From assembly GCA_032622095.1 (NCBI GenBank), contig CP136063.1:70967980-71031979 (forward strand): DNA of 64,000 nucleotides. Direction: 5' to 3'. This document shows positions 1 to 64,000 of this stretch, piece by piece. This DNA is from Siphonodentalium dalli. Lineage: Eukaryota; Mollusca; Scaphopoda; Gadilida; Siphonodentaliidae. The position numbers and the translations under genes were made by a program. The first letter of the stretch is position 1, and the number at the start of each line of letters is the position of its first letter. The notes under the pieces are model-generated. The model ran no database searches. It was not told the origin of the DNA and worked only from the letters and a program-made list of their open reading frames with translations.

Positions 1-640
1 CGTTCTCCCGAATCGGAAGTGAAATCCGTTAACTAAATATATCGTTCGAGAGCGCAGAGTTTGCTGCACATCATGCAAAAAGTCCCAACTCAATATCTCA
101 AGCCGTTCTGGATTCCCTATAAAGAGCGTTGTTTTATCCTTCGACAAGTAGCGAACTTTTAAACCGGAAGTGCGAACCATATCATTTTTCGGCGGTTCAT
201 GACACACATACACGTGCAAATAATGAAAAATTCCGAACCCCATATCTCAAGCCGTTTAGGAGGAGATCTCTTCACAACAATAAAACCGATAAAGAGCGTT
301 GTGCCCAAAGGTCAAGGTCAGACGAAGTTCCCTATTAGTTCATCGACTGCCAATGCGCAATGGCTAAGAAGATTCCGAATTTCAAATCAATCGGACAAGC
401 CGTTTCGGCGATATAAGAAATCAAACCTCGATTTTGCAAGTCATTTTAGTGGCGCGAAGACCCCCCAAAAATCAACAAAATGTCGATAACTCTGAAGGTC
501 AACGTCGGAAATAAATCAGGTTTTTAAACAGCCATAACTAACGAAGTTTATGTCCGATTTTAAAAATTCGAGTTGCATAGCAATCAGTGGCATCTACTGA
601 TGACGTCTACTAAATGTCATCAAAATATTCGCTAAAATAG
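1..640 (+). repeat. Diverged interspersed repeat core, copy A (5' end outside window)
   Basis: This is the first of three related copies. The phrase around the CGGAAGTGAAATCCGTTAAC motif near position 16 returns near 680 and 2106, and the CCCTATAAAGAGCGTT phrase near 115 returns near 780 and 2207. The A-to-B offset is about 663 bp. Identity is clearly imperfect, with many substitutions and small indels, so this is an old repeat. The short open frames here are broken differently in each copy and show no protein family I recognise. I infer a non-autonomous mobile-element core; the left end lies beyond the window. Confidence 0.7.
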
Positions 641-1260
641 TTTTGAGATACATACCCACACGCCCGCTCTCCCGAACCGGAAGTGATATCCGTTAACTAT
701 ATATATCGTTCGATAGCGCAGAGTTTGCTGCACATAATGCAAAACGTCCCAACTCAATATCTCAAGCCGTTCTGGATTCCCTATAAAGAGCGTTCTTTTA
801 ACCTTCGACCAGTAGCGAACCCTATAATTTTTCAGTATTTTAGAACACACATACAGGTGCAAATAATGAAAAAAGTCCGAAATCGATATCTCAAGCCGTT
901 TCGGAGGAGATATGTGCACAACAATAAAACAGATAGAGAGCGTTGTTTCCAAAGTTCAAGGTTACACGAAATTCCCTATTTATGCCTCGACTTCGTATAC
1001 TCAATGGCTATACAGGTACCAAATTTCAAATCAATCGGTCAAGTCATTTCGCCGATATAAGAGATCAAACATCGATTTCGCAAGTTACTTTTGTGTCGCG
1101 AAAAACCCCCAAAAATCAACAAAATGGCGATAACTCCGAAGGTCAAGGTCGGACGAAATTCTCAATAGGCTATTTTAACAGATATTCCAAAGTTATATAC
1201 TAAAGCCGAAAATAGTAGGCGAATCGGTCCAGCCGTTCCGGAGATTAAGGCATGTTATCG
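641..1260 (+). repeat. Diverged interspersed repeat core, copy B
   Basis: Second copy of the same core. It begins with the TTTTGAGATACATACCCACA phrase shared with about 2069-2088, and ends with a phrase near 1205-1250 (AATCGGTCCAGCCGTTC-like) that is repeated at 2668-2695. It leads directly into an A/T microsatellite-like tail and hairpins, so the core plus tail looks like one element whose 3' end is on the right. Confidence 0.7.
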
Positions 1261-1400
1261 GAATAATAAGAATAAAAAAAATAATAATAAAAGCCAGAAG
1301 AATTACAATATACTTCCATGTTAAAACATGGAAGTATAATAATAAAAGCCAGAAGAATTACAATATACTTCCATTTACAATGGAAGTATAACTAGAATGA
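1261..1400 (+). repeat. Element 3' tail with two tandem perfect hairpins
   Basis: An AATAATAAT-like run is followed by AAGCCAGAAGAATTACAATA and a perfect hairpin at 1310-1337 (13-bp stem, outer half ATACTTCC / GGAAGTAT, 2-nt loop). The tail phrase then repeats 55 bp later with a second perfect hairpin at 1365-1389 (11-bp stem, 3-nt loop). A microsatellite followed by a stem-loop is the 3' architecture described for pearl/Helentron-type non-autonomous elements of invertebrates. Assigning the family from memory of that architecture is inference. Confidence 0.6.
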
Positions 1401-1644
1401 AACTGTAATTGCACAGCAATTTCGATACTTCCATGTTCGCCAATGACGGAAATTGTGTCACCTGATAAAGCGTCAGTTTTCAGGAGACACATATCAGTAT
1501 GGTGATACTGTAGCTCATAGTAATACTCGGCAACCGCAGATTATATCCACCAAATGTCACCAATATCTGCACCAAAAACATTTTGAGATACATACCAACA
1601 CGCCCGTGCTTCCAAACCGGAAGTGAAATCAGTAAAAATTATCA
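1401..1644. other. Repeat remnants between copies B and C
   Basis: A lone left hairpin arm (ATACTTCCATG, near 1425) without its right arm is followed by about 100 bp with no recognised content. From about 1545 to 1640 there is a short diverged copy of the phrase that opens copies B and C, including TTTTGAGATACATACC and CCGGAAGTGAAATC. I see no gene. Confidence 0.5.
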
Positions 1645-1856
1645 TATATAGGTAGTACCCACCCACCGTCCCATCCCGCCACCCATAGTATATTATGCAT
1701 CGCAGGCGCTCGTATATAGGTAGTACCGTAGTACCCACCCACCCATCACGCCACCCATAGTATCTTATGCGCCGCATGCAGGCTCTCGTATATAGGTAGT
1801 ACCCACCCACCATCTCATCCCGCCACCTATAGTATCTTATGCGCCGCTGGCTCTCG
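1645..1856 (+). repeat. Three-copy minisatellite, 68-76 bp unit
   Basis: Units start at TATATAGGTAGTACC near 1645, 1713 and 1789, giving lengths of 68, 76 and 68 bp. The longer middle unit carries an 8-bp internal duplication (GTAGTACC twice). Each unit contains CCACCCATAGTAT-like and TTATGC motifs and ends in a CTCG phrase. A fourth start near 1857 degenerates at once. The array sits between two copies of the flanking interspersed repeat. Confidence 0.85.
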
Positions 1857-2655
1857 TATATATGTAGAATGTAGAACGTATATATGTAGAATGACTTACA
1901 ATTTTGCAAGTCATTCTAGGGGTCCGAAAACCCCATAAAAATCAGGTTTTTAAGCAGCCATAACTCGAGAAGTTTAAGTCCGATTTTAAAAATCTGAGTG
2001 GAGTAGTGGTCAGCGACAACTAAAGATTATGTCCACCAAATTTCATCAAAATCTGCGCCAAAATAGTTTTGAGATACATACCCACACGCCCGTTCTCCCG
2101 AACCGGAAGTGAAATCCGTTAACTATATATATCGTTCGAGAGCGCAGAGTTTGTTGCACATCATGCAAAAAGTCCCAACTCAATATCTCGAGCCGTTCTG
2201 GATTTCCTATAAAGAGCGTTGTTTTATTCTTCGAACAGTAGCGAACTTTTAAACCGGAAGTGCGAACCCTATCATTTTTCGGTGGTTCATAACACACATA
2301 CATGCGCAAATAACGAAAACAGTCCGAAATCGATATCTCAAGCCGTTTCGGAGGAGATACGATCACAACAATAAAACAGATAGAGAGCGTTGTTTCCAAA
2401 GTTCAAGGTCACATGAAATTCCCTATTTGTGTCTCGACTTCGTATACTCAATGGCTATGCAGGTACCAAATTTCAAATCAATCGGTCAAGCCGTTTCGAC
2501 GATATAAGAATTCAAACCTCGATTTCGCAAGTGACTTTTGTGTCGCGAAAAACCCCCAAAAATCAACAAAATGGCGATAACTCCGAAGGTCAAGGTCGGA
2601 CGAAATTCTCAATGGGCCATTTTCAGAGAACTTCCAAAGTTATATACTAAAGCCG
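1857..2655 (+). repeat. Diverged interspersed repeat core, copy C
   Basis: Third copy. Its beginning (about 1905-2040, with ATCAGGTTTTTAA and CCATAACTCGAGAAGTTTA) matches about 440-640 of copy A, and 2069-2650 matches 650-1200 of copy B. The B-to-C spacing of about 1427 bp is longer than A-to-B because the minisatellite and remnants lie between them. No coding potential that I trust. Confidence 0.7.
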
Positions 2656-2790
2656 AAAACAGTAGGTGAATCGGTCCAGCCGTTCTTGAGATATAAGCAT
2701 GTTATTGGAATAAGAAGAATAATAAAAATAAGAATAAAAGCCAGAAGAATTACAATATACTTCCATGTTAAAACATGGAAGTATAATAAT
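2656..2790 (+). repeat. Element 3' tail with perfect hairpin
   Basis: Same tail as at 1261-1337: an AATAATAAAAATAAG-like run, then AAGCCAGAAGAATTACAATA, then a perfect hairpin at 2757-2784 with a 13-bp stem and 2-nt loop, then ATAAT. Copy C plus this tail makes one element with the same 3' end as copy B. Confidence 0.6.
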
Positions 2791-3010
2791 AGTGAAAAAT
2801 ATATTTTTTTTTTATTTTTAATTTCACACCGTGGGGAAGCGTTGGGTCGATATCGCGATATCTTCATTTTCAGTATCCCTTAGATGCCTACATTCCCTAG
2901 AGATTTCACGGTCCTACTGCAATTAGTTTCTGAGTATTTCAAATAAACGGAAAACGACCTCAGTACAAAAACAATATACTTCCTTGGTTACACCATGGAA
3001 GTATAATAAT
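2791..3010 (+). repeat. Diverged 200-bp hairpin-ended repeat preceding the 1725-bp array
   Basis: About 2870-3010 matches 3070-3210 at a constant 200-bp offset. The shared content includes TAGATGCCTA, an AGAGATTTC.CGGTCCT phrase, GAGTATTTC and the closing hairpin (2977-3005 versus 3177-3205). Similarity is much lower than between array units. The first part of the 1725-bp unit is thus itself a roughly 200-bp hairpin-ended repeat with an older copy in front of it. Confidence 0.75.
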
Positions 3011-3176
3011 CGAAAAAGGGCCATAACTCTGTCAAAAGATATTGGACCAACATCCGGATACCATTATTTCTAGTAGACCTTAGATGCCTATATTCGCTAG
3101 AGATTTCGCGGTCCTCCTCCCATTAGTGTCTGAGTATTTCCAATTAAACAGAAAACGGCCGCAGTAGAAAAACAAT

Positions 3177-3205
3177 ATACTTCCTTGGTTACACCATGGA
3201 AGTAT
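3177..3205. repeat. Unit hairpin of the 1725-bp satellite (representative)
   Basis: A 29-nt inverted repeat has outer arms ATACTTCC and GGAAGTAT, one T-T mismatch, an inner TGGT/ACCA stem and a TAC loop, so 12 of 13 positions pair. The same hairpin starts at 4902, 6627, 8352, 10077, 11802, 13527, 15252, 16977, 18702 and 20427; only its left arm remains at 22152-22160. In array 2 it starts at 50339, 52064, 53789, 55514, 57239, 58964, 60689 and 62414. It relates to the hairpins at 1310, 1365 and 2757. Role unknown; possible element terminus or breakage site. Confidence 0.9.
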
Positions 3206-3390
3206 AATAATAGGGAACAATCATGAGTGGAAAGAATCGCAGTTTATGGACGGAAAATATGAAGTATGGTGATTATATGTTGTCCTAACATGTGTAGGTT
3301 GATCTCAAGTGTTTGGACGTGACCCCACCCCTGTCTCGAAATTGGGTGACGGGATTGGGAAAACATCAACCCCTGGTACAAAATGCTAAG

Positions 3391-4230
3391 TTTGAGGCCC
3401 TGTAACTCCGTTAATTTCCAACGGATTTAAAAATTGTTTCCAGTTTTGTGAGTTGCTGCTGACATAGATTGCATAGTGTAAATTTCATCTGATTTGGAGA
3501 CGGATAACACTTTGATTATTGGAAAGCATATGGGCCCAAATTCAAACTTGACGGCTAAAATCTCCGCCATTTTCCAACGGATTTACGATCTGTTTTCAGC
3601 TTCGAGATCGGCTGATGTTGCAGATGTTATATTCCAAGTTTCATCTGATTCGGAGAAGAATAAAAAATTGGTACCACGGACCACCCCTCCCCAGACCCAC
3701 AATAATGAGCCGACACTGTCAAAAATTGGCCCAACGCGTGCCCTCTTCAGTCCGCACACATTTGCATTTCAGATGACATCGTATGTTCGATATCTTCGGA
3801 GGAGATGTGGTCACAAGCACATGGGCCCAAAATTGCAAAGTTTGACGGCCTGCAATTATTTCAGTTTTCGATGGATTTTCGAAATTCTTTCAGTTTCTAG
3901 ATCGGCTGATGTTGCAGATGATATATTTCAAGTTTCATCTGATTCCGAGAAGAATTAAAAATTGGTACCACGGACCACCCCTCCCCAGACCCACACTAAT
4001 GAAGCGAAACTGGCAAAATTTGGCCCACCGCGTGCCCCCTTCCGTCCGCACACGTTGGCGTGTCAGATGTCATCCTATGTTCGATATCTTCGGAGGAGAT
4101 GTGTACACAAGCACATGGGCCCAAATTGCAAACTTTGAGGGCCCGTAACTCTTGCATTTCTTCTCGGATTTCAAAAATCCTTTCCGGTATGGGTTTGTTT
4201 TCGTTCGGGAAATACATAAACTTAAATAGA
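3391..4230 (+). repeat. Internal degenerate sub-repeats of the 1725-bp unit (shown in unit 1)
   Basis: Within each unit a TTTGA(G/C)GGCC-centred block recurs at about 3391, 3547, 3841 and 4134, with spacings of about 156, 294 and 293 bp. The two 294-bp copies are the clearest: GATCGGCTGATGTTGCAGAT at 3606 and 3900, the TTGGTACCACGGACCACCCC phrase at 3668 and 3962, and CGATATCTTCGGAGGAGATG near 3788 and 4081. This explains the internally repeated peptide in the 154-codon frame (3494-3958) and argues that the frame is a by-product. Confidence 0.85.
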
Positions 4231-7200
4231 TGAATGTCAATCAAAATTTTATTTTGCGAAAATGTTGGCCCCCCACCCCAGTGTCAAAATATATGTCCGA
4301 CCCTGTCAAATTTTCCTTCTCTGACTAAACTGACAACTGTCAACACGACTATGAAAACCACATGCAGTTATCTGGAATGATACAAGAGGACAACAGAGTA
4401 CAATCAAATAGAGGTTTGCCAACTATGGGCGGTAACTCCTCAGGGAAAGCGCGGACACAAGTTTTGATGCCCGTGGGCAGTAGGGCATATCGAGGTGTGC
4501 ATACGGTCCAATTTTCGATGCTCTGCTCCTTATAATTTCCGAGATAATAAAATCACATATTTTTATATAAAGGGAGATAACTCCGTGGGATAAACGCGGA
4601 CAATATTCGTTATGAGCCAAAGGCATAAAACTCATTTACCCCAATATACTTACCAATCTTGAGTTTTCTAATCCTAATACTTTCAGATATTAGGGAGTTG
4701 AAAAATAGTATAGTATAATAATAATGAAAAATAATCGAAAAAGGGCCATAACTCTGTCAAAAGATATTGGACCAACATCCGGATACCATTATTTCTAGTA
4801 GACCTTAGATGCCTATATTCGCTAGAGATTTCGCGGTCCTCCTCCCATTAGTGTCTGAGTATTTCCAATTAAACAGAAAACGGCCGCAGTAGAAAAACAA
4901 TATACTTCCTTGGTTACACCATGGAAGTATAATAATAGGGAACAATCATGAGTGGAAAGAATCGCAGTTTATGGACGGAAAATATGAAGTATGGTGATTA
5001 TATGTTGTCCTAACATGTGTAGGTTGATCTCAAGTGTTTGGACGTGACCCCACCCCTGTCTCGAAATTGGGTGACGGGATTGGGAAAACATCAACCCCTG
5101 GTACAAAATGCTAAGTTTGAGGCCCTGTAACTCCGTTAATTTCCAACGGATTTAAAAATTGTTTCCAGTTTTGTGAGTTGCTGCTGACATAGATTGCATA
5201 GTGTAAATTTCATCTGATTTGGAGACGGATAACACTTTGATTATTGGAAAGCATATGGGCCCAAATTCAAACTTGACGGCTAAAATCTCCGCCATTTTCC
5301 AACGGATTTACGATCTGTTTTCAGCTTCGAGATCGGCTGATGTTGCAGATGTTATATTCCAAGTTTCATCTGATTCGGAGAAGAATAAAAAATTGGTACC
5401 ACGGACCACCCCTCCCCAGACCCACAATAATGAGCCGACACTGTCAAAAATTGGCCCAACGCGTGCCCTCTTCAGTCCGCACACATTTGCATTTCAGATG
5501 ACATCGTATGTTCGATATCTTCGGAGGAGATGTGGTCACAAGCACATGGGCCCAAAATTGCAAAGTTTGACGGCCTGCAATTATTTCAGTTTTCGATGGA
5601 TTTTCGAAATTCTTTCAGTTTCTAGATCGGCTGATGTTGCAGATGATATATTTCAAGTTTCATCTGATTCCGAGAAGAATTAAAAATTGGTACCACGGAC
5701 CACCCCTCCCCAGACCCACACTAATGAAGCGAAACTGGCAAAATTTGGCCCACCGCGTGCCCCCTTCCGTCCGCACACGTTGGCGTGTCAGATGTCATCC
5801 TATGTTCGATATCTTCGGAGGAGATGTGTACACAAGCACATGGGCCCAAATTGCAAACTTTGAGGGCCCGTAACTCTTGCATTTCTTCTCGGATTTCAAA
5901 AATCCTTTCCGGTATGGGTTTGTTTTCGTTCGGGAAATACATAAACTTAAATAGATGAATGTCAATCAAAATTTTATTTTGCGAAAATGTTGGCCCCCCA
6001 CCCCAGTGTCAAAATATATGTCCGACCCTGTCAAATTTTCCTTCTCTGACTAAACTGACAACTGTCAACACGACTATGAAAACCACATGCAGTTATCTGG
6101 AATGATACAAGAGGACAACAGAGTACAATCAAATAGAGGTTTGCCAACTATGGGCGGTAACTCCTCAGGGAAAGCGCGGACACAAGTTTTGATGCCCGTG
6201 GGCAGTAGGGCATATCGAGGTGTGCATACGGTCCAATTTTCGATGCTCTGCTCCTTATAATTTCCGAGATAATAAAATCACATATTTTTATATAAAGGGA
6301 GATAACTCCGTGGGATAAACGCGGACAATATTCGTTATGAGCCAAAGGCATAAAACTCATTTACCCCAATATACTTACCAATCTTGAGTTTTCTAATCCT
6401 AATACTTTCAGATATTAGGGAGTTGAAAAATAGTATAGTATAATAATAATGAAAAATAATCGAAAAAGGGCCATAACTCTGTCAAAAGATATTGGACCAA
6501 CATCCGGATACCATTATTTCTAGTAGACCTTAGATGCCTATATTCGCTAGAGATTTCGCGGTCCTCCTCCCATTAGTGTCTGAGTATTTCCAATTAAACA
6601 GAAAACGGCCGCAGTAGAAAAACAATATACTTCCTTGGTTACACCATGGAAGTATAATAATAGGGAACAATCATGAGTGGAAAGAATCGCAGTTTATGGA
6701 CGGAAAATATGAAGTATGGTGATTATATGTTGTCCTAACATGTGTAGGTTGATCTCAAGTGTTTGGACGTGACCCCACCCCTGTCTCGAAATTGGGTGAC
6801 GGGATTGGGAAAACATCAACCCCTGGTACAAAATGCTAAGTTTGAGGCCCTGTAACTCCGTTAATTTCCAACGGATTTTAAAATTGTTTCCAGTTTTGTG
6901 AGTTGCTGCTGACATAGATTGCATAGTGTAAATTTCATCTGATTTGGAGACGGATAACACTTTGATTATTGGAAAGCATATGGGCCCAAATTCAAACTTG
7001 ACGGCTAAAATCTCCGCCATTTTCCAACGGATTTACGATCTGTTTTCAGCTTCGAGATCGGCTGATGTTGCAGATGTTATATTCCAAGTTTCATCTGATT
7101 CGGAGAAGAATAAAAAATTGGTACCACGGACCACCCCTCCCCAGACCCACAATAATGAGCCGACACTGTCAAAAATTGGCCCAACGCGTGCCCTCTTCAG

Positions 7201-10200
7201 TCCGCACACATTTGCATTTCAGATGACATCGTATGTTCGATATCTTCGGAGGAGATGTGGTCACAAGCACATGGGCCCAAAATTGCAAAGTTTGACGGCC
7301 TGCAATTATTTCAGTTTTCGATGGATTTTCGAAATTCTTTCAGTTTCTAGATCGGCTGATGTTGCAGATGATATATTTCAAGTTTCATCTGATTCCGAGA
7401 AGAATTAAAAATTGGTACCACGGACCACCCCTCCCCAGACCCACACTAATGAAGCGAAACTGGCAAAATTTGGCCCACCGCGTGCCCCCTTCCGTCCGCA
7501 CACGTTGGCGTGTCAGATGTCATCCTATGTTCGATATCTTCGGAGGAGATGTGTACACAAGCACATGGGCCCAAATTGCAAACTTTGAGGGCCCGTAACT
7601 CTTGCATTTCTTCTCGGATTTCAAAAATCCTTTCCGGTATGGGTTTGTTTTCGTTCGGGAAATACATAAACTTAAATAGATGAATGTCAATCAAAATTTT
7701 ATTTTGCGAAAATGTTGGCCCCCCACCCCAGTGTCAAAATATATGTCCGACCCTGTCAAATTTTCCTTCTCTGACTAAACTGACAACTGTCAACACGACT
7801 ATGAAAACCACATGCAGTTATCTGGAATGATACAAGAGGACAACAGAGTACAATCAAATAGAGGTTTGCCAACTATGGGCGGTAACTCCTCAGGGAAAGC
7901 GCGGACACAAGTTTTGATGCCCGTGGGCAGTAGGGCATATCGAGGTGTGCATACGGTCCAATTTTCGATGCTCTGCTCCTTATAATTTCCGAGATAATAA
8001 AATCACATATTTTTATATAAAGGGAGATAACTCCGTGGGATAAACGCGGACAATATTCGTTATGAGCCAAAGGCATAAAACTCATTTACCCCAATATACT
8101 TACCAATCTTGAGTTTTCTAATCCTAATACTTTCAGATATTAGGGAGTTGAAAAATAGTATAGTATAATAATAATGAAAAATAATCGAAAAAGGGCCATA
8201 ACTCTGTCAAAAGATATTGGACCAACATCCGGATACCATTATTTCTAGTAGACCTTAGATGCCTATATTCGCTAGAGATTTCGCGGTCCTCCTCCCATTA
8301 GTGTCTGAGTATTTCCAATTAAACAGAAAACGGCCGCAGTAGAAAAACAATATACTTCCTTGGTTACACCATGGAAGTATAATAATAGGGAACAATCATG
8401 AGTGGAAAGAATCGCAGTTTATGGACGGAAAATATGAAGTATGGTGATTATATGTTGTCCTAACATGTGTAGGTTGATCTCAAGTGTTTGGACGTGACCC
8501 CACCCCTGTCTCGAAATTGGGTGACGGGATTGGGAAAACATCAACCCCTGGTACAAAATGCTAAGTTTGAGGCCCTGTAACTCCGTTAATTTCCAACGGA
8601 ATTTAAAATTGTTTCCAGTTTTGTGAGTTGCTGCTGACATAGATTGCATAGTGTAAATTTCATCTGATTTGGAGACGGATAACACTTTGATTATTGGAAA
8701 GCATATGGGCCCAAATTCAAACTTGACGGCTAAAATCTCCGCCATTTTCCAACGGATTTACGATCTGTTTTCAGCTTCGAGATCGGCTGATGTTGCAGAT
8801 GTTATATTCCAAGTTTCATCTGATTCGGAGAAGAATAAAAAATTGGTACCACGGACCACCCCTCCCCAGACCCACAATAATGAGCCGACACTGTCAAAAA
8901 TTGGCCCAACGCGTGCCCTCTTCAGTCCGCACACATTTGCATTTCAGATGACATCGTATGTTCGATATCTTCGGAGGAGATGTGGTCACAAGCACATGGG
9001 CCCAAAATTGCAAAGTTTGACGGCCTGCAATTATTTCAGTTTTCGATGGATTTTCGAAATTCTTTCAGTTTCTAGATCGGCTGATGTTGCAGATGATATA
9101 TTTCAAGTTTCATCTGATTCCGAGAAGAATTAAAAATTGGTACCACGGACCACCCCTCCCCAGACCCACACTAATGAAGCGAAACTGGCAAAATTTGGCC
9201 CACCGCGTGCCCCCTTCCGTCCGCACACGTTGGCGTGTCAGATGTCATCCTATGTTCGATATCTTCGGAGGAGATGTGTACACAAGCACATGGGCCCAAA
9301 TTGCAAACTTTGAGGGCCCGTAACTCTTGCATTTCTTCTCGGATTTCAAAAATCCTTTCCGGTATGGGTTTGTTTTCGTTCGGGAAATACATAAACTTAA
9401 ATAGATGAATGTCAATCAAAATTTTATTTTGCGAAAATGTTGGCCCCCCACCCCAGTGTCAAAATATATGTCCGACCCTGTCAAATTTTCCTTCTCTGAC
9501 TAAACTGACAACTGTCAACACGACTATGAAAACCACATGCAGTTATCTGGAATGATACAAGAGGACAACAGAGTACAATCAAATAGAGGTTTGCCAACTA
9601 TGGGCGGTAACTCCTCAGGGAAAGCGCGGACACAAGTTTTGATGCCCGTGGGCAGTAGGGCATATCGAGGTGTGCATACGGTCCAATTTTCGATGCTCTG
9701 CTCCTTATAATTTCCGAGATAATAAAATCACATATTTTTATATAAAGGGAGATAACTCCGTGGGATAAACGCGGACAATATTCGTTATGAGCCAAAGGCA
9801 TAAAACTCATTTACCCCAATATACTTACCAATCTTGAGTTTTCTAATCCTAATACTTTCAGATATTAGGGAGTTGAAAAATAGTATAGTATAATAATAAT
9901 GAAAAATAATCGAAAAAGGGCCATAACTCTGTCAAAAGATATTGGACCAACATCCGGATACCATTATTTCTAGTAGACCTTAGATGCCTATATTCGCTAG
10001 AGATTTCGCGGTCCTCCTCCCATTAGTGTCTGAGTATTTCCAATTAAACAGAAAACGGCCGCAGTAGAAAAACAATATACTTCCTTGGTTACACCATGGA
10101 AGTATAATAATAGGGAACAATCATGAGTGGAAAGAATCGCAGTTTATGGACGGAAAATATGAAGTATGGTGATTATATGTTGTCCTAACATGTGTAGGTT

Positions 10201-13200
10201 GATCTCAAGTGTTTGGACGTGACCCCACCCCTGTCTCGAAATTGGGTGACGGGATTGGGAAAACATCAACCCCTGGTACAAAATGCTAAGTTTGAGGCCC
10301 TGTAACTCCGTTAATTTCCAACGGATTTTAAAATTGTTTCCAGTTTTGTGAGTTGCTGCTGACATAGATTGCATAGTGTAAATTTCATCTGATTTGGAGA
10401 CGGATAACACTTTGATTATTGGAAAGCATATGGGCCCAAATTCAAACTTGACGGCTAAAATCTCCGCCATTTTCCAACGGATTTACGATCTGTTTTCAGC
10501 TTCGAGATCGGCTGATGTTGCAGATGTTATATTCCAAGTTTCATCTGATTCGGAGAAGAATAAAAAATTGGTACCACGGACCACCCCTCCCCAGACCCAC
10601 AATAATGAGCCGACACTGTCAAAAATTGGCCCAACGCGTGCCCTCTTCAGTCCGCACACATTTGCATTTCAGATGACATCGTATGTTCGATATCTTCGGA
10701 GGAGATGTGGTCACAAGCACATGGGCCCAAAATTGCAAAGTTTGACGGCCTGCAATTATTTCAGTTTTCGATGGATTTTCGAAATTCTTTCAGTTTCTAG
10801 ATCGGCTGATGTTGCAGATGATATATTTCAAGTTTCATCTGATTCCGAGAAGAATTAAAAATTGGTACCACGGACCACCCCTCCCCAGACCCACACTAAT
10901 GAAGCGAAACTGGCAAAATTTGGCCCACCGCGTGCCCCCTTCCGTCCGCACACGTTGGCGTGTCAGATGTCATCCTATGTTCGATATCTTCGGAGGAGAT
11001 GTGTACACAAGCACATGGGCCCAAATTGCAAACTTTGAGGGCCCGTAACTCTTGCATTTCTTCTCGGATTTCAAAAATCCTTTCCGGTATGGGTTTGTTT
11101 TCGTTCGGGAAATACATAAACTTAAATAGATGAATGTCAATCAAAATTTTATTTTGCGAAAATGTTGGCCCCCCACCCCAGTGTCAAAATATATGTCCGA
11201 CCCTGTCAAATTTTCCTTCTCTGACTAAACTGACAACTGTCAACACGACTATGAAAACCACATGCAGTTATCTGGAATGATACAAGAGGACAACAGAGTA
11301 CAATCAAATAGAGGTTTGCCAACTATGGGCGGTAACTCCTCAGGGAAAGCGCGGACACAAGTTTTGATGCCCGTGGGCAGTAGGGCATATCGAGGTGTGC
11401 ATACGGTCCAATTTTCGATGCTCTGCTCCTTATAATTTCCGAGATAATAAAATCACATATTTTTATATAAAGGGAGATAACTCCGTGGGATAAACGCGGA
11501 CAATATTCGTTATGAGCCAAAGGCATAAAACTCATTTACCCCAATATACTTACCAATCTTGAGTTTTCTAATCCTAATACTTTCAGATATTAGGGAGTTG
11601 AAAAATAGTATAGTATAATAATAATGAAAAATAATCGAAAAAGGGCCATAACTCTGTCAAAAGATATTGGACCAACATCCGGATACCATTATTTCTAGTA
11701 GACCTTAGATGCCTATATTCGCTAGAGATTTCGCGGTCCTCCTCCCATTAGTGTCTGAGTATTTCCAATTAAACAGAAAACGGCCGCAGTAGAAAAACAA
11801 TATACTTCCTTGGTTACACCATGGAAGTATAATAATAGGGAACAATCATGAGTGGAAAGAATCGCAGTTTATGGACGGAAAATATGAAGTATGGTGATTA
11901 TATGTTGTCCTAACATGTGTAGGTTGATCTCAAGTGTTTGGACGTGACCCCACCCCTGTCTCGAAATTGGGTGACGGGATTGGGAAAACATCAACCCCTG
12001 GTACAAAATGCTAAGTTTGAGGCCCTGTAACTCCGTTAATTTCCAACGGATTTTAAAATTGTTTCCAGTTTTGTGAGTTGCTGCTGACATAGATTGCATA
12101 GTGTAAATTTCATCTGATTTGGAGACGGATAACACTTTGATTATTGGAAAGCATATGGGCCCAAATTCAAACTTGACGGCTAAAATCTCCGCCATTTTCC
12201 AACGGATTTACGATCTGTTTTCAGCTTCGAGATCGGCTGATGTTGCAGATGTTATATTCCAAGTTTCATCTGATTCGGAGAAGAATAAAAAATTGGTACC
12301 ACGGACCACCCCTCCCCAGACCCACAATAATGAGCCGACACTGTCAAAAATTGGCCCAACGCGTGCCCTCTTCAGTCCGCACACATTTGCATTTCAGATG
12401 ACATCGTATGTTCGATATCTTCGGAGGAGATGTGGTCACAAGCACATGGGCCCAAAATTGCAAAGTTTGACGGCCTGCAATTATTTCAGTTTTCGATGGA
12501 TTTTCGAAATTCTTTCAGTTTCTAGATCGGCTGATGTTGCAGATGATATATTTCAAGTTTCATCTGATTCCGAGAAGAATTAAAAATTGGTACCACGGAC
12601 CACCCCTCCCCAGACCCACACTAATGAAGCGAAACTGGCAAAATTTGGCCCACCGCGTGCCCCCTTCCGTCCGCACACGTTGGCGTGTCAGATGTCATCC
12701 TATGTTCGATATCTTCGGAGGAGATGTGTACACAAGCACATGGGCCCAAATTGCAAACTTTGAGGGCCCGTAACTCTTGCATTTCTTCTCGGATTTCAAA
12801 AATCCTTTCCGGTATGGGTTTGTTTTCGTTCGGGAAATACATAAACTTAAATAGATGAATGTCAATCAAAATTTTATTTTGCGAAAATGTTGGCCCCCCA
12901 CCCCAGTGTCAAAATATATGTCCGACCCTGTCAAATTTTCCTTCTCTGACTAAACTGACAACTGTCAACACGACTATGAAAACCACATGCAGTTATCTGG
13001 AATGATACAAGAGGACAACAGAGTACAATCAAATAGAGGTTTGCCAACTATGGGCGGTAACTCCTCAGGGAAAGCACGGACACAAGTTTTGATGCCCGTG
13101 GGCAGTAGGGCATATCGAGGTGTGCATACGGTCCAATTTTCGATGCTCTGCTCCTTATAATTTCCGAGATAATAAAATCACATATTTTTATATAAAGGGA

Positions 13201-16200
13201 GATAACTCCGTGGGATAAACGCGGACAATATTCGTTATGAGCCAAAGGCATAAAACTCATTTACCCCAATATACTTACCAATCTTGAGTTTTCTAATCCT
13301 AATACTTTCAGATATTAGGGAGTTGAAAAATAGTATAGTATAATAATAATGAAAAATAATCGAAAAAGGGCCATAACTCTGTCAAAAGATATTGGACCAA
13401 CATCCGGATACCATTATTTCTAGTAGACCTTAGATGCCTATATTCGCTAGAGATTTCGCGGTCCTCCTCCCATTAGTGTCTGAGTATTTCCAATTAAACA
13501 GAAAACGGCCGCAGTAGAAAAACAATATACTTCCTTGGTTACACCATGGAAGTATAATAATAGGGAACAATCATGAGTGGAAAGAATCGCAGTTTATGGA
13601 CGGAAAATATGAAGTATGGTGATTATATGTTGTCCTAACATGTGTAGGTTGATCTCAAGTGTTTGGACGTGACCCCACCCCTGTCTCGAAATTGGGTGAC
13701 GGGATTGGGAAAACATCAACCCCTGGTACAAAATGCTAAGTTTGAGGCCCTGTAACTCCGTTAATTTCCAACGGATTTTAAAATTGTTTCCAGTTTTGTG
13801 AGTTGCTGCTGACATAGATTGCATAGTGTAAATTTCATCTGATTTGGAGACGGATAACACTTTGATTATTGGAAAGCATATGGGCCCAAATTCAAACTTG
13901 ACGGCTAAAATCTCCGCCATTTTCCAACGGATTTACGATCTGTTTTCAGCTTCGAGATCGGCTGATGTTGCAGATGTTATATTCCAAGTTTCATCTGATT
14001 CGGAGAAGAATAAAAAATTGGTACCACGGACCACCCCTCCCCAGACCCACAATAATGAGCCGACACTGTCAAAAATTGGCCCAACGCGTGCCCTCTTCAG
14101 TCCGCACACATTTGCATTTCAGATGACATCGTATGTTCGATATCTTCGGAGGAGATGTGGTCACAAGCACATGGGCCCAAAATTGCAAAGTTTGACGGCC
14201 TGCAATTATTTCAGTTTTCGATGGATTTTCGAAATTCTTTCAGTTTCTAGATCGGCTGATGTTGCAGATGATATATTTCAAGTTTCATCTGATTCCGAGA
14301 AGAATTAAAAATTAGTACCACGGACCACCCCTCCCCAGACCCACACTAATGAAGCGAAACTGGCAAAATTTGGCCCACCGCGTGCCCCCTTCCGTCCGCA
14401 CACGTTGGCGTGTCAGATGTCATCCTATGTTCGATATCTTCGGAGGAGATGTGTACACAAGCACATGGGCCCAAATTGCAAACTTTGAGGGCCCGTAACT
14501 CTTGCATTTCTTCTCGGATTTCAAAAATCCTTTCCGGTATGGGTTTGTTTTCGTTCGGGAAATACATAAACTTAAATAGATGAATGTCAATCAAAATTTT
14601 ATTTTGCGAAAATGTTGGCCCCCCACCCCAGTGTCAAAATATATGGCCGACCCTGTCAAATTTTCCTTCTCTGACTAAACTGACAACTGTCAACACGACT
14701 ATGAAAACCACATGCAGTTATCTGGAATGATACAAGAGGACAACAGAGTACAATCAAATAGAGGTTTGCCAACTATGGGCGGTAACTCCTCAGGGAAAGC
14801 GCGGACACAAGTTTTGATGCCCGTGGGCAGTAGGGCATATCGAGGTGTGCATACGGTCCAATTTTCGATGCTCTGCTCCTTATAATTTCCGAGATAATAA
14901 AATCACATATTTTTATATAAAGGGAGATAACTCCGTGGGATAAACGCGGACAATATTCGTTATGAGCCAAAGGCATAAAACTCATTTACCCCAATATACT
15001 TACCAATCTTGAGTTTTCTAATCCTAATACTTTCAGATATTAGGGAGTTGAAAAATAGTATAGTATAATAATAATGAAAAATAATCGAAAAAGGGCCATA
15101 ACTCTGTCAAAAGATATTGGACCAACATCCGGATACCATTATTTCTAGTAGACCTTAGATGCCTATATTCGCTAGAGATTTCGCGGTCCTCCTCCCATTA
15201 GTGTCTGAGTATTTCCAATTAAACAGAAAACGGCCGCAGTAGAAAAACAATATACTTCCTTGGTTACACCATGGAAGTATAATAATAGGGAACAATCATG
15301 AGTGGAAAGAATCGCAGTTTATGGACGGAAAATATGAAGTATGGTGATTATATGTTGTCCTAACATGTGTAGGTTGATCTCAAGTGTTTGGACGTGACCC
15401 CACCCCTGTCTCGAAATTGGGTGACGGGATTGGGAAAACATCAACCCCTGGTACAAAATGCTAAGTTTGAGGCCCTGTAACTCCGTTAATTTCCAACGGA
15501 TTTTAAAATTGTTTCCAGTTTTGTGAGTTGCTGCTGACATAGATTGCATAGTGTAAATTTCATCTGATTTGGAGACGGATAACACTTTGATTATTGGAAA
15601 GCATATGGGCCCAAATTCAAACTTGACGGCTAAAATCTCCGCCATTTTCCAACGGATTTACGATCTGTTTTCAGCTTCGAGATCGGCTGATGTTGCAGAT
15701 GTTATATTCCAAGTTTCATCTGATTCGGAGAAGAATAAAAAATTGGTACCACGGACCACCCCTCCCCAGACCCACAATAATGAGCCGACACTGTCAAAAA
15801 TTGGCCCAACGCGTGCCCTCTTCAGTCCGCACACATTTGCATTTCAGATGACATCGTATGTTCGATATCTTCGGAGGAGATGTGGTCACAAGCACATGGG
15901 CCCAAAATTGCAAAGTTTGACGGCCTGCAATTATTTCAGTTTTCGATGGATTTTCGAAATTCTTTCAGTTTCTAGATCGGCTGATGTTGCAGATGATATA
16001 TTTCAAGTTTCATCTGATTCCGAGAAGAATTAAAAATTGGTACCACGGACCACCCCTCCCCAGACCCACACTAATGAAGCGAAACTGGCAAAATTTGGCC
16101 CACCGCGTGCCCCCTTCCGTCCGCACACGTTGGCGTGTCAGATGTCATCCTATGTTCGATATCTTCGGAGGAGATGTGTACACAAGCACATGGGCCCAAA

Positions 16201-19200
16201 TTGCAAACTTTGAGGGCCCGTAACTCTTGCATTTCTTCTCGGATTTCAAAAATCCTTTCCGGTATGGGTTTGTTTTCGTTCGGGAAATACATAAACTTAA
16301 ATAGATGAATGTCAATCAAAATTTTATTTTGCGAAAATGTTGGCCCCCCACCCCAGTGTCAAAATATATGTCCGACCCTGTCAAATTTTCCTTCTCTGAC
16401 TAAACTGACAACTGTCAACACGACTATGAAAACCACATGCAGTTATCTGGAATGATACAAGAGGACAACAGAGTACAATCAAATAGAGGTTTGCCAACTA
16501 TGGGCGGTAACTCCTCAGGGAAAGCGCGGACACAAGTTTTGATGCCCGTGGGCAGTAGGGCATATCGAGGTGTGCATACGGTCCAATTTTCGATGCTCTG
16601 CTCCTTATAATTTCCGAGATAATAAAATCACATATTTTTATATAAAGGGAGATAACTCCGTGGGATAAACGCGGACAATATTCGTTATGAGCCAAAGGCA
16701 TAAAACTCATTTACCCCAATATACTTACCAATCTTGAGTTTTCTAATCCTAATACTTTCAGATATTAGGGAGTTGAAAAATAGTATAGTATAATAATAAT
16801 GAAAAATAATCGAAAAAGGGCCATAACTCTGTCAAAAGATATTGGACCAACATCCGGATACCATTATTTCTAGTAGACCTTAGATGCCTATATTCGCTAG
16901 AGATTTCGCGGTCCTCCTCCCATTAGTGTCTGAGTATTTCCAATTAAACAGAAAACGGCCGCAGTAGAAAAACAATATACTTCCTTGGTTACACCATGGA
17001 AGTATAATAATAGGGAACAATCATGAGTGGAAAGAATCGCAGTTTATGGACGGAAAATATGAAGTATGGTGATTATATGTTGTCCTAACATGTGTAGGTT
17101 GATCTCAAGTGTTTGGACGTGACCCCACCCCTGTCTCGAAATTGGGTGACGGGATTGGGAAAACATCAACCCCTGGTACAAAATGCTAAGTTTGAGGCCC
17201 TGTAACTCCGTTAATTTCCAACGGATTTTAAAATTGTTTCCAGTTTTGTGAGTTGCTGCTGACATAGATTGCATAGTGTAAATTTCATCTGATTTGGAGA
17301 CGGATAACACTTTGATTATTGGAAAGCATATGGGCCCAAATTCAAACTTGACGGCTAAAATCTCCGCCATTTTCCAACGGATTTACGATCTGTTTTCAGC
17401 TTCGAGATCGGCTGATGTTGCAGATGTTATATTCCAAGTTTCATCTGATTCGGAGAAGAATAAAAAATTGGTACCACGGACCACCCCTCCCCAGACCCAC
17501 AATAATGAGCCGACACTGTCAAAAATTGGCCCAACGCGTGCCCTCTTCAGTCCGCACACATTTGCATTTCAGATGACATCGTATGTTCGATATCTTCGGA
17601 GGAGATGTGGTCACAAGCACATGGGCCCAAAATTGCAAAGTTTGACGGCCTGCAATTATTTCAGTTTTCGATGGATTTTCGAAATTCTTTCAGTTTCTAG
17701 ATCGGCTGATGTTGCAGATGATATATTTCAAGTTTCATCTGATTCCGAGAAGAATTAAAAATTAGTACCACGGACCACCCCTCCCCAGACCCACACTAAT
17801 GAAGCGAAACTGGCAAAATTTGGCCCACCGCGTGCCCCCTTCCGTCCGCACACGTTGGCGTGTCAGATGTCATCCTATGTTCGATATCTTCGGAGGAGAT
17901 GTGTACACAAGCACATGGGCCCAAATTGCAAACTTTGAGGGCCCGTAACTCTTGCATTTCTTCTCGGATTTCAAAAATCCTTTCCGGTATGGGTTTGTTT
18001 TCGTTCGGGAAATACATAAACTTAAATAGATGAATGTCAATCAAAATTTTATTTTGCGAAAATGTTGGCCCCCCACCCCAGTGTCAAAATATATGTCCGA
18101 CCCTGTCAAATTTTCCTTCTCTGACTAAACTGACAACTGTCAACACGACTATGAAAACCACATGCAGTTATCTGGAATGATACAAGAGGACAACAGAGTA
18201 CAATCAAATAGAGGTTTGCCAACTATGGGCGGTAACTCCTCAGGGAAAGCGCGGACACAAGTTTTGATGCCCGTGGGCAGTAGGGCATATCGAGGTGTGC
18301 ATACGGTCCAATTTTCGATGCTCTGCTCCTTATAATTTCCGAGATAATAAAATCACATATTTTTATATAAAGGGAGATAACTCCGTGGGATAAACGCGGA
18401 CAATATTCGTTATGAGCCAAAGGCATAAAACTCATTTACCCCAATATACTTACCAATCTTGAGTTTTCTAATCCTAATACTTTCAGATATTAGGGAGTTG
18501 AAAAATAGTATAGTATAATAATAATGAAAAATAATCGAAAAAGGGCCATAACTCTGTCAAAAGATATTGGACCAACATCCGGATACCATTATTTCTAGTA
18601 GACCTTAGATGCCTATATTCGCTAGAGATTTCGCGGTCCTCCTCCCATTAGTGTCTGAGTATTTCCAATTAAACAGAAAACGGCCGCAGTAGAAAAACAA
18701 TATACTTCCTTGGTTACACCATGGAAGTATAATAATAGGGAACAATCATGAGTGGAAAGAATCGCAGTTTATGGACGGAAAATATGAAGTATGGTGATTA
18801 TATGTTGTCCTAACATGTGTAGGTTGATCTCAAGTGTTTGGACGTGACCCCACCCCTGTCTCGAAATTGGGTGACGGGATTGGGAAAACATCAACCCCTG
18901 GTACAAAATGCTAAGTTTGAGGCCCTGTAACTCCGTTAATTTCCAACGGATTTTAAAATTGTTTCCAGTTTTGTGAGTTGCTGCTGACATAGATTGCATA
19001 GTGTAAATTTCATCTGATTTGGAGACGGATAACACTTTGATTATTGGAAAGCATATGGGCCCAAATTCAAACTTGACGGCTAAAATCTCCGCCATTTTCC
19101 AACGGATTTACGATCTGTTTTCAGCTTCGAGATCGGCTGATGTTGCAGATGTTATATTCCAAGTTTCATCTGATTCGGAGAAGAATAAAAAATTGGTACC

Positions 19201-22149
19201 ACGGACCACCCCTCCCCAGACCCACAATAATGAGCCGACACTGTCAAAAATTGGCCCAACGCGTGCCCTCTTCAGTCCGCACACATTTGCATTTCAGATG
19301 ACATCGTATGTTCGATATCTTCGGAGGAGATGTGGTCACAAGCACATGGGCCCAAAATTGCAAAGTTTGACGGCCTGCAATTATTTCAGTTTTCGATGGA
19401 TTTTCGAAATTCTTTCAGTTTCTAGATCGGCTGATGTTGCAGATGATATATTTCAAGTTTCATCTGATTCCGAGAAGAATTAAAAATTGGTACCACGGAC
19501 CACCCCTCCCCAGACCCACACTAATGAAGCGAAACTGGCAAAATTTGGCCCACCGCGTGCCCCCTTCCGTCCGCACACGTTGGCGTGTCAGATGTCATCC
19601 TATGTTCGATATCTTCGGAGGAGATGTGTACACAAGCACATGGGCCCAAATTGCAAACTTTGAGGGCCCGTAACTCTTGCATTTCTTCTCGGATTTCAAA
19701 AATCCTTTCCGGTATGGGTTTGTTTTCGTTCGGGAAATACATAAACTTAAATAGATGAATGTCAATCAAAATTTTATTTTGCGAAAATGTTGGCCCCCCA
19801 CCCCAGTGTCAAAATATATGTCCGACCCTGTCAAATTTTCCTTCTCTGACTAAACTGACAACTGTCAACACGACTATGAAAACCACATGCAGTTATCTGG
19901 AATGATACAAGAGGACAACAGAGTACAATCAAATAGAGGTTTGCCAACTATGGGCGGTAACTCCTCAGGGAAAGCGCGGACACAAGTTTTGATGCCCGTG
20001 GGCAGTAGGGCATATCGAGGTGTGCATACGGTCCAATTTTCGATGCTCTGCTCCTTATAATTTCCGAGATAATAAAATCACATATTTTTATATAAAGGGA
20101 GATAACTCCGTGGGATAAACGCGGACAATATTCGTTATGAGCCAAAGGCATAAAACTCATTTACCCCAATATACTTACCAATCTTGAGTTTTCTAATCCT
20201 AATACTTTCAGATATTAGGGAGTTGAAAAATAGTATAGTATAATAATAATGAAAAATAATCGAAAAAGGGCCATAACTCTGTCAAAAGATATTGGACCAA
20301 CATCCGGATACCATTATTTCTAGTAGACCTTAGATGCCTATATTCGCTAGAGATTTCGCGGTCCTCCTCCCACTAGTGTCTGAGTATTTCCAATTAAACA
20401 GAAAACGGCCGCAGTAGAAAAACAATATACTTCCTTGGTTACACCATGGAAGTATAATAATAGGGAACAATCATGAGTGGAAAGAATCGCAGTTTATGGA
20501 CGGAAAATATGAAGTATGGTGATTATATGTTGTCCTAACATGTGTAGGTTGATCTCAAGTGTTTGGACGTGACCCCACCCCTGTCTCGAAATTGGGTGAC
20601 GGGATTGGGAAAACATCAACCCCTGGTACAAAATGCTAAGTTTGAGGCCCTGTAACTCCGTTAATTTCCAACGGATTTTAAAATTGTTTCCAGTTTTGTG
20701 AGTTGCTGCTGACATAGATTGCATAGTGTAAATTTCATCTGATTTGGAGACGGATAACACTTTGATTATTGGAAAGCATATGGGCCCAAATTCAAACTTG
20801 ACGGCTAAAATCTCCGCCATTTTCCAACGGATTTACGATCTGTTTTCAGCTTCGAGATCGGCTGATGTTGCAGATGTTATATTCCAAGTTTCATCTGATT
20901 CGGAGAAGAATAAAAAATTGGTACCACGGACCACCCCTCCCCAGACCCACAATAATGAGCCGACACTGTCAAAAATTGGCCCAACGCGTGCCCTCTTCAG
21001 TCCGCACACATTTGCATTTCAGATGACATCGTATGTTCGATATCTTCGGAGGAGATGTGGTCACAAGCACATGGGCCCAAAATTGCAAAGTTTGACGGCC
21101 TGCAATTATTTCAGTTTTCGATGGATTTTCGAAATTCTTTCAGTTTCTAGATCGGCTGATGTTGCAGATGATATATTTCAAGTTTCATCTGATTCCGAGA
21201 AGAATTAAAAATTGGTACCACGGACCACCCCTCCCCAGACCCACACTAATGAAGCGAAACTGGCAAAATTTGGCCCACCGCGTGCCCCCTTCCGTCCGCA
21301 CACGTTGGCGTGTCAGATGTCATCCTATGTTCGATATCTTCGGAGGAGATGTGTACACAAGCACATGGGCCCAAATTGCAAACTTTGAGGGCCCGTAACT
21401 CTTGCATTTCTTCTCGGATTTCAAAAATCCTTTCCGGTATGGGTTTGTTTTCGTTCGGGAAATACATAAACTTAAATAGATGAATGTCAATCAAAATTTT
21501 ATTTTGCGAAAATGTTGGCCCCCCACCCCAGTGTCAAAATATATGTCCGACCCTGTCAAATTTTCCTTCTCTGACTAAACTGACAACTGTCAACACGACT
21601 ATGAAAACCACATGCAGTTATCTGGAATGATACAAGAGGACAACAGAGTACAATCAAATAGAGGTTTGCCAACTATGGGCGGTAACTCCTCAGGGAAAGC
21701 GCGGACACAAGTTTTGATGCCCGTGGGCAGTAGGGCATATCGAGGTGTGCATACGGTCCAATTTTCGATGCTCTGCTCCTTATAATTTCCGAGATAATAA
21801 AATCACATATTTTTATATAAAGGGAGATAACTCCGTGGGATAAACGCGGACAATATTCGTTATGAGCCAAAGGCATAAAACTCATTTACCCCAATATACT
21901 TACCAATCTTGAGTTTTCTAATCCTAATACTTTCAGATATTAGGGAGTTGAAAAATAGTATAGTATAATAATAATGAAAAATAATCGAAAAAGGGCCATA
22001 ACTCTGTCAAAAGATATTGGACCAACATCCGGATACCATTATTTCTAGTAGACCTTAGATGCCTATATTCGCTAGAGATTTCGCGGTCCTCCTCCCATTA
22101 GTGTCTGAGTATTTCCAATTAAACAGAAAACGGCCGCAGTAGAAAAACA

Positions 22150-22160
22150 ATATACTTCCT
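22150..22160. repeat. 11-bp direct repeat at left edge of the 28-kb island
   Basis: ATATACTTCCT is the last sequence belonging to array 1. The identical 11-mer opens array 2 at 50337-50347. It lies in the left arm of the unit hairpin. It may be a target-site duplication or microhomology at a repaired break; the sequence alone does not separate the two. Confidence 0.75.
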
Positions 22161-22340
22161 GGCTACGATATAACGGATCTGACCTTACCCGGCCCGCCAG
22201 ATAGAGCGCGCAAACGCGCTGAGATCGGCGCTGTAGCTAATTACGCTCCAGATTCGGCGCGCGTATCGGAACGGTGTGCGACGAGAGCGCAGTGCTTATG
22301 AACGCATCGCTGTATGCGTGAGACTGTTCTTATTTCGGTC
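22161..22340. other. Short CpG-rich, GC-rich segment at the array boundary
   Basis: About 180 bp contain many CpG dinucleotides, including GCGCGCAAACGCGC, CGGCGCGCGTATCGG and GACGAGAGCGCAG, whereas the following kilobases are AT-rich. It abuts the truncated array directly. A GCGCG/CGCGC inverted repeat sits at 22206-22219. There is no long open frame and no recognised element. It may be the edge of an inserted element or a small CpG island. Confidence 0.5.
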
Positions 22341-24938
22341 CTATCTGGTTGTTCTGTTGAGGACATGGTATGCACGGGCTATGCATTATTCCAATAAAGA
22401 GCGTTCATCGCAAGTTAATGGTAAAATATATGTTCAAATAGGACGCCTGTTTTTTTAAATAATTTTTGACGGGCTGTCCCCGACACAACACAATGCAAAA
22501 TATATGTCTACCTTACTTTGGGCATCAATATAATACAGTATGGTTATATTGAATCATATGTTCCCGACTGTTATATGCTATTTTAACATTGCATGATGTT
22601 GTGTTGGCAAGGCAAATTTCGGAATAGTATTAGCTTGATGCCAATACATAGCATTGTATACAACCTACATGTACATCGTGACTATATTTATCACATAATT
22701 AACTCACAAAATCAGCTTCATAATTATTGGTAAGACACACGTTTAATATTAGCGCATGCGATGACGTCACGCCGAAGATTTTCCACTAATTGATAGAGAT
22801 TCTCATATTTACCCCAAAACTCCCACTTTATTTAACTAAAATGCATAACAATAAAAAAAACTAGGAGATATATAGTCAGGGGAATTTCGCACAATTGACC
22901 TCACCACCCCAAATACAAATATAAGTCTTATATCGTGTCTTTTTTTTAAACATATTTTATTGTAATATAATATTACAAGAGGGATAGGGGCACAAATTTT
23001 AACAACTTACACCCACCTCTCTCCCATTAACATTTTAACAAATACAACGTAGATGACGAAGATAACATATATACGGGATGACGTTTTGTGTGTTTCTAAT
23101 TGCTGTCTTTATGGTGGTGAGGTTAATTGTACCAAATACAAGTGTATAGAGTTATTCACCTTCCATCAAAACTAACTGACTGGCTCTTAGTCCAGATAGG
23201 TGTTTGTCTGTTCTCGAACAAATTCCTATGAGTTTACTCAATATAACACAATCATGCCTCGTGGTACAACCAGATAGTCGTATACCCAAGGGGCATCATT
23301 ATAAATCACTTTGCTGTACTATTGTAGGCCGAGTTGGGTGGTCAAAGGAAGCACATGACCCACGAACAATGGTAGTCTGTCCTCATTCCCATATTCCAGC
23401 ATACATGCCAGTGGACTGTTATCTTCTTAACATTGCATTTTGTTGAGTTGTGGGAGGCAAATATCGAAATATTATAAGTTGTATGTCGATAAAGAGCGTT
23501 TATAACTAATATACTTCCCGTGAGTGGAAACTGATTTCTAAATTACACACACACCGGATTGTCCTAGTTTGTCTGAAACTTTGGTTTCAGTCTTTCACAG
23601 TTAAATGCAGGAGAACACTATGAACATTATTATACTGATGTACATGTATACATACCATACGACCATAGTTGAATATAATTCATGTAAATATATATATTAT
23701 GCATTGTAAATAGATGCACAAATTTTGTTAATGAAATGCCGGCTGCGATGGGACACCCGGGAACAGACACGCGTCAGACGAAATTATCACTTCATGGTCA
23801 TTAGCCAATGTAATTGACACCTCCCGGTGGACCAATATAAATCGCCCGAGTGTACACAACAGATTAAAATATGCTAACAGTCAGTCAACGATGGTGTGAT
23901 ATAATAACCACACACTGGTTAAATGGTCTTGCTAATTTGCTATGATGCTGGTGGGATCAGGTGAACTGTCATGCTGCTGATATGGCGAACTGATGCTGCT
24001 AAGACCACATGACCAAATAACCAGTGTTAAATGAATATTTATAGCAATGAAGAGCGGCGATCATCATCTATACACACCCACACCAATCTATATCGAAACG
24101 GACATCGAGACAACAAGGTGACACCCGTCAGGTCACGGGCGCGTCGACAGGGATGTGAGCTATGGTAACTCCGTGTGTGTCAATAGTTGTGGGAGCAGGC
24201 CACAGCGGTGAAAGTGACAACCTTACTATAAGTGTGACACAGTGCATGTATGTCATAGGTGAGATAGAGCTGATTTCAAGGTTCAGTCATTGCAAGGCAA
24301 ACACTTTCCATCCCGGTTAAGTTATCCTGCTAATTTGATCTGATGCTGGTGGGTCCTGCTGACTTGCCATTGTGCTGGTAGTGACAAATATTGGTGTTAA
24401 GAAATTGTTCCGTTATTGTATATATATCCAGACACTGCAACATGTATGTTCCGAAAGAATAACGGTACATTTTCTTAACAGAATCAGTTTACCATATCAG
24501 CATATTTCAACTCCGTGGTATTCCCACCAGCATCGTAGCAAATCAACAAGACTACTTAAATTCGGGATATCTCACTGACGTACATGTGCACGTACGCATC
24601 GACATTAACATTTGAGTTTGTTTATGTGTCTATATTACATTTTACTGTTTAATTTAGGTTTTGTGCGCCCATATGGTATTATAGAAATATATCACAAGAT
24701 TACATAAAATAAAAGCTTCCTCCATATAGGCGGCATATGAATTATTTTAATAAACGCCATGCTGTCTCCAAATTTATGCGAATGTCACGCAGCGCGGACA
24801 TACGTAGTTTGCATGCAGGAGTTACTGTTCCTTTAGATATATAAAATAAAAGTTAATTCCACTTATCCCACAATATTACGAGGCAATTTCACAATTATAT
24901 TATTTATATGTCGTTCCTTTAGAATACTCTCATTATCC
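22341..24938. other. AT-rich non-coding stretch with weak internal duplications
   Basis: No gene could be supported. Two old direct repeats are visible. About 22565-22645 resembles 23408-23490 (GACTGTTAT, TTAACATTGCAT, GGCAAAT.TCG.AATA). About 23918-23980 resembles 24318-24380 (TGCTAATTTG, TGATGCTGGTGGG). The motif ATAAAGAGCGTT occurs at 22394 and 23490, the latter just before ATATACTTCC at 23508, a half-hairpin-like match to the array hairpin. Short frames here look random. Confidence 0.5.
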
Positions 24939-25579
24939 TCATCTCCACCCATTGAACCATGTCGTAATCCCTATGTCTGTCAGTATTTTTATTTTCGGAA
25001 ACGGCCGAATTAAAATATCTTCCAGCCACATCGATGAATCCAAGATCATCCTTCTTGATTCGCCATTTTCGACTGCATATTTTAACGAAGAGTATGTGTC
25101 GTACTTTGTCATCAATTTAGAGCACTTCAATACAAATCTGTGGAACTAATCACGCATGATTGTGGTTGTTTTGTTTGTATGACGACAACAGCATGAATAA
25201 TATGGATACCAATGTCCTAGTGGGATATATTCTGCAGGTATCGATCATACGCGATGCCAATAATTATTTAAAAAAAAAATACATTTACGATTTGAGATAG
25301 ACGGGATCAGTTGTGACTGTGTACGTACATGTACATATGTGGATGTTAATATCAGCAAACTATATATAGGGACTATAACATTGCATAGCAATATACTGAC
25401 CTATTAGTTTTAAACCCAGAGTGTTTGCCGCCATCCATGGCGTACCACCCGACGGTGTATACAAACACAGCCATATAGAAGGGAATCATAATTCCTATTA
25501 ACCGCCAGGGCAGATCTATAGCGCACACTATGGGCTGAGACAATTTGAGATATCTGCCGCCGCCCCTAAGGCGCGCCAT
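24939..25579 (-). CDS. Possible small two-exon gene, single-pass membrane protein, function unknown
   Basis: This is a weak candidate. On the minus strand an ATG at 25579 opens a 59-codon frame with an N-terminal basic segment and one hydrophobic stretch (about residues 27-48). The frame reaches a donor-like G|GTCAGT at 25401/25400. An acceptor-like TTCCACAG ends at 25138. Joining 25579-25401 to 25137-24939 keeps frame: 179 plus 199 nt make 125 codons plus a TGA stop. The codon split across the junction gives Arg. The predicted tail is mixed polar with no motif I recognise. The start context has G at +4 but C at -3. Frame agreement alone would occur by chance one time in three, and I know no homologue. 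It could be spurious or part of a longer gene. Confidence 0.2.
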
Positions 25580-28406
25580 CGGATTATATTAGTAATGGAT
25601 GGGCTAACACGCGCCGGCAGGCGATCTCACTGCTCAAGATAGATATTCCCTCCTGTTTGGCTTTTGTAGTAAATCGCCAAATGTATGCGTGACACAATGT
25701 GATACATACATATTTACCCCAGTTATTTTAATTTATCAGACGGTCACCATATCACCAAGTTACAACGACAATATTTCTTCAATCGGATAATGCATCTTAA
25801 AAAGCACTTAATCGGATAATGCATCTTTAAAAGCACTTAACATTAACAATGATTAGCGCACCACATATAAATGTACATTCATGGCACCGACAAACAAGAT
25901 TTCATGTTCAACACTATGAAAGCGTACTGAAAACATACAATTCGTAATTATGGTGATAAATCACGCAAATAATCCATCGATATACTCAACATCTGCTTAT
26001 GTATGCATTGCATGAAATCAATGGTTATGACCAATGACAAATAGAGTGCGTCGCCCCCTGTCATGGATGCGATCAACCAGCATCGTGTACCTTACACCGT
26101 TGCAGGGACGTGGCAACAGTATATACACTGAAAATATTGTTGACTTAACTGTTTGCTCAACAATTTGACTCCTATTACTCTTTGCTAAATATGACGTGTA
26201 CCGCCTCCTTTGGTCTGATCTCACCCTCGCGCGCGCTTCGGCTACTCCATTAGCAACTTTCCTCCATTATGGAGAGCAAATATATATTTTTTGAACATTC
26301 AGGGGCGAGTAATTCGCTTACAAAATTTTCATGGCATCGTTATCGGGGTGACATGTGACCATGCCATGTAAATTTGGTCGCGTTCGGAGATAATTCACTG
26401 CAACCTGGTGTGCAACCATAAGTGGTAATACGGTGCACCATCTTCGATTTCTTTCAAGCTACAATATGACTTACATGTGGAACAACACTTTTCGCACCTA
26501 TTCAATTTGAAGCCAAGTAGTTTGCATATAAAGCACGAAATGGTTGAATTTTCGAAACCTTATCAAACTGAAATGTACAGCAAATTACGAGATACAAAAC
26601 ATTTGAGTTTATGTCGACCAATTTGATCAGAATTATTTGGTGTCTAGCAATGGTTTTGGTATATCGACACCATTGCAAATCAATGTACATGTACATAGAT
26701 GCGTGGATAAGTAGAGGTTAAAGCGTATATCGTAGCCATTTAACAATATAGAACGAAATCGCTGTTCATTTGACAGGTCATATATAATTGAATAGATGTA
26801 TATTGTGTGTGTATGTAAATGGGAAAAAAACATTACTGCTATTGTATTGTGTTTATTTCAGGCAAGATATGCCCATATATAGTCATAATCCAACATATAA
26901 TTACGAATTTTCGATATACTATATAGGTATGATTTCTTAACATAAGTTAAAGATACGGGCGGCGTTGGTGGTGGGTATGCTGTTAAAATAATCACATCCG
27001 TCAAAAACCGCCATAAACAGAAGGATTAGTAAAAATATAGAGCCTTTGTTCTTATGTCAATCAGAAATATGGCATAAACAGTATGTTATTGTCATTTTCC
27101 CCTTTTGTTGTGTAAACGAAAGCAAAAACGTTACGTTTCCTGGTTTTTTTTTATGTCCGGATATGGTAAACACAAAGAGCGTTATTTGTTAAGGTTTTCC
27201 TGATATGGAAATAATAAAGAGCGTTTATATCATTTGTGTGTGTTAACCAATATAATTGCACTGTGTTATATAAACTTAAGCACAACTTCTGTAACACGAG
27301 CAGTCTCTTGTTTACGTACAACATCGTACGTCTTGACGACAATATACTATCTACGCGCTGATTATGTTTGGCATCGAGCGGAACTGTATATATTTTTGTG
27401 TTCCTTCTGTTAATGCCGATTTGGACAAATATAAATATTTCTGCAACAAACGCCGCCCGTGCCTTTAGCCTCTGGTGTTCCTACTAGCAAGTCCACTCGT
27501 CTGCTTACAGTGTTAAATGTATTCCAAGCTACATCGACCAACACTTATAATACACATGAAATATTGAGCAACAGTATAAAACTAGGCGGCTATCCGGGTG
27601 GATATGCTGATCTATTCGACTTGACACTGATATTAACACACATGGTGGTCAAATGCAGTGGATTTCTGCCAGTCATTATTCATCATCAAAGAAGCATGGA
27701 ATTCCGTGCTGTCTGTATAGGCCAGAAATTCCCACCAGATGATACATTACGTAATACGAACGCCCCGATGCTTGAAGGTTGCTCAATGTGTTGAGCAGAT
27801 GTTTCGGCATTGGAACGCCGGGCTTTATTAGCTTCCGTTTTGTGTCTGTCTTTCATGAAAGTTATCCGACCTCCTGATATTTTAATTATCACTTAAGAAA
27901 CTAGATCGCACTATCGACTTCAAATGAGCCTTCTCAAATTAAATTATATTGTGTATATATGTCACAAGTTAACTTTTGTATATGTATATACATGTATTGT
28001 ACAATAATGGTCCCCATATTTGGAGGAATAAATATCTCTCTCGTGGTATGGCATTACACCTGAATGGTAAGCCCTAATGAATTAAACCAAACGGATCAGA
28101 TTAATGGCAATGACATATAACAGGCAAGTATATTATTTATATTGTAAATACTGTTCATATATTATAATGTATCATTTGAAAATTTATGATGTAAGTCATG
28201 CATGTTCATAAATGTAATATATGTTATCTTAATATCTATGTATTATTGGTCGATAAGATTAAACAAATTGAATTGACCGGTGGAATAGAAAGTAGATTGC
28301 AGGACTGGGAAGTATATCATATATAGGCAAATTTGAGAACGTTCTAAACATTCATAAAATGGCAGTTAAAACAGTTTTAAAAAAACTCTTGCCAGTGTGA
28401 CTCCCA
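25580..28406. other. AT-rich non-coding stretch
   Basis: I see no supportable gene. Short frames on both strands lack family motifs. Items present are a 29-bp tandem duplication (25781-25838), two AAAGAGCGTT motifs at 27175 and 27216, and many ATG-poor AT-rich runs. The longest plus-strand frame (27459-27794, 111 codons) has no recognisable domain and no splice context that I trust. Confidence 0.5.
25781..25838 (+). repeat. 29-bp tandem duplication, two copies
   Basis: AATCGGATAATGCATCTT begins at 25781 and again at 25810. The two 29-bp copies differ only in the A/T run before AAGCACTT. This looks like a local slippage or microhomology duplication with no evident function. Confidence 0.9.
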
Positions 28407-28424
28407 CCCCCCCCCCCCCCCCCC
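28407..28424 (+). repeat. Poly-C tract (18 C)
   Basis: An uninterrupted run of 18 C sits in a wider C-rich stretch (28402-28433). Length is likely uncertain in sequencing. On the minus strand it produces a glycine run in an otherwise hydrophobic 82-codon frame, which I do not call a gene. Confidence 0.95.
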
Positions 28425-28718
28425 TCCACCCCCATATTGCGTGCAAACAACAGTCGCTATCTTGGAACAGCATACCACAACTATAAGCACTGATCTCAGG
28501 TTATAATATGAAAGGATCAATTGTGTTAATGCCATACTGACTAATATTATTGCCAAAATTAATGCTGTGCCAGCGTAACACAACACAGCCGACCCATAAC
28601 TATAATTATACAGTATTTCTCGCATTGTCGTTTATTTGTATGCCGTGATAATGGGTGGCTGAACACAACAGTCGGTTAAGGGTACTCAATCCGAATTAAT
28701 GCTCGCAAATATGTCGAT

Positions 28719-28720
<2 letters not shown>

Positions 28721-28784
<64 letters not shown>
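28721..28784. repeat. (TA)32 microsatellite
   Basis: A perfect 64-bp alternating TA run follows CGATGG and precedes GCTTTATTAACC. It lies downstream, on the minus strand, of the LINE fragment at 29171-29841. It may be that element's terminal microsatellite tail or an independent slippage tract. Confidence 0.97.
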
Positions 28785-28785
<1 letters not shown>

Positions 28786-29170
28786 CTTTATTAACCTCCA
28801 TTAACGGAGATCATACATCAATACATTGTATGTGTTGTATAAACGAATTGGAGCGTTTTGTACACATAAAGGTGAGAGTGGTATTTAAAAACATTATTTA
28901 GTATATATACAAACAACATTTGAGCATAGAAAATGGCGGCAAAAAGTAACAACACTGAATTCCAGTACATTACAGCAGTATGAGCCGTATGGTCTATGTA
29001 CCATATTAGAGTTTGATCACATATAGATAAGGAAAGTGTATATCGCATGCGTATAGATGTTGATCTTATGTTCACTAAGCCATGCTCCTTTTCACCCTCA
29101 AACATTTTAATGTCAACAAGACTTGCTTTTCTGGCAGGCAGCAAGCACACGCAAGCAATCGGGTATAGTC
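28785..29170 (-). other. Downstream flank of LINE fragment A, possible 3' untranslated part
   Basis: Sequence between the (TA)32 tract and the stop codon of LINE fragment A. A 127-codon minus-strand frame spans much of it (28818-29201) but shows no motif and overlaps the LINE frame. If the TA tract is the tail, this is the LINE 3' untranslated region; that is inference. Confidence 0.35.
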
Positions 29171-29841
29171 TTAACGGGCATTGTTTCGTAAAAGTTGGCA
29201 TCCTTTGTACATGAATTTCGCGGCGAATGTGAGAATATCTCCCCGAGCATTGATGACAACGAGTGGAGGAACGAAGGCTGTGCCGCCGATTAGGAAGTCA
29301 CATAGATGGTTTTGCGAGAGTGAATCGAGAAACATAAAACATTCTACCCCAAAGAAGTCAATGGTGATTGACCAGAAACTATATCTCAATTGATGCATGG
29401 CTGGCACATTACATGTAAATAATACATGTTCAATTTCTTTGTGATACGTTGATCTGCAGGCACCGCAATTCGAGTTGTTATTGAACATCGATCTGGCTTT
29501 TCAAAAAATGTTGTTGTTGGAATCGGATGATATGGGGACCATCGAATCGGATTGAGTACCTTTAATCTGGGTGGAGGAAATAAACCGGGGATCAATCAAC
29601 GTTCTTCCTCAGAATATTGCTTCATTGCCGCGAGATATGCCACTACTGTGATCTCAATGGCGAGGCATGACAATTGTGCCAGTATGACAACTGAAGCGGC
29701 ATTTCAAAAAATGTTGTTGTTGGAATCGGATGATATGGGGATCATCGCATCGGATTGAGCACCTTTAAATTGGGTGGAGGTAATAATTCGGGTTCAATCC
29801 ACGTTCTTCCTCAGAATATTGCTTCAATGCAGCGAGGAATT
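29171..29841 (-). pseudogene. Non-LTR retrotransposon (LINE) 3'-end fragment A, broken
   Basis: The open part (29171-29488) carries a zinc-knuckle-like motif: Cys8, Cys11, His16, His21 and Cys26 (C-x2-C-x4-H-x4-H-x4-C). This is followed by an aromatic-rich stretch and a DILTFAAKFMYK segment. That order is typical of the region after the reverse transcriptase domain in many invertebrate LINE proteins (zf-RVT-like). A TGA stands just before the first ATG, so the frame is cut off from the polymerase. Further upstream (about 29600-29700) another frame reads SCLAIE..VVAYL, matching a segment of fragment B (residues 32-44), which shows that the two fragments belong to one family. The polymerase and endonuclease domains are absent. 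Family membership is from motif recognition only. Confidence 0.55.
29498..29841 (-). repeat. 203-bp offset direct duplication inside LINE fragment A
   Basis: TTTCAAAAAATGTTGTTGTT begins near 29499 and again near 29702. About 138 bp after each start are alike (ATCGGATGATATGGGGA, GGTGGAGG, TTCTTCCTCAGAATATTGCT) with roughly a dozen differences. The copies are therefore not a fresh duplication. It interrupts the LINE reading frame. Confidence 0.85.
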
Positions 29842-30064
29842 ATGATATGATATTTATTAGCATAAAACACTCATGTGAGCCGTATGCATTACATAATAAT
29901 AAGACATATAATTTACACATACATAGTTCATATAATAAACTTTCCACATATTCATACTACAGTTATACAATGACTTAGTAGAGCTCAATAATATAAGCAT
30001 GCAAATAAACTGTATGCAGGCCTATGATATCGTGTGGAATAGAAATTAATTATTAATTTATTCA
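29842..30064 (-). other. 3' untranslated region of LINE fragment B (inferred)
   Basis: Read on the minus strand, the stop codon at 30067-30065 is followed by about 220 AT-rich bases. They end GGCTCACATGAGTGTTTTAT, then GCTAATAAATATC and a short ATC-rich run, after which sequence of fragment A begins. An AATAAA signal close to a short simple-repeat tail is usual for LINE 3' ends, so this junction is probably the original 3' insertion end of copy B. Confidence 0.45.
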
Positions 30065-30670
30065 TCAACTTCGGGCTTCTTTTCTCATTTCAAAGAATTC
30101 TTTGAAAGCTCGACTGATCACATTACTTGTATTTGGTTGGTCGTTTCGCATTATGTATATGCATTTTGAGATACTACTGGCCCTTAGAAATTTAGTGATT
30201 CATATAGGCCTTTTTCTCAATTTGTCGTATTTGATACAATGGAGAACAAAATGCTTCTCGTCTTCCACTGAGTTAGTATTGCACATCTTGAATATCCGAT
30301 CATTGGCTGGCGTCGGTGGGCGTTTGTGTTGGCCTTTTTCTATTTCTAATGAATGACAGCTGATTCGAAGTCTACATAATTGTTCACGGTCTTTGATAGA
30401 AATTGTATGTATTAGATATGGTTCGAGTCGAAAAATGGTTTTGAATTGTTTGTATGGCCTTCGTTTACTGTGTGGATCGTCTGCACTGATAATATACTTA
30501 TTTATATATTCATCCTTCAATCGTTCTGTGACGAGATTAATATATGCCACTACTGGGGTATCAATGGCGAGGCAGCTGCCAGTATGCCCTGTGGAGCAGC
30601 TTGAAACTAAATCAGTTACATTAATTAGTCCTGAATAGACAATAATGATTTGACGGTTAAGGCGCTGCAT
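30065..30670 (-). pseudogene. Non-LTR retrotransposon (LINE) C-terminal fragment B, with in-frame stop
   Basis: The minus-strand frame from 30670 reads 156 codons to a TGA at 30202-30200. The same frame then continues for 44 more codons to a second TGA at 30067-30065, which I take as the natural end. Diagnostic features are the block LRISCHSLEIEKG (residues 101-113), then RIFKMCN (125-131), then His140-x4-Cys145. In related LINE proteins the residue at 127 is normally the first zinc-binding Cys; here it is Phe. That substitution, the internal stop and the lack of any polymerase domain mark it as dead. An upstream in-frame TGA precedes residue 1. It lies in the same orientation as fragment A. 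Confidence 0.65.
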
Positions 30671-32299
30671 GACGTCGCTTCTAATGGCTCATACTTTGGT
30701 CTCCCAGGGTCGATGAAAAAATTATAATAAGCTGATTGTGTCATAACGTGAACAGACGAAAGGCCAAATTTCAATTTGGTCAGAACGTCACAGTCTTTGG
30801 TCAAACGCCACCTATTTTAATCACAGATTCTGACCCGCTTTCCGTCATCCAAATAGGTATAATTTGGGGAAACTATTATGTCATGTACAAAAGACTTATT
30901 CGCGATATCGAATTTAGAAGCAATAAAGAGCGTTTCTATGCCATTTGTATGCCATTTGACTGATTTATGTGAATATGTTAGAATAGGGCCCTTCGGTCAT
31001 TTCACATTTAATAATTAAAGCTGAAATGTCTAGAGTAAGCACGCGTGACATTTTTTCTCTCGAAACAACTCCAAAATCCGACTCGAATAAATAACCAACA
31101 ACCACATGCGTGTAATTGGCCCATCGTGCCACTTATCCCACCCGATCACATCAAACCGAAGCCAATCAGGTTTATATGCGCTTATTTTATTAGAGATATG
31201 ATAAGGTACGGGAGCTTCCACGTTCGTTCTGACTTCACATCGCCATCATTGGCTCATTTAGTAACTTCTACAGTCGTTCCGGGTCTGTATAATCAGGGGG
31301 AGTTTCCTGCAATATGTCCATTAACCACTAAAAAGTTATTGAAGAACACACTGATAAAATACACATATTCATTGCAAGTGGCAGAAACACAACGAAACTG
31401 ACTTTTGTTCCTTCTGGCTATTTTCCCGTGAAATAAATATAGGTATAAATACACGAAATACTATTATGATGACTATATATGCCGTAAACAAACGACTTAT
31501 TCTAGATATAGAATATAGAAGTCGAGATCAGCACGAAGCAGTAAAAAGCGTTCGTTGCTAACACATTTATGGTATGGATACAGATAGGAAATTTTAATGA
31601 TTTTTGTCATGTAGTTAGACACCCGATCAAATACCACTCACTCCTTTTAAAATTGTTATTTCAAATTTATTTCTATGTATATAAAGCACAGGACGCTTTT
31701 TCTTGAAACAAACCCAAAATCCGACCTACCCAAATGGCCGACAACCAAATGGGTGCAATTGGCCCAGCGTACCAATTATCTGCCCCATGACAGATTTTGT
31801 CAAAATGTTAGAATAGGGCTCTTCTTTCGTTACATATTTCGTCAACAACATCATGGTGGCCGCGGACCAAGGTTCTACGCTAAATGCCAAATAGGGTCAA
31901 GCAATTGGTATGTTATAGGTTGTTTCTAAGCCGAAGACACATCAAAACACACCCGATCAACTCAAACACCAGGGGGGGGTTCAAATATCGCACCCATGCC
32001 ATTTATGGCCCCCTTGTACGATTTAGTGAAATCAAAGGATGCTGATGGATGGCCCCACGACGATGCGCGTGCCACTATGCCCTGGGGATCCGCGTTACAC
32101 TAAATCAAATACATTAACTAATCCCTTAGTGTATCATTTGCCAATTAAGCCGCGGCATAGCATTAATTGTAATCTCTCATGCTCAGGTTTCCCAAAAGTC
32201 GATGGAATAATTCAGTTGAAACCGTGTACATTGAGTTGTCGGTATTATTCTCATAACGTCACACCGATAGAAATGTCACATTTCAGAACTGTGTCTGGC
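30671..32299. repeat. Degraded composite repeats related to those at 38.2-45.3 kb
   Basis: Several old copies of modules seen again further right. The AATAGGGCCCTTCGG phrase near 30983 and its variant near 31812 match the 483-bp repeat. About 31195-31295 (ACTTC.AC.GTCG.TCCGGG.CTGTATAATCA) matches 38280-38375. About 31030-31170 and 31680-31800 match each other (AAAATCCGAC, GTAATTGGCCC/GCAATTGGCCC). About 31440-31640 matches 42355-42560 and 45110-45290. About 32014-32287 matches 42002-42272 closely. Short frames on both strands are incidental. Confidence 0.7.
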
Positions 32300-34064
32300 A
32301 TACACGAACATCATACCCCGTGCTACCCCGAGGGGGTGAAAATGGGGTATGTACCATCTTCGAGAACCGTAGGGTAGGGGTTTCGACCGATTTGACTGCA
32401 TGGGTGGGTAGCCCGCCCCACATACCACACAGAAACTCCCATCCCCACCCATTACCCACGGGGGTGCCACCCCGATTGGGTAACAATTGGGTATGGACCA
32501 TTTTCGAGAACAGTATTGGATTTAAACCGATTTGACGGCACGGTGGGTGGCCCACCCCAAATACTCCCTAGAAACAACCGACTCCCTTCCAATCACTTCG
32601 GGGTATGGACCATTTTCGAGAACAGTAAGGATTTGGACCGATATGACGGCATGGGTGGGTGGCCCGTCCCATATATCTCTCAGAAACACTCCAAATCTCT
32701 ACCCAATCACCCCGGGTGTTACCACGCGAAGGGGTGAAATGGGGTATAAACTATTTCCAAGAACGGTAAGGATTTCGACCGATTTGACGGCATGGGTGGG
32801 TGGCTCGTCCCAAACACCCATAGAGACGACAGACCCCCACACAGCAAACCCGGTGATTGCCACCCCGAAGAGGTGAAAATGGGATATGGACCATTTTCGA
32901 GAACAGCATCGACCATTTTCGAGAACGGTACAGATTTCGACCAATTTGACGGAACGGTTCGGTGGCCTGACACAAACACACCGAGCCCAACCTATCACCA
33001 CCGGGGGTGCCACCCGAAGGGGTGAAATGGGGTATAAACCATTTTCAAGAACAGTTGGGATTTCGACCGATTTGATTGCATGCTGGGTGGGTGGCCCGCC
33101 CCAAATACCTACTAGAAACACCAGACTCCCCACTCATCACCCCCGGGTGGTGACAACAGAAGGGGTGAAAATGGGGGATGAACCATTTTCGAGAACGGTA
33201 AGTATTTCGACCGATTTGACGGCAAGGGTGGTCGCTCGTCCCAAATACCCCCTATAGACACCAGACCCCCGCCCATCAACAACGAAGAGGTGAAAATGGG
33301 GTATGGACCATTTTCGAGAACAGTATCGACCACTTTCCAGAACGGTAAGAATTTCGACCGATTTGACGGCATTTGTGGGTGGCCCGCCCCAAATACCCCC
33401 TAGAAACACCAGACCCATCCCATCAACCTCTGGGGTTGGCACCCCGAAGAGGTGAAAATAGGTTATGGACAAATTTCGTGACGGCATGGGTGGATGGCCC
33501 CCCCCAAATACCCCATAGAAACACCCCAGCCACACCACCCCGGGAGTGACACCCCGTAGGTGTGAAAATAGTGTATGGACCATTCTCGAGAACGGTAAAT
33601 ATTTTTACCGATTTGACGGCATGGGTGGGTGGCCCGCCCCAAATACCCAATAGAAACACCCGACCCCCACCAATCACATTGGGTGTGCGACCCAGGGTGG
33701 GGGGGTGAACATGTGGTATAGACAACTTTCGAGAATGGTAAGAATTTCAACCGATTTGACCGCGTGTGTGTGGGTGCCCCACCCTAAATTCACAATTTAA
33801 ACACCAATTTGAAACACCCCCACCCATCACCCCGAGGGGGTACAAATGGTGTTTGGACCATTTTCGAGAACGGTAAGGTTTTCAACCGATTTGACGACAT
33901 GGTGTGTGTCCCGCCCATATACCTCCCAGAAACACCCGCCCCCCGCCCATCACCCCGGGGGTGCCACCCAGAGGGTAGGAATTTAGACCGATTTGACGGA
34001 ATGGGTTGGTGGCCCACCCCAAATACCACATAAAACACCCCGACCACCCACCCATCAACCCGGG
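32300..34064 (+). repeat. GC-rich satellite of about 140 bp, block 1a
   Basis: Degenerate direct tandem units each read, in order, GGGGTATGGACCATTTTCGA, GAACGGTAAGGATTTCGACC, GATTTGACGGCATGGG, TGGGTGGCCCGCCCCAAATA, CC..TAGAAACACCC, then a C-rich CCCACCCATCACCCCGGGGG stretch and TGCCACCCCGAGGGGGTGAA. Unit length is mostly 136-143 bp, and divergence between units is substantial. All copies run the same way. Units near 32892 and 33303 share an extra half-motif duplication (a second TTTTCGAGAAC/TTTCCAGAAC), 411 bp apart or three units, which suggests a higher-order repeat. Many overlapping frames appear because stop codons are rare in this GC-rich unit; they are not genes. Confidence 0.9.
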
Positions 34065-34846
34065 CCCTATACTATAGAACACAATTATTGTAATCACAAG
34101 CTTCAGTGGGGCACACAAAAGGTGTCGATTACCATAGACCTCCACTCTTATTCTAACAGTGTATAGGCGACTTCTTGTAATTCCGCTTTCACATGCATGT
34201 TGACCAATAAAATAATTGGTAACCAATAAAATAATAAGTTTTTCACATGTGACTTGATTGACCAATGAAAAAAATGAGTCCTCGGAGACACTCATTGAGA
34301 TGTTATCGCTAGTGCATGGGTGAGCCGTGTTCAATTTGATTAGTGGTAATCGGTATCCTTTAAATAATCGCCCAGTGAGTACACCGCAACCGTTCGTGCA
34401 TTGTGTTATATTTCATCAATGGTTATCGTCTGTTCCAACAATTCAAGTCGTACGATGTATTTAATATCTAGTTGGTTTGTCATTCAGAATCGCTGCAGTA
34501 TTCTATTGATAATATGTACAAGAGACGTGGCTAGAAGGTTTCAGGTGCAGGTTTAAACTCCAAGTTGTGTACCCACAAAGGAGACCCTCTAACAACATCC
34601 CTGCACGAATGTCATAATTGGTCAATACTCCAATACAGACTTTAGGTTGTTTGCCACGAGACAACCGCTTGATTGCCGCAGTGTGAATGCCATTCTGATC
34701 AAACCCAATCACCCATCGGCAATGAGCCCACATGCACACGGGTATAATATACACTATTACAATACAGTGGTCTATTGCACTTGCCCGCCTCCTGTGTACC
34801 TCCCTTAACCTTGTGATTACAATTATTATGGTCCATAGTTCAAGGC
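34065..34846. mobile_element. Non-autonomous DNA transposon (MITE-like) inserted in the satellite
   Basis: About 782 bp of non-satellite sequence interrupts the 140-bp array. Its ends are inverted: the left end (about 34065-34126) has CTATAGAACACAATTATTG then TAATCACAAG, and the reverse complement of the right end (about 34785-34846) has CTATGGACCATAATAATTG then TAATCACAAG, continuing with further matches for about 50 bp at roughly three quarters identity. CCCGGG flanks both sides (34059-34064 and 34847-34852) and may be the target-site duplication, although the satellite is itself rich in this motif. No transposase frame is present; a 118-codon minus-strand frame (34503-34859) crosses the right end and shows no motif. 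The superfamily is not assigned. Confidence 0.65.
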
Positions 34847-37800
34847 CCCGGGGTGCCACCCCGTGGGTGTTAAATGGGGTATGGACAATTTTGGAGAATG
34901 GTAAGGATTTCGAGCGATCTGCCCCAAATACCCCCTAGAAACAGCACAATGCCCCATCCATCACCCCGCGGGTGCCACCCGAAGGGGGTAAAATGGTGTA
35001 AGGTAAGGATTTCTACCGATTTGACGGCCTGGGTGGTGGCCCGCTCCAATTATCCCCTAGAAACACCCCGACCCCACCCATTTCCCCGGGGTGGCACCCG
35101 AGGGTGTGAAAATGGGGTATGGATCATTTTCGAGAACGGTAAGGATTTTTACCGATTTGACGGCATGGGTATGTGGCCCGCCCCAAATACCCATCAGAAA
35201 CACCCGGCCTCCAACCATCAGCTCAATGGTGCCACCCCGAGGGGTGAAAATGGGGTATGGACTATTTTCGAGAACGGTAAGAATTAGCACTGATTTGACG
35301 GCGTGGGTGAGTGGCCCGCCCCAAGTACCCCATAGAAACAACCCGAACCACCAATCACCTCATGGGGTGCCACCCCATGGGGTGAACATGGGGTATGGAC
35401 ATTTTTTCGAGGAGAGTAATAATTTCCACTGATTTGACGGCACGGTGAGTGGCCCACCTCAAGTACACCATAGAAACACACCGATCCCATACCAATCACC
35501 TGCGGGGGTGCCACCCCGAGGAGGTGAAAATGGGGTATGGATCATTTTCGAGAACGGTAAGGATTTCGACCGATTTGACGGCATGGGTGGGTGATCTACC
35601 CAAAATACCATAGAAACTCCCGGATCACCCACCCATCACCCGGGTTGCCACCCGAGGAGGTGAACATGGGGTAAGGACCATTTTCGAGAACGGAAAGGAT
35701 TTCGCCCGATTTGATGGCATGTGTGATGGCCCACCACAAATAACCCCTAGAAACACGCCGAACCCGAGGCATCAACCCCAGTGGCTGCCACCCCAAGGGG
35801 TGAACATGGGGTATGAACCATTTTTGAGAACGGTAAGGATTTCGACCGATTTGATGGCATGGGTCGGTGGCTTGCCCCAAATAACCCCTATGAACACCCG
35901 ATTCCCAAGCCATCACCACAGGGTGGGTGGCCCGCCCTAAATACCCACTAGAAAAACCCCACACCCACCCATCACTCCGGTGGGGGTGCCACCATAGGGA
36001 GTGAAAATGCCGTATGGATTTGACGGCATGGGTGGGTGGCCCGCCCAAATACCACCTAGAAATACCCGACTCCCACTTATCACACCGGTGGTGCCACTCC
36101 GCAGGGGTGAACATGGGGTATGGACAATATTCGAGAATGGTAAGGATTTCGACCGATTTGACGGCGTGGGTGGCTGGCCCGCCACAAATACCTCATATAA
36201 ATACCCGAACCCGACATCACCCGTGGGTGGTGCCACCCGAAGGGGTGAAAATGGGGTATGGACCTTACTCGAGAACGGTAAGAATTTCCACAGATTGGAC
36301 GCCATGGGTGAGTGTTCCGCCCAAGTAACCCAAAGAAACACGTCGATACCCCACCAATTACCTCCTGGGGGATGCCACCCCAGGGATGAACATGGGGTAT
36401 GGATAATTTTCGAGAAGGGTAAGAATTTAGACCGATTTGACGGCATGGGTGGGTGGCTCGCCCAAAATACCCCCTAAAAACACCCGACCCCACCCATCAC
36501 CCGGGGTGCCACCCAGGGGGTGAACATGTGGTATAGACAACTTTCGAGAAGGGTAAGAATTTCAACCGATTTGACCGCAGGTGGTGAAAATGGGGTACGG
36601 ACCATTTTCAAGACCGGTGTGGATTTCGACCGATATCACGGCTTGGGTGGTTGGCCCGCCCCAAATACCCATAGACATACCATACCCCCACCATCACTCG
36701 GGGGTGCCACTTCGATGGGGTAAAATGTTGGTAGCCCGCCCCAAATACCACCGATTGGACGACACGGATGGGTGGCCCGCCCCAAATTCCATCTAGAAAC
36801 ACCCCGAACCCGACCGATCACACCGGGGGTGACACTCCGTATGGGTGTAAATGGGGTATGGACTATATTAGATAAGGATTTCGACCGATTTGATGGCATG
36901 GGTGGGTGGCCCGCCCCAAATACCACCTATACATTCACCGAACCCATCTATCACCCCTGGGGGTGCCACCCCGAAGGGGTGAATGGGGTATGGACCATCT
37001 TCGAGAACGGTGAGAATTTCCACCCATTTGACGGTATGGGCGAGTGACCGCCCAAGTACTCCATAGAAACACACTGACCCCCCCCCCCACCAATCACCTC
37101 CATGGGGTGCCACCGAAAGGTGAACATATGGTATGGACAATTTTCGCGAAGGGTATGAATTTTGACAGATTTTACGTCATGTGTGGGTGGCCCGCCTCAA
37201 ATACCACCTAAAACACCGACCCCACCCATCACCCCGGGGGTGCCACCCCGATGAGGTGAAAATAGAGTATGGTCCTTTTTTCGAGAACGGTGAGGATTTC
37301 GACCGATTTGACGGCCAAAAATACACTAGAAACTCATGGATCCCCCACCATCACACCCGGTGTGCCACCCGGAGGGGGGGGGTAAAAACGGTATGAACCA
37401 TTTTTAGAACGGTAAGGATTTCGACCGATTTGGTGGCATGGGTGTGTGGCCAGCCCCAAAAACCTACTAGAAACACCCGGACACAACCTATCACCCCGGG
37501 GGTACCACAACGTAAGGACCATTTTCGAGAACCGTAGGGATTGCGACCGTTTGACGGCATGGGTGGGTGGCCCACCCCAAATACCCCATAGGAACACCCG
37601 AACCCCCATCCATCACCCTCGGGGTGTGCCAACCGATGGGTTTAAACTGGGGTATGGACCAGTTACGAGAAAGGTAAGGATTTCAACCGATTTGGCGGCA
37701 TGGGTGGGTGGCCCTCCCAAATACTCATGGAAACACCCGACCCCCACCCATCACCCCCAGGGGTGCCACCCCGAGGGGGTTAAAATGGAGTAAGGACCAT

Positions 37801-38255
37801 TTTCGAGAAAGGTAAGGAATTCGATCGATTTAATGGCATGGGTGGGTGGCCCGCCCCCCAAATAGCCCATATAAAGACCCCGACCCCGCACGTCACCCAC
37901 GGGAGTGCTACCCGGAGGGGGTGAAAATGGGGTATGGACATCTTCGAGAACCGTAGGGGTTTCGACCGATTGGGCTGCATTGGTTGGTAGCCCGCCCCAA
38001 ACACCACCTAGAAACACCCCACCCCCCACCCATCACCCACGGGGGTGCCACACCGATGGGGTAACAATGGGGTATGGACCATTTTCGAGAACAGTAGTGA
38101 TTTAGACCCATTTGACGGTATTTGTGGGTGGCCCACCCCAAATACCCCATAGAAACACCCGAACCCCCATCCATCACCCTCGAGGTGTGCCACCGAGTGG
38201 GTTAAATTGGGGTATGGACCAGTTTCGAGAAAGGTAAGGATTTCAACCGATTTGC
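34847..38255 (+). repeat. GC-rich satellite of about 140 bp, block 1b
   Basis: Continuation of the same satellite to the right of the transposon. Successive CGAGAA anchors at 35131, 35269, 35408, 35549, 35685 and 35825 give spacings of 136-141 bp. Several units are truncated (for example near 36010, 36520-36600 and 36725-36790), showing unequal exchange or deletion. Homopolymer runs (C11 at 37078-37088, G8 near 37375) are possible assembly weak points. Confidence 0.9.
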
Positions 38256-39215
38256 GTCTCTCACCAAGACAAATATGTTAAGGTATGGCAACTTCCATTT
38301 TCGTTCTGGCCTTTCATCGCCACGATTGGCGCATTTGTTGAACTTCCATAGTCGATCCGGGACTGTATAATCAAACTCAAATCGACTTACATATTATAAG
38401 TCATTATTATTACGAAGTTGAATTTTTGTGGGATCTTTTTATTTTTGGGACCAACCAACACAGGAAATCATTCGAAGTGCTAGTATAGAATATCTTTTCG
38501 AAAGACCAATTTATGTCAAAATATTACAATAGGGCCCTTCGGCCAATTCACATCTGACCACTAAAACAATATGACGACCGTCGCCCAATGTTGTTCGAAT
38601 AAGACCAAATATGGTCACACAAATGGTTCCTTATGGTGCCACTAAGTCGAGGACAATTCAAAACCACACACGCACCCGAGTGGGTTAAACTGGGGTATGG
38701 ACCAGTTTCGAGAAAGGTAAGGATTTCAACCGATTTGGGTCTCTCACCAAGACAAATGTGTTAATGTATACAACTTCGATTTTCGTTCTGGCCTTTCGTC
38801 GCCACGATTGGCGCATTTGTTGGACTGCTATAGTCGATCCGGGACTGTATAATCAAACTCAAATCGACTTAAATATTATAAGTCATTATTATTACGAAGT
38901 TGAATTTTTGTGGGATCTTTTTATTTTTGGGACCAACAAACACAGGAAGTCATTCGAAGTGTTAGTATAGGATATGTTTTCGAAAGACAAATATATGTCA
39001 AAATGTTACAATAGGGCCCTTCGGCCAATTCACATCTGACCACTAAAACATTATGATGACCGTCGCCCAATGTTTTTGGAATAAGACCAAATATGGTCAA
39101 ACAAATGGTTCCTAATGGTGCCCCTAAACCGAGGAAAATTCAAAACCCACTCTATCATCTCAAACGCTATCTAATGAATGCATATATACTTCTTTCTGTC
39201 TCTCCCCAAGACAAA
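38256..39215 (+). repeat. 483-bp repeat, copies 1 and 2 in tandem
   Basis: GTCTCTCACCAAGACAAAT starts at 38256 and 38739, 483 bp apart. Content in order: ACTTCCATTTTCGTTCTGGC, TCGCCACGATTGGCGCATTT, TCGATCCGGGACTGTATAAT, GTGGGATCTTTTTATTTTTG, CAATAGGGCCCTTCGGCCAA, and a tail that includes one short 140-bp-satellite piece (GGTATGGACCAGTTTCGAGA). The satellite piece is therefore part of the repeating unit. Copy 2 ends differently, through CCCACTCTATCATCTC into satellite. Confidence 0.92.
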
Positions 39216-40319
39216 TTTGATAAGGCTGGTGGGTGGCCCGCCAGAAATACCCCATAGAAACACCACGATCCCCCACCTTTCACCTTTCACCCACGGGGGT
39301 GCTACCCCGAGGGGGTGAACATTGGGTATAGACCATTTTCAAGAACCGTAGGGGTTTCGACCGATTTGACTGGATGGGTGGGTGGCCCAAAATAAACACC
39401 GACACCCCACCCATCCATCACCCCGGGGTGCCACCCGAGGGGGTAAACATGGGGTATGGACCAGTTTAGAGAAAGCTAAGGGTTTCAACCGATTTAACGG
39501 CATGGGTGCATGGCCCTCCCAAATACTCCAGAGAAACACCCCGACCCCACCCTTCACCCACGGGGTGCTACCCCAAGTGAGTGAAAATGGAACAAGGATC
39601 ATCTTCGAGAACCGTAGGGGTTTCGACCGATTTGACTGCATGGGTGGGTGGCGGGTGGGTGGCCCGCCCCAAATACCACATAGAAACTCCCCAACCCACA
39701 CCATTACCCACGGGGGTGCCACCCCGAGGGGGTAACAATTGGGTATGGACCATTTTCGAGAACAGTAGGGATTTCGACCGATTTGACGGATGGGTGGGTG
39801 GTCTGTCCCAAATACTCCCTATAAACAACCGACTCCCTTCCAATCACTTCAGGGTATGGACCATTATCGAGAACGGTAAAGATTTGGACCGATTTGACGG
39901 CGTGGGTGGGTGGCCCGTCACATATACCTCACAGAAACACCCCAATCCCTGCCCAAACACCCAGAGTGGTGCCACCCGAAGGGGTGAAATGGGGTATAAA
40001 CTATTTCCGAGAACGGTAATGATTTCGACCGATTTGACGGCATGGGTGGGTGGCCCCAAATACCTCATATAAACACACCGACACCCGACACCCATCCATC
40101 ACCCCGGGTGTGCCACCCCGAGGGGTGAACATGGGGTATGGACCCTTTTCGAAAACCGTAGGGATTTCGACCGATTTGACGGCTTGTGGGGGTGAACCAC
40201 CCCAAATACCCCATAGAAACACCCGAACCCCCATCCATCACCCTCGGGGTGTGCCACCAAGTGGGATAAACTGGGGTATGGACCAGTTTCGAGAAAGGTA
40301 AGGATTTCAACCGATTTGC
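39216..40319 (+). repeat. GC-rich satellite of about 140 bp, block 2
   Basis: Same satellite as block 1. Some units carry the variant GAACCGTAGGGGTTTCGACC, also present near 32353, 37948 and 41713, so a subfamily is spread among blocks. The first part (to about 39553) is near-identical to 41591-41935. Confidence 0.9.
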
Positions 40320-41590
40320 GTCTCTCACCAAGACAAATATGTTAAGGTATGGCAACTTCCATTTTCGTTCTGGCCTTTCATCGCCACGATTGGCGCATTT
40401 GTTGAACTTCCATAGTCGATCCGGGACTGTATAATCAAACTCAAATCGACTTACATATTATAAGTCATTATTATTACGAAGTTGAATTTTTGTGGGATCT
40501 TTTTATTTTTGGACCAACCAACACAGGAAATCATTCGAAGTGTTAGTATAGGATATCTTTTCGAAAGACCAATTTATGTCTAAATATTACAATAGGGCCC
40601 TTCGGCCAATTCACATCTGACCACTAAAACACAATATGACGACCGTCGCCCAATGTTTTTCGAATAAGACCAAATATGGTCACACACATGGTTCCTTATG
40701 GTGCCACTAAGTCGAGGACAATTCAAAACCACCAACGCACCCGAGTGGGTTAAACTGGGGTATGGAACAGTTTCGAGAAAGGTAAGGATTTCAACCGATT
40801 TGCGTCTCTCACCAAGACAAATATGTTAAGGTATGGCAACTTCCATTTTCGTTCTGGCCTTTCATCGCCACGATTGGCGCATTTGTTGAACTTCCATAGT
40901 CGATCCGGGACTGTATAATCAAACTCAAATCGACTTAAATATTATAAGTCATTATTATTACGAAGTTGAATTTTTGTGGGATCTTTTTATTTTTGGGACC
41001 AACAAACACAGGAAGTCATTCGAAGTGTTAGTATAGGATATGTTTTCGAAAGACAAATTTATGTCAAAATGTTACAATAGGGCCCTTCGGCCAATTCACA
41101 TTTGCGTCTCTCAGCAAGACAAATATGTTAAGGTATGGCAACTTCCATTTTCGTTCTGGCCTTTCATCGCCACGATTGGCGCATTTGTTGAACTTCCATA
41201 GTCGATCCGGGACTGTATAATCAAACTCAAATCGACTTAAATATTATAAGTCATTATTATTACGAAGTTGAATTTTTGTGGGATCTTTTTATTTTTGGGA
41301 CCAACAAACACAGGAAGTCATTCGAAGTGTTAGTATAGGATATGTTTTCGATAGACAAATTTATGTCAAATTGTTACAATAGGGCCCTTCGGCCAATTCA
41401 CATCTGACCACTAAAACATTATGATGACCGTCGCCCAATGTTTTTGGAATAAGACCAAATATGGTCAAACAAATGGTTCCTAATGGTGCCCCTAAACCGA
41501 GGACAATTCAAAACCCACTCTATCATCTCAAACGCTATCAAATGAATGCATATATATACTTCTTTCTGTCTCTCCCCAAGACAAATTTGA
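40320..41590 (+). repeat. 483-bp repeat, copies 3, 4 (truncated) and 5
   Basis: Starts at 40320, 40804 and 41106. Copy 3 to copy 4 is 484 bp, whereas copy 4 is cut to 302 bp, stopping after CCTTCGGCCAATTCACAT and running straight into copy 5 at TTTGCGTCTCTCAGC. Copy 5 shares its special ending with copy 2, so the piece starting at copy 2 was duplicated as a block. Confidence 0.92.
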
Positions 41591-41935
41591 TAAGGCTGGT
41601 GGGTGGCCCGCCCGAAATACCCCATAGAAACACCACGATCCCCCACCTTTCACCTTTCACCCACGCGGGTGCTACCCCGAGGGGGTGAACATTGGGTATA
41701 GACCATTTTCAAGAACCGTAGGGGTTTCGACCGATTTTACTGGATGGGTGGGTGGCCCCAAATAAACCCCCCGACACTCCACCCATCCATCACCCCGGGG
41801 GTGCCACCCGAGGGGGTAAACATGGGGTATGGACCAGTTTCGAGAAAGCTAAGGGTTTCAACCGATTTAACGGCATGGGTGCATGGCCCTCCCAAATACT
41901 CCAGAGAAACACCCCGACCCCACCCTTGCCGTAAC
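41591..41935 (+). repeat. GC-rich satellite of about 140 bp, block 3
   Basis: About two and a half units, near-identical to 39224-39553. The match ends within CCCCACCCTT, after which the left copy continues as satellite and this copy enters unrelated sequence (GCCGTAACATATCAGG). Confidence 0.88.
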
Positions 41936-42655
41936 ATATCAGGCAAGAACCATCACAATACCGGCGATATAGAACGACTTCCGATGTAAAAGTTCCTTAA
42001 TTGTACGATTTAGTGAAATCAGAGGGTGTTGATGGCTGGCCCCATGACGATGCGCGTGCCACTATGCCCTGGGGATCAGCGTCACACTAAATCAAATACA
42101 TTAACTAATCCCTTAGTATATAATTTGCTAATTAAGCCGCGGAATAGCATTAATTATAATATCTCATGCTCACGTTTCCCAAAATCGATGGAAAAATTCA
42201 GTTGAAACCGTGTATATAAAGTTGTCGGTGATATTGTATGAACGTCACACCGATGAACATGTCACATTTCAGTTGGATAAAAGTGTCATAAGTGTATGAT
42301 CAAAACGCCACCTATATATTAGTCACGTATTCTGACTATCTTCATGTGATCAAAACTGCTATAAATACACGAAATACTGTTATAAGGACTGTATCTACCA
42401 TACACGAACTGCAAATTCAAGATATCGAATTTAGAAAAGTCGAGCTCAACACGAATTAATAAAGAGCGTTAACTGTTAACTTGTTTATGGTATGGATACA
42501 GAGCGTTAATTGCAAAGATCTGAGAACAACATTGGTCATGTAGCTAGACCCAAGGCATCAAATCCCACCAACAGCCCCACGCATCTTAAAACTAACATTT
42601 GACTTCCATAGTCTTTCTGGGACTGTCAATGAATCCATTTCTGACAAATTTGATA
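41936..42655 (+). repeat. Duplicated composite segment, second copy
   Basis: 42002-42272 matches 32014-32287 at high but imperfect identity (GATGCGCGTGCCACTATGCC, TACATTAACTAATCCCTTAG, AATTAAGCCGCGG). Then 42300-42560 matches 45060-45290 and, more weakly, 31440-31640 (AAACGCCACC, GTCACGTATTCTGACTA, ATACACGAAATACTGTTAT, AATAAAGAGCGTTAACTG, GATCTGAGAACAAC). From 42560 to 42655 there is a remnant with a CTTCCATAGTC...GGGACTGT phrase from the 483-bp repeat. No gene. Confidence 0.8.
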
Positions 42656-43279
42656 TCCGACTAACACCCTAACCCCCATCCCTCACACACGGGGTGTACC
42701 ACCCGATGGGGTTAAACTTGGGTATGGACAAGTTTCGAGAAAGGTCAGGATTTCAACCGATTTGACGGCATAGGTGGGTGGCCCTCCAAAATACTCCATA
42801 GAAACACCCCGATCTCCACCCATCACCCCCAGGGGGTTAAAATCGAGTAAGCACCATTTTCGAGAAAGGCAAGAATTTGATCGATTTGACGCCATGGTGG
42901 GTGGCCCACCCCAAATAGCCCACAGAAACAACCCGACCCCACCGATCACCCAGAGGGGGAGGAAATGGGGTATGGACCATCTTCGAGAACATTGGTGGTA
43001 TCGACCGATTTGACTGCTTGGGTTAGTAGCCGGCCCCAAACACCACCTAGAAACACCCCAACCCCCACCATCACCCACAGGGTTGCCACCCCGATGGGGT
43101 AACAATGGGTTATGGACCATTTTCGAGAACAGTAGTGATATCGACCGAGTTGACGGCATGGGTGGGGGGCCCACACCAAATACCCCCATAGAAATACCCG
43201 AACCTCCATCCACCACCCTCGGGGGTTAAACTGGGGTATGGACCAGGTTCGAGAAAGGTAAGGCTTTCAACCAATTTGC
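42656..43279 (+). repeat. GC-rich satellite of about 140 bp, block 4
   Basis: About four and a half units of the same satellite, with GGGGTATGGACCATCTTCGA and CATAGAAACACCCCGA anchors. The minus-strand frame of 177 codons here (42683-43216) arises from the repeat and repeats its own motif three times; not a gene. Confidence 0.88.
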
Positions 43280-43520
43280 GTCTCTCACCAAGACAAATGT
43301 GTTAGGGTATGTAAACTTCCATTTTCGTTCTGGCCTTACATCGCCACGATAGGCGCATTTGATGGACTTCCATAGTCGATCCGGGACTGTATAATCAAAC
43401 TAAAATCGACTTAAATATTATAAATCATATTACGAAGCCGATGACAATTCAAAGCCCACTCTATCATCTCAAACTCTATCAAATGCATCCATATATACTT
43501 CCCAAGACATATTTGATAAG
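43280..43520 (+). repeat. 483-bp repeat, copy 6, internally deleted
   Basis: Begins GTCTCTCACCAAGACAAATG at 43280 and follows the repeat to about 43437 (TATTACGAAG). It then jumps to the late part of the copy 2/5 type (CCGATGACAATTCAAAGCCC, near 43438), skipping roughly 220-240 bp, and ends at ACATATTTGATAAGG before satellite resumes. Confidence 0.85.
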
Positions 43521-45047
43521 GTCGGTGGGTGGCCCGCCCCAAATACCGAATATGAACACCGCGATCCTCCCACCCACCACTAGGGGTGACCATGGGGGTA
43601 TAGATCATTTTCGAGAACCATAGGGATTTGGACCGATTTGATGACATGGGTGGGTGGCCCCTAAATAGCTCATATAAACACCTGACACACCCACTCATCC
43701 ATCACCCCGGGCAACCCGAGGGGGGTGAACATTGGGAATGGACCATTATAGAGAACGGTAAGAATTTCGACCGATTTGGTGGCCGGCCCCAAATACCCCT
43801 ATAAACACTCCGATCACCCACCCATCACCCAGGGGTGCCATCCCGAGGGGTGATAATGGGGTAAGAACAATTTTCAAGAACGGTAAGGATTTCCACCAAT
43901 TTGAGGGCATGCATGTGTGGCCCGCCCCAAATACCATATAGAAACAGCCCGACTCCCACCTATTACCCCGGGGTGCCACCCCGACGGTGTGAAAATTGGG
44001 TATCGACCATTTTCGAGAACGGTAATGATTTAGGCTAATTTGAAGACATGGGTGGGTGGTTGGATGCCCACCCCAAGTACACCCTTGGACCATTTTAATG
44101 GGGTATGGACCATTTTCTAGAACTGTAAGGATTTCGACCGCCCAAAACATCACAAATAAACACCCCGACCGCCACCTATCACCCCGGGGGGTGCCACCCA
44201 ACGGGGTGAAATTGGGTATGGACCATTTTAGAGAACGGTAAGGACCACTTAGAAACAGCCGACCCCCATCCAACACCTCCTGGGGGTGCCACCCCGAGGG
44301 AGAGAAAATGGGGACCATTTTCGAGAATAGTAGGGATTTCGACCGATTTGACGGCATGGGTGGGATGCCCGCCCGAAATACCTCATAGAAACACCCGACA
44401 CCCCCCCCCCCCCCACCCATCACACCCGCCGTGTGTCACCCAAGGTAAGGGTATGGACCATTTTCGAGAAAAGTAAAGATTTTGACCGATTTGACGGCCC
44501 AAATACCCTCTAGAAACACCCGAAGGGGTGAAAATGGGGTATGAACCATTTTCAAGAACGGTAAGGATTTCGACCGATTTGACGACATGGTTAGGTGGCC
44601 CACCCTAGAAACACACCGACCCTCACCATCACCACCGAGGGTGCCACCCGAGGGGGTGAAAATGGGGAATGGACCATTTCGTTCGAGAACGGTAAAGATT
44701 TCGACCTATTTGACGGCATGGGTGCGTGATCCGCCCCAAGTACCCCCTAGAAACACCCCGACCCCACCCATCACCCACGGGGGTGCGTCCCCGAGGGGTC
44801 AAAATGGGGTATGGACAATTTTCGAAAACGGTAATTATTTCGACCGATTTGATGGAATGGTTGGGTGGCCCGCCACAAATACCCTTTAGAAGCACTCCGA
44901 CCCACACCCAACACCTCCGAGGGTGCCAACCTAAGGGGGTGAACATGGGGTTTGGACCATTTTCGAAAAAGGTAAAGATTTCTACCGATTTGACGGCATG
45001 GGTGGGGGGGGGGGGCGCCACAAGTACCCCAAAGAAACACGCGACCA
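43521..45047 (+). repeat. GC-rich satellite of about 140 bp, block 5
   Basis: About ten units, several shortened or fused (for example near 44090-44140 and 44490-44530). Homopolymers C14 (44401-44414) and G12 (45004-45015) occur inside units. The long minus-strand frame (43746-44423) is a repeat artefact. Confidence 0.88.
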
Positions 45048-45300
45048 AACGTCAAAACGCCGCCGATATTAGTCACATATTCTGACTAGCTTCCTGTGAT
45101 CACAATTGGTGTACATACACGAAAATACTGTTATACGGACTGTATCTGCCATACACGAACGTCATATTCAAGGTATATAATTTAGAACAGTCGAGATCAA
45201 CACAAAGCTATAAAGAGCGTTCACTGTTAACATGTTTATGGTACTGATACAGATCGTTAATTTCAATGATCTGAGAACAACTTTTGTGTAATTGACCCAT
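45048..45300 (+). repeat. Composite-family fragment interrupting the satellite
   Basis: Matches 42290-42540: TATTCTGACTA, TACACGAAA.TACTGTTAT, CCATACACGAAC, CTATAAAGAGCGTTCACTGT, GATCTGAGAACAAC. Flanked on both sides by the 140-bp satellite, entering at CGACCAAACGTC and leaving at CCATCGTGAAAATGGGGTAT. Confidence 0.85.
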
Positions 45301-46755
45301 CGTGAAAATGGGGTATGGACCATTTTCGAGAACGGTAATGATATCGACCGATTTGATGAAATGGTTGGGTGGCCGCCCAAAATACCCTTTAGAAACACTC
45401 CGACCCACACCAATCCTCTCCAGGGTGTCAACCCTAGTGGGTGAACATGGGGTATGGACCATTTTCGAGAAAGGCAAGGATTTCGACCGATTTGTCGACA
45501 TGGATGGGTGGCCCGCCCCAAATATCCCCTAGAAACACCTCGACCCAACCACCAGCTCCGGTGGGTGCCACCCGAGGGGTGAAAATGGGTTATGGACCAT
45601 TTTCATGAACGGTAACGATTACGACCGATTTGACGACACGGTTGGGTGGCCCACCCCAAATGCCCCTAGAAACACACCGACCCTCGCCCATCACCACCGA
45701 GGGTGCCATCTGAGGGGGTAAGCATGGGGAATGGACCATTTCGAGAACGGTAAAGATTTCGACCGATTTGACGGCATGGGTGCGTGACCCTCCCCAAATA
45801 CCCCCTAGAAACACCCCGACCACACCATCACCCACGGTGGTGCGTCCCCGAGGGTGTGAAAATGGGGTATGGACCATTTTCGAGAACGGTGATGATTTCG
45901 ACCGATTTGACGGAATGGTTTGGTGGCCGCCCAAAATACCCTTTAGAAACACTCCGATCCACACCCATCACATCCGGGAGTGCCATCCCGAGGATGTGAA
46001 CATGGGGATTGGACCATTTTAGAGAAATGTAAGGATTTCGACTGATTCGACGGCATGGGTGGGGCCCCGTCCCAAATACCGCAAAGAAACATCCCGATCC
46101 CCCCTATCACCCGAGGGGGTGAAAATTGGGTATGGACCATTTTCGAGAACGGTAATGATTTCGACCGAAATGGTTGGGTGGCCCGCCCCAAATACCCTTT
46201 AGAACACTCCGACCCACACCCATCACCTCCGACACCACGACCCAAATACAACAACACCAGAGGGTGACACCCGTGGGTGAACATGGGGTATGGACCATTT
46301 TCGAGAATAGTTAGAATTTCGACCGATTTGATTACATGTGTGGGTGGCCCACCCGAAATATCACTAGTAACACCCCGACGCCACACATCCGCTGGGGTGC
46401 CACCCCGAGATGGGAAAATAGGGTATGGGCCATTTTCGAAAAGAGTAAGGTTTTCTACCGATTCGACTTCACAGGGGGGGGGGGTCCACCCCAAATACCA
46501 CATAGAAACACCCCGACCCCACATATCACACCAGGGGTGCCACGGTAAGAATTAAGACCGATTTCATGGCATGTGTGGGTGGCCCTCACCAAATACCCCT
46601 AGAAATACGCCGACCCCCGACGCATCAACCCGAGGGGGTTCCACCCAATGGGGTGAACATGGAGTATGGACCATTTTTGAGAACGGTAAGGATTTCGGCT
46701 TTCCCCAAATACCCCCATATGAACACCCCGATACCACCCATCACCCCGGGGGTAT
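45301..46755 (+). repeat. GC-rich satellite of about 140 bp, block 6
   Basis: Last block, about ten units. A G11 run lies at 46474-46484. The final unit ends CACCCATCACCCCGGGGGTA and passes without spacer into the 549-bp array at CAACCCCTCCCC. Confidence 0.9.
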
Positions 46756-49700
46756 CAACCCCTCCCCAACGCATATCAGATGATTCGCCTCGTTCGTCAT
46801 ACCTACCGAAAATACTCCTGTGACAAATGGAACCGACGGAAATGAAGAATATGGTGCTAAACATATTAAAATGGCGACTAGGGGTGTTTTTTATTATTGA
46901 GTTATAACATGTAAGTTGCCTTTTTACGAGACATAAATCCCGCTGTGAGCTCTCTTGGGATCCCATGACAATTATCCTGTCTGTGCTACCATGCGTGTCA
47001 ATTAGCTTAACCGATTTAAAGAAAAAAAATTTATTTTGGATGTTTTTGGTTTGCCGGAAAATCAATTTCTTGCCAGGCGACGATATATCGTCGTCTACTT
47101 ATTCTCCGTTTTCTTCAACCCCCTCTCACGGCCGCATCCCTGTCGATTTTGTGCTTGATTTCAGCTCGAATATTTCTAGTGCATCCCTTATATTGATAGC
47201 ATAGCACCAGTCAGGTAAACGCGCCTCAATTTGTATGGATACCGAGCCTGGAACGGTCTGGAACGACCTAGAATGGAATTTCGTCTACCTTTCTCCCTAT
47301 CTTTCAACCCCTCCCCTACGCAGGTCAGATGATTCGCCCCGTTCGTCATACCTACCGAAAATACTCCTGTGACAAATGGAACCGACGGAAATGAAGTATA
47401 AGGTGCTAAACATATTAAAATGGCGACTAGGGGAGTTTTTAATTATTGAGTTATAACATGTAAATTGCCTTTTTACGAGACATAGATCCCGTTGTGAGCT
47501 CTCTTGGGATCCCATGACAAATATCCTGTCTGTGCTACCATGCGTGTCAATTAGCTTAACCGTTTCAAAAACAAAAAAAATCATTTTTGTGTTTTTGGTT
47601 TACCGGAAAATCAATTTCTTGCCACGCGACGACATATCGTCGTCTACTTATTCTCCGTTTTCTTCAACCCCCTCTCACGGCCGCATCCCTGTCAATTTTG
47701 TGCTTGATTTCAGCTCGAATATTTCTAGTGCATCCCTTATATTGATAGCATAGCACCAGTCAGGTAAACGCGCCTCAATTTGTATGGATACCGAGCCTGG
47801 AACGGTCTGGAACGACCTAGAATGGAATTTCGTCTACTTTTCTCCCTATCTTTCAACCCCTCCCCTACGCAGGTCAGATGATTCGCCCCGTTCGTCATAC
47901 CTACCGAAAATACTCCTGTGACAAATGGAACCGACGAAAATGAAGTATAAGGTGCTAAACATATTAAAATGGCGACTAGGGGAGTTTTTAATTATTGAGT
48001 TATAACATGTAAATTGCCTTTTTACGAGACATAAATCCCGTTGTGAGCTCTCTTGGGATCCCATGACAAATATCCTGTCTGTGCTACCATGCGTGTCAAT
48101 TAGCTTAACCGATTTAAAGAAAAAAAATTCATTTTGGATGTTTTTGGTTTGCCGGAAAATCAATTTCTTGCCAGGCGACGATATATCGTAGTCTACTTAT
48201 TCTCCGTTTTCTTCAACCCCCTCTCACGGCCGCATCCCTGTCAATTTTGTGCTTGATTTCAGCTCGAATATTTCTAGTGCATCCCTTATATTGATAGCAT
48301 AGCACCAGTCAGGTAAACGCGCCTCAATTTGTATGGATACCGAGCCTGGAACGGTCTGGAACGACCTAGAATGGAATTTCGTCTACTTTTCTCCCTATCT
48401 TTCAACCCCTCCCCTACGCAGGTCAGATGATTCGCCCCGTTCGTCATACCTACCGAAAATACTCCTGTGACAAATGGAATCGACGGAAATGAAGTATATG
48501 GTGCTAAACATATTAGAATGGCGACTAGGAGTGTTTTTTATTATTGAGTAATAACATGTAAATTGCCTTTTTACGAGACATAAATCCCGTTGTGAGCTCT
48601 CTTGGGATCCCATGGCAAATATCCTGTCTGTGCTACCATGCGTGTCAATTAGCTTAACCGATTTAAAGAAAAAAAAATCATTTTGGATGTTTTTGGTTTG
48701 CCGGAAAATCAATTTCTTGCCAGGCGACGATATATCGTCGTCTACTTATTCTCCGTTTTCTTCAACCCCCTCTCACGGCCGCATCCCTGTCAATTTTGTG
48801 CTTGATTTCAGCTCGAATATTTCTAATGCATCCCTTATATTGATAGCATAGCACCATTCAGGTAAACGCGCCTCAATTTGTATGGACACCGAGCCTGGAA
48901 CGGTCTGGAACGACCTAGAATGGAATTTCGTCTACTTTTCTCCCTATCTTTTAACCCCTCCCCAACGCAGGTCAGATGATTCGCCCTGTTCGTCATACCT
49001 ACCGAAAATACTCCTGTGACAAATGGAATCGACGGAAATGAAGTATATGGTGCTAAACATATTAGAATGGCGACTAGGAGTGTTTTTTATTATTGAGTTA
49101 TAACATGTAAATTGCCTTTTTACGAGACATAAATCCCGTTGTGAGCTCTCTTGGGATCCCATGACAAATATCCTGTCTGTGCTACCATGCGTGTCAATTA
49201 GCTTAACCGATTTAAAGAAAAAAAAATCATGTTGGATGTTTTTGGTTTGCCGGAAAATCAATTTCTTGCCAGGCGACGATATATCGTCGTCTACTTATTC
49301 TCCGTTTTCTTCAACCCCCTCTCACGGCCGCATCCCTGTCAATTTTGTGCTTGATTTCAGCTCGAATATTTCTAATGCATCCCTTATGTTGATAGCATAG
49401 CACCATTCAGGTAAACGCGCCTCAATTTGTATGGACACCGAGCCTGGAACGGTCTGGAACGACCTAGAATGGAATTTCGTCTACTTTTCTCCCTATCTTT
49501 CAACCCCTCCCCTACGCAGGTCAGATGATTCGCCCCGTTCGTCATACCTACCGAAAATACTCCTGTGACAAATGGAATCGACGGAAATGAAGTATATGGT
49601 GCTAAACATATTAGAATGGCGACTAGGAGTGTTTTTTATTATTGAGTTATAACATGTAAATTGCCTTTTTACGAGACATAAATCCCATTTTGAGCTCTCT

Positions 49701-50050
49701 TGGGATCCCATGACAAATATCGTGTCTGTGCTACCATGCGTGTCAATTAGCTTAACCGTTTCAAAGAAAAAAAAAATCATGTTTAATGTTTTTGGTTTGC
49801 CGGAAAATAATTTTTTTGCCACACAGCTTGGAATCGGCGACGACATAACGTCGCCTACTTATTCTCCGTTTTCTTCAAACCCCTGTCACGGCCGCATCCC
49901 TGCCAATTTTGCGTTGGAATTCATTGTTGATACTCATAACGAACCCCTTCCGTCGATAACGTTGCATTTTTCCGAATAAAGTGTCTCGTTGCCTGGATAT
50001 CGAACCCGGAACGGGCCGGAACGACCCAGAACGGATGGAAAAACGGCGAA
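46756..50050 (+). repeat. 549-bp tandem array, six copies
   Basis: Units begin at CAACCCCTCCC at 46756, 47305, 47854, 48403, 48952 and 49501, exactly 549 bp apart. Copies 1-3 share AATGGAACCGAC and CACCAGTCAGG; copies 4-6 share AATGGAATCGAC, and 4 and 5 have CACCATTCAGG, so there are two subfamilies in blocks. Copy 6 is like the others to about 49795 and then diverges strongly. Perfect palindrome CGACGATATATCGTCG occurs at 47078-47093 and in copies 4 and 5. Because 549 is divisible by 3, frames of 79 and 105 codons recur on the two strands; each is stopped within its unit and none resembles a known protein. Confidence 0.95.
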
Positions 50051-50336
50051 TTTCGAGTGACAATGCAAATTTTACTCGGGAGAAAACAATTTCAGGAAGT
50101 TTTTTTTTCGAAACGTTAGTTAGGTCGAGTTTGATGCTCTCCATCAACGGTTTTTTTTTTTTCAGTCTGCCATTGTTCGTTCCGGAACGAGTAGGTACTT
50201 CCACCCTCGTTCCGGACTTTCGGACCCCCGGAACGACCGGAAAAAATAATTTGCCGCCAAAACGGATGCCAGTTTGTCACACTTATTTTTCGAGTTCTTT
50301 CAGATTCCGTCGAAACCCCGAAGTTGGAAGTTCTGT
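50051..50336. other. Spacer between the 549-bp array and 1725-bp array 2
   Basis: Contains T9 and T14 runs (50100-50108 and 50150-50163) and repeated CGGAACGA/TTCCGGA phrases (GTTCGTTCCGGAACGAG, GGACCCCCGGAACGACCGG) related to the GGAACGG..GGAACGACC phrase near the end of each 549-bp unit. It ends GTTGGAAGTTCTGTAT, directly before the array hairpin; the GGAAGT piece resembles a right hairpin arm. No gene. Confidence 0.5.
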
Positions 50337-50347
50337 ATATACTTCCT
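50337..50347. repeat. 11-bp direct repeat at right edge of the 28-kb island
   Basis: ATATACTTCCT, identical to 22150-22160. Here it is followed by the rest of the hairpin (TGGTTACACCATGG) and array 2. The base before it is T (TCTGT), not the array's A, so the match to the array begins exactly here. Confidence 0.75.
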
Positions 50348-53300
50348 TGGTTACACCATGGAAGTATAATAATAGGGAACAATCATGAGTGGAAAGAATC
50401 GCAGTTTATGGACGGAAAATATGAAGTATGGTGATTATATGTTGTCCTAACATGTGTAGGTTGATCTCAAGTGTTTGGACGTGACCCCACCCCTGTCTCG
50501 AAATTGGGTGACGGGATTGGGAAAACATCAACCCCTGGTACAAAATGCTAAGTTTGAGGCCCTGTAACTCCGTTAATTTCCAACGGATTTTAAAATTGTT
50601 TCCAGTTTTGTGAGTTGCTGCTGACATAGATTGCATAGTGTAAATTTCATCTGATTTGGAGACGGATAACACTTTGATTATTGGAAAGCATATGGGCCCA
50701 AATTCAAACTTGACGGCTAAAATCTCCGCCATTTTCCAACGGATTTACGATCTGTTTTCAGCTTCGAGATCGGCTGATGTTGCAGATGTTATATTCCAAG
50801 TTTCATCTGATTCGGAGAAGAATAAAAAATTGGTACCACGGACCACCCCTCCCCAGACCCACAATAATGAGCCGACACTGTCAAAAATTGGCCCAACGCG
50901 TGCCCTCTTTAGTCCGCACACATTTGCATTTCAGATGACATCGTATGTTCGATATCTTCGGAGGAGATGTGGTCACAAGCACATGGGCCCAAAATTGCAA
51001 AGTTTGACGGCCTGCAATTATTTCAGTTTTCGATGGATTTTCGAAATTCTTTCAGTTTCTAGATCGGCTGATGTTGCAGATGATATATTTCAAGTTTCAT
51101 CTGATTCCGAGAAGAATTAAAAATTGGTACCACGGACCACCCCTCCCCAGACCCACACTAATGAAGCGAAACTGGCAAAATTTGGCCCACCGCGTGCCCC
51201 CTTCCGTCCGCACACGTTGGCGTGTCAGATGTCATCCTATGTTCGATATCTTCGGAGGAGATGTGTACACAAGCACATGGGCCCAAATTGCAAACTTTGA
51301 GGGCCCGTAACTCTTGCATTTCTTCTCGGATTTCAAAAATCCTTTCCGGTATGGGTTTGTTTTCGTTCGGGAAATACATAAACTTAAATAGATGAATGTC
51401 AATCAAAATTTTATTTTGCGAAAATGTTGGCCCCCCACCCCAGTGTCAAAATATATGTCCGACCCTGTCAAATTTTCCTTCTCTGACTAAACTGACAACT
51501 GTCAACACGACTATGAAAACCACATGCAGTTATCTGGAATGATACAAGAGGACAACAGAGTACAATCAAATAGAGGTTTGCCAACTATGGGCGGTAACTC
51601 CTCAGGGAAAGCGCGGACACAAGTTTTGATGCCCGTGGGCAGTAGGGCATATCGAGGTGTGCATACGGTCCAATTTTCGATGCTCTGCTCCTTATAATTT
51701 CCGAGATAATAAAATCACATATTTTTATATAAAGGGAGATAACTCCGTGGGATAAACGCGGACAATATTCGTTATGAGCCAAAGGCATAAAACTCATTTA
51801 CCCCAATATACTTACCAATCTTGAGTTTTCTAATCCTAATACTTTCAGATATTAGGAAGTTGAAAAATAGTATAGTATAATAATAATGAAAAATAATCGA
51901 AAAAGGGCCATAACTCTGTCAAAAGATATTGGACCAACATCCGGATACCATTATTTCTAGTAGACCTTAGATGCCTATATTCGCTAGAGATTTCGCGGTC
52001 CTCCTCCCATTAGTGTCTGAGTATTTCCAATTAAACAGAAAACGGCCGCAGTAGAAAAACAATATACTTCCTTGGTTACACCATGGAAGTATAATAATAG
52101 GGAACAATCATGAGTGGAAAGAATCGCAGTTTATGGACGGAAAATATGAAGTATGGTGATTATATGTTGTCCTAACATGTGTAGGTTGATCTCAAGTGTT
52201 TGGACGTGACCCCACCCCTGTCTCGAAATTGGGTGACGGGATTGGGAAAACATCAACCCCTGGTACAAAATGCTAAGTTTGAGGCCCTGTAACTCCGTTA
52301 ATTTCCAACGGATTTTAAAATTGTTTCCAGTTTTGTGAGTTGCTGCTGACATAGATTGCATAGTGTAAATTTCATCTGATTTGGAGACGGATAACACTTT
52401 GATTATTGGAAAGCATATGGGCCCAAATTCAAACTTGACGGCTAAAATCTCCGCCATTTTCCAACGGATTTACGATCTGTTTTCAGCTTCGAGATCGGCT
52501 GATGTTGCAGATGTTATATTCCAAGTTTCATCTGATTCGGAGAAGAATAAAAAATTGGTACCACGGACCACCCCTCCCCAGACCCACAATAATGAGCCGA
52601 CACTGTCAAAAATTGGCCCAACGCGTGCCCTCTTTAGTCCGCACACATTTGCATTTCAGATGACATCGTATGTTCGATATCTTCGGAGGAGATGTGGTCA
52701 CAAGCACATGGGCCCAAAATTGCAAAGTTTGACGGCCTGCAATTATTTCAGTTTTCGATGGATTTTCGAAATTCTTTCAGTTTCTAGATCGGCTGATGTT
52801 GCAGATGATATATTTCAAGTTTCATCTGATTCCGAGAAGAATTAAAAATTGGTACCACGGACCACCCCTCCCCAGACCCACACTAATGAAGCGAAACTGG
52901 CAAAATTTGGCCCACCGCGTGCCCCCTTCCGTCCGCACACGTTGGCGTGTCAGATGTCATCCTATGTTCGATATCTTCGGAGGAGATGTGTACACAAGCA
53001 CATGGGCCCAAATTGCAAACTTTGAGGGCCCGTAACTCTTGCATTTCTTCTCGGATTTCAAAAATCCTTTCCGGTATGGGTTTGTTTTCGTTCGGGAAAT
53101 ACATAAACTTAAATAGATGAATGTCAATCAAAATTTTATTTTGCGAAAATGTTGGCCCCCCACCCCAGTGTCAAAATATATGTCCGACCCTGTCAAATTT
53201 TCCTTCTCTGACTAAACTGACAACTGTCAACACGACTATGAAAACCACATGCAGTTATCTGGAATGATACAAGAGGACAACAGAGTACAATCAAATAGAG

Positions 53301-56300
53301 GTTTGCCAACTATGGGCGGTAACTCCTCAGGGAAAGCGCGGACACAAGTTTTGATGCCCGTGGGCAGTAGGGCATATCGAGGTGTGCATACGGTCCAATT
53401 TTCGATGCTCTGCTCCTTATAATTTCCGAGATAATAAAATCACATATTTTTATATAAAGGGAGATAACTCCGTGGGATAAACGCGGACAATATTCGTTAT
53501 GAGCCAAAGGCATAAAACTCATTTACCCCAATATACTTACCAATCTTGAGTTTTCTAATCCTAATACTTTCAGATATTAGGAAGTTGAAAAATAGTATAG
53601 TATAATAATAATGAAAAATAATCGAAAAAGGGCCATAACTCTGTCAAAAGATATTGGACCAACATCCGGATACCATTATTTCTAGTAGACCTTAGATGCC
53701 TATATTCGCTAGAGATTTCGCGGTCCTCCTCCCATTAGTGTCTGAGTATTTCCAATTAAACAGAAAACGGCCGCAGTAGAAAAACAATATACTTCCTTGG
53801 TTACACCATGGAAGTATAATAATAGGGAACAATCATGAGTGGAAAGAATCGCAGTTTATGGACGGAAAATATGAAGTATGGTGATTATATGTTGTCCTAA
53901 CATGTGTAGGTTGATCTCAAGTGTTTGGACGTGACCCCACCCCTGTCTCGAAATTGGGTGACGGGATTGGGAAAACATCAACCCCTGGTACAAAATGCTA
54001 AGTTTGAGGCCCTGTAACTCCGTTAATTTCCAACGGATTTTAAAATTGTTTCCAGTTTTGTGAGTTGCTGCTGACATAGATTGCATAGTGTAAATTTCAT
54101 CTGATTTGGAGACGGATAACACTTTGATTATTGGAAAGCATATGGGCCCAAATTCAAACTTGACGGCTAAAATCTCCGCCATTTTCCAACGGATTTACGA
54201 TCTGTTTTCAGCTTCGAGATCGGCTGATGTTGCAGATGTTATATTCCAAGTTTCATCTGATTCGGAGAAGAATAAAAAATTGGTACCACGGACCACCCCT
54301 CCCCAGACCCACAATAATGAGCCGACACTGTCAAAAATTGGCCCAACGCGTGCCCTCTTTAGTCCGCACACATTTGCATTTCAGATGACATCGTATGTTC
54401 GATATCTTCGGAGGAGATGTGGTCACAAGCACATGGGCCCAAAATTGCAAAGTTTGACGGCCTGCAATTATTTCAGTTTTCGATGGATTTTCGAAATTCT
54501 TTCAGTTTCTAGATCGGCTGATGTTGCAGATGATATATTTCAAGTTTCATCTGATTCCGAGAAGAATTAAAAATTGGTACCACGGACCACCCCTCCCCAG
54601 ACCCACACTAATGAAGCGAAACTGGCAAAATTTGGCCCACCGCGTGCCCCCTTCCGTCCGCACACGTTGGCGTGTCAGATGTCATCCTATGTTCGATATC
54701 TTCGGAGGAGATGTGTACACAAGCACATGGGCCCAAATTGCAAACTTTGAGGGCCCGTAACTCTTGCATTTCTTCTCGGATTTCAAAAATCCTTTCCGGT
54801 ATGGGTTTGTTTTCGTTCGGGAAATACATAAACTTAAATAGATGAATGTCAATCAAAATTTTATTTTGCGAAAATGTTGGCCCCCCACCCCAGTGTCAAA
54901 ATATATGTCCGACCCTGTCAAATTTTCCTTCTCTGACTAAACTGACAACTGTCAACACGACTATGAAAACCACATGCAGTTATCTGGAATGATACAAGAG
55001 GACAACAGAGTACAATCAAATAGAGGTTTGCCAACTATGGGCGGTAACTCCTCAGGGAAAGCGCGGACACAAGTTTTGATGCCCGTGGGCAGTAGGGCAT
55101 ATCGAGGTGTGCATACGGTCCAATTTTCGATGCTCTGCTCCTTATAATTTCCGAGATAATAAAATCACATATTTTTATATAAAGGGAGATAACTCCGTGG
55201 GATAAACGCGGACAATATTCGTTATGAGCCAAAGGCATAAAACTCATTTACCCCAATATACTTACCAATCTTGAGTTTTCTAATCCTAATACTTTCAGAT
55301 ATTAGGAAGTTGAAAAATAGTATAGTATAATAATAATGAAAAATAATCGAAAAAGGGCCATAACTCTGTCAAAAGATATTGGACCAACATCCGGATACCA
55401 TTATTTCTAGCAGACCTTAGATGCCTATATTCGCTAGAGATTTCGCGGTCCTCCTCCCATTAGTGTCTGAGTATTTCCAATTAAACAGAAAACGGCCGCA
55501 GTAGAAAAACAATATACTTCCTTGGTTACACCATGGAAGTATAATAATAGGGAACAATCATGAGTGGAAAGAATCGCAGTTTATGGACGGAAAATATGAA
55601 GTATGGTGATTATATGTTGTCCTAACATGTGTAGGTTGATCTCAAGTGTTTGGACGTGACCCCACCCCTGTCTCGAAATTGGGTGACGGGATTGGGAAAA
55701 CATCAACCCCTGGTACAAAATGCTAAGTTTGAGGCCCTGTAACTCCGTTAATTTCCAACGGATTTTAAAATTGTTTCCAGTTTTGTGAGTTGCTGCTGAC
55801 ATAGATTGCATAGTGTAAATTTCATCTGATTTGGAGACGGATAACACTTTGATTATTGGAAAGCATATGGGCCCAAATTCAAACTTGACGGCTAAAATCT
55901 CCGCCATTTTCCAACGGATTTACGATCTGTTTTCAGCTTCGAGATCGGCTGATGTTGCAGATGTTATATTCCAAGTTTCATCTGATTCGGAGAAGAATAA
56001 AAAATTGGTACCACGGACCACCCCTCCCCAGACCCACAATAATGAGCCGACACTGTCAAAAATTGGCCCAACGCGTGCCCTCTTCAGTCCGCACACATTT
56101 GCATTTCAGATGACATCGTATGTTCGATATCTTCGGAGGAGATGTGGTCACAAGCACATGGGCCCAAAATTGCAAAGTTTGACGGCCTGCAATTATTTCA
56201 GTTTTCGATGGATTTTCGAAATTCTTTCAGTTTCTAGATCGGCTGATGTTGCAGATGATATATTTCAAGTTTCATCTGATTCCGAGAAGAATTAAAAATT

Positions 56301-59300
56301 GGTACCACGGACCACCCCTCCCCAGACCCACACTAATGAAGCGAAACTGGCAAAATTTGGCCCACCGCGTGCCCCCTTCCGTCCGCACACGTTGGCGTGT
56401 CAGATGTCATCCTATGTTCGATATCTTCGGAGGAGATGTGTACACAAGCACATGGGCCCAAATTGCAAACTTTGAGGGCCCGTAACTCTTGCATTTCTTC
56501 TCGGATTTCAAAAATCCTTTCCGGTATGGGTTTGTTTTCGTTCGGGAAATACATAAACTTAAATAGATGAATGTCAATCAAAATTTTATTTTGCGAAAAT
56601 GTTGGCCCCCCACCCCAGTGTCAAAATATATGTCCGACCCTGTCAAATTTTCCTTCTCTGACTAAACTGACAACTGTCAACACGACTATGAAAACCACAT
56701 GCAGTTATCTGGAATGATACAAGAGGACAACAGAGTACAATCAAATAGAGGTTTGCCAACTATGGGCGGTAACTCCTCAGGGAAAGCGCGGACACAAGTT
56801 TTGATGCCCGTGGGCAGTAGGGCATATCGAGGTGTGCATACGGTCCAATTTTCGATGCTCTGCTCCTTATAATTTCCGAGATAATAAAATCACATATTTT
56901 TATATAAAGGGAGATAACTCCGTGGGATAAACGCGGACAATATTCGTTATGAGCCAAAGGCATAAAACTCATTTACCCCAATATACTTACCAATCTTGAG
57001 TTTTCTAATCCTAATACTTTCAGATATTAGGGAGTTGAAAAATAGTATAGTATAATAATAATGAAAAATAATCGAAAAAGGGCCATAACTCTGTCAAAAG
57101 ATATTGGACCAACATCCGGATACCATTATTTCTAGTAGACCTTAGATGCCTATATTCGCTAGAGATTTCGCGGTCCTCCTCCCATTAGTGTCTGAGTATT
57201 TCCAATTAAACAGAAAACGGCCGCAGTAGAAACACAATATACTTCCTTGGTTACACCATGGAAGTATAATAATAGGGAACAATCATGAGTGGAAAGAATC
57301 GCAGTTTATGGACGGAAAATATGAAGTATGGTGATTATATGTTGTCCTAACATGTGTAGGTTGATCTCAAGTGTTTGGACGTGACCCCACCCCTGTCTCG
57401 AAATTGGGTGACGGGATTGGGAAAACATCAACCCCTGGTACAAAATGCTAAGTTTGAGGCCCTGTAACTCCGTTAATTTCCAACGGATTTTAAAATTGTT
57501 TCCAGTTTTGTGAGTTGCTGCTGACATAGATTGCATAGTGTAAATTTCATCTGATTTGGAGACGGATAACACTTTGATTATTGGAAAGCATATGGGCCCA
57601 AATTCAAACTTGACGGCTAAAATCTCCGCCATTTTCCAACGGATTTACGATCTGTTTTCAGCTTCGAGATCGGCTGATGTTGCAGATGTTATATTCCAAG
57701 TTTCATCTGATTCGGAGAAGAATAAAAAATTGGTACCACGGACCACCCCTCCCCAGACCCACAATAATGAGCCGACACTGTCAAAAATTGGCCCAACGCG
57801 TGCCCTCTTCAGTCCGCACACATTTGCATTTCAGATGACATCGTATGTTCGATATCTTCGGAGGAGATGTGGTCACAAGCACATGGGCCCAAAATTGCAA
57901 AGTTTGACGGCCTGCAATTATTTCAGTTTTCGATGGATTTTCGAAATTCTTTCAGTTTCTAGATCGGCTGATGTTGCAGATGATATATTTCAAGTTTCAT
58001 CTGATTCCGAGAAGAATTAAAAATTGGTACCACGGACCACCCCTCCCCAGACCCACACTAATGAAGCGAAACTGGCAAAATTTGGCCCACCGCGTGCCCC
58101 CTTCCGTCCGCACACGTTGGCGTGTCAGATGTCATCCTATGTTCGATATCTTCGGAGGAGATGTGTACACAAGCACATGGGCCCAAATTGCAAACTTTGA
58201 GGGCCCGTAACTCTTGCATTTCTTCTCGGATTTCAAAAATCCTTTCCGGTATGGGTTTGTTTTCGTTCGGGAAATACATAAACTTAAATAGATGAATGTC
58301 AATCAAAATTTTATTTTGCGAAAATGTTGGCCCCCCACCCCAGTGTCAAAATATATGTCCGACCCTGTCAAATTTTCCTTCTCTGACTAAACTGACAACT
58401 GTCAACACGACTATGAAAACCACATGCAGTTATCTGGAATGATACAAGAGGACAACAGAGTACAATCAAATAGAGGTTTGCCAACTATGGGCGGTAACTC
58501 CTCAGGGAAAGCGCGGACACAAGTTTTGATGCCCGTGGGCAGTAGGGCATATCGAGGTGTGCATACGGTCCAATTTTCGATGCTCTGCTCCTTATAATTT
58601 CCGAGATAATAAAATCACATATTTTTATATAAAGGGAGATAACTCCGTGGGATAAACGCGGACAATATTCGTTATGAGCCAAAGGCATAAAACTCATTTA
58701 CCCCAATATACTTACCAATCTTGAGTTTTCTAATCCTAATACTTTCAGATATTAGGGAGTTGAAAAATAGTATAGTATAATAATAATGAAAAATAATCGA
58801 AAAAGGGCCATAACTCTGTCAAAAGATATTGGACCAACATCCGGATACCATTATTTCTAGTAGACCTTAGATGCCTATATTCGCTAGAGATTTCGCGGTC
58901 CTCCTCCCATTAGTGTCTGAGTATTTCCAATTAAACAGAAAACGGCCGCAGTAGAAACACAATATACTTCCTTGGTTACACCATGGAAGTATAATAATAG
59001 GGAACAATCATGAGTGGAAAGAATCGCAGTTTATGGACGGAAAATATGAAGTATGGTGATTATATGTTGTCCTAACATGTGTAGGTTGATCTCAAGTGTT
59101 TGGACGTGACCCCACCCCTGTCTCGAAATTGGGTGACGGGATTGGGAAAACATCAACCCCTGGTACAAAATGCTAAGTTTGAGGCCCTGTAACTCCGTTA
59201 ATTTCCAACGGATTTTAAAATTGTTTCCAGTTTTGTGAGTTGCTGCTGACATAGATTGCATAGTGTAAATGTCATCTGATTTGGAGACGGATAACACTTT

Positions 59301-62300
59301 GATTATTGGAAAGCATATGGGCCCAAATTCAAACTTGACGGCTAAAATCTCCGCCATTTTCCAACGGATTTACGATCTGTTTTCAGCTTCGAGATCGGCT
59401 GATGTTGCAGATGTTATATTCCAAGTTTCATCTGATTCGGAGAAGAATAAAAAATTGGTACCACGGACCACCCCTCCCCAGACCCACAATAATGAGCCGA
59501 CACTGTCAAAAATTGGCCCAACGCGTGCCCTCTTCAGTCCGCACACATTTGCATTTCAGATGACATCGTATGTTCGATATCTTCGGAGGAGATGTGGTCA
59601 CAAGCACATGGGCCCAAAATTGCAAAGTTTGACGGCCTGCAATTATTTCAGTTTTCGATGGATTTTCGAAATTCTTTCAGTTTCTAGATCGGCTGATGTT
59701 GCAGATGATATATTTCAAGTTTCATCTGATTCCGAGAAGAATTAAAAATTGGTACCACGGACCACCCCTCCCCAGACCCACACTAATGAAGCGAAACTGG
59801 CAAAATTTGGCCCACCGCGTGCCCCCTTCCGTCCGCACACGTTGGCGTGTCAGATGTCATCCTATGTTCGATATCTTCGGAGGAGATGTGTACACAAGCA
59901 CATGGGCCCAAATTGCAAACTTTGAGGGCCCGTAACTCTTGCATTTCTTCTCGGATTTCAAAAATCCTTTCCGGTATGGGTTTGTTTTCGTTCGGGAAAT
60001 ACATAAACTTAAATAGATGAATGTCAATCAAAATTTTATTTTGCGAAAATGTTGGCCCCCCACCCCAGTGTCAAAATATATGTCCGACCCTGTCAAATTT
60101 TCCTTCTCTGACTAAACTGACAACTGTCAACACGACTATGAAAACCACATGCAGTTATCTGGAATGATACAAGAGGACAACAGAGTACAATCAAATAGAG
60201 GTTTGCCAACTATGGGCGGTAACTCCTCAGGGAAAGCGCGGACACAAGTTTTGATGCCCGTGGGCAGTAGGGCATATCGAGGTGTGCATACGGTCCAATT
60301 TTCGATGCTCTGCTCCTTATAATTTCCGAGATAATAAAATCACATATTTTTATATAAAGGGAGATAACTCCGTGGGATAAACGCGGACAATATTCGTTAT
60401 GAGCCAAAGGCATAAAACTCATTTACCCCAATATACTTACCAATCTTGAGTTTTCTAATCCTAATACTTTCAGATATTAGGGAGTTGAAAAATAGTATAG
60501 TATAATAATAATGAAAAATAATCGAAAAAGGGCCATAACTCTGTCAAAAGATATTGGACCAACATCCGGATACCATTATTTCTAGTAGACCTTAGATGCC
60601 TATATTCGCTAGAGATTTCGCGGTCCTCCTCCCATTAGTGTCTGAGTATTTCCAATTAAACAGAAAACGGCCGCAGTAGAAACACAATATACTTCCTTGG
60701 TTACACCATGGAAGTATAATAATAGGGAACAATCATGAGTGGAAAGAATCGCAGTTTATGGACGGAAAATATGAAGTATGGTGATTATATGTTGTCCTAA
60801 CATGTGTAGGTTGATCTCAAGTGTTTGGACGTGACCCCACCCCTGTCTCGAAATTGGGTGACGGGATTGGGAAAACATCAACCCCTGGTACAAAATGCTA
60901 AGTTTGAGGCCCTGTAACTCCGTTAATTTCCAACGGATTTTAAAATTGTTTCCAGTTTTGTGAGTTGCTGCTGACATAGATTGCATAGTGTAAATGTCAT
61001 CTGATTTGGAGACGGATAACACTTTGATTATTGGAAAGCATATGGGCCCAAATTCAAACTTGACGGCTAAAATCTCCGCCATTTTCCAACGGATTTACGA
61101 TCTGTTTTCAGCTTCGAGATCGGCTGATGTTGCAGATGTTATATTCCAAGTTTCATCTGATTCGGAGAAGAATAAAAAATTGGTACCACGGACCACCCCT
61201 CCCCAGACCCACAATAATGAGCCGACACTGTCAAAAATTGGCCCAACGCGTGCCCTCTTCAGTCCGCACACATTTGCATTTCAGATGACATCGTATGTTC
61301 GATATCTTCGGAGGAGATGTGGTCACAAGCACATGGGCCCAAAATTGCAAAGTTTGACGGCCTGCAATTATTTCAGTTTTCGATGGATTTTCGAAATTCT
61401 TTCAGTTTCTAGATCGGCTGATGTTGCAGATGATATATTTCAAGTTTCATCTGATTCCGAGAAGAATTAAAAATTGGTACCACGGACCACCCCTCCCCAG
61501 ACCCACACTAATGAAGCGAAACTGGCAAAATTTGGCCCACCGCGTGCCCCCTTCCGTCCGCACACGTTGGCGTGTCAGATGTCATCCTATGTTCGATATC
61601 TTCGGAGGAGATGTGTACACAAGCACATGGGCCCAAATTGCAAACTTTGAGGGCCCGTAACTCTTGCATTTCTTCTCGGATTTCAAAAATCCTTTCCGGT
61701 ATGGGTTTGTTTTCGTTCGGGAAATACATAAACTTAAATAGATGAATGTCAATCAAAATTTTATTTTGCGAAAATGTTGGCCCCCCACCCCAGTGTCAAA
61801 ATATATGTCCGACCCTGTCAAATTTTCCTTCTCTGACTAAACTGACAACTGTCAACACGACTATGAAAACCACATGCAGTTATCTGGAATGATACAAGAG
61901 GACAACAGAGTACAATCAAATAGAGGTTTGCCAACTATGGGCGGTAACTCCTCAGGGAAAGCGCGGACACAAGTTTTGATGCCCGTGGGCAGTAGGGCAT
62001 ATCGAGGTGTGCATACGGTCCAATTTTCGATGCTCTGCTCCTTATAATTTCCGAGATAATAAAATCACATATTTTTATATAAAGGGAGATAACTCCGTGG
62101 GATAAACGCGGACAATATTCGTTATGAGCCAAAGGCATAAAACTCATTTACCCCAATATACTTACCAATCTTGAGTTTTCTAATCCTAATACTTTCAGAT
62201 ATTAGGAAGTTGAAAAATAGTATAGTATAATAATAATGAAAAATAATCGAAAAAGGGCCATAACTCTGTCAAAAGATATTGGACCAACATCCGGATACCA

Positions 62301-64000
62301 TTATTTCTAGTAGACCTTAGATGCCTATATTCGCTAGAGATTTCGCGGTCCTCCTCCCATTAGTGTCTGAGTATTTCCAATTAAACAGAAAACGGCCGCA
62401 GTAGAAAAACAATATACTTCCTTGGTTACACCATGGAAGTATAATAATAGGGAACAATCATGAGTGGAAAGAATCGCAGTTTATGGACGGAAAATATGAA
62501 GTATGGTGATTATATGTTGTCCTAACATGTGTAGGTTGATCTCAAGTGTTTGGACGTGACCCCACCCCTGTCTCGAAATTGGGTGACGGGATTGGGAAAA
62601 CATCAACCCCTGGTACAAAATGCTAAGTTTGAGGCCCTGTAACTCCGTTAATTTCCAACGGATTTTAAAATTGTTTCCAGTTTTGTGAGTTGCTGCTGAC
62701 ATAGATTGCATAGTGTAAATTTCATCTGATTTGGAGACGGATAACACTTTGATTATTGGAAAGCATATGGGCCCAAATTCAAACTTGACGGCTAAAATCT
62801 CCGCCATTTTCCAACGGATTTACGATCTGTTTTCAGCTTCGAGATCGGCTGATGTTGCAGATGTTATATTCCAAGTTTCATCTGATTCGGAGAAGAATAA
62901 AAAATTGGTACCACGGACCACCCCTCCCCAGACCCACAATAATGAGCCGACACTGTCAAAAATTGGCCCAACGCGTGCCCTCTTTAGTCCGCACACATTT
63001 GCATTTCAGATGACATCGTATGTTCGATATCTTCGGAGGAGATGTGGTCACAAGCACATGGGCCCAAAATTGCAAAGTTTGACGGCCTGCAATTATTTCA
63101 GTTTTCGATGGATTTTCGAAATTCTTTCAGTTTCTAGATCGGCTGATGTTGCAGATGATATATTTCAAGTTTCATCTGATTCCGAGAAGAATTAAAAATT
63201 GGTACCACGGACCACCCCTCCCCAGACCCACACTAATGAAGCGAAACTGGCAAAATTTGGCCCACCGCGTGCCCCCTTCCGTCCGCACACGTTGGCGTGT
63301 CAGATGTCATCCTATGTTCGATATCTTCGGAGGAGATGTGTACACAAGCACATGGGCCCAAATTGCAAACTTTGAGGGCCCGTAACTCTTGCATTTCTTC
63401 TCGGATTTCAAAAATCCTTTCCGGTATGGGTTTGTTTTCGTTCGGGAAATACATAAACTTAAATAGATGAATGTCAATCAAAATTTTATTTTGCGAAAAT
63501 GTTGGCCCCCCACCCCAGTGTCAAAATATATGTCCGACCCTGTCAAATTTTCCTTCTCTGACTAAACTGACAACTGTCAACACGACTATGAAAACCACAT
63601 GCAGTTATCTGGAATGATACAAGAGGACAACAGAGTACAATCAAATAGAGGTTTGCCAACTATGGGCGGTAACTCCTCAGGGAAAGCGCGGACACAAGTT
63701 TTGATGCCCGTGGGCAGTAGGGCATATCGAGGTGTGCATACGGTCCAATTTTCGATGCTCTGCTCCTTATAATTTCCGAGATAATAAAATCACATATTTT
63801 TATATAAAGGGAGATAACTCCGTGGGATAAACGCGGACAATATTCGTTATGAGCCAAAGGCATAAAACTCATTTACCCCAATATACTTACCAATCTTGAG
63901 TTTTCTAATCCTAATACTTTCAGATATTAGGAAGTTGAAAAATAGTATAGTATAATAATAATGAAAAATAATCGAAAAAGGGCCATAACTCTGTCAAAAG
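50337..64000 (+). repeat. 1725-bp macrosatellite, array 2 (continues past the window)
   Basis: Same unit and strand as array 1. A 5'-truncated piece runs 50337-51897; full units start at 51898, 53623, 55348, 57073, 58798, 60523 and 62248, and 28 bp of the next start at 63973. Period is exactly 1725 with no indels. Shared substitutions: T at 50910, 52635, 54360 and 62985; A at 51857, 53582, 55307, 62207 and 63932; C at 57233, 58958 and 60683; G at 59271 and 60996; C at 55411 only. The three consecutive units with C, two of which also carry G, are bounded on both sides by T/A-type units, which indicates duplication or conversion of neighbouring units. Confidence 0.97.

Follow-up and report, generated by a model that had tools for sequence, protein, structure and literature searches.

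Evidence for a giant, apparently non-autonomous mobile DNA element that inserts at one position of a satellite hairpin in Siphonodentalium dalli

Large mobile DNA is usually coding, either viral or transposase-bearing, or else scattered. R1/R2-type LINEs occupy one fixed position in a tandem target; they encode a reverse transcriptase and an endonuclease, are a few kilobases long and are commonly truncated at the 5′ end. Bacterial insertion sequences that reside on REP palindromes are ~1–2 kb long and bring their own transposase. Helitrons have TC...CTRR ends and Helentrons insert at TT, while Helentron-associated elements, which are much smaller than the element described here, insert at short T-rich sites rather than at one fixed satellite position. 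Starships have target-site direct repeats and a site preference. Cryptons are DNA transposons with a tyrosine recombinase (YR); they have short direct repeats, reported as 4–6 bp and regarded as the substrate of recombination, lack inverted repeats and are proposed to have a circular intermediate (PMC3212892).

We analyzed a 64,000-bp window (C3:70967980-71031979) of the S. dalli genome, which comprises 2.227 Gb in nine contigs. Within this window, an island interrupts a single 1725-bp satellite array with the register kept and with base-exact edges (Table 1). The lag-1725 match starts at 3005 and has its last base in the first array at 22160 and its first base in the second array at 50337. 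The 11-mer ATATACTTCCT occurs once per satellite unit and, in addition, at both island edges (22150-22160 and 50337-50347). Satellite units on either side of the island are exactly 1725 bp long and carry 0–3 mismatches to a common consensus. The arithmetic 1736 = 1725 + 11, given in a preliminary description of this DNA, is therefore valid, and the in-register island with an 11-bp repeat at its edges that it reported was borne out to the base by the lag analysis. The point at which the island splits the unit lies within the hairpin ATATACTTCCTTGGTTACACCATGGAAGTATAATAATA, whose fold as DNA is strong (z −5.3). Every 1725-bp unit also contains a 294-bp internal tandem duplication whose copies are 89% alike (e.g., window 3594-4143).

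We interpret the island as a single copy of a site-specific mobile DNA element that is giant and apparently non-autonomous. Its insertion point is the 5′ foot of the hairpin, a conserved structure that closes every unit of a ~1.7-kb satellite family. We assign this reading a probability of about 0.8.

Table 1. Features of the window (positions are those of the 64,000-bp stretch)
Feature	Position	Strand	Description
Satellite array 1	3005..22160	+	11 complete 1725-bp units and some partial ones; terminates in the hairpin left arm; defined by lag-1725 identity
Left junction copy of ATATACTTCCT	22150..22160	+	ATA common to target and element; remainder, CACTTCCT, element-carried in older copies
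Probable giant site-specific mobile element (island)	22161..50336	+	28,176 bp here; of 40 paired copies, 30 measure 26-39 kb
Element left body	22161..32000	+	AT-rich, mostly non-satellite, without detectable protein domain
Element middle	32001..46550	+	Degenerate ~138-bp minisatellites plus 302/482-bp tandem repeats
549-bp tandem repeats, ~6, near element right end	46755..50035	+	More in the C9 copy
Right terminal segment	50036..50336	+	Terminates in GTTGGAAGTTCTGT; inverted GGAAGT 5 bp from the boundary
Complete target hairpin ATATACTTCCTTGGTTACACCATGGAAGTATAATAATA	50337..50374	+	4,686 exact genome copies
Satellite array 2	50337..64000	+	Continues array 1 in the same register; the two flanks agree at 99.9% over 1,264 bp

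The preliminary description had asked whether the island occurs as a unit elsewhere in the genome, and it does. A search of the 2.227-Gb genome with junction patterns detected ~83 left and ~62 right junctions, while the reversed control pattern gave 0; chance falls far short of explaining this recurrence. Forty left junctions pair with a downstream right junction on the same strand; the intervals between them measure 8.6–74 kb (median 32.1 kb), and 30 of the 40 fall within 26–39.1 kb. The first 1.2 kb of the island is present in at least 40 copies at 97–100% identity, every one beginning at base 1 or 2, and for the last 1.2 kb, at least 22 matches cover the full length at 98–100%. Full read-through covered the window island and two other copies, one of 32 kb on C7 and one of 39 kb on C9, the remaining copies being known by their ends. 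Both of these copies are homologous to the window island essentially end to end, with the order conserved; the left body is 99.1% identical to that of the C7 copy across ~10 kb. Most of the length difference among the three is due to the minisatellites and the 549-bp repeats, and repeat copy number in the middle of the element differs among element copies. What had been described as a block of foreign heterochromatin is instead a repeated element, present in dozens of copies with fixed ends, a fixed internal order and variable satellite copy number.

Nearly all copies occupy one target position in one orientation. The first 15 left and 15 right ends that we read all had the flanks AACAATAYACTTCCT and ATATACTTCCTTGGTTACACCATGG. 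A search by inner end, with no flank in the pattern, placed 72 of 73 left ends and 62 of 66 right ones at the identical position of the identical hairpin; the exceptions (one left and four right) may be mutated or real off-target sites. Only a handful of unrelated single cases have any other neighbor before or after the target word, and the element is therefore the sole recurrent insert among thousands of hairpins. This bears on a suggestion in the preliminary description, that a break at the hairpin had been repaired with duplication. Random break capture would be expected to yield varied inserts, yet only this family recurs at the site. The fixed site, the fixed orientation and the single recurrent insert argue against break capture, which we rejected, there being no second recurrent insert at the site. 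The hairpin was absent from the viral contigs in which we searched for it, and no Rfam families were found within the window.

Our in-register comparison covered eight loci with both flanks, supplemented by short flanking sequence from 14 additional left ends and 5 right ends. At five of the eight loci, the window included, the left and right flanks form one in-register array (99.7–100% over ~1,260 bp), with implied unit lengths of 1725, 1728, 1729, 1730 and 1733. A sixth locus, at C4:112.83M, fits nearly as well, with an implied unit of 1941 and a flank match of 99.0%. At the remaining two, both on C2, no in-register match links the flanks on the two sides of the island. These two C2 copies, C2:184623002 (+) and C2:109325337 (−), lie in opposite orientation, are 100% identical over 4.2 kb around the left ends, left flank included, and therefore include a duplication or conversion event; the right-flank arrays of the same pair are only ~85% alike.

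Compared between loci, the flanks are mostly 80–93% alike, with few pairs closer, whereas the left 2.7 kb of the element has a mean identity of 99.0% between copies. In one pair of copies, the element is identical over 2.7 kb and the flanks are only 83% alike. This disparity points to independent, recent, site-specific insertions in which the element moved without its flanks. Judged from these identities, many copies are independent insertions into different satellite subfamilies, and the activity is recent. The earlier proposal that the block was inserted into an existing array is strongly supported, because the block has been inserted repeatedly at one site in different arrays.

The ends of the element read [C/T]ACTTCCT[G/C]GCTACG ... 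GTTGGAAGTTCTGT. The preliminary description had regarded the 11-bp repeat as a target duplication. The repeat is present, but an older subfamily shows that most of its left copy is carried by the element. In this subfamily the left junction is AACAATACACTTCCTCGCTACG and the left copy of the repeat reads ATACACTTCCT. We read 200 bp leftward for 14 left ends that belong to the older subfamily or are related to it. The C-bearing left junction occurs in at least 8 distinguishable satellite contexts, the intact target has a C at only 14 places, and the right junctions of older copies remain ATATACTTCCTTGG. Together, these observations show that CACTTCCT at the left is element-borne. Older copies thus bring their own left-hand ACTTCCT, and the overlap between target and element is at most ATA (3 bp). 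Young copies, including that in the window, have a T at the variable left position, so that the shared run looks 11 bp long. The sequence fits two readings of ATA equally, a target duplication of 3 bp and a short overlap used in recombination.

A search for a terminal inverted repeat gave nothing above chance (local score 7.0; shuffle mean 7.5). There is an inverted 6-bp motif at both ends, with ACTTCC 1 bp inside the left end and GGAAGT 5 bp inside the right end. The ACTTCC motif also forms the arms of the target hairpin and is a putative binding site for the enzyme that moves the element.

No open reading frame in the window island exceeds 229 amino acids, and the longest ones lie in minisatellite frames. 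A six-frame Pfam search of the entire island found no transposase, integrase, reverse transcriptase, helicase, tyrosine recombinase or viral domain; at this sensitivity, the LINE pieces and the transposon previously described inside the island are unconfirmed. Weak Pfam matches in repeat regions (DUF3980, AcrIIA4, Ketoacyl-synt_2 and others) were rejected. As no single stretch passes alone, their scores are sums over tandem repeats. The element is probably non-autonomous, since it has no detected protein domain, although it may contain a gene that is split by introns or has diverged strongly. Maverick/Polinton elements carry a viral polymerase, an integrase and a capsid protein and have a 6-bp target-site duplication, whereas this element has no such domains and its duplication is not 6 bp. 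In the genome as a whole, the tyrosine recombinase family PF00589 has at least 150 matches, many of them in intact frames of ~600–660 amino acids. None of the matches listed lies within 100 kb of the listed element copies. At C2:39406686-39413067, three tyrosine recombinase matches with a spacing of exactly 3,089 bp are probably tandem YR-coding units.

Hairpins also close other repeats. Window positions 1-2820 contain blocks of ~500–850 bp, 82–88% alike, that end in hairpins of the form ATACTTCC-N-GGAAGTATAATAATA; these hairpins are located at window 1310, 1365, 2757 and 2976. Different satellite bodies have a common hairpin tail, a pattern suggestive of mobility in the satellites themselves. 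At C3:5395147, C5:162829281 and C6:196184318, arrays of the 1.7-kb unit break off at unit position 38, where the hairpin tail TAATAATA ends, and differing sequence follows. On C3 and on C2, arrays of this unit start at unit position 1250, preceded by one and the same upstream sequence. Hairpin arrays are also found at the very start of contig C1 (C1:1631-348874), and the satellite may therefore be subtelomeric there.

We considered other origins for the island. In target-primed retrotransposition, a site-specific LINE enzyme would act in trans. Site-specific LINEs are numerous (R1, R2 and others), and the hairpin together with TAATAATA resembles a LINE/SINE tail. However, non-LTR retrotransposons have a reverse transcriptase, a 3′ tail and frequent 5′ truncation, whereas the element is 28–39 kb long, shows no 5′ truncation bias (inner ends number 73 on the left and 66 on the right), has no tail at its right end and yielded no reverse transcriptase domain in the six-frame Pfam search of the island. 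The similar counts of left and right ends, the lack of a truncation series and the lack of a tail argue against this route, which we regard as very improbable. We give still less credence to an old resident island around which arrays spread, either by array invasion or by joint duplication of the island and its flanks. The C2 pair described above, in which the 4.2 kb shared at 100% includes the left flank, indicates that some copies do duplicate with a flank. At most loci, however, similarity is 80–93% for the flanks and ~99% for the islands, and within a single locus the left flank agrees with the right at 99–100% in six of the eight cases. The least probable explanation is an assembly or scaffolding artifact, or the chance joining of two unrelated arrays. 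Although satellite arrays are difficult to assemble, identical junctions occur at 83 left and 62 right places, and different arrays are in register at most of the loci tested.

Two rivals are more serious. An HUH/Y1-type rolling-circle enzyme would read the folded single-stranded hairpin, cut at its 5′ foot and join the element there. The exchange point does coincide with the 5′ foot of a hairpin that folds strongly (z −5.3), and similar hairpins terminate many repeat bodies in the genome. Nonetheless, we consider this mechanism unlikely: the right end of the element has no such hairpin of its own, its termini match neither the TC...CTRR ends of Helitrons nor the TT insertion of Helentrons, and inner left ends reveal no tandem element copies, 72 of 73 being single satellite junctions. 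Helitrons and Helentrons have a 3′ hairpin at their own end and insert at AT or TT without duplication, whereas here the hairpin is that of the target and the ends differ. We rate as less probable again a DDE transposon, PIF/Harbinger- or CACTA-like, with a 3-bp (ATA) target duplication and a strong site preference. ATA comprises the sole duplicated bases in the older subfamily, in which the left end starts with CACTTCC; CACTA and PIF/Harbinger elements make 3-bp target-site duplications, but a recombination core would look identical. Moreover, strong site specificity of this kind is rare among DDE elements, and the right end is TTCTGT rather than AGTG. CACTA and PIF/Harbinger elements have terminal inverted repeats, whereas in this element the inverted repeat does not extend beyond the 6-bp ACTTCC, which is offset by 1 and 5 bp.

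As target-primed retrotransposition and break capture are both disfavored, what remains is integration at the DNA level by a site-specific enzyme acting in trans. On our preferred reading of the island as a site-specific mobile element, the element would move as double-stranded DNA, probably with a circular form. The predicted joint of this circle, GGAAGT-TCTGTATAY-ACTTCC (equivalently, GTTGGAAGTTCTGTATA-YACTTCC), would recombine with the target AACAATA/TACTTCC. The trans-acting enzyme would recognize ACTTCC at both element ends and in both hairpin arms. Among the assembled inner left ends, the head-to-tail joint is absent or very rare. Because the ends are Crypton-like and the genome contains many intact YR frames, our leading guess for the enzyme is a tyrosine recombinase, Crypton- or DIRS-like, though we put this class at somewhat below even odds.

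The element shares features with several described systems. With R1 and R2 it has in common one fixed position in a tandemly repeated target, but it has no detected reverse transcriptase domain; with REP-targeting insertion sequences it has in common specificity for a dispersed palindrome. Like Cryptons, it lacks long terminal inverted repeats and has a short direct repeat at both ends. Unlike known Cryptons, which encode a YR, it is 28–39 kb long, has no detectable coding capacity and is locked to one satellite hairpin; it might be the non-autonomous partner of such an element. In the older subfamily the core does not exceed 3 bp, compared to 4–6 bp in Cryptons (PMC3212892), and young copies have an 11-bp repeat. 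Giant size is shared with Starships, the giant YR elements of fungi (PMC12134995). Starships carry a captain YR gene and a cargo of genes, whereas we found no gene in this element, which resides in a 2.2-Gb genome. Helentron-associated elements of oysters are non-autonomous and contain internal tandem repeat arrays (PMC7492417), as does the element.

Our search of open-access papers returned no described match for a ~30-kb gene-less element that is fixed to a satellite hairpin and has ends that mimic the hairpin arm, and a text search of the literature with the hairpin sequence returned 0 papers. In function, the element resembles known site-specific elements; it is its anatomy that lacks a described match in these papers. 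Tentatively, it may represent an undescribed class of giant (~30 kb) mobile DNA that lacks genes, targets one specific satellite hairpin and has ends that mimic the hairpin arm. The enzyme supplied in trans might also act on the hairpin tails of the satellites, in which case the satellites and the island would form one mobile system.

A ~30-kb gene-less element that selects a single position, with thousands of satellite hairpins to choose from, implies that this genome has a strong, unrecognized site-specific recombination activity. The system supplies natural attachment sites, together with empty-site controls in each array. It also provides a direct approach to the spread of large satellite-rich blocks in heterochromatin, for which the usual accounts invoke only unequal exchange or eccDNA.
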